DNA of 64,000 nt from Amia ocellicauda. Its lineage: Eukaryota; Chordata; Actinopteri; Amiiformes; Amiidae. The notes under the pieces are model-generated. The model was not told the origin of the DNA and ran no database searches. It was given only the letters and a program-made list of their open reading frames with translations. Location of the stretch: contig NC_089863.1 of the NCBI RefSeq assembly GCF_036373705.1, forward strand, positions 1,984,944 through 2,048,943, written 5' to 3'. The translations under genes were made by a program, and so were the position numbers. Shown one piece after another: positions 1 to 64,000 of this stretch. How positions within the stretch are numbered: position 1 is the stretch's first letter; each line of letters begins with the position of its first letter.

Positions 1-124
1 ATTTAAGAATTGACGAATTAAAGATTACATTTTGACCGTTATCATGCTCCATACACGGCAGCACAGATTCAGACAGAACACCCCCCCTGTCGCTGAGGAA
101 TGGTTTAGCCCAGTGAGCGCCCAC

Positions 125-2349
125 CTTAGTGCCCTGGCAGCGAGGAGGCGGGGGCGGGAGCAGCCTCTCTTTGGCGGCGGCGCTGAGCAGCTGGTCCTCG
201 GACACCCGGACACTGACCAGCGCATGGAAGAGCTGCTGCGAGCGAGGGATGTTCAATGCTGGTGGAGAGAGGGAGGGAGGGAGAGGGGAAGGGAGGAGAG
301 AATGAGATGAAGGGAGAGAAAAGGAGAGGGGAGAGTTATAAAATGAATACAAACGTGTCTTACACATGTACTCCTCCCTCTGACACTAGCATCTGTCCCT
401 TCATCCCCATCTCTCCCTCTCCCCTTCCTTCCCCTCTCTCTGCCCCCATCTCCCTGTCTCTCACTTCCTCTCTCCCCTTCGTCTCCCTCCCCCTCTCTCT
501 CTGTCTCACTCCCCCTCTTCCGGTCTCCCTCCCTCCCTCTCTCCCTTTCCCCTTCCTCCCTCCTTCTCTCTCTCTCCCCCTCTCCCTATCACTTCCTCCC
601 TCTCTCTCCCTCCCTTTCCCCCTTCCCTTCCTCCCTCTCTCTCTCCCTTTCCCCATCTCCCTCCCTCCATCTCTGTGTCTCTCTCCCCCATCTCTCCCTC
701 CCTCTCTCTACCTCTCCCCTCCCTCTCTCTCCCTTTCCCCATCTCTGACCCTCTCCCCTCCCTTCTTCCCTCTTTCTCTCCCCCTCTCTTTCCCATTCCC
801 CGTCTCCCTATCCCTTTCTTTCTCACCCTCGGTGGCTCTGCTCTCTATGTTGTTCCTGCTCTGGGTCGATTCCCGCAGCCGCTGTAGCACCGCCCTCTCC
901 GGGTCAAACTCCGCCTCCGTCATGCCCCTCAGCTCCGCCCCCAGCGCCAGCACGGTGTTCAACTGCGGCCCCTCGGTGAGGACCCCTCCGGCAGAGGACA
1001 TGGGCATCCCAGCAGCCGCCTGCAGGCCGTCGCACACTGGCCCATTCCAGCTTCGTCTCCCTGGACATAGGAGGACATAAAAACACAAATAGAAGAAAAG
1101 ATTAATAAATAAACAAACGTTTTAATTAATGGATTGATTCATTTGTTATTCGATTGAATAATAGATGCAACGATGGTGTTATTAATGGAGGAACACGGTA
1201 ATCAAATAATGATCTAATAATGTTAGATTATATATATTTGTATAAATGTATATCTGACATTTTATCCCTCCCATACATCATTATTTTTCCAATTTCCATT
1301 GATCGTGCGTCTAATTTTGTAGCGCTTTGGCAACACATCATGACAATAAAGCAAATGGACTGAGGGAGAGAGAGACAGACACAAACATAGAAAGACAGAG
1401 ACAGAGGCACACAGAGAGATGGAGGGGCACACACAGACAGACAGACACACAGACAAAGACACAGAAACAGACACACAGAGACACACAGAGAGACAGGGAC
1501 ACAGAGAGAGACAGAGAGACACCGAGAGACGCACAGAGAGACAGGGACACAGAGAGACAGAGACACACAGCCAGAGAGACACAGAAGCAGACACACACAG
1601 AGACACAGAAAGAGACACACACAAAGACAGAGAGACACAGAGAAACAGGGACACAGAGAGAGACAGAGAGACACAGAGAAACAGGGACACAGAGATCTAG
1701 AAACACAGAGAGACAGGGACACAGAGAGACAGAGACACACAGACACAGAGAGATCTAGACATACAGAGAGACAGGGACACGGAGAAGGGGGAAAGGGAGA
1801 GAAGAGTGAGGTTCAGCCTTCATCGGCAGTCCTACCTTTGGGGTCCTTGTGTTTCACTGCCCGGCGAGGTGCCGGCGCCGACACCGTGACAACTGTCAGC
1901 CCACCCGGCACGGAGGGGGAGGGGTCGGCCTCTGTGTCCTTTGACATCGGGTTGATGTCAAAGCGGACCTTGGGAACAGATGGACAGAGACTCAGAGAGA
2001 TGCACAGCTCAGAAATGACCTATAGAGACAGGAGACAGGAGACAGAGAGAGAGAGAGCAAGAGAGGACAGACAAGACCTATAGACAGGAGACAGAGGTAG
2101 ACAGGTTTACTCTCTCTCTGCACTGACCTGTCTGTGTGCTGGCCTCCCTCTCTCCCTGTCTCTCTTCAGGATGCCCGTCGCTCTGCCCAGCCTGTCGGGG
2201 GTCAGGGAGAGGTCAAGGTCAGGGGTCACAGGAGGCAGGGTGGTGATGGGGCCGCTGTACCCCAGGGGCGCGGGGGGCCTGGGGTCAGGGCGGCTGTCGG
2301 GGTCAGCATAGCCCCCTGTGCTGCACATCAGTGGGGTCTCCAAGGCCAT
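125..2349 (-). CDS. ppp1r35: PPP1R35-like protein phosphatase 1 regulatory subunit 35, four coding exons, 3' end off window
   Basis: Minus-strand exons chain with matching phases: 2349-2128 (74 codons, phase 0, donor CAG|GTCAGT), 1968-1836 (acceptor TTCCCAAG, donor AAAG|GTAGG, phase 1), 1060-827 (acceptor TATGTCCAG, donor GG|GTGAG, phase 1) and 258-125 (acceptor CCACCAG, probable donor AAG|GTGGGC, phase 0). The acceptor before the first coding exon is at 2378, so a noncoding leader exon probably lies upstream. Landmarks match mammalian PPP1R35 as I remember it: PDLDLSLTP, an RVxF-type PP1-docking site (RQVRFDINP, split over exons 1-2), LALGAELRG, FDPERAVLQRLR, NIPRSQQLFHALVSV and a following AAAKERL helix. 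About 240 residues are visible; the human protein is about 250. Family role: centriolar protein needed for centriole elongation that binds PP1 catalytic subunit. The C-terminal exon is outside the window. An alternative is read-through of the last exon past 125. Confidence 0.8.
259..826. repeat. CT-rich low-complexity intron of ppp1r35
   Basis: The third intron of the ppp1r35-like gene is almost pure pyrimidine on the + strand (ctccctctctcc variants). Open frames on both strands here are Ser/Pro/Leu or Arg/Glu/Gly compositional artefacts. Confidence 0.7.
1061..1835. repeat. Purine- and CA-rich low-complexity intron of ppp1r35
   Basis: Positions 1360-1800 are irregular GACAGAGACACAGAGAGACAGGGA-like runs, whose antisense frame reads as Cys/Leu/Ser/Val repeats. 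1090-1340 is AT-rich with nothing recognisable. This is the second intron of the gene. Confidence 0.65.
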
Positions 2350-2403
2350 CTCAGCCCCCCACCCCTCTCTACAGTCACTGCCAAAGACACAACAATACAA
2401 TCA

Positions 2404-3090
2404 TTACCACAGGGTCCTGAGAGACACAGTCCAGTCCAGCAGGGTCTCGGCCCTGGTCCTGAGAGACACAGTCCAGTCCAGCAGGGTCTCAGCCCTGGTC
2501 CTGAGAGACACAGTCCAGTCCAGCAGGGTCTCGGCCCTGGTCCTGAGAGACACAGTCCAGTCCAGCAGGGTCTCAGCCCTGGTCCCGAGAGACACAGTCC
2601 AGTCCAGCAGGGTCTCAGCCCTGGTCCTGAGAGACACAGTCCAGTCCAGCAGGGTCTCGGCCCTGGTCCTGAGAGACACAGTCCAGTCCAGCAGGGTCTC
2701 AGCCCTGGTCCCGAGAGACACAGTCCAGTCCAGCGGGGTCTCAGCCCTGGTCCTGAGAGACACAGTCCAGTCCAGCAGGGTCTCAGCCCTGGTCCTGAGA
2801 GACACAGTCCAGTCCAGCAGGGTCTCGGCCCTGGTCCTGAGAGACACAGTCCAGTCCAGCAGGGTCTCAGCCCTGGTCCTGAGAGACACAGTCCAGTCCA
2901 GCAGGGTCTCTGGTCCTGAGAGACACAGTCCAGTCCAGCAGGGTCTCAGCCCTGGTCCTGAGAGACACAGTCCAGTCCAGCAGGGTCTCAGCCCTGGTCC
3001 TGAGAGACACAGTCCAGTCCAGCGGGGTCTCAGCCCTGGTCCTGAGAGACACAGTCCAGTCCAGCAGGGTCTCAGCCCTGGTCCTGCAGA
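2404..3090. repeat. 42-bp minisatellite, about 16 units, just 5' of the ppp1r35 start exon
   Basis: The unit is 42 bp, recognisable by GGTCCTGAGAGACACAG followed by TCCAGTCCAGCAGGGTCTC and AGCCCT. Variants differ by single bases (cagcggggt, ggtcccgag, ctcggccct). One unit near 2903 lacks five bases. Because 42 is a multiple of three, several frames stay open (14-residue periods), but nothing supports translation. It sits between the promoter and the first coding exon of ppp1r35. Confidence 0.95.
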
Positions 3091-3229
3091 GACACAATCC
3101 AGTCCTGGAGACCATGCATTATAAGCATCACTCTTTCTTGCAGCAGTAATAATGTCTCATGACAAATGCGTGATTGATCACAGTTAATGCACTAACCTTT
3201 GCGGTATTCTTGATCAAGAGATGTTAATG

Positions 3230-3510
3230 ACGCTTAATGACGTTAATCCGAGTCTATTTTAACGGCGCTGTCCGTTTCTGGCGGTCGGTGCAAACGGTGT
3301 TCAGCGAATCCGGATTTTGTTTAAACTTCCCTCCGTTTGCACCGCCGGCGCCATGTCATCCCAACAGTCACGACAACACCGCTGCCTTGACGTCACTTCC
3401 CGTCTCCCGCACAGCTGAGACTACACTTCCCACAAGCCTCTGCGCCGCCTGTAGTTCGACACGTCGCTCATGCGCGGAAGTCAGTGGGGTTGACTATGCA
3501 GGTGGACATT
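3230..3510 (-). promoter_or_regulatory. Probable ppp1r35 promoter, CpG-rich, CRE, ETS and ZNF143-like sites
   Basis: A GC/CpG-rich island among AT-rich sequence. It contains a perfect CRE TGACGTCA (3388-3395) directly followed by an ETS core (cacttcccg), an ACTACA..TCCCA element resembling the ZNF143/SBS consensus (about 3420-3432), and a second ETS core GCGGAAGT (about 3473-3480). No TATA box. Position and content fit a TATA-less housekeeping promoter for the minus-strand gene. A bidirectional role is possible but no + strand gene starts here. Confidence 0.55.
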
Positions 3511-3699
3511 TCATCAACAGTTTTGGGACTTTACACATTTGCCCGTGCAGTTAATGTTTTTTTGTCAGTGTGTGCTCTGTCTCTATTCGAAAGTTTACAC
3601 ATTGCTTTATTTGCACACTATGATACATGCCATTGTTTATCTTGCTTGCCTATTGCCTAATGCATATTTTGCACATGATACAGCATGAATGTTTGTATG

Positions 3700-4020
3700 G
3701 GGCTGGGTTTCACATCACTGTCTGTGTGTAAAGATATTAAAGTGCTGTGTGTTGTTCTGTGTGTTTATATCATATGGACTGAGCTGTAAATATGTGCTTT
3801 ATATCACAGTGTGACCAGTACAGATCTAAACAGTGCCTGATACAGGAGTGCCCACTGTACTGTATTAAAGGGCTGGATATTGTTTTATATGTTTATATCA
3901 CACCGATAATTAGCCTTGAAATAAATATTTAAAATCTTTAATCTCTTGCTCGTCACTGTAAAGTCTTCACTCATGGCAGCGGCTCTGACACTGTACTGAG
4001 AGAGAGAGGTTCATATTGAA
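3700..4020 (+). pseudogene. Orphan GIMAP 3'UTR copy (remnant of a lost upstream gene)
   Basis: From ctgggtttcacatcactg to the AAATAAA near 3920 this matches, with few changes, the 3'UTR after the terminal exons at 16620-17100 and 41258-41540. No coding exon precedes it. It therefore looks like the surviving tail of a fourth tandem GIMAP unit. Sequence from about 4030 is the promoter-type block shared with gene 3. Confidence 0.7.
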
Positions 4021-4032
4021 TGTGTGTCTTAA

Positions 4033-4706
4033 ACTCAGGGTGATGAATCTTCTTGTTTAAAAAGTCTTTACCTTAAATCGGATCAAATCAGAATAACAGG
4101 AAGAAAGTAACCAAACAACTTCTCCAAAAGTCATGGACCATAATATGCATTAGGTAATGAAGATGTATAAGTGTCAGCAGTGTCCTTTGATTTTTTTTTT
4201 GAGCTATTCAATTTGGGTCTGTACATTGCATTTCACCCCCCTTTGTCTGAGTTACAATCCTTATTTTCTTCTGGAATTGCACAAATACACCAGCCAGCAG
4301 TGAAAACGTGTATTTGTTTCCTATATTTATATATTAAATATATAATGGAATATAAATATAAACAGAATAAGCAGATATGTACAGAGCACCGCAGATTATG
4401 GTTAAAAAGCGACGTATTTTTTATACTTTTATTTTAATACGTGATCGACTCCCACACCGTTAGTCGCATTTTGTTCCAGCAGCTGCTGCTCGATCACACA
4501 GCTGGTTTCCAATAAATCAACTGAGCAGGAAGAGCTGAGAGAGAAAGAAAGAAAGAAAGTGAAAGTGAAAGTGCTGCTGTGAGGGAGAACTGCGTAGATG
4601 TTCCTGCTAAGATAATAGAAGAGAAAAGAGGGAGAAAAGACAGAGAGAATAGAAAAGAGAGTAACTTCATTTAGGAAGATTGGAAGTCCTTCAACTGCTG
4701 ATCTGA

Positions 4707-4751
<45 letters not shown>
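4033..4751 (+). promoter_or_regulatory. Promoter and 5'UTR of GIMAP gene 1
   Basis: 4033-4751 is nearly identical to 46042-46721 upstream of gene 3 (gene 1 has a small extra piece near 4190-4245), and its last ~250 bp match 29400-29686 of gene 2. Shared elements in order are a CCAAT-containing gtttccaata stretch (about 4505), GGAAGAGCTGAGAG, the ISRE-like run at 4555, CTGCTGTGAGGGAGAACTGC, then purine-rich leader ending in (GA)n next to the ATG. The transcription start is not determinable by eye. Confidence 0.6.
4555..4573 (+). promoter_or_regulatory. ISRE/IRF-like element, three GAAAGT units (gene 1)
   Basis: GAAAGTGAAAGTGAAAGTG fits the GAAANNGAAA core bound by IRF proteins and ISGF3. Genes 2 and 3 have two units at the same relative position. 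Function is inferred from the motif alone. Confidence 0.5.
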
Positions 4752-4756
<5 letters not shown>

Positions 4757-4782
4757 GAGCAGATGGTCCTCCTCCCTTGGTG
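4752..4782 (+). CDS. gimap: GIMAP gene 1, exon 1 (start codon exon)
   Basis: The ATG follows a (GA)n run and reads MASRWSSSLG plus one base, then the donor G|GTGAGT at 4783. The phase (1) fits the acceptor at 10012, where G|GG completes a Gly codon. The same exon occurs at 29687 and 46722, with only Ala2/Gly2 changed, at the head of the other two genes. The Kozak context (G at -3 and +4) is favourable. Intron 1 is 5.2 kb and full of repeats. Confidence 0.75.
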
Positions 4783-5714
4783 GTGAGTTGCCTGTTGTGT
4801 CTGACACAGTTATTTGTATAGATGCGCAGATCCGATAATCCGTATCAATATCGGTCCGATACAGGACAGAAATATGGGCTCAAATTACCGCCCTAAGTAA
4901 CGAATTCAAAATAAAATATATTGTAACCGAGAAAAATAAAGTTGAGAAAAAATGGATGTTGAGATCAAAAACAAAACAATCGAAAGCAGAAGATCTAGAA
5001 TTGTAAACAAAAACGATATGAAAAGCAAAAAAAAAACTTGAAAGCAAATAATTTTAAATCGAGACCAAAGCTCGCACTGATGGAGTCCATTTCACACACA
5101 GGATGTGATCTCTGCTTTTGATTTCTCTGGATTTGATTTTAGTTTCGTTTACAGCCCGGTTTTGTCATGAGGGCGGGGTTTAGAGGGAGGCGTGGATCCT
5201 GGGTCTCCATTGGTCCACTAGGTTTGAGTGACGGTTCTTCCTCACCCAATCAGTGAGCAGGGTGGGATGGTTTGTAGTCTTTAAAAGTGTATTTCACTGC
5301 CTAGAACCCAGTGTCCAAGGAGCATGCGCAGTTCACCCTGCACTGTAGCCCACACGTCAGTCCCCGAGTAAAAGAATCATGTAAAATAAGACATATTTCT
5401 TATAGAAGAATCTGCCCTCATGATGAAGAGAGGAAACTCAGTCGCATTAGAGGGCTCTGTAAAAGACAGGCAAGTGGCATGATTGTTGTAGCAGTTGTTT
5501 CAGGTGAAGCAGCTAAATCTTCAAGTGAAAACTTAAATGTAAGACTTAGGACTAACACTGGAGATGCTATTTATAATGTTAAGTTATTTGAGTCACATTC
5601 TACATTGAGAAGTATTTTATTTTACTGGAAATGCTTTTATTTTTAGATATATATTGAAGTTTGAGTTCTTTATATTGTCATCTTTTAATCCAGTTATTTC
5701 ACTAGAATTATATA

Positions 5715-6612
5715 CACACCGATCAGCCATAACATTATGACCACCTGCCTAATATCGTGTAGGTCCCCCTTTTGCCACCAAAACAGCCCTGACCCGTCGA
5801 GGAATGGACTCCACTAGACCTCTGAAGCTGTGCTGTGGTATCTGGCACCAAGACGTTAGCAGCAGATCCTTTAAGTCCTGTAAGTTGAGAGGTGGGGCCT
5901 CCATGGATCGGACTTGTTTGTCCAGCACATCCCACAGATGCTCGATTGGATTGAGATCTGGGGAATTTGGAGGCCAAGTCAACACCTTGAACTCGTGATT
6001 CATCAGACCAGGCCACCTTCTTCCATTGCTCCGTGGTCCAGTTCTGATGCTCACGTGCCATTGTAGGCGTTTTCGGCAGTGGACAGGGGTCAGCATGGGC
6101 ACCCTGACTGGTCTGCGGCTACGCAGCCCCATACGCAACAAACTGCGACACACTGTGTGTTCTGACACCTTTCTATCAGAACCAGCATTCACTTTTTCAG
6201 CAATTTGAGCTACAGTAGCTCGTCTGTTGGATCGGACCACACGGGCCAGCCTTCGCTCCCCACGTGCATCAATGAGCCTTGGCCGCCCATGACCCTGTCG
6301 CCGGTTCACCGCTTTTCCTTCCTTGGACACTTTTGATAGGTACTGATCACTGCAGACCGGGAACACCCCACAAGAGCTGCAGGTTTGGAGATGCTCTGAC
6401 CCAGTCGTCTAGCATCACAATCTGGCTCTTGTCAAAGTCGCTCAGATCCTTACGCTGCCCATTTTTCCTGCTTCTAACACATCAACTTTGAGGTCAAAAT
6501 GTTCACTTGCTGCCTAATATATCCCACCCACTGACAGGTGCCATGATAACGAGATTATCAGTGTCATTCACTTCACCTGTCAGTGCTCATAATGATATGG
6601 CTGATCAGTGTA
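5715..6612 (-). mobile_element. Tc1/mariner element, internally deleted transposase (copy 1)
   Basis: Ends CACCGATCAGCCATAACATT (left) and the inverted CTGATCAGTG-TA (right) are terminal inverted repeats next to TA. The minus-strand product shows paired helix-turn-helix parts (GRPRLIDARGERRLARVV, then RRSLLRMGLRSRRP-type residues), KVAWSDESR with the first catalytic Asp, then jumps to WPPNSPDLNPIEHLWD. The segment normally holding the second Asp is absent, and the two parts are in different frames. The same junction occurs in the copy at 15091, so this is a non-autonomous subfamily. Confidence 0.85.
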
Positions 6613-7302
6613 TATTTGTTATATAGCCCAAATGCTGCCATTTTATTTTGTACAAAGTTGTACTTTCAGTGATATTTCAGGATTCATAATTTTTTTAATT
6701 TAAAACCGTTACTAAATAAAAGGAAGCAGCATTACTGCATAAGTCACGCTGTTGTGGGCTTTGTATTTTTTCCTTTAGGGAAATACAGAATTTGTTTCAC
6801 AGTTTGAGCATGACGATTTTTAGATGGCTATCGTAAGCAAAGTGCATCCATACCAATGGCATATTAACAGCTTAGTATTTGAGACCAAAAAAAGATCAGA
6901 TCGTATCGGTATCGGCAGATAGTCAAGGTTGACGTATCGGAAAAGAAAAAGTGGTATCGAGCCAACCCTACACTCTAAAAAAACATACACCGTCTCTACT
7001 TAAAAAAGGCAACTATTTGCATGGATCTTTGTAAGTAATTTCAGCTCTAAATTCTACAAACCTATTACTGTCAGACAAAAACTACAAAACTAAGTTCAAC
7101 CAACATGGCTTATTCATGTTCATACTCATAGGAATATTAAGCTGATCCAACTAGCAGTGTTTTGTCAGTTCTACTCAATATCTTATGCATATTGTTGACT
7201 TAAACATATTAAGAATTAATTGCTCAATTATATGAAGTTAAGAAAAACAAAAATAAAGACTTATTTATTGGTAAGCGTTGTACACAAACAATTGTATGAT
7301 AA

Positions 7303-7375
7303 CATACAGCTCTGGAAAGAATTAAGAGACCACTCCTAGTTCAGAAATCAATGTTAATTTTTCCAGAGCTGTATA
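7303..7375. mobile_element. Small MITE with inverted ends (copy in gene 1 intron)
   Basis: ATACAGCTCTGGAAA at the left is the exact inverse of TTTCCAGAGCTGTAT at the right, 73 bp in all. An identical copy lies at 30869-30941 because the whole intron is duplicated. Confidence 0.7.
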
Positions 7376-7790
7376 TAACATAAAAGAGCACTTCTTGAAA
7401 ACATTTGAGAGAACACAAAAAAACTATACGGAAAGTGAAAACAAAAAATTCACTTCTGTCGATAAGCTCTGCTAATTGGTCACCTTGTCAACAAAACTCA
7501 GATTGCCTTACTTACAGAAAAGTAATGTTCACCTGGGGCACCTGCTGTATCTTCTTCTTTAAAGGGACATGCTCAGATACAACATCCAACAGTAAGACAT
7601 GGCCCTCAGTAAAAAAGGAAAAGAAAACTACACATCCTAGCCTTTTCCCAGGACACCCTCTTTACACCACACACACCCCTCCCTCTCCCACAAGCACACT
7701 GATACAAACACATTCACCCAGCGCTCACACAACACCCGATCACTCACAGCACTTATACATACATGTACATTTACGCACACACAAACTCTC

Positions 7791-7847
<57 letters not shown>

Positions 7848-7959
7848 AGGTATATCAACACAAATATACTTACAAAAACAGTGAATAAATGAACAATGAC
7901 CTCAAATAATCCCATCGAATGTGAGAAAGGTGGCTCAGGAGGGCAGTTTGTGTTTGAGA

Positions 7960-8640
7960 GACATCACTTCTGGGCTGCCTTTAGGTTGTCCAACTTCAGA
8001 AGTAACTTTTGAAATTTCTCCAAAGTAGGCTTCAGTTCATTTGGGTTTTGGAGATTCAGAGCACATATCAGGCCCATCAGCAAGGCTGTGGTACATCAAG
8101 CCCCTCCAGGATCTCTGCTCCCTCGATCACGATGGACACACTGTCCATATCAAAATAAATTAACCAAAGTAAGAATATTACAATGAAATTGGTATGAGAA
8201 GGGGATTCTCCGCAGTTGAGACAAATCTCAATGGTAAAAGTCCCATCTGTTGGAAAGACTGCTGCTCCCCCGGAATAGGCTGTTTCTACAGTTTCTATTT
8301 ATTTTAAAAATAATTATCGACTGATACAGAATTATATTTAATTGTGAGATATCTTCCCAATAGGGAGGACTTTTTACCATGAAGAGAATACAGGAGTTTG
8401 TGAGTCTAGTGAAGACTGAATCTGACTGTTCTTTAAATGATGGCATCATCAGGCCTATTCATACCTAGAGACGCATGTCCTTAATGAGCTTGATCTTCAC
8501 TCCTGCAGCTCCTCCTCTTGATGAGAACAAGGACATTAGTTCTGGGGTATATCGGTCAGGTTTTGCCATAAAATTGGTCTCAAAACTGACTTTGGTTTTA
8601 CTCTTGAATTCTTCATTGATCTGCTTGGTAAAATAATGAT
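7960..8640 (-). pseudogene. Decayed SAMD3-like (sterile alpha motif protein 3-like) gene fragment, copy 1
   Basis: Minus-strand pieces resemble the C-terminal half of the multi-copy fish SAMD3-like family: INEEFKSKT, FMAKPDRYTPELMSLF, GGAAGVKIKLIKDM (about 8635-8467), then SIVIEGAEILEGL and GLICALNLQNPNELK (about 8145-7985). Frames are interrupted by stops and shifts, and no start or SAM domain is visible. It is repeated in all three GIMAP first introns, so it was inserted before the duplications. Identification is from memory of the family and is moderate. Confidence 0.45.
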
Positions 8641-10011
8641 AAAGAGATATGAAATGTCAGATGCAAAGGAACTTAACTGTGAAGGCATTCCTGAATATTT
8701 GATTAACTACCTAATGCCATTGGCTCCTACAGATTAAATGGAAAATGAAAAATCCTTTCATAGAGCCGGGTTAAACTTTAAGATTGACATATAGTTTCTC
8801 AGACTTCCAACCACTTAGACTAACCGGTACAAAATGGGCAACAATCTACAATGCCTGCTTAACTAACAACACACTGTAAGAAAACAATTCAAACTAATTC
8901 AGAACACCTATCCCTGATGAATAATACGGAGATTGTCCAGACCACAAGCGGTCAGTTATAATAACGCAGCTTGCTACAGACTATGTGCCCAAGACCACGC
9001 TTTTAGACATTAAGAAATAAAATAAAATAATATTCATATATATTTCTAAACGCACTGAGATCACACGAGAGGTACTGTGACGGCAGATAACTAGCAAACT
9101 AAAGTTAGCAAGCTAGCTAAATCTTTTATAATTACATTTAGATTATTCTAATCCATTCATTCAGATTTCCTCTTCCCAACAAAAATAACCTGCCACACAG
9201 TAGAGATGTGTCAACACACTCAGAGATATTGACAGGAAATGGACTTTCAATAATAACACATGACTAGCGTCTTGGGCCAACACAGACAATCCAGCAGAAA
9301 CAATTCCTACAGTCGGAAAAACTCAATCGTCACAAAAGCACTGAGATAACATGTTTTTTGTGAAGGGGAGAGAAGTAAAGTGCGGGCAGAGAGCTTGAGT
9401 GGGATAGAGAGGGTGGGTATAGAGAGAAAGTGGGGAGATGAAGGGAGAATGAGAAAAAATGAGAGGAAAAAACAATGAGAAGAAAGGGAGCGCAGAAGGA
9501 GGGAGGGACTGGGACAGAGGGAGGGAGAGAGAGAGAGGGAGTCGGGGGGAGGATATTGGTGGGGATGGTGGGGGAGAAGAGGGGAAAAGTGGAAGACGGA
9601 GGGAAGTAGATGAATATGGAGGGAAGGAGAAGATAAATGGAGGAGAGAAATATCAATATGGCAGTAAAAAGAAAAACAATGTCAGTTATAAGAAGTGAGC
9701 AGGTTCGGCCATTATTGAAGAAAGTCACGGAAAAAAACAGATCAATTCCAATTCAGATTTGCTTCATCGCCCCCCACACTGTGACAACACACACACGAAT
9801 ACACACAGACATATAGAGGAGAGACGACACAATCAACACAGCGGACAACACTGTGCTCACACTCACCACACACACACACACGAGAATAATAAAGCACAAA
9901 TAAAGAAAGAAGAAGGGAGAGAGGGAGGGGACGAGTGTGGGAGAGGGAGGGATGGAGGGAGAGGCAGTGGGGCTGAAGAGGGATATAAACTGTGTTGTTT
10001 CTCTCTGACAG

Positions 10012-11553
10012 GGGGGAGACAGACTGCTTCCCCTGAGACACAGCGTCTCTCAGAGCTGAGGATTGTGCTGCTGGGGTGGAGAGGGACTGGGAAGAGTTCA
10101 TCAGGAAACACCATCCTGGGCAGAGAGGCGTTTAACACTGAGAGAGAGACTGAGCAGAGTGAGAAGAGCCAGGGTGACGTGGCCGGGAGGCAGGTCACTG
10201 TGGTCGACACACCAGGCTGGAGGTGGACTGATTCTGTACAGGAGAGTCCAGAGTGTGTCAAACAGGAGATTGTGCGCAGTGTGTCTCTGTGTCCCCCGGG
10301 ACCCCACGCTCTCCTCCTGCTCATTCCTGTGTGGAGTTACTCATTCACAGAGAGAGAGAGGAGATCAGCGCAGGAACACCTGGAGCTCCTCAGTGAGAGA
10401 GTCTGGAGACACACTATAGTGCTGTTCACTGGGGGGGACAGACTGGGAGACACAACCATTGAGCAGCACATTGAGAGACACAAGGAGCTCCAGCGGCTGG
10501 TGGAGAAATGTGGGAACAGGTATCATGTTCTCAACAACAGCAACAGGGGCGACGGCACTCAGGTCACAGAGCTGCTGGACAAGATAGACGAGATGCTGGC
10601 AGGACACAGGGAGAGATTCTTCACCAGGCAGAAATACACAGAGACCCACCAGCAGATGGAAGAACTGATTCAACTAAAGGCAAAGGAGATGAAACAGATG
10701 GATGAGGAGAGGGAGAGAGAGATAGCAGAGCTGACACAGCAATTTGAAAAGAGAGAGAGAGAGAGAGAAGAGGAGCAAAGGAAGGCAGAGGAGAGAAGGA
10801 GAGAGGTTGAAGAGCAGTTGAAAAAGAGCGATGAAGAGATGGAAAGAGAGAGGGAGGAGGTAAAACAGAGGGAGGAGGAGAGGGAGAGAGAAAGAGAGAG
10901 GGAAATCAGAGAGAAAGAGGAAGAGAGGCAGAGAGCAATAGATCAGCTGAAAAAGGATTTTGAGGAGAGAGAGAGAAAGAGGCAGAGGGAGATACAAGAG
11001 AGTGAGGAAGGAAGAGAGAAAGAAATGGAAGAAAAGGTGAAACAGAAAGATGAGGAGAGGAAGAGAGAGATGGAAGACCTGAAACAGAGGCATAAGCAGA
11101 GAGAGGAAGAGAGAGAGAGGGAGGTTCAAGAGAAACTAAAAAAGATGGATGAGGAGAGAGAGAATGAGATAGAGGAGATTAAAATGGGCTATGGAGAGAA
11201 AGAGAGAGAAATGGAAAAAAAGCTGAAAGAGAGGGATGAACAAAGAGAGAGAAAGATAGCAGAGCTGACACAGAGATTAGGGGAGAGAGAAAGAGAGATG
11301 GATCAGATCAGAAAGGAGTGTGAGGTGAAGGAGAGAGAGAGGGAAGAGGAGCTGAAGGAGAAGTATAGAGAGAGGGAGAGAGAGAGAGAGGAGGAGCTGA
11401 AACAGAGGATGGAGGAGGAGTGGAGCAGGAGAGAAGAGGAGCTGAAGGAGAAGATGAGAAAGACACTGAAGGAAGAGGAGCTGGAGAAAGAGACAGAGGA
11501 ATCCACACGACCTGTCAAGAGGAGGAGCAGCCTGGAGTTCATCCCTCCCACCA
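10012..11553 (+). CDS. gimap: GIMAP gene 1, exon 2: AIG1 GTPase domain plus long coiled coil
   Basis: Acceptor TTTCTCTCTGACAG, donor CCA|GTGAGT at 11554, both phase 1; exon residues 11-524. The AIG1 (GIMAP/toc34-like) domain spans about 26-225: P-loop GWRGTGKS (32-39) then SSGNTILG, switch II DTPGW (76-80), guanine-specificity TGGD (150-153), the GIMAP conserved box LQRLVEKCGNRYH and LNN (184-186). Residues about 226-510 are a charged coiled coil of EREREE/LKQRDEE-type heptads. The exon ends KRRSSLEFIPPT. The frame would meet a stop 12 bases past the donor, so splicing is needed to continue. Family role: GTP-dependent membrane-associated scaffold in immune cells. There is no C-terminal membrane helix. 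Confidence 0.85.
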
Positions 11554-11567
11554 GTGAGTCTGATTAA

Positions 11568-12740
11568 TGCTGTATCACTGACTCTGATCTCACTGGCTCT
11601 CCTCTCAGTCTGTATCACTGACTCTGATCTCACTGGCTCTCCTCTCAGTCTGTATCACTGACTCTGATCTCACTGGCTCTCCTCTCAGTCTGTATCACTG
11701 ACTCTCTGATCTCACTGGCTCTCCTCTCAGTCTGTATCACTGACTCTGATCTCACTGACTCTCCTCTCAGTCTGTATCACTGACTCTCTGATCTCACTGG
11801 CTCTCCTCTCAGTCTGTATCACTGACTCTGATCTCACTGGCTCTCCTCTCAGTCTGTATCACTGACTCTCTGATCTCACTGGCTCTCCTCTCAGTCTGTA
11901 TCACTGACTCTCTGATCTCACTGGCTCTCCTCTCAGTCTGTATCACTGACTCTGATCTCACTGACTCTCCTCTCAGTCTGTATCACTGACTCTGATCTCA
12001 CTGGCTCTCCTCTCAGTCTGTATCACTGACTCTGATCTCACTGGCTCTCCTCTCAGTCTGTATCACTGACTCTCTGATCTCACTGGCTCTCCTCTCAGTC
12101 TATATCACTGACTCTGATCTCACTGGCTCTCCTCTCAGTCTGTATCACTGACTCTGATCTCACTGGCTCTCCTCTCAGTCTGTATCACTGACTCTCTGAT
12201 CTCACTGGCTCTCCTCTCAGTCTGTATCACTGACTCTGATCTCACTGGCTCTCCTCTCAGTCTATATCACTGACTCTGATCTCACTGGCTCTCCTCTCAG
12301 TCTGTATCACTGACTCTCTGATCTCACTGGCTCTCCTCTCAGTCTGTATCACTGACTCTGATCTCACTGGCTCTCCTCTCAGTCTGTATCACTGACTCTG
12401 ATCTCACTGGCTCTCCTCTCAGTCTGTATCACTGACTCTGATCTCACTGGCTCTCCTCTCAGTCTGTATCACTGACTCTGATCTCACTGGCTCTCCTCTC
12501 AGTCTGTATCACTGACTCTGATCTCACTGGCTCTCCTCTCAGTCTGTATCACTGACTCTCTGATCTCACTGGCTCTCCTCTCAGTCTGTATCACTGACTC
12601 TCTGATCTCACTGGCTCTCCTCTCAGTCTGTATCACTGACTCTGATCTTACTGGCTCTCCTCTCAGTCTGTATCACTGACTCTGATCTCACTGGCTCTCC
12701 TCTCAGTCTGTATCACTGACTCTCTGATCTCACTGGCTCT
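11568..12740 (+). repeat. 40-42-bp minisatellite in GIMAP gene 1 intron 2, about 29 units
   Basis: The unit is TGTATCACTGACTCTGATCT followed by CACTGGCTCTCCTCTCAGTC (40 bp); a 42-bp form has CTCTCTGATC. Each unit carries a branch-point-like CACTGAC, a pyrimidine-rich stretch and a TCTCAG acceptor look-alike. It starts 14 bases after the exon 2 donor and ends before the true acceptor at 12925. A shorter homologous array is at 59710-60600. Confidence 0.95.
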
Positions 12741-12925
12741 TCTAATTTGATGCGTCATTATTGTGCTGTTTGTTGTGCTGATATTTCCTCCCAACTACAG
12801 ACAGTTTCCCAGTCTGGCTCATTGCCGCTCTACTGCAGTGACACACTCAGCCCATTCTCAGCAGTGTGTCTGTGCCGTGTTGTCGTCTGCTCTGACTGTG
12901 TGTTGTGTGTTGTGTTGTGTTGCAG

Positions 12926-13632
12926 TGAGTGGAGGTGCCGCTCCAGAGAGAAGCCCAGGAGAGACTCCCAGTCCAGACGCCCCAGCGCCTCCCAGTCCCC
13001 CTGAGCTGAGGCTGGTGCTGCTGGGGAGGACTGGGGCTGGGAAGAGCGCGGCAGGAAACACCATCCTGGGCCGAGAGGAGTTTCCCTCTGAAGCCAGCAG
13101 CTCTGCAGTGACACAGGAGAGCGCCAAGAGAAGAGGACGCGTGGCTGGGAGACGGGTGTCTGTGGTGGACACACCAGACTGGTTCCACACGCCTCTCTCT
13201 CAGGGGGACGTGAGTCGGGACGTGGGGCTCTGTATCAACCTGTCTGCCCCGGGACCCCACGCTTTCCTCCTGGTGACCCCGCTGGGCCGATCCACAGGGG
13301 AGGAGAGGAGGATGCTGGAGAGGGTGCGGGAGATCTTCGGGGAGGGGGCTGCGGGGCGCACCGTGCTCCTCTTCACTCACACCGACCAGCTGAACGGCAA
13401 GAGCGTCCAGGAGTTTGTGGAGACGGGCGGCGAGGAGCTCCGGTGGCTGGTGGAGAAGTGCGGGAATAGGTACCACGCTCTGGACAACAAGAACAGGGTC
13501 GACGGCACTCAGGTCACACAGCTCCTGGCCAAAATCCAGGAGGTGGTGGCAGCAAACAATGGCAGCCATTACAGCAGCCAGATGTACCAGGAGGCAGAGT
13601 CCCGGATCAGACAGAGGAAGAGCAGATCCTGA
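12926..13632 (+). CDS. gimap: GIMAP gene 1, exon 3: second AIG1 domain, frameshifted after the domain
   Basis: Acceptor GTTGTGTTGCAG; A|TG across the splice gives a Met, then SGGAAPERSP. Second AIG1 domain: P-loop GRTGAGKS, AGNTILGREEF, switch II DTPDW (Asp where many GTPases have Gly), the GIMAP-typical LSAPGPHAFLLVTPLGRST, FTHTDQLNG, LVEKCGNRYHALDN and NNGSHY. Compared with gene 3, one A is missing near 13617-13619 (AGGAAGAGC versus AGGAAAGAGC). This shifts the frame and gives a stop at 13630-13632. Loss of one base from an A run could be real or a consensus error. The coil that should follow lies at 13633-14105 in another frame. Confidence 0.7.
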
Positions 13633-14105
13633 GGGACAGAGAGGAGTGGAAACAGAGGGAAGAGGAAGGGCTGAGGGAGAAGCAGCAGAAGGAAGTGCAC
13701 AACTGCCTCCGCAGGATGGAGGGGGAGCTCCAGCAGCGAGAGGAGAAGATCAGAGCGCTGGAGGAGCGGATAGCAGAGCTGGAGGAGAGGCTGAGGGAGG
13801 AGAGGAATGAGGAGAGGAGGAGAGCGCTGGAGGAGGAGCTGAGGAGAGAGCGAGAGCAGAGAGAGAGGCTGGAGAGAGAGAGGGAGGTGCTGACTGAGGA
13901 GCGGGAGAGGGAGAGGAAAGAGATGGAGGAGAGACACCAGAGGGAGATGGAGGAGCTCAGGCGGCGCTATGAGGGACAGGCCAGAGACGAGGCAGAGAGA
14001 CACAGAGAGGCCCTGCAGGAGGTCAGGGAGTCGACAGCACAGTGCACTGCAGCAGGACAGGAGCACAGGAGCAGACGGGGCAGCAGGAGGTTCTTCTGTT
14101 TGTAG
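13633..14105 (+). pseudogene. GIMAP gene 1, out-of-frame coiled-coil remainder of exon 3, private C-terminus
   Basis: In the +1-shifted frame the sequence continues the gene 3 coil (LRRMEGELQQREEKIRALEE, then ELRREREQRERLEREREVL) to RRRYEGQARDEAE. There it departs from gene 3, which enters a third AIG1 domain, and ends RRGSRRFFCL with a stop at 14103-14105. If the one-base deletion is an error, this is coding and gene 1 is a two-domain protein of roughly 920 residues ending here. Confidence 0.55.
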
Positions 14106-14695
14106 ATTAAAGAGCAGTGTCAGTCGTGTGAGGAGTCGTGTTGAACAGTAAAGAAGCAGCTTTTAGCTTCTGTAGAGGGTCTCAGCTCCCCAGTCCCAGT
14201 CCAGAGCGTTGTGGCCCCATACTGTGCTGACTGTAGGAGTCTGCTCTCAGACATGCTCCCTCACACTAAACTCAACACACTGCACAGCAAAATCTATAGT
14301 TTTAAAATATTGTGTTAAAAATCAGTATTATTTCAACATTCATTGGGTGAAATTAACACTCTGAGAGTTAAACGATCTTGAGAATCAGTGTTAATACTGG
14401 GTCTCAAAATAAAGAGTGTTGAATTAACACTGTCCTGGTGTTAAAACAACTTAACTTTCCCACAATGCATTCTGGAAGTTTCCGGAATAATTGTTGTTTA
14501 TTTGTGTTTTTTTTCTTAATTATTGTAAATATGTTAATTATTGTAAATAAAGTAAAATGTGTCTTTACCCACCAATATATTGATATTTGTGTTGTCTGGT
14601 TTTACTACCCCAAGTTTAAGTCATGTCTTTGAATCAACACCTACCAAACAAAATGTCTCCTTTATTTTTCTGCTAGTGGTGGTGCTTAAGCATTA
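14106..14695 (+). other. Probable 3'UTR of GIMAP gene 1, with MITE-like sequence
   Basis: Follows the stop of the shifted frame. AATAAA occurs at about 14410. 14278-14470 has the gtgttaaa/attaacac composition and the caatgcattctgg end of common fish MITEs, but I could not define both ends. No gene seen. Confidence 0.35.
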
Positions 14696-14960
14696 CTGGT
14701 ATATTGGTTTTCCTCCTTGCTCCCATTCCCGCAGCCCTTGACTGTGACCCTACATCTTGACAGCACTTAGCTTTCACCGTCCAGGATGTATGACCTCACT
14801 TACTGTACTTGCCTGTGTAAATTGGAAGTTGTAAAATGTATTATATTTGCTGTTTTATGTAAATTGAATTTGTAATGTTTGATGCCTTTACTTGTTTTTC
14901 ACTTATGTTGAGTAAGGGCGTCTGGCAAGAAATAAAATCAATAATGATAATAAAAAAAAA
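14696..14960 (+). mobile_element. L2-like LINE 3' end (truncated copy)
   Basis: Matches 18255-18510 closely (ttttcctccttgctcc, gacagcacttagctttcacc, ccaggatgta), ending in the degraded tail AAGGGCGTCTGGCAAGAAAT and an ATAATAATA-like run. Only 3'-terminal sequence is present, as expected for 5'-truncated retrotransposition. Confidence 0.65.
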
Positions 14961-15090
14961 AATATATATATATATGCATGATTAGTTTGTTTGTCTTACT
15001 GGGTCTGGGTATTTATTTATTTATTTATTTATTTAAAAGTTAACAGTAAAACCAATTAAATGACAATATGTTTTTAGATGTGTGTATATA

Positions 15091-15958
15091 TACACCGATC
15101 AGCCATAACATTATGACCACCTGCCTAATATTGTGTAGGTCCCAAAACAGCCCTGACCCGTCGAGGCATGGACTCCACTAGACCTCTGAAGCTGTGCTGT
15201 GGTATCTGGCACCAAGACGTTAGCAGCAGATCCTTTAAGTCCTGTAAGTTGCCAGGTGGGGCCTCCATGGATCGGACTTGTTTGTCCAGCACATCCCACA
15301 GATGCTCGATTGGATTGAGATCTGGGGAGTTTGGAGGCCAAGTCAACACCTTGAACTCGTGATTCATCAGACCAGGCCACCTTCTTCCATTGCTCCGTGG
15401 TCCAGTTCTGATGCTCACGTGCCCATTGTAGGCGCTTTCGGCAGTGGACAGGGGTCAGCATGGGCACCCTGACTGGTCTACGGCTACGCAGCCCCATACG
15501 CAACAAACTGCGACGCACTGTGTGTTCTGACACCTTTCTATCAGAACCAGCATTCACTTTTTCAGCAATTGGAGCTACAGTAGCTCGTCTGTTGGATCGG
15601 ACCACACGGGCCAGCCTTCGCTCCCCTCGTGCATCAGTGAGCCTTGGCCGCCCATGACCCTGTCGCCGGTTCACCGCTTTTCCATCCTTGGACACTTTTG
15701 ATAGGTACTGACCACTGCAGACCGGGAACAGCCACAAGAGCTGCAGTTTTGGAGATGCTCTGACCCAGTCGTCTAGCATCACAATGTGGTCCTTGTCAAA
15801 GTCGCTCAGATCCTTATGCTGCACATTTTTCCTGCTTCTAACACATCAATTTTGAGGACAAAATGTTCACTTGCTGCCTAATATATCCCACCCACTGACA
15901 GGTGCCATGATAACGAGATTATCAGTGTCATTCACTTCACCTGTCAGTGCTCATAATG
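15091..15958 (-). mobile_element. Tc1/mariner element, internally deleted, right end missing (copy 2)
   Basis: Same element as 5715-6612, including the same internal deletion joining WSDESR to the VLTWPPNSPDLNPIEHLWD region by a frame change. The N-terminal part is more complete (LSDFDKDHIVMLDDWVR). The left inverted repeat is present (CACCGATCAGCCATAACATT). The right one stops after TCATAATG, where unrelated sequence and then the 46-bp array begin. Confidence 0.85.
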
Positions 15959-16002
15959 TCAGGGCTACATAACCATAAGAACATAAGAAAGCACTACAGC
16001 AC

Positions 16003-16530
16003 ACTGACACACAGCTCCACTACACCCCTGACTGTGTCACTACAGCACACTGACACACAGCTCCACTACACCCCTGACTGTGTCACTACAGCACACTGAC
16101 ACACAGCTCCACTACACCCCTGACTGTGTCACTACAGCACACTGACACACAGCTCCACTACACCCCTGACTGTGTCACTACAGCACACTGACACACAGCT
16201 CCACTACACCCCTGACTGTGTCAATATAGCACACTGACACACAGCTCCACTACACCCCTGACTGTGTCACTATCACACTGACACACAGCTCCACTACACC
16301 CCTGACTGTGTCACTACAGCACACTGACACACAGCTCCACTACACCCCTGACTGTGTCACTACAGCACACTGACACACAGCTCCACTACACCCCTGACTG
16401 TGTCACTACAGAACACTGACACACAGCTCCACTACACCCCTGACTGTGTCACTACAGCACACTGACACACAGCTCCACTACACCCCTGACTGTGTCACTA
16501 CAGCACACTGACACACAGCTCAACTAGACC
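16003..16530 (+). repeat. 46-bp minisatellite, short array upstream of the orphan terminal exon
   Basis: The unit is CACTACAGCACACTGACACA followed by CAGCTCCACTACACCCCTGA and CTGTGT (46 bp), about 11.5 copies. It is the same repeat as in the last intron of genes 2 and 3. It is followed by (CT)n at 16537-16579, which acts as the polypyrimidine tract of the next exon. Confidence 0.95.
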
Positions 16531-16534
16531 ACTG

Positions 16535-16582
<48 letters not shown>

Positions 16583-16583
16583 G

Positions 16584-16621
16584 TGTCTGGCTCAGAGGAC
16601 CCTGCCCTGGAGGAGCCCTGA
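16584..16621 (+). CDS. gimap: GIMAP terminal coding exon (gene 1 locus)
   Basis: After (CT)n and CTGCAG, the exon begins TG, completing a phase-1 A|TG Met codon, then SGSEDPALEEP and TGA. It matches the gene 2 terminal exon (SGSEDPALEEL). It may be joined to gene 1 exon 2 directly (frame kept if exon 3 is skipped), or may be an orphan left after exon 3 lost its third domain and donor. Its 3'UTR follows. Confidence 0.6.
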
Positions 16622-17430
16622 GCCCCAGTGTGCTCTGTACAGCCATGGGGACTGACAGCTGTGCTGAAGGGGCTGTGGGACTGGGGCTCCTGAGCGGGAC
16701 ACCCTGCTCTGAGCTCACTCTGCGGGGCTCATGTGGACACCCTGCTCTGAGCTCACACTGCGGGGCTCATGTGGACGCCCTGCTCTGAGCTCACACTGCG
16801 GGGCTCATGTGGACATCACTGGGTTTCACATCACTGTCTGTGTGTAAAGATATTAAAGTGCTGTGTGTTGTTCTGTGTGTTTATATCATATGGACTGAGC
16901 TGTAAATATCTGCTTTATATCACAGCGTGACCAGTACAGATCTAAACAGTGCCTGATACAGGAGTGCCCACTGTACTGTATTAAAGGGCTGGATATTGTT
17001 TTATATGTTTATATCACACCGATAATTTGCCTTGAAATAAATATTTAAAATCTTCAATCTCTGACTTGTCACTTTAAAGTCTTCACTCATGGGAGCGGCT
17101 CTGACACTGTACTGAGAGAGAGAGGTTCATATTGAATGTGTGTCTTAGAAGTCGCCATTTTTAACTGTACAAATATCTGTGTGACTGAATGCTGTGACAA
17201 TCACAATGACACGGAGTCGCTGATCTTTCTTTTCCTCCTAAATGAGTGGTTTATATTGTGTTGCAGTGCCACTGTGTGGTGGGACTGTGTATTGCAGCGT
17301 GGCATCCCTGCCCTTCTCTCAGTGTCAAACCCACAGATATTCACTCTGGCTCTGATGCCACTGCTGTGTTTCAGATCTGAAGGATTTCTGAGAGCAGAAA
17401 CACAAACTCCAGACTGGTGTCCTTGTCATT
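16622..17430 (+). other. GIMAP 3'UTR and downstream copy, with 45-bp internal tandem triplication
   Basis: Homologous to 41258-41850. At about 16690-16815 a block containing CCTGCTCTGAGCTCACACTG and GGGGCTCATGTGGAC is present three times, versus once in gene 2. AATAAA signals occur near 17038. From 17431 to about 17690 nothing is recognised. Confidence 0.65.
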
Positions 17431-17689
17431 GAGAGCTCTTGTCCGCTGGTTCCAGACACAGTAATAAATGACAGACACTCTCTGACCGTGTCAGTTCACA
17501 CACAGTTGTGGCCGCAGCTGCACAATGTTACACATGTCCCCACAATGAGAGACTCAGAGAGACGGCTCTTCTGTCCTGTCCTCCCTTGGTCTCAGTGCTG
17601 AGGGACTGTAGAGATGGACAGCAGGGCCGTGCGGTGGAGCAGCACCAGGAAAGCGTTCCTGTCAGGACATGTGCATCGACGTGCTTTCA

Positions 17690-18515
17690 TAGTGCGCCGG
17701 ATCCATCCCTTCCTCACCGACTGCTCGACGAAGCTGCTCGTCCAGTCCCTGGTCCTCTCCCGCCTGGATACTGCAACTCCCTCCTGGCCGGCCTGCCTGC
17801 AACTACTACCCGCAGCTCTAGCTCATCAGGACTCTGCGGCTCGTCTGGTGTCTCTCTGCCCGATTCACACGCTACTCCACTGCTCCGCTCCCTCCACTGG
17901 CTCCCGATAGCGGCACACATTCAGTTCAAGACATTGACCCTCACCTACCGCTGTCTCGACCACACTGCACCAAGCTACCTTCAGTCACTCGTCTCTCCAT
18001 ACATCCCCTCCAGACCACTGCGCTCCTCCAGTGCCAGAAGACTAACTCTGCCTCCTCTCCACTCCCCTTCCTCCAGAGCCGCTCCTTCTCATCCCTGACC
18101 CCTAAGTGGTGGAACGACCTGCCCACCGAAGTCAAAACAGCGAGTCCTTGACCTCATTCCGGCGCTTACTCAAGACACATCTCTTCCGACAGCACTTGTA
18201 ATATTAGTCCTCTATCCCTGCTAGACAGCACTTCACAGTTTTATTATGCTTCTCGTGTTCTTGATTGTTTTCCTCCTTGCTCCCTTTCCCGCAGCCCTCG
18301 TCTGTGACCCGACATCTTGACAGCACTTAGCTTTTACCATCCAGGATGTAGGACCTCACTTACTGAACTTGTGTATATTGTAAATTGGAATTTGTAAAAT
18401 GTATTATTCTGAATTGCTGTTTTAGCTAAATTGAATTTGTAATGATTGATGCCTTGTACTTACTGTATTTCTGCACTTATGTTGTAAGTCCCCCTGGATA
18501 AGGACTGTTTCAAAC
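17690..18515 (+). mobile_element. L2/CR1-like LINE, C-terminal reverse transcriptase end and 3' tail
   Basis: Frames 17690-17860 (KLLVQSLVLSRLD, AHQDSAARLV) and 17850-18098 (TPLLRSLHWLPIAAHIQFKT, APSYLQSLVSPY, PSRPLRSSSARRL) show the conserved region after the RT domain of L2/CR1-type non-LTR elements, broken by a frameshift. The 3' end carries GTAAGTCCCCCTGGATAAGG, a common fish LINE/SINE tail. It is 5'-truncated and inactive. Confidence 0.75.
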
Positions 18516-20315
18516 CATGTCTGAGAAAGCCACCTTGAATTAATCCAGTATAAAAGGACAGTTTAGTCCAAGACGAGGCTTAATCCCTGTCCACGAAACC
18601 AGACCCTGATCACCTTCAGAGGAGATGAGACGCACATTACTCATGATCATGATCAATATCAATATATAAGTATCAATATAAAGTGCAGTAATTCTCCAGT
18701 GATTTGTCCCGTAACATCTGTGTGCTGCACATTCCCACGAGATCGGCCTTCAATCACACAATCAAAGGGTTGTCCATATTTCTCCACACTGCACAGCTTT
18801 TGGTCATCAAACTGTTTTGACGTCGCATCACATTTCCTGCCGTCCAGCAGTCCGATATATCGCAATGTATAAATTTGTGTTATTTTGGGTAGGGTTTTTA
18901 GTGTTTTATGTGCCCATTGTATTAAAGGCATTTTAATATAGGGTTTTAGAATTACATGTTTGCCAAATCCCTAGGGTTCTGTGCTAGTACAGTCTTCATG
19001 GCCTGTTCTAGCTAAATATAATACATTGTTACTTTTGTGAACTTGCCTTCCGTGTGGTGCTGTCCTGGGGTCGGTCCAGCCGCCCGGGGGGAGAACTGAC
19101 GGGGTGAACGAGGTCCTCTCTGTTAAACAAGAGGTGGCGTGAGCGTGTCGCCCCTACGCCCCCTATAGGCGGTGACGGGAAGATATAATCTCAAGAGCCT
19201 GTGCGATCTTGAAGAAATTGCAGTTTTATTAGCAGCGTGGAGTGAAATCCACGGACAGAGACAATGACTGAGACAGTTCATATCAGTGCATTAAACCCTG
19301 TGATTCACAGACCGGTGCAGCGCTGACCAGTTACAATAAACTGAAGGATAATAATGTATTAATATTGTATGAACAGCTGGCCGGGGTTCAGGCTGTCGTT
19401 GGGAATAGTTTGCAGGTCCGTTTGTCTAACAGCCCCGCAGACACAGTCAGTGTGAAGGAACACGATTCAGTTAACGTGTCCATTTACAAGATAAATTCAT
19501 GAATAAATTAATACAGCAGATCTGGGTTTCCCTCTGAAACATTAAGGACTGCTTTAAGCGTCCTGCGCCAGTGGAAACGGGGCATTAGCTGCTATAATTT
19601 CTTACACCTTTACCATAGCAAACAGGCTATCTTTTGAGTAACGTTAACAGATTGATAAGTTTTCATTTTGAGTTCAAGTATGAAAATCTAACAGATAAAA
19701 TATGCAGTTAATGGATGTCAGATTGCTAAATGTTAACTTGCTGAACACTGACCACTAATATTGTCTCTTCCTCGTCCTGGGTTTGAAAAATGCGCCGCCG
19801 ATCATCAGAATAAATGCTTCTTTCAACAAGAGCTGAGCTGCCAGTAGCCAATGAAATGCGGGGGTGGCACCCGGGGTGGCCAATCAGATGTCAGGGGTGT
19901 CCAGTGCCAGTGCCCAATGCACATTTTTCAAGAGTGTCTTAAAGCTTTCTGGCAGTGCTGGGGGAAACAAAAGGGCGATGTCTCATCTGTGAAACAGTGG
20001 TGGGATATTGGGAAAGTCCATATAAAGCAGTTTAGTCGACAGTACTCTGAAGTACACTAAAAATGTCATGGTAAGTGTGAAAGCAGCAGATGCGACTCCC
20101 CCTGCAGGTTTGTGGATTTCCTAGACTACTTTTTTCTCTGTGCGTCGCTGGCCCGGCGCTGGCAAGTCATAGTGTTACAGGTAATAGTTGTACTACTTGT
20201 CCCTTCTTTAATGAAGCAAACTTTTAAATCCTGCTGTGTGTGTGGTCCCCCGGTGCCCCCCTCGATGGGTAGCATGGCCCTCCTAGGACACTTTTGCTCT
20301 GCATTGTAATTCGTG
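18516..20315. other. No recognised gene
   Basis: Mixed-composition sequence. 19080-19200 is GC-rich. Frames of 60-90 codons on both strands show no domain or splice context that I can defend. Confidence 0.4.
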
Positions 20316-20453
20316 CTATTCCAGGTCACGGTCCCGTCTCAGCCGCTTCATCTGAGCGTCCTTGTGGGCCCAATGCTGTGCATCCTCCTCAGCCCGATGC
20401 CAGGAACTCATCAGGCTCTCTGCCCTGCTGTCAATGGTCACACTGACCAGCAG
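20316..20453 (-). CDS. Candidate terminal exon of an unidentified minus-strand gene
   Basis: The minus-strand frame reads LLVSVTIDSRAESLMSSWHR, then AEEDAQHWAHKDAQMKRLRR and DRDLE stop (TAG at 20318-20316), preceded by a usable acceptor (TGTCTCCTGGATCAG at 20454). Residue composition is protein-like and helical. I found no matching upstream exon in the window and do not recognise the family. It may be a relic or chance. Confidence 0.25.
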   Translation of the reverse strand: MLVSVTIDSRAESLMSSWHRAEEDAQHWAHKDAQMKRLRRDRDLE

Positions 20454-20858
20454 CTGATCCAGGAGACACACAGAACACACCAGTGTCTCCTACTGTGGCC
20501 AGAGTCTGAGGGAGAGGCAGGGGTTCGGTCAAGCACTGCAATCCCTCAGAGAAACAAATGGACAGACTCACCAGTCCAAGCGTCTTCTCTGCCCTTCAAT
20601 CTCCACATCCTCCCCTCTTCTCCCCCTGTATCGTCTGCTGGGGTGACACACTCCCCTGGTCCAGTAGGCAGCTCGCTACACAGACGGTCACAGTGTGTCC
20701 ACGGGTGACTGCATAGTCCTTCCCCCTCTGGGCTGTTTCTCGACTCGATGGATAACTAATTCAGACTGAGCTCTTCCTCCTGCACTGCTTAGCAATCTTG
20801 ACATTGCAGACCTTCTAATCCTATTGCCTATGACATCACATTAGAAATGACACGTTTT
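20454..20858. other. No recognised gene
   Basis: An open + strand frame at 20313-20708 runs through this stretch but lacks recognisable domains and is Pro/Ser/His rich. No repeat seen. Confidence 0.3.
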
Positions 20859-21098
20859 AATACCAGAACTACACGTCTTGTGGGCAAATTTCTTCCACAT
20901 ATTTCTCCTAATGGACCTAATAGCTCATAATGATTCTAAGAAAGCAACTGCATCTATTTCAACAGCTGTCTGTTACTGGAAAAATTACCACACTCAGAGA
21001 GTTTATTTAAAATTTGAATTCTGTGGTCACCTACACCTTCTTCTTGAAAGCCGACAATAGATAAAGAAACCAGCACTTCCTCTACCAGCTCTCCCTCC

Positions 21099-21131
<33 letters not shown>

Positions 21132-21612
21132 TCTCTCATAGAGACTCAGATCTTTGCAGAGCAATTTACTGGGTCAGAAACTTCAGATCTGTAATAAAAC
21201 TATGAACTCTTTCCAACTCAAACACCTCAGGATGAATTACATTTCTCCAGGCTCCTGACATGGCATCGGCCCACTGGCCACCTTATCTCTCCTGCTCGTC
21301 TGTCCTCTGACTGAGACACACATCCTGGATGCCAATGGATTCAGACCAGCTACCCAGAGCAAAACAAATATTAATACCACCCTGGACTATAATTACACAT
21401 CCTGTGGGCAGATTTCTTCCTCATGTCTTCCTAATGGACCCAATAGCTCCCAATGATTCAGAGTATCCAGCTGGGTCCATTTTGTTAACCACAATCAGAG
21501 ACTTCATTTACATACATTTATTTTGTAGTTGCCAACTACTTTGACTTGAAAGCCATTGGTTAACCTGATCATTAAATAGAGAAAGCAACACTTCCTCTAA
21601 TGCTTTCAGCGA
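20859..21612 (+). repeat. Diverged direct duplication (20859-21100 and 21371-21612)
   Basis: Both halves follow the same order: ttaatacca, acac(g/a)tc(t/c)tgtgggca, atttcttcc, cctaatggacc, aatagctc, caatgattc, cttgaaagcc, then aa(c/g)cac/aacacttcctcta. Offset is about 512 bp. Microsatellite (CT)n(CA)n lies at 21090-21135. No coding potential seen. Confidence 0.55.
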
Positions 21613-23275
21613 TGACCCAACACTCACACACACACACAAAGGCACACACTCTTAGAGGTACATATACACAGACTCACACTGGATCCCAGTCCCCCTTCAG
21701 GACCCACAGACGCAGCTCCAGCACTGTCTCCACAGCGGCTCCAGTCTGACCCAGGTGAGGCAGCTGCTGTCTTTATATAACTGAGGACCAATTAAAGACT
21801 AATCACAGGCTCAGGGGTAATGTGTGTGTTTCAGCAGCCTATGAGATGAGAATGAATCAGTCGTCTGTATGTACAGAATAGGCAGGACAGAGATATTAAT
21901 CCTTGTGTTACAGATGTTGTCTGATCAGCGTAAAACTCACAACCGTAACCTTGTATTGTTATTTTTGTTAAGCAGATGCAGCCATAGTGAACGAGTGCAA
22001 ATCCAGTCTCTCCGGCTTGAAGAGCAGCTTTATAAAATACAAACTACATAAACTCCACAGACAGAGTCTCTAATGATCTGTGTGGCTCAATAATCAGGAC
22101 AAATAGAGCTGAAAAGAACAAGTGAGACCAGCAGTTTGGGCATCAGGGTGGTCATATAACCACATAAATTATACTCCTGTTGTGTGCGCAGCTGTAACAC
22201 ATCTGTAACACTTTGAGATCAAGAAAGAGAAGAAGAAGAATAATAAAGAAACATATTAAGAAATAACATATGGCTGGGATCCAATGTCTGATTACTAAAA
22301 TGAGATCTAGAGATGAGGGAGCTGTGTGATAATCTCATTAAAGGGGAACACGCACGGCTCATCAAGTTATAGTTTTATGTGTCTCTGTGTTTCTAGTCTA
22401 TTATTAAGATGTTCCAGAATGATTCTATAAGAAACTTTTCAAAGTTAAATCATTTTAAACCTTAGAACTTTAAAAATGTTGACACTGTTTTTGTTCTTAA
22501 TTACTCTGCGGTTGTGAAAGATACCCGTCTGTCTGTTCTTGAGTTTTCCTAAATATGCGTTATAAATACCCTTACGTTGTTTGAAAGGCAGGATCGCAAA
22601 TTTACCTACAACCGCCAGAAGCCATCATTTTGACTACATGGGAAGCAGTAGCATGTCGCTGATACAGCCTAGTGTTTATTTATGTTTTTGTATGCAACAA
22701 CCAAGACATTGCCATCACATATTTCACTGATTAGATCAATCTGGGATCCTGCTGTGAAAGTGCAGATGCAATTAATAATATATTTTAGACCAGGAAATAT
22801 CCAATGAAATATGTGTTTTGTGGTGGATGGCAGAGACGTTTATTATCATGTATTGCCGCCATCAATGCTTTTATTCTTTACAAAAGGCTACTGACTTCAC
22901 AGACATCGTGATTTTATGATTTCCAAGAAATGCGCAGGCAACAATCACTAGAAAAAGTAGTTGTGTAGTAATAGTTGCTCATTTCTTGTTTTTGTTTGCA
23001 TGGTTCTTTTGCATACAGTCTATACATAGGTCTATCAATATGATTGTATAGTTAAAAAAATAACATTTATTTTAAATGTTGTGATTATTATTACTTTTGA
23101 ATATTTGTATTATAATCAGTATATCCTGTTTGTTTTATTATTATATGCTCCGGACTGTATGTAGTCTATGTGCTTTTTAGTTCTGTTGCTCTATAAACAG
23201 TTTTATCTGAAATTCTTATAACTTTCTTACAAAATTTTAGATGTATGGTAGCGTATATGCAAGTACACACAGTGT
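21613..23275. other. AT-rich sequence without recognised feature
   Basis: No conserved frame, known repeat or RNA gene seen. Short (CA)n near 21630 only. Confidence 0.4.
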
Positions 23276-23720
23276 TTGTCATGGTCCCCTAGCGCTCCCC
23301 CTCTATCCCGACTAGGGGTCACCATTTCCCTGCCTTCTCCCTGCTCAATCAATCAGTCTATTAACACTCCGCTCACCCATGTGCACTCCTGTTCCGCCCT
23401 CGGTTCCCATTCGCCCTGCACCTCCCTACCTGGTTTCTGTTCCCCTTTATAATCCCCTCACTTCCCTCAGGCGGGGGGAAGTTTCGTCAGCGCTGCCTGC
23501 GATTCCGAGCCCTTGTTCCCTCCGAGCCCTTGTTCCCTCTGAGCCCTTGTTCCCTCTGAGCCCTTGTTCCTCCGAGCCCTTGTTCCCTGCGAGCCCTTGT
23601 TCCTCCGTCTTCGTCGCCTTCCTCCTCCCACTGCTTGACCTTTGTTGTGACCTGGATCACCTGCCGGCTCCATGTTGTCGCTGTGTTGTTGAGGTGGATC
23701 CACTCATTTCACTATATACT
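23276..23720 (+). repeat. GC-rich pocket with 16-17-bp tandem repeat
   Basis: 23507-23610 holds about six copies of GAGCCCTTGTTCCCTC-type units with small indels. The upstream part (tcccctttataatcccc near 23440-23458) could be an LTR promoter, but no second LTR was found. Confidence 0.6.
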
Positions 23721-24514
23721 CGTACCACAATGTGACATCAATCATCAATAACCAGTTGGCAGTATTGGAAAAGCAATTACAATGGCCTGCATACATACAG
23801 TAATGTCAAATCTGAAAACATGGTGTGGAAAAGTGCTACATGGGACCATAGAAAGAGTGTCTGATAAACAATGATGATGAAATATTACATCCATAGATAA
23901 TGTAGTCCAACTGGTTCATGTTCCACGGTTATTGGTGTCAACGGATCTCATTATCCTGAAACTTTTATGATCGAAACATGGAATATTGTTTGACAGTTTC
24001 CATAAAACTATGCATTAAGAGTAATGCAACAGTCACTTATCATTTTGAGCAGCTGTATCAATTGATAGTTAGATCATTGTAATGAAATGAATAGACAGTG
24101 ATCTCAGATGTAATGTGTGAATTGCATTCTGAAATGGTAATACTTTGATGTTAAGTTGTGTGATTTTAGTTCAATGAACGAATGATCTGAGGTTGATGTG
24201 TATTGTATCCAAGCAATTGGAAAAAAGTCACTATCCTATGTCAGACAAACAGATCCATGTAATGCATGGGTCAGCGAGCGCTGTGTGTGGGAGTGAACCA
24301 GCGCAGGGCCAGGGGAACTCCACAGCACAGAGCGAAAGTGAAAGAGCTGACGGAGGGAGAGAGACACTGGAGACAAAGAGTGAAAGAGAGAGAGAGACAT
24401 GGGGTGAAAGAGTATAAGTGGGGGAAGAACAGAAAGATGGACACACACAGCTCTGGGGGAAGAACAAGGAGACGTCAGGTCATTACTCTTCTTATTCTTA
24501 AGGACATAAAGTTG

Positions 24515-24745
24515 ACGAACTGCACTTCTTTCCCTGAGTGTCTGTGTGAACAAGACACTGTGTCACGGTACTGTGCTAGAGACCCAGAAGAACAGGGTCT
24601 GAGAAGAACCAGTTTTCACCCTGGATTTGGGCTTGATACATCGGACCAACCCCCCCTTATATTAAACATTACGTATGCCTTAATTGTCCCCTGGTTTAGC
24701 CATCTATGGCTCTTCCTGAGCAGTTGTGTAGCGAGGGCTCAGGTG
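24515..24745 (+). mobile_element. SINE-like repeat body (related to 49134-49345)
   Basis: Contains CTTCTTTCCCTGAGTGTCTG, GTGTGAACAAG, AGAACCAGTTTTCACC and TATATTAAACATTACG in the same order as the inverse of 49345-49134, where a tRNA-like head adjoins. The head is not visible here. Confidence 0.5.
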
Positions 24746-24829
24746 GGGCTATGTAAATATTTTTTTCTACAAAGGATTACTCGTCTGGTGTCCATTAATA
24801 ACTGAGTGATCAAGGATCCTATCCAGTCT

Positions 24830-25075
24830 GTTTTTGAATGTTCCCAAATTGTCTCTTCAGCCACATCGCTGGGGAGTTTGTTCAGATTGTGACGCCTCTC
24901 TGTGTGAAGAAGTGTCTCCTGAGCAAGTCACTTAAGCTCCTTGTGCTCCATCATTCAGGTGAGATGTAATTGTAAGTGTCTCTGCAGCTGATGCATAGTT
25001 CACACACCCTAGTCTCTGTAAGTTGCCTTGGATAAAAGTGTCTGCTAAAATACACTAATAAAGTAGACTGTGAAA
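24830..25075 (+). mobile_element. Fish SINE/L2-tail fragment
   Basis: Ends with GTAAGTTGCCTTGGATAAAA and GTGTCTGCTAAAATACA, the tail shared by many fish SINEs and L2-like LINEs, preceded by the cctgagcaagtcacttaa motif typical of these elements. Confidence 0.6.
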
Positions 25076-25641
25076 CAAGTTGGAGGTAGACGTGTTGTTT
25101 GGGGTTCAGCTGACATCAGGACTCCTTGACACAATTTATTGTTCCTGGCACTTTGGTTTATTTGTCTTATAAGCCGAGTTGCAGTGATGAGTACAATGAC
25201 GAGCACAACAGTGTAGCGCCACTACTCCTCTCAATCCACTACACAGAGACCTGTCCGGCTTTACAACATGCAACTCAAATAATATGGTCCTGGGGAACAA
25301 CATAACACATAGCGGTTTCTCCTGCTATAAAGTAAAATAATGTATACAGTGTTTCTAATTTCTTTTACGATACATTTTCATAGATATTTATATTTTTCAA
25401 ATAATAAACTAATGTCACAGTCTTCCCCCACTTCATTTGAAACATCCTTGTTTCTTAATTAAATAAATCAAACAGTATTTCTAATGTTTGTTACATTTTT
25501 TTTAATACATATACTTAGATTTTCCAAATAATAAACTAATGTTGCAGTAATTAAATCACAATAGATGTATGTCAGTACAATAGGAACCATTAGAAGCCAT
25601 TACTGTATTGGACTGTAATGTAACATGAAAACAGGTATGTA

Positions 25642-27035
25642 CTACGAAAGAACAAAATCTTTAAACTTGTCAGGTTTCATGACTTTACGACCACTACGAG
25701 TACATCCAGCAGGTAATGCCACAGGAGTCTGTGGTCGCTGAGGTAAGAGAACAGACACAGTCTCTGGGTGCACCGTGACTTGGGCATCCCGAAGGCTGGA
25801 AGAATGGGTGACACCTGGGCATGGCTCAAGTGCTAGAGCAGGTTGTGGAACGACACCTGGAACAGGTAGCATCTCCCTCTGGACAGGAGCTGTGGAAGAA
25901 AGAAGAGAGAGAGACGGCATCGAGTGATGCCTGGAGCTCGCTGGAACTGGAAGTTGGTAAGGGACGTCTCCAGACAAAGCCGTCAGTGTTGCTGGCGGAC
26001 TGACAGGTGCATCATCAGGATCTCTGAACAGCTGTGGAGGCGCTTCTGGATGAGCAGGTAAGTCATACCAAGGACCTTTGTATGCCTTCAGCCGATTGTA
26101 ATGTACAATCCATGATTTGGATCGTGGATCTTTGGGGTCAGTGATTTCATTGGTCACGCCAGGACAACCATCTTTATCCAACCTCTTCAGAACTCTATAC
26201 GGCCCTTTCCATCTGGGAGCAAGTTTATTCCTTTGATTGGTAGGATCATCAAGGAAAACAAGATCACCTTCAGCATATGGGTTAAAAGCAAGCTTTTGAT
26301 CATAGTGAATCTTTTGCAGTAGTTTAGATTCTTTCGAATGCTCAGCCGCCATGTCAAAAGCATGTGACAGGCGGTTAAGGACATCCTGGGCATAAGCAGC
26401 AGGTGTGCCCGGAGTTGCTTGAGTAGTGAATGGACTGCAGTTTAACAAAACGTCCACAGGCAGACGAGGTTTCCGACCATGAGCAAGGAAAAATTGAGTA
26501 TATCCAGTACTGGAATGTACACTTGAATTGTATGCAAGTTCCACTTGTGAGAGGTATTTGTCCCATTCTCTTCCATTTTGGTAGATGTATTTAGCTAATT
26601 GGTCTTAATGGGCACACATTGGGCATGGGCATTGGGCATGGTACGGAGATGTTCGTGTCTTCTCAATTCCCAACTTGCTACACAGCTGCTTCACCAGATC
26701 AGACTCAAACTGTCTGCCCTGGTCAGTGTGGATGGACTCAGGTATGCCATGTTGACGAATGTAGTCTTCAAACAAGCACTGAGCTACACTTGTTGCACGC
26801 TGATCTTTTAAAGGAAAGAGATTCACATAGCGTGTAAAATAATCCATTACAACAAGAACATACCTGTTGCCTTGAGAAGTGACTGGTAGCTCGGTGAGGT
26901 CAGCAGCAATTTTCTGGAATGGACGATCCACCACAATAGGTTGTAAAGGAGCTCTAGCTTTTGGTGTTGGAGCACTGCGAGTCTGACATGTTAAACACTC
27001 TGTACAGAACTTGGGTGTGTTCTGGGGCCCTTTAG
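25642..27035 (-). mobile_element. Ty3/Gypsy relic, integrase and C-terminal part, broken
   Basis: Minus-strand zinc-binding CLTCQ (about 26990), integrase core ADLTELP and HTDQGRQFES with two catalytic Asp, then LGIEKTRTSPYH. The stretch that should hold the third acidic residue is replaced by a short slippage-like repeat (26605-26640, gggcatgggcattgggcatg on +) and the frame breaks. It resumes with ELAYNSSVHSSTGYTQFFLA, a GPY/F-type APRWKGPYRVLKRL and a charged tail. No LTR was identified on either side. Non-functional. Confidence 0.8.
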
Positions 27036-28560
27036 ATGTTGTTGAACTTGACCGAATACAGATTAAAGTTAAAAGAAATGGAAATGCAGAAATTTCAACA
27101 ATTCAGATCATCAATATAATCTCTACTACTCAATACAATGAATTCAGAGTTACAGACAGTAGCGAACACGGTATTTAAAGACATTTAGTGTAAGGTTCAG
27201 TAAATACAATGATAAAGGTGTGTGGTGTGTGTGCATATACAAGATAAGGGGTTGATTTAGGGTTGTGTAGATTACTCTCAGTGTTCACACAGTGTAGTGG
27301 AGTGCAGGATTGAGGTCAGTGCTCCAGGTTTTACAGGCCCTAATCAGTTTCAGCCAATCCCCCCTTTGCACAGCTTTACTAGTTAGCAGCTTTTACTTAC
27401 AGAGATCAAGAATGACAAGTCAGTCTAAATGGTCTAAACCTTAGAAAATCCTGAATATATGTAACAAGCTATATGATGTAGCCGAGACACGAGACTACGT
27501 CACTTTGTTTTAGAGTCAAGGAACACACCCTCATCGCACAGGGACCTCGGATCTTGCTCACCAAATCAGGACAACCAGGTAAATACAATTATATTTATTT
27601 TTACAATACACACAACACGAATGAAATATAAGCCGATAACCACTATCCTCAGGGCAGGAAGTCTGAGGCAGCAGCAGAGAACCGCCTTTATATCAAATCT
27701 GGCACCAAATTAAAACCCTAATACAAAAAATCTAAAGGATTAGGATCTGGGACTGACAATCTCCACTGCCTCCTGGACAGATGAATGTTCCCACTTCTAA
27801 CAATAACAATCCTCAGCCCGATGCAGCACAAACACATCTAATCGTCTCCTTTTTCTTAGATCTCTGCAGACTCCTGTCCAACTCAAGAAATGCCGGCAGG
27901 TATGTAGAGCTTCAGGTGAAGATAAAGTGACAAACGCTTAATGCTTGTATAAAAAATAGCAAACCGGCAGGGAGAGCTTTGGCTGAAAGATAAAGGGGAC
28001 AAATGCCTAAGGTTTGTATAACCAAAGACAGATCACAGTTCTTTGTCTCCACAGACAGGAAGCAGCGTCTCAGCCCGGGGGAAAGATTATATGAAGCACC
28101 AAAATAAAGCCGGTTCAACAAATTCAGTCCGTCCACTGTATTTCTGTGACTGGAAAAGCAGAATGCAGTTCACTTATATGGTATGCAGTCCTAGTCCCTG
28201 GAGCCTCTGTACCGTAGGAATCCCCCTAGACTGCCGCACAGCCGTGGCGTCTCGGGTTCGGCCTGATAAGTGTGCAGGCTTGGCTTAGACAGCGTCCTGC
28301 GGCGTCAAGGAAGACTGCCTTCCTCTTTTCCCCCGGCAAAATAGTGCAAAATGCCTTTCTGCTTTTGATTGCTTACTCTTCCCACTCAGGAGAAAAGACC
28401 CATCTTCTATTGCCACAAAGAAAGGGAGACAATTTAAATCCCACCACCACATCACAAAATCAGTGACAATATAATAAAATAAGAATAAGAATAATAACTC
28501 GATAGGTGAAACGAAAACATGTGAATGAAAAGTGCAAACAAATAAAGAAATAAGGAATAA

Positions 28561-28627
<67 letters not shown>

Positions 28628-29226
28628 GTGTCATACACTTCACCGTGATATATATACAACATTTTAAGAAATAGAATGCAGACAATTTAAATGGAAACTT
28701 TCAGTGTGTGTGTGTGTGGGTGTACAGGTGTATATTTACACCACCATGTACACTACATTTAATGAAACCAACATACTTGAGAAATCCTTAAATAGATAAC
28801 AATAATAGAATGTATATTTAAAAACTGTTAAAACTCAAATAAAACTCAATAAAAGCTGCATTTGTAATAATATTAGTAACAAACCATGTTCTGTAAAATA
28901 AATATCTAATGTAATCCATTTATGCAATAAGATAAAGTAAATAAACTCAATAAGTTTTAAGCACAAGCCTATGTGTGTATGTATATTTGTATGATTTACA
29001 CATTACAATAGCTTGGGGGTGCAGTCTGAAGAGCTTAGTGGTCTTGGTTGTATTGACAGTAAGAAGTTTGAACAGCCTTCAGCACAACTAACTAGTAACA
29101 TTCATACAGACATTAAGAATGAAAACACAATTTTAATCACATTTCCCCCGACATTAAGTACATTTCAAAGAAAGGTGATGAGGATTCAGGGGGCCCTGAG
29201 AGGGAGGGGGCCCTGCGTGTCTTGTC
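27036..29226. other. No gene recognised; contains (ATA)n
   Basis: AT-rich, with a (TAA)23-like microsatellite at 28563-28627 and a short (GT)n near 28705. Some stretches (27480-28330) look like old retroelement sequence but show no domain. Confidence 0.4.
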
Positions 29227-29375
29227 GGTGGGATATCTTATGTTGAATTTGAGATATATTGAATTGAATTTGATGTATCTTCAAATAGAGTTAATTTGAG
29301 ATATCTCAAATGCAATTCAAGATATCTCAAATTCAACATAAGATATCTTGAATTGTATTGTGAGATATCTCTAAA
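29227..29375. mobile_element. Palindromic MITE
   Basis: GATATCTTATGTTGAATTTG on the left is the inverse of CAAATTCAACATAAGATATC on the right, with repeated AGATATCTCAAAT motifs between. The whole can fold as a hairpin. Confidence 0.7.
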
Positions 29376-29399
29376 TGACAGTTTGGCTTGCCATAGTGG

Positions 29400-29637
29400 T
29401 TTCCAATAACTCAACTGAGCGGAGAGACGCGGCAGGAAGGAAGAGCTGAGAGAGAGAGAAAGTGAAAGTGCTGCTGTGAGGGAGAACTGCGTAGATGTTC
29501 CTGCTGAGAGAGACAGAGAGAGAGAAGAGGAAAGAAAAGAGGCAGAAAAGACAGAGACAGAGAGAGAATAGAAGAGAAAAGAGGCAGAACAGAGTAACTT
29601 TTCATTTTGGAGGAAAGCAAGTCCTTCAACAGCTGAT

Positions 29638-29686
<49 letters not shown>
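29400..29686 (+). promoter_or_regulatory. Promoter and 5'UTR of GIMAP gene 2, with ISRE-like element
   Basis: Aligns with 4500-4751 and 46450-46721. The ISRE-like GAAAGTGAAAGTG is at 29458-29470 (two units), with a CCAAT at about 29403-29407. The purine-rich leader ends in (GA)n directly at the ATG. Sequence upstream of 29391 is unrelated to the other two promoters, so only the core is shared. Confidence 0.55.
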
Positions 29687-29690
<4 letters not shown>

Positions 29691-29717
29691 GGAGCAGATG
29701 GTCCTCCTCCCTTGGTG
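29687..29717 (+). CDS. gimap: GIMAP gene 2, exon 1
   Basis: Reads MGSRWSSSLG plus one base, donor G|GTGAGT at 29718, phase 1, matching the acceptor at 33579. Position 2 is Gly instead of Ala in the other copies. Confidence 0.75.
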
Positions 29718-31362
29718 GTGAGTTGCCTGTTGTGTCTGAGACAGTTATTTGTATAGATGCGCAGATCCGATAATCCGTATCAATATCGGTCTGATACAGG
29801 ACAGAAATATGGACTCAAATTACCGCCATGAGTAACGAATTCAAAATAAAATATATTGTAAGCGAGAAAAATAAAGTTGAGAAAAAATGGATGTTGAGAT
29901 CAAAAACAAAACAATCGAAAGCAGAAGATCTAGAATTGTAAACAAAAACGATATGAAAAGCAAAAAAAAAACTTGAAAGCAAATAATTTAAAATCGAGAC
30001 CAAAGCTCGCACTGATGGAGTCCATTTCACACACAGGATGTGATCTCTGCTTTTGATTTCTCTGGATTTGATTTTAGTTTCGTTTACAGCCCGGTTTTGT
30101 CATGAGGGCGGGGTTTAGAGGGAGGCGTGGATCCTGGGTCTCCATTGGTCCACTAGGTTTGAGTGGCTGATCAGTGTATATTTGTTATATAGCCCAAATG
30201 CTGCCATTTTATTTTGTACAAAGCTGTACTTTCAGTGATATTTCAGGATTCATAATTTTTTTAATTTAAAACCGTGACTAAATAAAAGGAAGCAGCATTA
30301 CTGCATAAGTCATGCTGTTGTGGGCTTTGTATTTTTTCCTTTAGGGAAATACAGAATTTGTTTCACAGTTTGAGCATGACGATTTTTAGATGGCTATCGT
30401 AAGCAAAGTGCATCCATACCAATGGCATATTAACAGCTTAGTATTTGAGACCAAAAAAAGATCAGATCGTATCGGTATCGGCAGATAGTCAAGGTTGACG
30501 TATCGGAAAAGAAAAAGTGGTATCGAGCCAACCCTACACTCTAAAAAAACATACACCGTCTCTACTTAAAAAAGGCAACTATTTGCATGGATCTTTGTAA
30601 GTAATTTCAGCTCTAAATTCTACAAACCTATTACTGTCAGACAAAAACTACAAAACTAAGTTCAACCAACATGGCTTATTCATGTTCATACTCATAGGAA
30701 TATTAAGCTGATCCAACTAGCAGTGTTTTGTCAGTTCTACTCAAAATCTTATGCATATTATTGACTTAAACATATTAAGAATTAATTGCTCAATTATATG
30801 AAGTTAAGAAAAACAAAAATAAAGACTTATTTATTGGTAAGCGTTGTACACAAACAATTGTATGATAACATACAGCTCTGGAAAGAATTAAGAGACCACT
30901 CCTAGTTCAGAAATCAATGTTAATTTTTCCAGAGCTGTATATAACATAAAAGAGCACTTCTTGAAAACATTTGAGAGAACACAAAAAAACTATACGGAAA
31001 GTGAAAACAAAAAATTCACTTCTGTCGATAAGCTCTGCTAATTGGTCACCTTGTCAACAAAACTCAGATTGCCTTACTTACAGAAAAGTAATGTTCACCT
31101 GGGGCACCTACTGTATCTTCTTCTTTAAAGGGACATGCTCAGATACAACATCCAACAGTAAGACATGGCCCTCAGTAAAAAAGGAAAAGAAAACTACACA
31201 TCCTAGCCTTTTCCCAGGACACCCTCTTTACACCACACACACCCCTCCCTCTCCCACAAGCACACTGATACAAACACATTCACCCAGCGCTCACACAACA
31301 CCCGATCACTCACAGCACTTATACATACATGTACATTTACGCACACACAAACTCTCTCTCTG

Positions 31363-31403
<41 letters not shown>

Positions 31404-33578
31404 AGGTATATCAACACAAATATACTTACAAAAACAGTGAATAAATGAACAATGACCTCAAATAATCCCATCGAATGTGAGAAAGGTGGCTCAGGAGGGC
31501 AGTTTGTGTTTGAGAGACATCACTTCTGGGCTGCCTTTAGGTTGTCCAACTTCAGAAGTAACTTTTGAAATTTCTCCAAAGTAGGCTTCAGTTCATTTGG
31601 GTTTTGGAGATTCAGAGCACATATCAGGCCCATCAGCAAGGCTGTGGTGCATCAAGCCCCTCCAGGATCTCTGCTCCCTCGATCACGATGGACACACTGT
31701 CCATATCAAAATAAATTAACCAAAGTAAGAATATTACAATGAAATTGGTATGAGAAGGGGATTCTCCGCAGTTGAGACAAATCTCAATGGTAAAAGTCCC
31801 ATCTGTTGGAAAGACTGCTGCTCCCCCGGAATAGGCTGTTTCTACAGTTTCTATTTATTTTAAGAAGAATTATCGCCTGACACAGAATTATATTGTGCGA
31901 GCCTTTAATTGTGAGATATCTTCCCAATAGGGAGGACTTTTTACCATGAAGAGAATACAGGAGTTTGTGAGTCTAGTGAAGACTGAATCTGACTGTTCTT
32001 TAAATGATGGCATCATCAGGCCTATTCATACCTAGAGACGCATGTCCTTAATGAGCTTGATCTTCACTCCTGCAGCTCCTCCTCTTGATGAGAACAAGGA
32101 CATTAGTTCTGGGGTATATCGGTCAGGTTTTGCCATAAAATTGGTCTCAAAACTGACTTTGGTTTTACTCTTGAATTCTTCATTGATCTGCTTGGTAAAA
32201 TAATGATAAAGAGATATGAAATGTCAGATGCAAAGGAACTTAACTGTGAAGGCATTCCTGAATATTTGATTAACTACCTAATGCCATTGGCTCCTACAGA
32301 TTAAATGGAAAATTAAAAATCCTTTCATAGAGCCGGGTTAAACTTTAAGATTGACATATAGTTTCTCAGACTTCCAACCACTTAGACTAACCGGTACAAA
32401 ATGGGCAACAATCTACAATGCCTGCTTAACTAACAACACACTGTAAGAAAACAATTCAAACTAATTCAGAACACCTATCCCTGATGAATAATACGGAGAT
32501 TGTCCAGACCACAAGCGGTCAGTTATAATAACGCAGCTTGCTACAGACTATGTGCCCAAGACCACGCTTTTAGACATTAAGAAATAAAATAAAATAATAT
32601 TCATATATATTTCTAAACGCACTGAGATCACACGAGAGGTACTGTGACGGCAGATAACTAGCAAACTAAAGTTAGCAAGCTAGCTAAATCTTTTATAATT
32701 ACATTTAGATTATTCTAATCCATTCATTCAGATTTCCTCTTCCCAACAAAAATAACCTGCCACACAGTAGAGATGTGTCAACACACTCAGAGATATTGAG
32801 AGGAAATGGACTTTCAATAATAACACATGACTAGCGTCTTGGGCCAACACAGACAATCCAGCAGAAACAATTCCTACAGTCGGAAAAACTCAATCGTCAC
32901 AAAAGCACTGAGATAACATGTTTTTTGTGAAGGGGAGAGAAGTAAAGTGCGGGCAGAGAGCTTGAGTGGGATAGAGAGGGTGGGTATAGAGAGAAAGTGG
33001 GGAGATGAAGGGAGAATGAGAAAAAATGAGAGGAAAAAACAATGAGAAGAAAGGGAGCGCAGAAGGAGGGAGGGACTGGGACAGAGGGAGGGAGAGAGAG
33101 AGAGGGAGTCGGGGGGAGGATATTGGTGGGGATGGTGGGAGAGAAGAGGGGAAAAGTGGAAGACGGAGGGAAGTAGATGAATATGGAGGGAAGGAGAAGA
33201 GAAATGGAGGAGAGAAATATCAATATGGCAGTAAAAAGAAAAACAATGTCAGTTATAAGAAGTGAGCAGGTTCGGCCATTATTGAAGAAAGTCACGGAAA
33301 AAAACAGATCAATTCCAATTCAGATTTGCTTCATCGCCCCCCACACTGTGACAACACACACACGAATACACACAGACATATAGAGGAGAGACGACACAAT
33401 CAACACAGCGGACAACACTGTGCTCACACTCACCACACACACACACACGAGAATAATAAAGCACAAATAAAGAAAGAAGAAGGGAGAGAGGGAGGGGACG
33501 AGTGTGGGAGAGGGAGGGATGGAGGGAGAGGCAGTGGGGCTGAAGAGGGATATAAACTGTGTTGTTTCTCTCTGACAG
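29718..33578 (+). repeat. Intron 1 of gene 2, segmental duplication copy 2
   Basis: Near-identical to 4783-10011, except for a deletion that joins gagtg (30165) to gctgatcagtg. The latter is the right end of the Tc1 element, whose remainder is gone. It contains the same MITE (30869-30941), SAMD3-like relic (31520-32210, minus) and GA-rich tail. Confidence 0.9.
31520..32210 (-). pseudogene. SAMD3-like gene fragment, copy 2
   Basis: Same disrupted minus-strand pieces as 7960-8640 (YTPELMSLF, IVIEGAEILEGL, GLICALNLQ). Duplicated with the intron. Confidence 0.45.
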
Positions 33579-34349
33579 GGGGGAGACAGACTGCTTCCCC
33601 TGAGACACAGCGTCTCTCAGAGCTGAGGATTGTGCTGCTGGGGTGGAGAGGGACTGGGAAGAGTTCATCAGGAAACACCATCCTGGGCAGAGAGGCGTTT
33701 AACACTGAGAGAGAGACTGAGCAGAGTGAGAAGAGCCAGGGTGACGTGGCCGGGAGGCAGGTCACTGTGGTCGACACACCAGGCTGGAGGTGGACTGATT
33801 CTGTACAGGAGAGTCCAGAGTGTGTCAAACAGGAGATTGTGCGCAGTGTGTCTCTGTGTCCCCCGGGACCCCACGCTCTCCTCCTGGTCATTCCTGTGTG
33901 GAGTTACTCATTCACAGAGAGAGAGAGGAGATCAGCGCAGGAACACCTGGAGCTCCTCAGTGAGAGAGTCAGGAGACACACTATAGTGCTGTTCACTGGG
34001 GGGGACGAACTGGGAGACACAACCATTGAGCAGCACATTGAGAGACACAAGGGGCTCCAGTGGCTGGTGGAGAAATGTGGGAACAGGTATCATGTTCTCA
34101 ACAACAGGGACAGGAGCGACGGCACTCAGGTCACAGAGCTGCTGGACGAGATAGACGAGATGCTGGCAGGACTGAGTGTCTTTCAGTACAGGAGAGAGAC
34201 AGGAGGGCTTCAGGAGAAGTTAGAGAAGAGGAGTGAGAAGAGAGGAGGAGAGAAACAGAGGGATGATGAAGAAGAAGAGGAGACAGAAAGTGAGGGAGCC
34301 ACACTGCCAGCAAGAAGGAGAAACAGCTATGATCTGATACCACCCCTCA
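33579..34349 (+). CDS. gimap: GIMAP gene 2, exon 2: single AIG1 domain (domain 1/domain 3 hybrid)
   Basis: Acceptor CTCTCTGACAG, donor CTCA|GTAAGT, both phase 1; residues 11-268. P-loop GWRGTGKS (32-39), DTPGW (76-80), TGGDELGD (150-157), LVEKCGNRYHVLNN. After the domain comes AGLSVFQYRRETGGLQEKLE, then an acidic stretch and ARRRNSYDLIPPL. With the terminal exon at 41220 the protein is about 279 residues, the usual size of a single-domain GIMAP, with an open frame throughout. The first part matches domain 1 of genes 1 and 3; the part from about 34005 on matches domain 3 of gene 3. Confidence 0.85.
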
Positions 34350-34394
34350 GTAAGTCAGTGTGGTTGACAGCAGACAGACCACACACCTTTCACT

Positions 34395-37300
34395 CCACAG
34401 CACTGAGGCCTCTTACTGACTGTGTCACTACAGCACACTGACACACAGCTCCACTACACCCCTGACTTTGTCACTACAGCACACTGACACACAGCTCCAC
34501 TACACCCCTGACTGTGTCACTACATCACACTGACACACAGCTACACTACACCCCAGACTGTGTCACTACAGCACACTGACACACAGCTCTACTACACCCC
34601 TGACTGTGTCACTACAGCACACTGACACACAGCTCTACTACACCCCTGACTGTGTCACTACAGCACACTGACATTCAGCTCCACTACACCCCTGACTGTG
34701 TCACAACAGCACACTGACACACAGCTCCACTACACCCCTGACTGTGTCACTACAGCACACTGACACACAGCTCCACTGCACCCCTGACTGTGTCACTACA
34801 GCACACTGACACACAGCTCCACTACACCCCTGACTGTGTCACTACAGCACACTGACACACAGCTCTACTGCACCCCTGACTGTGTCACTACAGCACACTG
34901 ACACACAGCTCCACTACACCCCTGACTGTGTCACTACAACACACTGACACACAGCTCCACTGCACCCCTGACTGTGTCACTACAGCACACTGACACACAG
35001 CTCCACTACACCCCTGACTGTGTCACTACAGTACACTGACACACAGCTCCACTACACCCCTGACTGTGTCACTACAGCACACTGACACACAGCTCCACTA
35101 CACCCCTGACTGTGTCACTACAGCACACTGACACACAGCTCCACTACACCCCTGACTGTGTCACTACAGCACACTGACACACAGCTCCACTACACCCCTG
35201 ACTGTGTCACTACAGCACACTGACACACAGCTCCACTACACCCCTGACTGTGTCACTACAGCACACTGACACACAGCTCCACTACACCCCTGACTGTGTC
35301 ACTACAGCACACTGACACACAGCTCCACTACACCCCTGACTGTGTCACTACATCACACTGACACACAGCTCCACTACACCCCTGACTGTGTCACTATCAC
35401 ACTGACACACAGCTCCACTACACCCCTGACTGTGTCACTACAGCACACTGACACACAGCCCCACTACACCCCTGACTGTGTCACTACAGAACACTGACAC
35501 ACAGCTCCACTACACCCCTGACTGTGTCACTATCACACTGACACACAGCTCCACTACACCCCTGACTGTGTCACTATAGCACACTGACACACAGCCCCAC
35601 TACACCCCTGAATGTGTCACTACAGAACACTGACACACAGCTCCACTACACCCCTGACTGTGTCACTATCACACTGACACACAGCTCCACTACACCCCTG
35701 ACTGTGTCACTACAGCACACTGACACACAGCTCCACTACACCCCTGACTGTGTCACTACATCACACTGACACACAGCTCCACTACACCCCTGACTGTGTC
35801 ACTACAGCACACTGACACACAGCCCCACTACACCCCTGACTGTGTCACTACAACACACTGACACACAGCTCCACTACACCCCTGACTGTGTCACTACAGC
35901 ACACTGACACACAGCTCCACTACACCCCTGACTGTGTCACTACAGCACACTGACACACAGCTCCACTACACCACTGACTGTGTCACTACAGCACACTGAC
36001 ACACAGCCCCACTACACCCCTGACTGTGTCACTACAGAACACTGACACACAGCTCCACTACACCCCTGACTGTGTCACTATCACACTGATACACAGCTCC
36101 ACTACACCCCTGACTGTGTCACTACAGCACACTGACACACAGCTCCACTACACCCCTGACTGTGTCACTACATCACACTGACACACAGCTCCACTACACC
36201 CCTGACTGTGTCACTACAGCACACTGACACACAGCCCCACTACACCCCTGACTGTGTCACTATAGCACACTGACACACAGCTCCACTACACCCCTCACTG
36301 TGTCAATATAGCACACTGACACACAGCTCCACTACACCCCTGACTGTGTCACTACATCACACTGACACACAGCTCCACTACACCCCTGACTGTGTCACTA
36401 CAGCACACTGACACACAGCTCCACTACACCCCTGACTGTGTCACTACATCACACTGACACACAGCTCCACTACACCCCTGACTGTGTCACTATCACACTG
36501 ACACACAGCTCCACTACACCCCTGACTGTGTCACTACAGCACACTGACACACAGCCCCACTACACCCCTGACTGTGTCACTACAGAACACTGACACACAG
36601 CTCCACTACACCCCTGACTGTGTCACTATCACACTGACACACAGCTCCACTACACCCCTGACTGTGTCACTATAGCACACTGACACACAGCCCCACTACA
36701 CCCCTGAATGTGTCACTACAGAACACTGACACACAGCTCCACTACACCCCTGACTGTGTCACTATCACACTGACACACAGCTCCACTACACCCCTGACTG
36801 TGTCACTACAGCACACTGACACACAGCTCCACTACACCCCTGACTGTGTCACTACATCACACTGACACACAGCTCCACTACACCCCTGACTGTGTCACTA
36901 CAGCACACTGACACACAGCCCCACTACACCCCTGACTGTGTCACTACAACACACTGACACACAGCTCCACTACACCCCTGACTGTGTCACTACAGCACAC
37001 TGACACACAGCTCCACTACACCCCTGACTGTGTCACTACAGCACACTGACACACAGCTCCACTACACCACTGACTGTGTCACTACAGCACACTGACACAC
37101 AGCCCCACTACACCCCTGACTGTGTCACTACAGAACACTGACACACAGCTCCACTACACCCCTGACTGTGTCACTATCACACTGATACACAGCTCCACTA
37201 CACCCCTGACTGTGTCACTACAGCACACTGACACACAGCTCCACTACACCCCTGACTGTGTCACTACATCACACTGACACACAGCTCCACTACACCCCTG

Positions 37301-40300
37301 ACTGTGTCACTACAGCACACTGACACACAGCCCCACTACACCCCTGACTGTGTCACTATAGCACACTGACACACAGCTCCACTACACCCCTCACTGTGTC
37401 AATATAGCACACTGACACACAGCTCCACTACACCCCTGACTGTGTCACTACATCACACTGACACACAGCTCCACTACACCCCTGACTGTGTCACTACAGC
37501 ACACTGACACACAGCCCCACTACACCCCTGACTGTGTCACTACAACACACTGACACACAGCTCCACTACACCCCTGACTGTGTCACTACAGCACACTGAC
37601 ACACAGCTCCACTACACCCCTGACTGTGTCACTACAGCACACTGACATTCAGCTCCACTACATCCCTGACTGTGTCACTACAGCACACTGACACACAGCT
37701 CTACTACACCCCTGACTGTGTCACTACAGCACACTGACACACAGCTCCACTACACCCCTGACTGTGTCACTACAGAACACTGACACACAGCTCCACTAAA
37801 CCCCAGACTGTGTCAATACAGCACACTGACATTCAGCTCCACTACACCCCTGACTGTCACTACAGCACACTGACATTCAGCTCCACTACACCCCTGACTG
37901 TGTCACAACAGCACACTGACACACAGCTCCACTACACCCCTGACTGTGTCACTACAGCACACTGACACACAGCTCCACTACACCCCTGACTGTGTCACTA
38001 CAGCACACTGACACACAGCTCCACTACATCCCTGACTGTGTCACTACAGCACACTGACACACAGCTCTACTGCACCCCTGACTGTGTCACTACAGCACAC
38101 TGACACACAGCTCCACTACACCCCTGACTGTGTCAATACAGCACACTGACACACAGCTCCACTACACCCCTGACTGTGTCACTACAGCACACTGACACAC
38201 AGCTCCACTACACCCCTGACTGTGTCACTACAGCACACTGACACACAGCCCCACTACACCCCTGACTGTGTCACTACATCACACTGACACACAGCTCCAC
38301 TACACCCCTGACTGTGTCACTACAGCACACTGACACACAGCTCCACTACACCCCTGACTGTGTCACTACATCACACTGACACACAGCTCCACTACACCCC
38401 TGACTGTGTCACTATAGCACACTGACACACAGCCCCACTACACCCCTGACTGTGTCACTATCACACTGACACACAGCTCCACTACACCCCTGACTGTGTC
38501 ACTACAGCACACTGACACACAGCTCCACTACACCCCTGACTGTGTCACTACATCACACTGACACACAGCCCCACTACACCCCTGACTGTGTCACTACAGC
38601 ACACTGACACACAGCTCCACTACACCCCAGACTGTGTCACTACAGCACACTGACACACAGCCCCACTACACCCCTGACTGTGTCACTACTGCACACTGAC
38701 ACACAGCTCCACTACACCCCTGACTGTGTCACTACAGCACACTGACACACAGCTCCACTACACCCCTGACTGTGTCACTACATCACACTGACACACAGCT
38801 CCACTACACCCCTGACTGTGTCACTACAACACACTGACACACAGCTCCACTACACCCCTGACTGTGTCACTACAGCACACTGACACACAGCCCCACTACA
38901 CCCCTGACTGTGTCATTACAGAACACTGACACACAGCTCCACTACACCCCTGACTGTGTCACTATCACACTGACACACAGCTCCACTACACCCCTGACTG
39001 TGTCACTACAGCACACTGACACACAGCTCCACTACACCCCTGACTGTGTCACTACATCACACTGACTCACAGCTCCACTACACCCCTGACTGTGTCACTA
39101 CAGCACACTGACACACAGCCCCACTACACCCCTGACTGTGTCACTATAGCATACTGACACACAGCTCCACTATACCCCTGACTGTGTCAATATAGCACAC
39201 TGACACACAGCTCCACTACACCCCTGACTGTGTCACTACATCACACTGACACACAGCTCCACTACACCCCTGACTGTGTCACTACAGCACACTGACACAC
39301 AGCCCCACTACACCCCTGACTGTGTCACTACAACACACTGACACACAGCTCCACTACACCCCTGACTGTGTCACTACAGCACACTGACACACAGCTCCAC
39401 TACACCCCTGACTGTGTCACTACATCACACTGACACACAGCTCCACTACACCCCTGACTGTGTCACTACAGCACACTGACACACAGCCCCACTACACCCC
39501 TGACTGTGTCACTACATCACACTGACACACAGCTCCACTACACCCCTGACTGTGTCACTACAGCACACTGACACACAGCCCCACTACACCCCTGACTGTG
39601 TCACTACAACACACTGACACACAGCTCCACTACACCCCTGACTGTGTCACTACAGCACACTGACACACAGCTCCACTACACCCCTGACTGTGTCACTACA
39701 GCACACTGACACACAGCTCCACTACACCCCTGACTGTGTCACTACAGCACACTGACACACAGCCCCACTACACCCCTGACTGTGTCACTACAGAACACTG
39801 ACACACAGCTCCACTACACCCCTGACTGTGTCACTATCACACTGACACACAGCTCCACTACACCCCTGACTGTGTCACTACAGCACACTGACACACAGCT
39901 CCACTACACCCTTGACTGTGTCACTACATCACACTGACACACAGCTCCACTACACCCCTGACTGTGTCACTACAGCACACTGACACACAGCCCCACTACA
40001 CCCCTGACTGTGTCACTATAGCACACTGACACACAGCTCCACTACACCCCTGACTGTGTCAATATAGCACACTGACACACAGCTCCACTACACCCCTGAC
40101 TGTGTCACTACATCACACTGACACACAGCTCCACTACACCCCTGACTGTGTCACTACAGCACACTGACACACAGCCCCACTACACCCCTGACTGTGTCAC
40201 TACAAGACACTGACACACAGCCCCACTACACCCCTGACTGTGTCACTACAGCACACTGACACACAGCTCCACTACACCCCTGACTGTGTCACTACAGCAC

Positions 40301-41155
40301 ACTGACACACAGCTCCACTGCACCCCTGACTGTGTCACTACAGCACACTGACACACAGCTCCACTACACCCCTGACTGTGTCACTACAGCACACTGACAC
40401 ACAGCTCCACTACACCCCTGACTGTGTCACTACAGCACACTGACACACAGCTCCACTACACCCCTGACTGTGTCACTACATCACACTGACACACAGCTCC
40501 ACTACACCCCTGACTGTGTCACTACAGCACACTGACACACAGCCCCACTACACCCCTGACTGTGTCACTATAGCACACTGACACACAGCTCCACTACACC
40601 CCTGACTGTGTCAATATAGCACACTGACACACAGCTCCACTACACCCCTGACTGTGTCACTACATCACACTGACACACAGCTCCACTACACCCCTGACTG
40701 TGTCACTACAGCACACTGACACACAGCCCCACTACACCCCTGACTGTGTCACTACAAGACACTGACACACAGCCCCACTACACCCCTGACTGTGTCACTA
40801 CAGCACACTGACACACAGCTCCACTACACCCCTGACTGTGTCACTACAGCACACTGACACACAGCTCCACTACACCCCTGACTGTGTCACTATAGCACAC
40901 TGACACACAGCTCCACTACACCCCTGACTGTGTCAATATAGCACACTGACACACAGCTCCACTACACCCCTGACTGTGTCACTACATCACACTGACACAC
41001 AGCTCCACTACACCCCTGACTGTGTCACTACAGCACACTGACACACAGCCCCACTACACCCCTGACTGTGTCACTACAGCACACTGACACACAGCTCCAC
41101 TACACCCCTGACTGTGTCACTACAGCACACTGACACACAGCTCCACTGCACCCCT
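34395..41155 (+). repeat. 46-bp minisatellite array, about 147 units, last intron of GIMAP gene 2
   Basis: Units as at 16003, with variants: tatcac short units, CAGCCCCAC, acagaacac, acatcac, tcaatatagc. Rare markers repeat exactly 1,096 bp apart: cccctgaatgtg at about 35606 and 36702, cccctcactgtg at 36291 and 37387, and ccactgactg at 35971 and 37067. This shows a higher-order duplication of about 24 units. (CT)n (41158-41200) follows and leads into the terminal exon. Confidence 0.97.
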
Positions 41156-41156
41156 G

Positions 41157-41214
<58 letters not shown>

Positions 41215-41219
41215 TGCAG

Positions 41220-41257
41220 TGTCTGGCTCAGAGGACCCTGCCCTGGAGGAGCTCTGA
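41220..41257 (+). CDS. gimap: GIMAP gene 2, terminal coding exon
   Basis: (CT)n, TATCTCTGCAG acceptor, then TG completing Met, SGSEDPALEEL and TGA. Phase 1 matches the donor at 34350. The exon therefore adds only 12 residues after a 6.9-kb intron. Confidence 0.75.
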
Positions 41258-41870
41258 GCCCCAGTGTGCTCTGTACAGCCATGGGGACTGACAGCTGTGC
41301 TGAAGGGGCTGTGGGACTGGGGTTCCTGAGCGGGACACCCTGCTCTGAGCTCACACTGCGGGGCTCATGTGGACATCACTGGGTTTCACATCACTGTCTG
41401 TGTGTAAAGATATTAAAGTGCTGTGTGTTGTTCTGTGTGTTTATATCATATGGACTGAGCTGTAAATATGTGCTTTATATCACAGTGTGACCAGTACAGA
41501 TCTAAACAGTGCCTGATACAGGAGTGCCCACTGTACTGTACTGAGAGAGGTTCATATTGAATGTGTGTCTTAGAAGTCGCCATTTTTAACTGTACAAATA
41601 TCTGTGTGACTGAATGCTGTGACAATCACAATGACACGGAGTCGCTGATCTTTCTATTCCTCCTAAATGAGTGGTTTATATTGTGTTGCAGTGCCACTGT
41701 GTGGTGGGACTGTGTATTGCAGCGTGGCATCCCTGCCCTTCTCTCAGAGTCAAACCCACAGATATTCACTCTGGCTCTGATGCCACTGCTGTGTTTCAGA
41801 TCTGAAGGATTTCCGAGAGGAAACAAAATCACCAGAATGGTGTCCTTGTGATTTATTTTATCTTTATTTT
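41258..41870 (+). other. 3'UTR and flank of GIMAP gene 2
   Basis: Matches 16622-17430 and 3700-3870, with one copy of the 45-bp CCTGCTCTGAGC block and a deletion at 41538, where CTGTACTGTA joins CTGAGAGAGG. Homology ends near 41850. Confidence 0.6.
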
Positions 41871-42249
41871 GGTGAACTTCTTCAAAACTTTCATCGTATC
41901 TGGTCAGAAATCGTTTTGTTTAATAATAAAGTAGTGAATAAGTTCCTAGTTAGTTTGATGTAGCTGGGGCTTTAATTCAGATACACATGGTGGGAGAATA
42001 TGTTACAATACTGCATTTGACCTCAGAAGCATTGTGGATGCAGATAAGGATAATACGTGTTTTTCAGCTCTCCTCCTTAGTTTACACTTACATATCGATA
42101 GTCATTTATTTAGGTTGTGTCTGTATGCAAATGCATTGATTTCATTGTAAATACCCTGTAGAAGTATGCACAATGTTGTTGCATCAGACTGAATCATTTA
42201 AACTGATATTTTATTATTTTAATGGTATAATCTCCATAGTATGTTCTTT

Positions 42250-44165
42250 TTCAGCTCTGTTAGGAGTGGGAGAGAGTGTGTAAATTATGCGAACATGTGC
42301 TAACGCTGCCCCCTGCTACTTTTTATGCAGAATAAACAGCAGTGTCCCACATTCCTGTGTCCGGTGTGGCTGATTCCTCACTCTATAAGCAGTGACACCA
42401 TCACTATGAGTTCAAGTCTGCTACATAAAACTGGTGCCGTGACCCGGAATCATCTGGACAGACATCGCAGATCGCCGGGGTCAAGCAGTGTGCTTGTGAC
42501 GTCAGAGGTATCGAGTCGGGAGGCCAGAGAATCAACCCTGTAGCTATTCTAGTGATGGTTAATGTCCATTGTCAGCCACTTGTATTGTGTATACATTTAG
42601 TGAGTCATATATTTTAATTTGTATTGTTCAGTGACATCATTCAGGATCTAGTTCTTATCAATATGACCAGTAGAGAGCAGAATTATTTAAATTGCTTCCA
42701 CGCCATGCACTGTGGGGGCGGGGGGCGGGGATTAGACAGTGTGGTTAGAGATTAAATAAGGGTGTTAGTTTCTGGTAACCTACTAGACCTAAGTAACACT
42801 ACAGACACCACACCAGCTCACCGTGTGTCTTCTACCTCTGTTGTTGATAATGGAACCACCACACAGCAGCTATGTGAGCTTATTGGGGAGCTAGGGAGTC
42901 AAATGGGTGACTCAATTGTTAATCGGCTAATTGCCAGCCAAAGCCCAATAAGCCCCAATTTTCCAGTGTCACCCGAATGAGCCAGAGTTGTAACCATGAA
43001 TAACACTTTTGATCATTCTAAAATAAATGTAGTGGTCAAATCTGAAGCCAAAGAGCCTCCCATGTTCAAGGGTGAGGGAACAGGCAAGTACACTGTCCAA
43101 GAATGGATAGACATATTGCAGGTATAATTGAACAAGAGAAACTGTTCTAACAGAGCAAGTAGATGAGGTTCTGAGTCACCTAGTGGGTAGAGTGTTAAAG
43201 GGTAGTTTTTCGCCTGACAAAGTTGTTTACCCAGAGACAAGTTATGATGTACTATACTGTATCTCTCTAGTGTGTTTATATAGCCTATAAGCAAATGATC
43301 AGCTATGGAGGGTCAGGAGGCTATCGATGAACACCAAAGGGAATGTCAGTCAGGGAGTAAATCATCTAACATATTGAGAGCTCGTACACTGCAAGTAGCC
43401 ACAGCTGCAATGGCTGTTTGTTCTCCAGAGGCTATTGGAGGGGAGTATGTAGGTGTAAATGCAGCAAAGTGTTTTCCCAAGTAATCTAGCCAAGACAGGT
43501 GAGCCAGGTGTTACCGAGTCTGGTGCTTTAGAGTGTGTACTGAGTATGTTGGAAAGAGTGTTGGAGAGAACCAGTCAACCTGTTCCCCCCGCAGTCCAGC
43601 CCCAGACCCTGCCCTGGGCCAGGTTTGCCCCTTGTTTGTGGTGACAAATCACATTTAACTCGCTCTTGAAGTTGGACGTCAGCGTGAGGATTTTCCTAAG
43701 ACCACTGGGCCTGTTGATCAGCTGAATGGAAACCCACACAATCAGGGAAACTAGCTCACTCACATTGGGGAGGGGACAGTGTGAGTGAGAGGAGTGAAAC
43801 CCTCAGCCTTGAAGATTAAATGTTGTCTGTTCTTACAGATGTGTTGGTGAATGATAGTCTCTTTGCAGGGCTTGCTTGACAGTCAATCTATGGCATGTAC
43901 CATGAGTGTAGATGCCGAGCAGGAATTACTGAGTGCAAAACTGACTCCTGAGTTTTGCAAAGTTCACACGAATATTACACCTGTAGGTTGTGGAGCTGTT
44001 CAAGTTAAGCCTAAGTGTATATATCAGTTGAAGATGGAAGTGTACGGTTATGTAGTCAGCCTACCGACACATGTTGTTCCTGGACAGTGAGACCAGGTAA
44101 TACTAGGCACAAATTTCATAAAGCATATCTTGGTAGGAAGGCGTGTGGTTAAATATGTTTAGAAT
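42250..44165 (+). mobile_element. Gypsy-type LTR element relic: PBS, gag and protease region
   Basis: A polyadenylation signal (AATAAA at about 42332) and TGGTGCCGTGACCCGG (42432-42447), a tRNA primer-binding-site-like sequence, are followed by broken frames: CELIGELGSQMGDSIVNRL, PPMFKGEGTGKYTVQEWID (gag-like), and LDSQSMACTMSVDAE with LPTHVVPGQ (aspartic-protease region; the active-site triplet is not clearly kept). Stops and shifts throughout. LTR limits not found; RT and integrase are absent. Confidence 0.55.
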
Positions 44166-45250
44166 TGTAGCTGTTCTATGCCACCGAAGGCACCACCTTC
44201 AGATTAGGTTCTGTTGTTTGGCACTGGAATAGCTCAAGAGGAAACAGCAGCTACAGAATCTGGGTTTATTCAAGTTCAGGGTGTTACAAAGGAACAGGAA
44301 GGGGGATAAAAATAAATAAAAACAGTAAAAACACTAAAATTCACTGGGAGTAATTCTGGGATTGTAAAGGCCCTGAAGCACCCTGTAATAAGGCTAACAA
44401 CTATAAGAGTTGCCTAGCCTCTGCCCAATCCCACGTAACTTTATATCACAGGCGCCCCAGCTATGCTATGATTTTAGCTTATTTAGGTTTCCCAATTATG
44501 CCACCAAATCTGACTACAGATACTGGTGTGCTGTATAGTACCCCCCACTACAGGCAGGGGTGCTAGAGAGCACTAGAGGTCAGCAGTACCATAGTTCTCC
44601 CTAATAAACTAAAAATACAAAAGGCTGAGACAAAATAAAATAAATAAAACTAGTTAAATGAAAATACAATAAAAAGACTGCATATACAACTGTTAAGGAT
44701 CCAGGTGCAGTAATTAAAACAAATAAAACCAGTTAAAAAAATAAAAGCAATTAAAAGAAATAGGAGAGCTGCTGCACTTTGGTTCCAGCCTGCCTGTCCA
44801 CCGTCCTGACAGAGTTCAGTCCAATTGTCTCTTCTCTTCTCATGGCTTGCTCTTTCCACCATACGGCATGGGTCAAAGCAGGATCAGCGAGACTCAGCAC
44901 ACATGTGAAGGCTCACAGTTAAGGCAGCGATGACGGGACAGGACAGGACAGGACAGGACCCAAGAATCTTCACTATAAAACATGCCATCTCAGACAGGCA
45001 GCTTCCACTAACTGAAGTGGATCTGCCTTTTAAACCCTGCTAGGTGTGTTAGGGGTGGAGACAGTTCTTTTCAACCAATCCTGTTCTTTCCAACTCATTC
45101 AATAGAGTCAAATTGCTGTTCACAACTATCCCCAGGTGAACCCAATCCCCAATTCAAAAGTGTAACAAATTAAATAACAACCAAATCAGTGAATAAAAGT
45201 GCAAGAATAAAGTGAACAATAACACAATAATTCAACAAAATGAACAGTAA
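44166..45250. other. No recognised gene
   Basis: AT-rich with an (ACAGG)n run at 44937-44957. Repeated pyrimidine-poor stretches look like degraded retroelement sequence. Nothing specific can be supported. Confidence 0.35.
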
Positions 45251-45760
45251 AAGTGACCATGTTACAAGCTCCATCAAGTTGAATGAGGCCCTTTGGTGAA
45301 CAGCAATGTTCAACTCTTTCCACATATTCTCAATGGAATTGAGGTCCAAGCTTTGACTGGGCCACTCCAGGACATTGACCTTTTTATTTTTAAGCCACTC
45401 CAGTGTGACTTTGGCTGTATGTTTGGGGTCATTGCCCTGCTGGAAGATTAATCTTCTCCCAAGTCCCAGGTCTCTTGAAGACTTCAGCAGGTTTTTTTAC
45501 AGGATTTCTATGTACTTTGCTGCATCCATTTTACGCCATGCTGCCACCACCATGCTTCACGGTAGGGATGGTGTTCTCAGGATGATGTGTGGTGTTAGGC
45601 TTGCACAAAATGTAGCGCTTAGCGTTGAGGCCAGAAAGCTTTATTTTATTCTCATCAGACCATAGAATCTTCCTCTACTTGGTCTCAGACTCTCCCACAT
45701 GACAAACACAGTAATTAGATGGGGTGTCCACATACTGTTGGCCATGTAGTGTACAAATAC
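45251..45760 (-). mobile_element. Tc1-like transposon fragment (different family)
   Basis: The + strand contains GCTGCCACCACCATGCTTCA, GGGATGGTGTTCTCAGG, TGGCTGTATGTTTGGGGTCA and TTGCCCTGCTGGAAG, the inverse of the well-known fish Tc1 transposase segment (…HGGGS, DQ…). It ends in GTCCACATACTGTTGGCCAT and GTAGTGTA, a typical Tc1 terminal repeat. Truncated, with stops. Confidence 0.7.
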
Positions 45761-46038
45761 CAGACAGTCCGCTAAAATACTGTCCGGCTGGCAACCCTAA
45801 TTGCTACAGACATCTTTACAATTTTCGACTTTTTCATGTTTGAATGGTTAAACAGATGTTTGTTATTAATATTTTGGTTTTGTTAAACAGTTATTTACAT
45901 AAAAGGAGTTAAAAAGGAATAATAATTTCTAACGTTCGCATTCTAGTTTGCACTGTTTTTTGTGGCTCCGGAGCTGGAGCTGGTTAACACATTCCGTATT
46001 AATTTAATTGTAAATTAAATCAGTAGGATCATTCTCTC

Positions 46039-46652
46039 TGTTAAACTCAGGGTGATGAATCTTCTTGTTTAAAAAGTCTTTACCTTAAATCGGATCAAAT
46101 CAGAATAACAGGAAGAAAGTAACCAAACAACTTCTCCAAAAGTCATGGACCATAATATGCATTAGGTAATGAAGATGTATAAGTGTCAGCGTCTGAGTTA
46201 CAATCCTTATTTTCTTCTGGAATTGCACAAATACACCAGCCAGCAGTGAAAACGTGTATTTGTTTCCTATATTTATATATTAAATATATAATGGAATATA
46301 AATATAAACAGAATAAGCAGATATGTACAGAGCACCGCAGATTATGGTTAAAAAGCGACGTATTTTTTATACTTTTATTTTAATACGTGATCGACTCCCA
46401 CACCGTTAGTCGCATTTTGTTCCAGCAGCTGCTGCTCGATCACACAGCTGGTTTCCAATAAATCAACTGAGCAGGAAGAGCTGAGAGAGAAAGAAAGAAA
46501 GAAAGTGAAAGTGCTGCTGTGAGGGAGAACTGCGTAGATGTTCCTGCTAAGATAATAGAAGAGAAAAGAGGGAGAAAAGACAGAGAGAATAGAAAAGAGA
46601 GTAACTTCATTTAGGAAGATTGGAAGTCCTTCAACTGCTGATCTGAGAGAGT

Positions 46653-46714
<62 letters not shown>

Positions 46715-46721
46715 GAGAGAG
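46039..46721 (+). promoter_or_regulatory. Promoter and 5'UTR of GIMAP gene 3, with ISRE-like element
   Basis: Near copy of 4033-4751. The ISRE-like GAAAGTGAAAGTG is at 46501-46513, one unit fewer than gene 1. The (GA)n leader is longest here (about 46645-46720) and abuts the ATG. Confidence 0.6.
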
Positions 46722-46752
46722 ATGGCGAGCAGATGGTCCTCCTCCCTTGGTG
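46722..46752 (+). CDS. gimap: GIMAP gene 3, exon 1
   Basis: MASRWSSSLG plus one base, donor G|GTGAGT at 46753, phase 1; identical to gene 1 exon 1. The next coding exon is 11 kb downstream at 57758. Confidence 0.75.
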
Positions 46753-47164
46753 GTGAGTTGCCTGTTGTGTCTGACACAGTTATTTGTATAGATGCGCAGA
46801 TCCGATAATCCGTATCAATATCGGTCCGATACAGGACAGAAATATGGGCTCAAATTACCGCCATAAGTAACGAATTCAAAATAAAATTGAGAAAAAAATG
46901 ATGTTGACATCAAAAACAAAACAATCGAAAGCAAAATGTATAGAATTGTAAACTAATTATATCAAAAAACTAACTAAAGTAATTAATTAATTCAAATAAA
47001 AATTGAAAGCAAACCATTTTAAACCGAGAGCAGAACTCTCTGGACTGATGGAGTCCCTGTCACACAGACTCGCCTGTGATCTCTGCTGTCGCTGTGGGAG
47101 CCCATTTCCGCCACCAAAACATGCGTCTGTTTCTTCTTTCTTTTATTTGGTCGATTTGCTATCT

Positions 47165-47715
47165 CATAATTATGTCTTAGTATCTCTTTATTATGTCTTA
47201 CTATCACGTTATTATGTCTTAGTATCACTTTATTATGTCTTACTATCTCGTTATTATGTGTTAGTATCACTTTATTATGTCTTAGTATCACTTTATTGTG
47301 TCTTACTATCGCGTTATTATGTCTTAGTATCACTTTATTATGTCTTAGTATCACTTTATTATGTCTTACTATCTCGTTATTATGTCTTAGTATCACTTTA
47401 TTATGTCTTAGTATCACTTTATTATGTGTTACTATCGCGTTATTATGTCTTAAGTATCACTTTATTGTCTTACTATCTCATAATGACGACGTAGTATCTC
47501 ATTATTATGACTTAGTATCTCTTTATTATGTCTTACTATCTCGTTATTATGTCTTAGTATCTCTTTATTATGTCTTACTATCTCATAATGTCGACGTAGT
47601 ATCTCGTTATTATGACTTAGTATCTCTTTATTATGCCTTACTATCTCATAATGTTGACTTAGTATCTCAATTATGACTTAATATCTGATAATAACGACAT
47701 AGTATCTCATAATGT
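47165..47715. repeat. 21-bp minisatellite, alternating A/B units
   Basis: Units CTTAGTATCACTTTATTATG-T and CTTACTATC(A/G)CGTTATTATGT, often alternating as 42-bp pairs, degrading after 47500. Being 21 bp, it leaves a frame open with 7-residue periods, which is not a gene. Confidence 0.85.
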
Positions 47716-48590
47716 CGATGTAGTATCTAGTTATTATGACTGAGCATGCGCATCAACAGGACGGACGGCAGCAATCAATTCGACCCGTCACACGTTCTCC
47801 GGCATTTGTAACTGTAGAACGTTGGTTAAATGTTTTGTTAATTTCCAAAACGCATTTTGTATCTAATGTGTATCCGTAGTTACGTAAGAATTACGTATCG
47901 TAATAAATACTGTTTTATTAGTTAGAGTTTTTTACATTTCAAGGATAAAAACATTCAAACAAATTGTAATACTTATGATTAAAATTTAAAATCAATTCTT
48001 AAAATCACTTAACATTTTTAAAATCTTAGTGATTAACGTTAACAAAATACATGAACTTCAAATAAACAAGTGCACAAAACAATAAAACAAACTAGTGATT
48101 AAAGCAAAAACTGCAAACCAACAAAAAAGGTCAAATACATTGAAATTAACTGAAAATGCACCGGACAAATCAAAAAACAAATAAAATCGTAAAAAAAACG
48201 TATCGTAATAAAGTAATTAAATTTACTCAGATATGTTGTTCGATCATCATTAACAACAGTAACCATGAGTGCATGAACTTATTGTTGAGCCCTAGAACAC
48301 AGACATCACAGTTAGACTATATACATATACACACAAACGTATTTAATTATTGATTATGTTTTCCTTCTAAATTAATAAATTAATTTGCATTTGAAACTAT
48401 AACACCAATAATTCAGCCAGATATAACTAATGTGGACAATTGGCTGCTGCAGCTTTAGGCAACTTAAAACAGGTGTCAAAGAAGAGCTGGGAGAATTGTG
48501 GAAGTGTGGGTTCAATGCCTGATGGGCTGATTACCTGATGGGTAATTTATTATCTATCGATTCATTTGATTATTTTGAAAAAAGAATAAA

Positions 48591-48684
<94 letters not shown>

Positions 48685-48999
48685 CATTTCCTTACATATT
48701 AGTTATTAAAGTCAATGCATATGTGGATTACTATTATTATTATTATTGATTTATTTCAGTTTGGCTGAATTCGATTAATGATCCACTGTAACTGGATAGC
48801 AAGTTAGATCACGTTTCCTGAACCGTAATTCTAATTAGGGGAAGGTGTGTAAAAGCTTAAACTCGTTCGTTCCACTCTGATACCGTTTAACTCCAGGAAA
48901 TTATATTTATATATTTTCAAAATAATACATTGAATTGATAGATGAAGAGTCGCAGAAATCCAGAGAGAGATGCACCTGCATTCTAAAGGTTTTCATTAC

Positions 49000-49440
49000 A
49001 AGCAGCGCTAGGAAGAGGTTCGAGAGGCAATCTCAAGAACAGTGTTAGAGAAGTTACAAACTACAGGCACTTTTATGCAGACCAGACAGGAGAGACAGAT
49101 AACAGGCCCACATGTCTGTCCCGTGATGAGTGCAAGTTCGGTTTCTGTCTGACAACTGCTCAGGAAGACGTAATGTTTAATATAAGGGGGGTTTGTACGG
49201 TGTTTGAAGCCCAAATTGCTGGTGAAAACTGGTTCTTATCAGACTTTGTTCTTCTAGGTATCAGGGTTGAACTATAGCACAGTACCGCAGCACAGTGAGA
49301 CAGTGACCTTGTTCACACAGACACACAGGGAAAGAAATGCAGTTCTTCAATAGATAATAAATTACATCCGCCCATCAGAAATCAAACCCACAATTCCAGG
49401 CTCCGAGGTGCCCACCTTAACCACTATACTAGCTGACACA
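49000..49440 (-). mobile_element. tRNA-derived SINE
   Basis: On the minus strand from 49440: A-box-like TAGTATAGTGG (49431-49421), then B-box-like GGTTTGATTTC (49388-49378), followed by the body shared with 24515-24745. A decayed partner in the other orientation lies at about 48400-48560 (GTGGGTTCAATGCC, CAATTGGCTGCTGCAGC). Confidence 0.55.
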
Positions 49441-50302
49441 CCAGCTTTTGTTTGAAAACCTGTTTTAAGTTGCCTATTTAAGCAGCCAATTGTCCAGATT
49501 AGTTATATATGTCTGGATGTTTGGAGTTATAGTCTCAAATGCAAATGAAGAAAAACATAATATATCATAACAAATGTGTGTGTGTGTGTGTGTATTTATA
49601 TGGAGAATGTATGATGGGGACAAATTGATTGCTCCCGTTACAACTGTATTGTTGATGCATGCCCAACCCCCTTACAGTAAATCATTATAATGAGATACTA
49701 ACTCATAATTATTAGATACTAAGTCGTTATTATGAGATACTAAGTCATAATTATGAGATAGCAAATCGGAAAAAAGAAAAGAAGAAATAGACACATTTTT
49801 TGGTGTCGGAAATGGTCTTCCACAGCGAAAGCAAAGATCATAGGCGAGCGCATGTGTGATATGGACTCCATCAGTTGGGGTTTTGCTCTCGATTTAAAAT
49901 GATTTGCTTTCAATTTTTTATTTTATTTTTTGCTTTTGATATAATTATTTGAGTTTACAATTCTATACATTTTGCTTTCGATTGTTTTGTTTTTGATCTC
50001 AACATCATTTTTTTCTCAATTTGTTTTTTTCTCAGTTACAATATATTATAATATAAGTCATAATTATGAGATTTGTAGTCATAAGCTCTGCTAATTGGTG
50101 ACCTTGTCAACAAAACTCAAATTGCCTTACTTATAAAACAGTAATGTTAATTTGGGGCACCTGCTGTATCTTTTTCTTCAAAGGGACATGCTCAGATACA
50201 ATATCCAACCGTAAGATATGGCCCTCAGTAGAAAAGAAAAAGAAAACTGCACATCCTAGAATTTTCCCAGTAAACCCTCTTTACACCACAAACACCCCTC
50301 CC

Positions 50303-51152
50303 TCTGCGTCTGTAATGAAATTGCATCTGTAGAAGTTTCCAAAGCCTAGGAAGCATAGTAGTTCCTTGACAGTGGGAGGCTGAGGCCAGTCTGTAACAGC
50401 TCGCACATTTTCCTGATCCATATGTACTCCATTGGCATCAATAACGTACCCAAGAAATCCCATGCGTTGGCAGTGGAATTCACATTTCTCTGCCTTGACG
50501 TAAAGGCCATTTTGTAACAGACACTGAAGAACTTGACGGACATGGGAGACATGATCAGAAAAGGTAGAGGAGTAGATGAGAATATCGTCTATGTAGACAA
50601 TATAAAAACGGTGCAAAAAGTTCCTCAGAACCTCATTTACAAAGGCTTGGAAACAGACGGGGCTTTGACTAAGCCGAAGGGCATCACAAGGTATTCGTAG
50701 TGGCCGCTGTGGGTGATGAAAGCCGTTTTCCATTCATCTCCCTCTCGGATCTGAATCAAATTGTATGCACTCCGTAAGTCAAGCTTTGTGAAGAAGCGGG
50801 TTCCTCTGACCTGTTCCAATGCGACCAGTACCAAAGGTAGCGATATTTTACTGTAATTTCATTAAGTCCTCTGTAGTCAATACAAGGACGAAGTCCCCCG
50901 TCCTTCTTTGAGACAAAAAAGAAACTTGCAGCAGCTGGAGAAGTAGATGGATGGATGATTCCAAGTTTCAAAGCTTCCTGTATGTATGTATGTCCAATGG
51001 GAGTAAAGGGTTTACTGAAGAAGTACACATGGTGACAATCAATGTTAATTGGATAATTGTACTGGTAGCTGTGGAATGTCAGAAGCTGTGGCTAGACTTC
51101 TGGGGATGATGACCTCTGGTGGTTGACTGGAGAAGTGTGGGGTGAATGCATC
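50303..51152 (-). mobile_element. Gypsy reverse transcriptase fragment without LTRs, inserted in the duplicated intron
   Basis: The surrounding intron matches genes 1 and 2 up to ACCCCTCCCTCT and resumes at CCCACAAGCAC, so about 850 bp is inserted. Minus-strand pieces are [57 protein letters not shown] (RT active site), [17 protein letters not shown] and [12 protein letters not shown]. There are several frame breaks and no LTR, gag or integrase. Confidence 0.85.
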
Positions 51153-51226
51153 ACACTCTCCCACAAGCACTGATACAAACACATTCACCCCAGCGCGCAC
51201 ACAACACCCAATCACTCACAGCACTT

Positions 51227-51257
<31 letters not shown>

Positions 51258-51359
51258 CGAGGTATATCAATACAAATATACTTACAAAAACAGTGAACAA
51301 ATGAACAATGAACTCAAATAATCCCATAGAATGTGAGAAAGGTGGCTGAGGAGAGCAGT

Positions 51360-52110
51360 TTGTGTTTGAGAGACTGGGTTGGCTTTCAGGTTGTCCAACT
51401 TCAGAAGTAACTTTTGAAATTTCTCCAAAGTAGGCTTCAGTTCATTTAGGTTTTGGAGATTCAGAGCACATATCAGGCCCATCAGCAAGGCTGTGGTGCA
51501 TCAAGCCCCTCCAGGATCTCTGCTCCCTCGATCACGATGGACACACTGTCCATATCAAAATAAATTAACCAAAGTAAGAATAATACAATGAAATTGGCAT
51601 GAGAAGGGGATTCTGCACAGCTGAGATCTTGGTAGTAAGACAATACGGCAGAGTAGTGATGTTCCAGCATCACAAGGCTCTGTTAGGACAGTGGTGAGGT
51701 CAAAAAGACAAATCTCAATGGTAAAAGTCCCATCTGTTGGAAAGACTGCTGCTCCCCAGAATAGGCTGTTTCTACAGTTTTTATTTCTTTTAAGAAGAAT
51801 TATCGACTGACACAGAATTATATTGTGCGAGCCTTTAATTGTGAGATATCTTCCCAATAGGGAGGACTTTTTACCATGAAGAGAATACAGGAGTTTGTGA
51901 GTCTAGTGAAGACTGAATCTGACTGTTCTTTAAATGATGGCATCATCAGGCCTATTCATACCTAGAGACGCATGTCCTTAATGAGCTTGATCTTCACTCC
52001 TGCAGCTCCTCCTCTTGATGAGAACAAGGACATTAGTTCTGGGGTATATCGGTCAGGTTTTGCCATAAAATTGGTCTCAAAACTGACTTCTTATTCTCTT
52101 CAATTCTTCA
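51360..52110 (-). pseudogene. SAMD3-like gene fragment, copy 3
   Basis: Third copy of the relic, with private changes. GLICALNLQNLNELKPTLEK is preceded by SIVIEGAEILEGLDAPQP in another frame, and an extra segment at about 51625-51710 is absent from copies 1 and 2. Confidence 0.45.
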
Positions 52111-52987
52111 TTGATCTGCTTGGTAAAATAATTATAAAGAGATATGAAATGTCAGATGCAAAGATATTTAACTGTGAAGGCATTCCTGAATATTTGATTA
52201 ACTACCTAATGCCATTGGCTCCTACAGATTAAATGGAAAATGAAAAATCCTTTCATAGAGCCGGGTTAAACTTTAAGATTGACATATAGTTTCTCAGACT
52301 TCCAACCACTTAGACTAACCGGTACAAAATGGGCAACAATCTACAATGCCTGCTTAACTAACAACACACTGTAAGAAAACAATTCAAACTAATTCAGAAC
52401 ACCTATCCCTGATGAATAATACGGAGATTGTCCAGACCACAAGCGGTCAGTTATAATAACGCAGCTTGCTACAGACTATGTGCCCAAGACCACGCTTTTA
52501 GACCTTAAGAAATAAAATAAAATAATATTCATATATATTTCTAAACGCACTGAGATCACACGAGAGGTACTGTGACGGCAGATAACTAGCAAACTAAAGT
52601 TAGCAAGCTAGCTAAATCTTTTATAATTACATTTAGATTATTCTAATCCATTCATTCAGATTTCCTCTTCCCAACAAAAATAACCTGCCACACAGTAGAG
52701 ATGTGTCAACACACTCAGAGATATTGAGAGGAAATGGACTTTCAATAATAACACATGACTAGCGTCTTGGGCCAACACAGACAATCCAGCAGAAACAATT
52801 CCTACAGTCGGAAAAACTCAATCAAACTCAATTAAAAAAATGTAAAGCGACTTACTGTAAATATTTATGACGTCAGGTTGTCGCCATCCTCACTCCAAGC
52901 ACGGTGTAACAATGTGCATGCGTAGTTCTCCAAGCCCCGTTTAGATCTAGTTAATCCAACTCATAGATAGAGGAAAGGAGGATGAAG

Positions 52988-55900
52988 GATGGAGGTATTA
53001 TCTACAAAACATATTGATCTGTAAAATCATTAGTAATGTCTAATGCCTATTCGGTTGCTCATCTTTTGATTAGTGATGCCTTTACTTTTGGTATGCCCAT
53101 GAAAACATGTAGTAAAAGAGATACTGAATTGCACTCCCGGCTCCAATATTATTTATTGTGTGGTGAATTAAAGACACAACAGTGGCGACGAGGCTGAGAC
53201 CCAGCGGATTTTGAGTTCTGACACGAGGAGAACGAATACTGGATTTGTCAGCATTATAAAAAGTCTTGATCCTGTCTGAGTGAGAAGGAAAACGCAATGT
53301 CGCAGATAGGCAAGATAGATGCTTCCGATAGCAGCTGAAATTGGAACTTATATGTTGAAAGACTAGAACAATACTTCACTGCAAATAATATAGAAGAAGG
53401 CAAACATGTTCCAGCATTGCTTAGCGCAATGGGAGGGAAAGCATATGGCCTTTTGCGTAGTTTAACTGCCCAGACAAACCTGCCGACAAAAGTTTTGCTT
53501 ACGTTGCAGAGCTTAAAAACGGACAGAGCTCTGCCAATGTGGAGAAGGCTTGAGCGACACATTACACGATCGTTTAGTATGTGGAATATGAAATGAAGGA
53601 ATTCAGAAGAGATTTAACAGAGGCAGATCTCACCTTCAAACGAGCAGTAGACATCGCACTTTCAATGGAAACAGCCGCTCGGGACGCAGTTGAACTGCAA
53701 CATGGTGTTAGAGCAAGCAACGTGAACAAAATAGCAGCAGTGAAGGGGGCGACACAAAAACACGCAGTAAACGAGATGTGTTATGGCTGTGGTTTAAAAA
53801 TGAAGTGTGCAGGAAATGTAAAAAAACAGGGCATATTCAGAGAGCCTGCCTCAGTGGGAAAGTAACATGGAGTGCAAAAGAGAAAACACCATACAGTGCA
53901 AAGACAAATGTGCACAAGGTAGAGGAAATGTCTGACACTGATAGTGAAGATGCCTTGGCTAGTTTGGCAATATAAAGTGTGCAGGGAAAAGACAAACAAG
54001 CAATCTGTGTTTCAACTAAATTAAATGGCCATACTGTGAGGATGGAGTTTCAGTTTCACAGTTTCAGTGATGTCACAGAGTGAATATCAAACACTATTTA
54101 ATAAAGCCAGGCTGAACCCAAATACTATCCTTCTCAAAATGTACACAGGGGAAAAGATTGTGCCCCTTGGAGTTCTGCCAGTGTCAGTTGAGTACAATGG
54201 CCAGCAGGAGGTACTGAACCTGTACATTATTAAAAAAGGTGGTGCACCTCTGTGGGGGCGTGATTGGCTGAAGAAGCTAAAAATAGAATGGAAAGTCATA
54301 AAGAGCCTACATGTGTCACGCAATGCCCCTCTGTCTACTCAGGCAAAGTTGGAGAAAGTTCTGAACGATGCGGCTCCAGTGTTTAAAGAAGGGATTGGAA
54401 CTCTCCAACATATAAAAGGGAAAATTGTGCTCAAGGATGATGCCACTCTGAGATTTCATAAAGCACGTCAAGTTCCATTTGCCATTTGTAAAAAGGTTGA
54501 AAATGAACTTGACCGCATGGAAGCAGCCGGGATACTGTCCAAAGTAGACTGGAGTCTGTGGGCAACCCCAGTTGTACCTGTTGCAAAGAAAGATGGCACA
54601 GTTCGATTGTGTGGTGACTTTAAGGTCACCATAAACCAGGTCCTACAGGCTGAATAGTATCCTTTACCAAGGATTGAGGACATCTTTGCCAACTTGTCTA
54701 GTGGAAAATGTTTCTCAAAAGTGGATCTAGCAGAGGCGTATCTTCAGATGGAGATAGAAGAGGACTCTAGGGTGTTCTTGACAATTAACACGCTGAAGGG
54801 GCTATACCGTTACAACAGGCTGGTGTTCGGCGTGGCCTCTGCCACAGCTATTTGACAGCATGCGATGGACCAGGGGGTGCCTGGCACACAACGCTATCTT
54901 GACGACATTATTGTCACAGGTGCCACAGACGATGAACACCTGAAAAACTTAAAAAAGGTCCTGAAGAGACTCGAAGAGTATGGTTTGAGAGCAAGATGGA
55001 ACAAGTGTGAGTTCCTAAAGCCCAGTGTCACGTACTGTGGACACACCATAGATGCAAGTGGGTTACACAAGTGCCAGGAAAAGGTAAAGGCTGTTTTGAA
55101 GGCTCCACAGCCTCAGGATGTTTCTCAGCTGAGATCATTTCTGGGATTTGTGAACTATTACAACAGGTTTCTGCCCAACCTGGCAACAGTGTTGTATCCA
55201 CTTAATCAGCTGCTCCAAGCTGGATGAAAATTGATATGGACAAAGGAATGTGAGAAATCCTTTCAAGAAGCAAAGAGACTTGTCACGTCCAACACAGTGC
55301 TAACCCACTTCGACCCCTCTCTCCCAGTGAAGTTGGCCTGTGATGCTTCACCATATGGTATTGGAGCCGTGATGTCTCATGTCATGAGAGACGGCAGTGA
55401 GAGACCTATAGTGTTTGCATCGCGTTCGCTGCCTGCAGCTGAGAAGAACGACACTCAGATTGACAGAGAGGCATTGAGCCTGGTGTGGGGCGTTAAGCGC
55501 TTCAATCAGTATCTCTTTGGCAGAGGGTTTGTGCTTGTCACTGACCACCAGCCGCTGGTTTCCATCTTTAGCCCACAAAAGGGGATTCCAGGAACTGCAG
55601 CAGCACGGATGCAACGTTGGGCCTTGTTTTTGGGAGTCCATCAGTACAAAATTGAGTTCAAGCGCACACTGAGCCATGCCAATGCTGATGGGTTGTCGCG
55701 CTTGCCACTGGATGTTGCAGACAATGACCATGGGGACAGTGAAGCTCTGGATGTGTTTGCCCTTAGTCAGATTGAAAGCCTGCCTGTAACAGCTGACATG
55801 GTGAAGGCTGAAACCAGACGTGACAAAACACTGTTGCAAGTGTATGCTGCAACACAGAATGGCTGGACGGTCAAACACAAAACTGTCCTAACTCCATTCT

Positions 55901-57243
55901 ATCAAAGGAGAGATGAGCTTACCTTGAATGATGACTGTGTGATGTGGGGCCTCCGGATTATCTTACCGACAAAACAGAGATCCAAGGTACTGGAGGAGTT
56001 ACATATGGGCCATCTATGGGTGGTGAAAATGAAGGCGCTCGCCAGGAGTTTTGTATGGTGGCCAGGACTAGATCAAGATATCGAGCAGCTTGCCATGACA
56101 TGCTCTGGTTGCCAGCGAGTGCAGAACGAACCACAAACAGCACCACTTCATCCATGGGAGTGGCTTGCGACACCTTGGCAGCGTATCCATGTTGATTTTG
56201 CTGGTCCATTCCTCGGAACAACATTTCTAGTGGTAGTCGATGCATGTTCCAAATGGCCTGAAGTGTTCACCATGAGCTCCACCACCTCAGCTCACACTAT
56301 TGAAGTGTTGAGGGGCTTGTTCGCTAGAACTGGAGAGCCAGAACAGTTAGTGAGTGACAATGGTCCCCAGTTCACAGCTGCTGACTTCCAAGAATTTCTC
56401 AGAAGGAACGGGATCCGGCACATCACATCCGCACCTTGGCACCCAGCCACAAATGGCCTCGCTGAGAGGCTTGTGCAGTGCCTTAAACAAGCCCTCCGAG
56501 CCATGACAAATGAGAACATTACTCTCCATCAAAAGCTGACAAACTTCCTATTTGCTTACCGTAATGCCACACATGCAACCACAAACCAAACCCCAGTTTG
56601 AACCCCTGTTCCTAGGACGTCTTGGCAAGGAGCTATCGAGGAGACCACAAATGTATTCCTGTCAAGGTTAAGAAGAAAAGTGGCCCTTTGTCCTATGTGG
56701 TTGAAGTGACACCTGGTGACACCTGGTGTTATTTGGCGACGTCACGTTGACCAGTTGAAACGGACTGGAGTGGTCCTGGATGAGGAGCTACCCATTCTGC
56801 CTGTTGCACCTGCAGCTCCACAGGAGACCCCTTCACATCAGACAGTTGATGCACAGGATCAACCTGCCTCCGTGTCCACATCAACTCCAGAGGTCAGCAC
56901 CTCTGTAGTCAGGAGAAGCACCATGTGAAGAAAAGCATTATCCCACACGAACCCGGAATCCACCACAGAGACTGATTCAAAGTTAATAAAAACATGTACT
57001 CTAGGGAACCATACTTTATTTTCCTTTTTAGGAAGTATTATTATTTCTCATCTTAGAAGGGAGGAGTGTTGGATATTATCTACAAATCATATTGATCTGT
57101 AAAACGACTAGTAATGTCTAATGCCTATTTGGCTGTTTGATTAGTGATGCCTTTACTTTTGGTATGCCCATGAAAACAAGAGATATTTAATTGCACTCCC
57201 GACTCCGATATTATTTATTGTGTGGTGAATTAAAGACACAACA
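52988..57243 (+). mobile_element. Nearly full-length Ty3/Gypsy retrotransposon with both LTRs, decayed
   Basis: 3' LTR 57067-57243 (TGTTGGATATTATC…ACACAACA); 5' LTR about 52988-53181 matches it with substitutions and small insertions. A PBS-like TGGCGACGAGG follows the 5' LTR, and a purine tract (agaagggagga) precedes the 3' LTR. Gag ends with a CCHC knuckle CRKCKKTGHIQRACLS (about 53800). Pol in order: protease region about 54000-54290, RT (VPVAKKDGTVRLCGDFK, YLDDIIVTG) 54430-55220, RNase H (ACDASPYGIGA, DREALSLVWG, TDHQPL) 55300-55560, integrase with zinc region and three acidic residues (HVDFAGP, SDNGPQF, NGLAERL) 55950-56500. Stops at 54655, 54853, 55225 and 56599 and gag shifts make it inactive. 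Confidence 0.9.
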
Positions 57244-57757
57244 GACTGGGACAGAGGGAGGGAGAGAGAAAGGGAGACAGGGAGTGGGTGGGAGGATATG
57301 GATGGGGATGGTGGGGGAGAAGAGGGGAAAAGTGGAGGATGGAGGGAAGTAGAGGAATATGGAGGGAGGGAGAAGAGAAATTGAGGAGAGAAAAATATAA
57401 ATATGGAAGTAACGAGAAAAAACAATGTCAGTTTGAAGAAGTTGGCAGGTTTGGCCAATAGTGAAGAAAGTCGCGGCCAGAAACAGATCAATTCCAATTC
57501 AGATTTGCTTCATCGCCCCCCACACTGTGACAACACACACACGAATACACACAGACATATAGAGGAGAGACGACACAATCAACACAGCGGACAACACTGT
57601 GCTCACACTCACCACACACACACACACGAGAATAATAAAGCACAAATAAAGAAAGAAGAATGGAGAGAGGGAGGGGATGAGTGTGGGAGAGGGAGGGATG
57701 GAGGGAGAGGCAGTGGGGCTGAAGAGGGATATAAACTGTGTTGTTTCTCTCTGACAG

Positions 57758-59695
57758 GGGGGAGACAGACTGCTTCCCCTGAGACACAGCGTCTCTCAGA
57801 GCTGAGGATTGTGCTGCTGGGGTGGAGAGGGACTGGGAAGAGTTCATCAGGAAACACCATCCTGGGCAGAGAGGCGTTTCAGACTGGAGATCTGACTAAG
57901 ACAGTGACTGAGCAGAGTGAGAAGAGCCAGGGTGACATGGCCGGGAGGCAGGTCACTGTGGTCGACACACCAGGCTGGAGGTGGAGTGATTCTGTACAGG
58001 AGAGTCCAGAGTGTGTCAAACAGGAGATTGTGCGCAGTGTGTCTCTGTGTCCCCCGGGACCCCACGCTCTCCTCCTGGTCAATCCTGTGTGGAGTTACTC
58101 ATTCACAGAGAGAGAGAGGAGATCAGCGCAGGAACACCTGGAGCTCCTCAGTGAGACAGTCTGGAGACACACTATAGTGCTGTTCACTGGGGGGGACAGA
58201 CTGGGAGACACAACCATTGAGCAGCACATTGAGAGACACAAGGAGCTCCAGTGGCTGGTGGAGAAATGTGGGAACAGGTATCATGTTCTCAACAACAGCA
58301 ACAGGGGCGACGGCACTCAGGTCACAGAGCTGCTGGACAAGATAGACGAGATGCTGGCAGGACACGGGGAGAGATTCTTCACCAGGCAGAAATACACAGA
58401 GACCCACCAGCAGATGGAAGAACTGATTCAACTAAAGGCAAAGGAGATGAAACAGATGGATGAGGAGAGGGAGAGAGAGATAGCAGAGCTGACACAGCAA
58501 TTTGAAAAGAGAGAGAGAGAGAGAGAAGAGGAGCAAAGGAAGGCAGAGGAGGGAAGGAGAGAGATTGAAGAGCAGTTGAAAAAGAAGGATGACGAGATGG
58601 AAAGAGAGAGGGAGGAGGTAAAACAGAGGGAGGAGGAGAGGGAGAGAGAAAGAGAGAGGGAACTCAGAGAGAATGAGAAAGAGAGGCAGAGAGCAATAGA
58701 TCAGCTAAAAAGGGAGTTTGAGGAGAGAGAGAGGAAGATGCAGTGGGAGATAAAAGAGAGGGAGGAACAGAAAGAGAGAGACATTAAAGAATTGAAACAG
58801 AGAGATGAGGAGAGGAAGAGAGAGATGGCAGAGCTGACACAAAGATTTGGGGAGAGAGAGAGACAGATGGATAAAGAGAGAGAGGAGATGAGAGAGAGGG
58901 AGATCAGAGAGAAAGAGGAGATGAAGACAGAGATAGATGAGTTAAATAAGGAGTATAAGGTAAGGGAGAGAGAGATTGAAAACCTGAAACAGAAGGACAA
59001 AGAGAGGGAGAGAGAGATAGCAGATCTGACACAACAATTTGAAAAGAGAGAGAGAGAAGAGGAGCAAAGGAAGGCACAGGAGAGAAGGAGAGAGATTGAA
59101 GAGCAGTTGAAAAAGAGGGATGACGAGATGGAAAGGGAGAGGGAGGAGGTAAAACAGAGGGAGGAGGAGAGGGAGAGAGAAAGAGAGAGGGAACTCAGAG
59201 AGAATGAGAAAGAGAGGCAGAGAGCAATAGATCTGCTAAAAAGGGAGTTTGAGGAGAGAGAGAGGAAGATTCAGTGGGAGATAAAAGAGAGGGAGGAACA
59301 GAAAGAGAGAGACATTAAAGAATTGAAACAGAGAGATGAGGAGAGGAAGAGAGAGATGGAAGACCTGAAACAGAGGTATGAGCAGAGAGAGGAAGAGAGA
59401 GAGAGAGAGATTATAAAGAAAGATGAAATGAGAGAGAGAGAGATAGCAGAGCTGACACAAAGATTAGGGGAGAGAGAAAGAGAGATGGATCAGATCAGAA
59501 AGGAGTGTAAGGTGAAGGAGAGAGAGAGAGAGGAGGAGCTGAAACAGAGGATGGAGGAGGAGTGGAGCAGGAGAGAAGAGGAGCTGAAGGAGAAGATGAG
59601 AAAGACACTGAAGGAAGAGGAGCTGGAGAAAGAGACAGAGGAATCCACACGACCTGTCAAGAGGAGGAGCAGCCTGGAGTTCAACCCTCCCAAGA
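57758..59695 (+). CDS. gimap: GIMAP gene 3, exon 2: AIG1 domain 1 plus extended coiled coil
   Basis: Acceptor CTCTCTGACAG, donor AAGA|GTGAGT at 59696, both phase 1; residues 11-656. AIG1 domain with GWRGTGKS, DTPGW, TGGDRLGD and LVEKCGNRYHVLNN. It differs from gene 1 by FQTGDLTKTVTEQS in the switch I area, where gene 1 has lost bases. The coil is about 130 residues longer than in gene 1 because a segment with QQFEKRERE, EEQRKAEE and IDQLKREFEERERK recurs 531 bp downstream in frame. The exon ends KRRSSLEFNPPK. A stop lies just past the donor. Confidence 0.85.
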
Positions 59696-59709
59696 GTGAG
59701 TCTGATTAA

Positions 59710-60600
59710 TGCTGTATCACTGACTCTGATCTCACTGGCTCTCCTCTCAGTCTGTATCACTGACTCTGATCTCACTGGCTCTCCTCTCAGTCTGTATCAC
59801 TGACTCTGATCTCACTGGCTCTCCTCTCAGTCTGTATCACTGACTCTGATCTCACTGGCTCTCTTGTCAGTCTGTATCACTGACTCTCTGATCTCACTGG
59901 CTCTCCTCTCAGTCTCTATCACTGACTCTGATCTCACTGGCTCTCCTCTCAGTCTGTATCACTGACTCTGATCTCACTGGCTCTCCTCTCAGTCTGTATC
60001 ACTGACTCTCTGATCTCACTGACTCTCCTCTCAGTCTGTATCACTGACTCTCTGATCTCACTGGCTCTCCTCTCAGTCTGTATCACTGACTCTGATCTCA
60101 CTGGCTCTCCTCTCAGTCTGTATCACTGACTCTCTGATCTCACTGGCTCTCCTCTCAGTTTGTATCTCTGACTCTCTGATCTCACTGGCTTTCCTCTCAG
60201 TCTGTATCACTGACTCTCTGATCTCACTGGCTCTCCTCTCAGTCTGTATCACTGACTCTGATCTCACTGGCTCTCCTCTCAGTCTGTATCACTGACTCTC
60301 TGATCTCACTGGCTCTCCTCTCAGTCTGTATCACTGACTCTGATCTCACTGGCTCTCCTCTCAGTCTGTATCACTGACTCTGATCTCACTGGCTCTCCTC
60401 TCAGTCTGTATCACTGACTCTCTGATCTCACTGGCTCTCCTCTCAGTCTGTATCACTGACTCTCTGATCTCACTGGCTCTCCTCTCAGTCTGTATCACTG
60501 ACTCTGATCTTACTGGCTCTCCTCTCAGTCTGTATCACTGACTCTGATCTCACTGGCTCTCCTCTCAGTCTGTATCACTGACTCTCTGATCTCACTGGCT
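59710..60600 (+). repeat. 40-42-bp minisatellite, GIMAP gene 3 intron 2, about 22 units
   Basis: Same unit as 11568-12740 (TATCACTGACTCTGATCTCA then CTGGCTCTCCTCTCAGTC). Individual variant units (tttcctctc, tcttgtcag, agtttgtatctctg) are private to this copy, so the arrays have evolved separately. Confidence 0.95.
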
Positions 60601-60787
60601 CTTCTAATTTGATGCGTCATTATTGTGCTGTTTGTTGTGCTGATATTTCCTCCCAACTACAGACAGTTTCCCAGTCTGGCTCATTGCCGCTCTACTGCAG
60701 TGACACACTCAGCCCATTCTCAGCAGTGTGTCTGTGCCGTGTTGTCGTCTGCTCTGACTGTGTGTTGTGTGTTGTGTTGTGTTGCAG

Positions 60788-62616
60788 TGAGTAGAGGTGC
60801 CGCTCCAGAGAGAAGCCCAGTAGAGACTCCCAGTCCAGACGCCCCAGTGCCTCCCAGTCCCCCTGAGCTGAGGCTGGTGCTGCTGGGGAGGACTGGGGCT
60901 GGGAAGAGCGCGGCAGGAAACACCATCCTGGGCCGAGAGGAGTTTCCCTCTGATGCCAGCAGCTCTGCAGTGACACAGGAGAGCGCCAAGAGAAGAGGAC
61001 GCGTGGCTGGGAGACGGGTGGCTGTGGTGGACACACCAGACTGGTTCCACACGCCTCTCTCTCAGGGGGACGTGAGACGGGACGTGGGGCTCTGTATCAA
61101 CCTGTCTGCCCCGGGACCCCACGCTTTCCTCCTGGTGACCCCGCTGGGCCGATCCACAGGGGAGGAGAGGAGGACGCTGGAGAGGGAGCGGGAGATCTTC
61201 GGGAAGGGGGCTGCGGGGCGCACCGTGCTCCTCTTCACTCACGCCGACCAGCTGAACGGCAAGAGCGTCCAGGAGTTTGTGGAGACGGGCGGCGAGGAGC
61301 TCCAGTGGCTGGTGGAGAAGTGCGGGAACAGGTACCACGCTCTGGACAACATGAACAGGGGCGACGGCACTCAGGTCACACAGCTCCTGGCCAAAATCCA
61401 GGAGGTGGTGGCAGCAAACAATGGCAGCCACTACACCAACCAGATGTACCAGGAGGCAGAGTCCCGGATCAGACAGAGGAAAGAGCAGATCCTGAGGGAC
61501 AGAGAGGAGAGGAAACAGAGGGAAGAGGAAGGGCTGAGAGAGAAGCAGCAGAAGGAAGTGCACAACTGCCTCCGCAGGATGGAGGGGGAGCTCCAGCAGC
61601 GAGAGGAGAAGATCAGAGCGCTGGAGAAGCGGATAGCAGAGCTGGAGGAGAGGCTGAGGGAGGAGAGGGATGAGGAGAGGAGGAGAGCGCTGGAGGAGGA
61701 GCTGAGGAGAGAGCGAGAGCAGAAAAAGAGGCTGGAGAGAGAGATGGAGGCGCTGAGGGAGGAGTGGGAGAGGGAGAGGAAAGAGATGGAGGAGAGACAC
61801 CAGAGGGAGATGGAGGAGCTCAGGCGGCGCTATGAGGGACAGGCCAGAGACGAGGCAGAGATGCAGCTGGACGCTCTGGACACGGCCGCAGTGGCTCTGG
61901 CGGCGGCTGGAGGGGCAGCAGGGCCCGTGTCTGAGCTGAGGCTGGTGCTGCTGGGCGGAGAGAGGACAGGGAAGAGCAGCTCAGGAAACACCATCCTGGG
62001 CCGAGAGCAGTTCCACCCTGAGAGAAGGATCGAACAGAGCGAGAGCAGCCAGGGGGCCGCAGCCGGGAGGAGGGTCACTGTGGTGGACACACCGGGCTGG
62101 GACTGGCACTCTGCCCGCTTCACGCCAGAGCGGGTCAAACAGGAGATTGTGCGCAGCGTGTCTCTGTGTCCCCCGGGACCCCACGCTGTCCTCCTGGTCC
62201 TTCCTGTGGTCTCAAAGGGGCTCATAAACAGGAGATCAGTGCAGGAACACCTGGAGCTCCTCAGTGAGACAGTCTGGAGACACACTATAGTGCTGTTCAC
62301 TGGGGGGGACGAACTGGGAGACACAACCATTGAGCAGCACATTGAGAGACACAAGGAGCTCCAGCGGCTGGTGGAGAAATGTGGGAACAGGTATCATGTT
62401 CTCAACAACAGCAACAGGGGCGACGGCACTCAGGTCACAGAGCTGCTGGACAAGATAGACGAGATGCTGGCAGGACTGAGTGTCTTTCAGTACAGGAAAG
62501 AGACAGGAGGGCTGCAGGAGAAGTTAGAGAAGAGGAGTGAGGAGAGAGGAGGAGCGAAACAGAGGGATGAAGAAGAAGAAGAGGAGACAGAAAGTGGGAG
62601 CCACACTGCCAGCTAG
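60788..62616 (+). CDS. gimap: GIMAP gene 3, exon 3: AIG1 domains 2 and 3
   Basis: Acceptor TGTTGTGTTGCAG; A|TG Met then SRGAAPERSP. Residues 657-1265 of the spliced product. Domain 2: GRTGAGKS (about 690-697), DTPDW, LSAPGPHAFLLV, FTHADQLNG, LDN. A coil follows (REEKIRALEKRIAELEERLR, then RRRYEGQARDEAE). Domain 3 without an intervening intron: GGERTGKS (about 1046-1053), DTPGW, TGGDELGD, LNN, then AGLSVFQYRKETGG and an acidic tail. Against gene 2 the tail lacks two bases near 62594 (gtgggagcc versus gtgagggagcc) and so ends early at SGSHTAS, 35 bases short of the conserved donor at 62652. In mammals GIMAP8 also has three AIG1 domains. Confidence 0.85.
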
Positions 62617-62724
62617 AAGGAGAAACAGCCATGATCTGATACCACCCTTCAGTAAGTCAGTGTGGTTGACAGCAGACAGACCACACACCTTTCACTCCAC
62701 AGCACTGAGGCCTCTTACTGACTG
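62617..62724 (+). other. Former end of exon 3 with conserved donor, then start of last intron
   Basis: In the shifted frame the sequence still reads ARRRNSHDLIPPF up to TTCA|GTAAGT (62652), as in gene 2. This shows the early stop is recent or a consensus error. Confidence 0.6.
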
Positions 62725-63956
62725 TGTCACTACAGCACACTGACACACAGCTCCACTACACCCCTGACTTTGTCACTACAGCACACTGACACACAGCTCC
62801 ACTACACCCCTGACTGTGTCACTACAGCACACTGACACACAGCTCCACTACACCCCTGACTGTGTCACTACAGCACACTGACACACAGCTCCACTACACC
62901 CCTGACTTTGTCACTACAGCACACTGACACACAGCTCCACTACACCCCTGACTGTGTCACTACAGCACACTGACACACAGCTCCACTACACCCCTGACTG
63001 TGTCACTACAGCACACTGACACACAGCTCCACTACACCCCTGACTGTGTCACTACAGCACACTGACACACAGCTCCACTACACCCCTGACTGTGTCACTA
63101 CAGCACACTGACACACAGCTCCACTACACCCCTGACTGTGTCACTACAGCACAGACACACAGCTCCACTACACCCCTGACTGTGTCACTACAGAACACTG
63201 ACACACAGCTCCACTACACCCCTGACTGTGTCACTACAGAACACTGACACACAGCCCCACTACACCCCTGACTGTGTCACTATCACACTGACACACAGCT
63301 CCACTACACCCCTGACTTTGTCACTACAGCACACTGACACACAGCTCCACTACACCCCTGACTTTGTCACTACAGCACACTGACACACAGCTCCACTACA
63401 CCCCTGACTGTGTCACTACAGCACACTGACACACAGCTCCACTACACCCCTGACTGTGTCACTACAGCACACTGACACACAGCTCCACTACACCCCTGAC
63501 TGTGTCACTACAGCACAGACACACAGCTCCACTACACCCCTGACTGTGTCACTACAGCACACTGACACACAGCTCTACTACACCCCTGACTGTGTCACTA
63601 CAGCACACTGACACACAGCTCCACTACACCCCTGACTGTGTCACTACAGCACACTGACACACAGCTCCACTACACCCCTGACTGTGTCACTACAGCACAC
63701 TGACACACAGCTCCAATAGACCCCTGACTGTGTCACTACAGCACACTGACACACAGCTCCACTACACCCCTGACTGTGTCACTACAGCACACTGACACAC
63801 AGCTCCACTACACCCCTGACTGTGTCACTACAGCACACTGACACACAGCTCCAATACACCCCTGACTGTGTCACTACAGCACACTGACACACAGCTCCAC
63901 TACACCCCTGACTGTGTCACTACAGCACACTGACACACAGCTCCACTAGACCACTG

Positions 63957-63957
<1 letters not shown>
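62725..63957 (+). repeat. 46-bp minisatellite in GIMAP gene 3 last intron, about 27 units
   Basis: Same unit as 34395-41155, including cccctgactttg variants near the start of the array as in gene 2. (CT)n from 63959 runs to the window edge and corresponds to the tract just before the terminal exon of the other copies, so that exon should lie immediately beyond. Confidence 0.95.

Positions 63958-64000
<43 letters not shown>

Follow-up and report, generated by a model that had tools for sequence, protein, structure and literature searches.

The window analysed here, a 64,000-nucleotide stretch of the genome of the eyespot bowfin Amia ocellicauda, a holostean, contains three AIG1/GIMAP genes arranged in tandem on the forward strand (Table 1). 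A scan with the Pfam AIG1 profile (PF04548), proposed in an earlier sequence-only reading of this DNA, was run and placed five of the six window ORFs provided above the curated cut-off (E values of 1.6e-40 to 2.7e-97; 139–325 bits against a cut-off of 27); the sixth, the one without a match, is a coil-only frame. By both fold and sequence, the nearest solved structures to the window domains are GIMAPs, D3 and the linker having been barely tested in the VIA-align comparison. The splice model gives three AIG1 domains per chain in gene 3 (D1, D2 and D3), two in gene 1 and one in gene 2. The best matches to the gene 3 exon in a protein search (best 120 listed) were Amia GIMAP8/GIMAP4 proteins, and the spliced gene 2 product is identical over all 279 aa to the annotated protein P0178, "GTPase IMAP family member 4 [Amia ocellicauda]". 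No exact full-length match to the exons of genes 1 and 3 was present among the proteins compared, and our literature search found neither bowfin GIMAPs nor a GIMAP8 tandem duplication in teleosts.

Table 1. Features of the three-gene AIG1/GIMAP array, in window coordinates.
Feature	Position	Strand	Remarks
Gene 1 exon 1 (MASRWSSSLG)	4752..4782	+	31 nt, ends in phase 1
Gene 1 exon 2, D1 GTPase domain and 302-aa charged stretch	10012..11553	+	1542 nt, phase 1-1, Pfam match
40-bp minisatellite A, gene 1 D1-D2 intron	11570..12740	+	28 copies of 3'-splice-site-like CTCTCCTCTCAG|T
Gene 1 exon 3, D2 GTPase domain, frameshift, no D3	12926..14105	+	Stop at 13632; coil in another frame, stop at 14105
46-bp minisatellite B, 5' of gene 1 terminal exon sequence	15992..16536	+	
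Gene 1 terminal exon sequence	16584..16621	+	A|TG, MSGSEDPALEEP stop; apparently orphaned
Gene 2 exon 1	29687..29717	+	31 nt, ends in phase 1
Gene 2 exon 2, single AIG1 domain, D1 front, D3 rear and tail	33579..34349	+	771 nt, phase 1-1
Gene 2 switch interval, D1-like to D3-like	33967..34172	+	From informative sites; 33967-34006 if 34007-34008 is trusted
46-bp minisatellite B, gene 2 intron	34416..41158	+	About 147 units
Gene 2 terminal exon	41220..41257	+	A|TG, MSGSEDPALEEL stop; protein identical to P0178
Gene 3 exon 1	46722..46752	+	31 nt, ends in phase 1
Gene 3 exon 2, D1 domain and 430-aa charged stretch	57758..59695	+	1938 nt, phase 1-1
Minisatellite A, gene 3	59712..60602	+	21 splice-site-like units
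Gene 3 exon 3, D2, helix and D3 in a single exon	60788..62651	+	Two AIG1 stretches; stop at 62616; structure model
Minisatellite B, gene 3	62718..63958	+	

The array is composed of bowfin GIMAP8-type genes whose modules are joined at phase-1 introns: a start exon, D1 with its helix, an Arg-bearing D2 with its helix, and a short terminal exon, with D3 also held in the D2 exon of gene 3. Duplicate copies within the array are 98.8% identical over 4,019 nt (masked blastn), and the gene copies arose by segmental duplication. Two of the three genes carry frameshifts. The D2 exon of gene 1 has 1 nt fewer than its gene 3 counterpart, which results in the stop at 13632 in that frame, and gene 3 exon 3 has 2 nt fewer near its end than gene 2, which yields the stop at 62616; genes 1 and 3 may therefore be pseudogenes or contain assembly errors. 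A search with the Gly-rich tail of P0008 found no copy of the tail between 14105 and 16584, downstream of gene 1, which makes the terminal exon sequence of gene 1 appear orphaned. The terminal exon of gene 3 is expected past the window end.

Two kinds of GTPase domain are found in the array. D2 was aligned with human GIMAP2 through the LGR segment and keeps PLGRS; at the aligned place, window D1 reads PVWSYS and window D3 reads PVVSKG. The presumed arginine finger is thus kept, within the window, by D2 only. The 2013 GIMAP7 structure paper reportedly describes the arginine, Arg103, and the dimer interface. Across 125 rows (the best 120 proteins listed plus five window pieces), three Arg-less domains form the commonest pattern, with 60 rows, and both kinds of domain are mixed in 26, which come from bowfin, gar and sturgeon and also from teleosts. 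The argument from the finger is incomplete, because an Arg at the aligned place also occurs in the A. ocellicauda D1 of P0007, which counts against a clean D1/D2 split, in other D1-like domains (P0009), and in GIMAP2, which by itself does not hydrolyse GTP according to PMC8201404. The same source states that GIMAP7 promotes GIMAP2 hydrolysis and that GIMAP activity is controlled by dimerisation.

The D1/D3-type domains combine a constant framework with hypervariable P-loop, switch I, switch II and finger loops; in the bowfin D2-type domains, these loops are not hypervariable. The pocket loops of GTPases usually rank with the best-conserved regions of the fold. For 21 D1/D3-type domains from A. 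ocellicauda, after exclusion of one partial domain, mean entropy is 0.98 at 67 loop positions, defined by motif after the sequences had been inspected, and 0.29 elsewhere, with 1 of 178 circular shifts as high. The corresponding values for eight A. ocellicauda D2-type domains, a set picked by its G4-loop pattern, which biases loop identity upward, are 0.12 and 0.18, with 164 of 178 shifts as high. D1-like loop variability was present in 13 of 13 fish sets (ratios of 1.66–3.99; 0–5 of 178 shifts), which were drawn from the best 120 matches listed per protein search and are not full repertoires; two Acipenser species are pooled in one set, and the sets from the two Amia species share relatives. 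Four Arg-type sets were testable, the other nine containing fewer than four such domains, and these gave loop ratios of 0.52–1.0, again with loop identity biased upward by selection on the finger-loop pattern; in two gar sets and one A. calva set among them, the loops vary as much as the rest of the domain or a little less (0.87–1.0).

The difference between the two kinds persisted when 643 domains were classed by framework alone (552 D1-like, 56 D2-like and 35 neither) and the finger loop was left out of the pairwise identities. P-loop tetrapeptides numbered 238 in 501 canonical D1-like domains and 11 in 50 D2-like domains (D1-like rarefied to 50: mean 42.1, minimum 34). At a framework identity of 0.8–0.9, P-loop identity is 0.67 for D1-like and 0.93 for D2-like domains, and identity over the loops without the finger is 0.67 and 0.85 respectively, for pairs that were pooled across species and are not independent of each other; the other three framework-identity bins run in the same direction, with D1-like loops less identical than D2-like ones. 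In four of the 15 domains tested from the set of 21, two loops have exact counterparts in two different paralogues, one loop in each, a count made without a chance control; such sharing would fit a shuffling of loops among paralogues. Among the GIMAP papers listed in our literature search, no title describes loop variability of this kind.

Loop variability could also arise from relaxed constraint, if D1 and D3 were decaying pseudo-GTPases that need only to fold. In keeping with decay, GxxxxGK[ST] is missing from the first 34 residues of 51 of the 552 D1-like domains, some of which have altered spacing or lost residues, and window D1 and D3 are without the arginine finger. We nevertheless regard this explanation as unlikely. 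The same motif is missing in 6 of the 56 D2-like domains, so the D1-like domains are no worse in this respect; 501 of the 552 keep GxxxxGK[ST], with 238 different combinations at its four x positions; the framework is near-constant; and the D1 domains of genes 1 and 3 differ by 12 nonsynonymous and 0 synonymous changes in 201 codons. Between the same two genes there are 15 nonsynonymous and 2 synonymous changes in 230 codons of D2, and 61 and 24 in 297 codons of the helix. The nonsynonymous excess is not loop-specific, because D2 shows it too. Gene 1 D1 differs from gene 3 D1 at 6 of 67 loop codons, with an additional 4-codon indel, and at 5 of 133 others; from gene 2 at 4 of 67 and 8 of 133, which are equal rates; and from gene 3 D3 at 31 of 64 and 30 of 133. 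These codon changes are suggestive of diversifying selection and are not proof of it.

Phase-1 modular exons are real at this locus. The sequence-only reading had described exons bounded by phase-1 splice sites in all three genes, which holds for the start exons and the three D1-type exons; as sequenced, it does not hold for gene 1 exon 3, which ends at its own stop, or for gene 3 exon 3, which is not 1-1 because the 2-nt deficit introduces a stop. The further observation that downstream exons rebuild a Met codon as A|TG was borne out at the acceptors 12926 and 60788 (D2) and 16584 and 41220 (terminal); the D2 exons start with TG, and the preceding donor leaves the A. A complete terminal joint is seen in gene 2 only, since the gene 1 terminal sequence looks orphaned and that of gene 3 would lie beyond the window. 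Phase alone is weak evidence because only three joint types are independent, and the recurrence of the joint peptide is stronger support. The pattern PPxM[SA] after 12 residues has 23 matches in 21 of the best 120 proteins listed, counted in proteins and not in exons, and is found in annotated A. ocellicauda P0004, P0005, P0007 and P0010 (PPKMSGG, PPSMSGP and others). Its carriers include gar, conger, smelt and cyprinid sequences, and the exon joint is therefore probably old. The D1 exon and the D3-type exon also have ends that look related (KRRSSLEFIPP and RRRNSYDLIPP), and tblastn gave weak matches to a D3-type-like tail at 59644-59691 (E 0.008) and 11502-11549 (E 0.16); an old in-frame exon duplication is plausible.

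Gene 2 is a D1/D3 chimera in which the switch of parent falls within one exon. Its informative sites match gene 1 D1 up to and including 33966, save for the one at 33887, and from 34007 on they are D3-like, apart from 34194 and 34251, which are D1-like, and three sites that match neither. Because 34007-34008 represents a single changed codon, with no further informative site before 34173, the safe switch interval is the wider one in Table 1. The Pfam AIG1 match ends at approximately 34168, which places the switch either within the rear part of the GTPase domain or right where that domain ends, and inside the exon regardless. Either gene conversion or unequal crossing-over would fit. At the protein level, annotated P0187 has a D1 domain joined to a D2-type tail, and the annotated D2 proteins P0004, P0007, P0008 and P0010 begin to diverge after one common point.

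This mosaic means that domain number can change here without exon symmetry, and it bears on the proposal that symmetric phase-1 exons alone, by in-frame skipping, duplication or loss, produce the different domain-number forms and many isoforms. The phase-1 joints and the A|TG Met are present as that proposal has it, and the joint peptide recurs in fish proteins, the four from A. ocellicauda among them. The one-, two- and three-domain forms are, however, not explained by loss or skipping of whole exons, as had been suggested: the change of parent in gene 2 falls within an exon, gene 3 encodes D2 and D3 in a single exon, and the gene 1 D2 exon terminates at its own stop. Exon symmetry as the sole source of these forms is accordingly improbable. 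That the frameshifts and odd fusions are artefacts of sequencing error or of mis-assembly of near-identical copies is improbable, for all that the duplicates are nearly identical over 4 kb, the array holds large minisatellites and the two indels are small, since the chimeric gene 2 is an intact ORF (the P0178 annotation may rest on the same assembly and is not independent support for it) and D2-linker-D3 with a similar linker occurs in annotated P0001 and, in a different Amia species, P0002, compared as proteins only.

The charged stretches that follow D1 in genes 1 and 3 consist of 63–65% E+R+K with 18–19% hydrophobic residues. Their hydrophobic periods are 3.64 and 3.60, not 3.5, with 0 of 300 shuffles as strong, and the three shorter stretches after D2 peak at 3.66–3.72. 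By this measure, the long stretches appear to resemble a single charged helix or a hendecad more closely than a heptad coil. Large E/R/K coils had been read as long scaffolds; the charged helices are real, and the scaffold is unproven because the observed periods fit a single charged helix or hendecad better than a heptad coil. In an AlphaFold model, the D2-D3 linker is predicted to form helices at residues 193-267 and 271-349, with pLDDT of 78–93 for residues 211-330 and lower values at the ends; pTM for D2-linker-D3 is 0.39, too low to fix the relative placement of the domains. Charged stretches of at least 150 residues occur in 6 of the best 120 related proteins listed (five from Amia and one from sturgeon), and gar sequences reach 101–108. 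Annotations from other fish already include multi-domain GIMAPs, and some of these carry charged helices.

The 40-bp minisatellite makes up most of the D1-D2 intron in genes 1 and 3, and the 46-bp one most of the intron preceding the terminal exon. At the YAG sites of unit A (28 in gene 1 and 21 in gene 3), the adjoining tract is 75–81% pyrimidine, reaching 81% in nearly all units, compared with 62.5% at the D2 acceptor. Among the 254 YAG sites in the unit-B array of gene 2, one reaches 70%. The unit A repeats were considered as candidate decoy acceptors or a putative splicing device.

Taking these results together, we hold as somewhat probable an account in which an array of phase-1 modules was expanded by segmental duplication, gene 2 was formed as a mosaic, and variable D1/D3 loops are paired with a D2 catalytic partner. 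D2 would serve as the common, constant catalytic partner, and the D1/D3 loops would provide diversified surfaces for pairing or for contact with pathogens. The long charged helices would hold the domains apart, and pairing of D1 or D3 with D2 may trigger hydrolysis, by analogy with the action of GIMAP7 on GIMAP2. In the GIMAP2 and GIMAP7 structures, these loops reportedly surround the nucleotide and line the face of presumed GIMAP dimerisation. Hypervariable pocket loops with a mostly intact Walker A motif, if true, would point to a code for partner pairing or to pathogen factors being contacted directly. We tentatively raise the further possibility that the D1-like GIMAP domains of ray-finned fish constitute a germline-diversified recognition repertoire, in which a fixed framework carries CDR-like pocket loops (the P-loop x residues, the switches and the finger loop) that are shuffled by recombination among tandem copies and are read out, in bowfin, by a constant D2 that bears the Arg finger and sits on the same helical arm. 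A diversified-loop reading would give a testable answer to why fish have so many GIMAPs.

Several known systems resemble parts of this arrangement. Mammalian GIMAP8 and the fish proteins named "GTPase IMAP family member 8-like", the name of most matches listed, likewise have several AIG1 domains per protein, and GIMAP8 is described with three GTPase domains in PMC8201404; the bowfin genes differ in their long charged helices and in combining a D2 that bears the Arg with D1 and D3 domains that lack it. The AIG/GIMAP genes of Biomphalaria are similar to those of bowfin in their tandem arrangement and multi-domain genes. As described in the accessible part of PMC7053062, they form tandem arrays with dual-domain genes and coiled coils, mostly with one exon per AIG1 domain, whereas two domains occupy a single exon in bowfin gene 3; pocket-loop hypervariability is not described for Biomphalaria in that part of the source. 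With respect to the dimer activation of human GIMAP7 and GIMAP2, bowfin D2 aligns with GIMAP2 and retains the LGR segment, but bowfin has both kinds of domain in one chain, and activation there would be predicted by analogy. Mouse IRG proteins are polymorphic immune GTPases, some encoded in tandem, and include decoys for Toxoplasma kinases. GIMAPs belong to a different GTPase family, and the likeness to the IRG system is that of polymorphic, partly tandem immune GTPases.

Tandem repeats lie both within the introns of the GIMAP genes and upstream of gene 1 (table). Almost all units of the 40-bp minisatellite end in CTCTCCTCTCAG/T, which resembles a 3′ splice site, and the unit number of the 46-bp minisatellite differs among the gene copies, from ~12 to ~147. 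Upstream of gene 1, positions 3703-4031 match the 3′ flanks of both gene 1 and gene 2 at 97-100% identity, so this region holds either a copied flank or the end of a further GIMAP gene. One Tc1-like copy, so judged by eye, separates the D2 exon of gene 1 from the terminal exon sequence.

Repeats, transposon-like ORFs and the basic stretch (window coordinates)
Feature	Coordinates	Remarks
Basic R-R-x-S stretch	11502-11553, 34290-34349, 59644-59695	immediately ahead of PPx splice joint
40-bp minisatellite	11570-12740, 59712-60602	intronic
42-bp minisatellite	2413-3105	~16.6 copies; 5′ of gene 1
46-bp minisatellite	34416-41158; 15992-16536; 62718-63958	intronic
ORFs resembling Tc1-type transposase and gypsy-type pol fragments	5749-6408, 15111-15845 (-); 25642-27102, 50281-50733 (-); 54040-56601 (+)	judged by eye

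The basic stretch preceding the PPx joint, the peptide at the phase-1 junction that ends the D1-type exons, resembles a basophilic kinase site pattern, and is also present in several fish GIMAPs. In some copies (the related annotated proteins P0008, P0010 and P0187), the D2-type coil is followed by a hydrophobic Ala/Gly-rich tail, possibly membrane-inserting, the place of which is occupied by D3 in gene 3.
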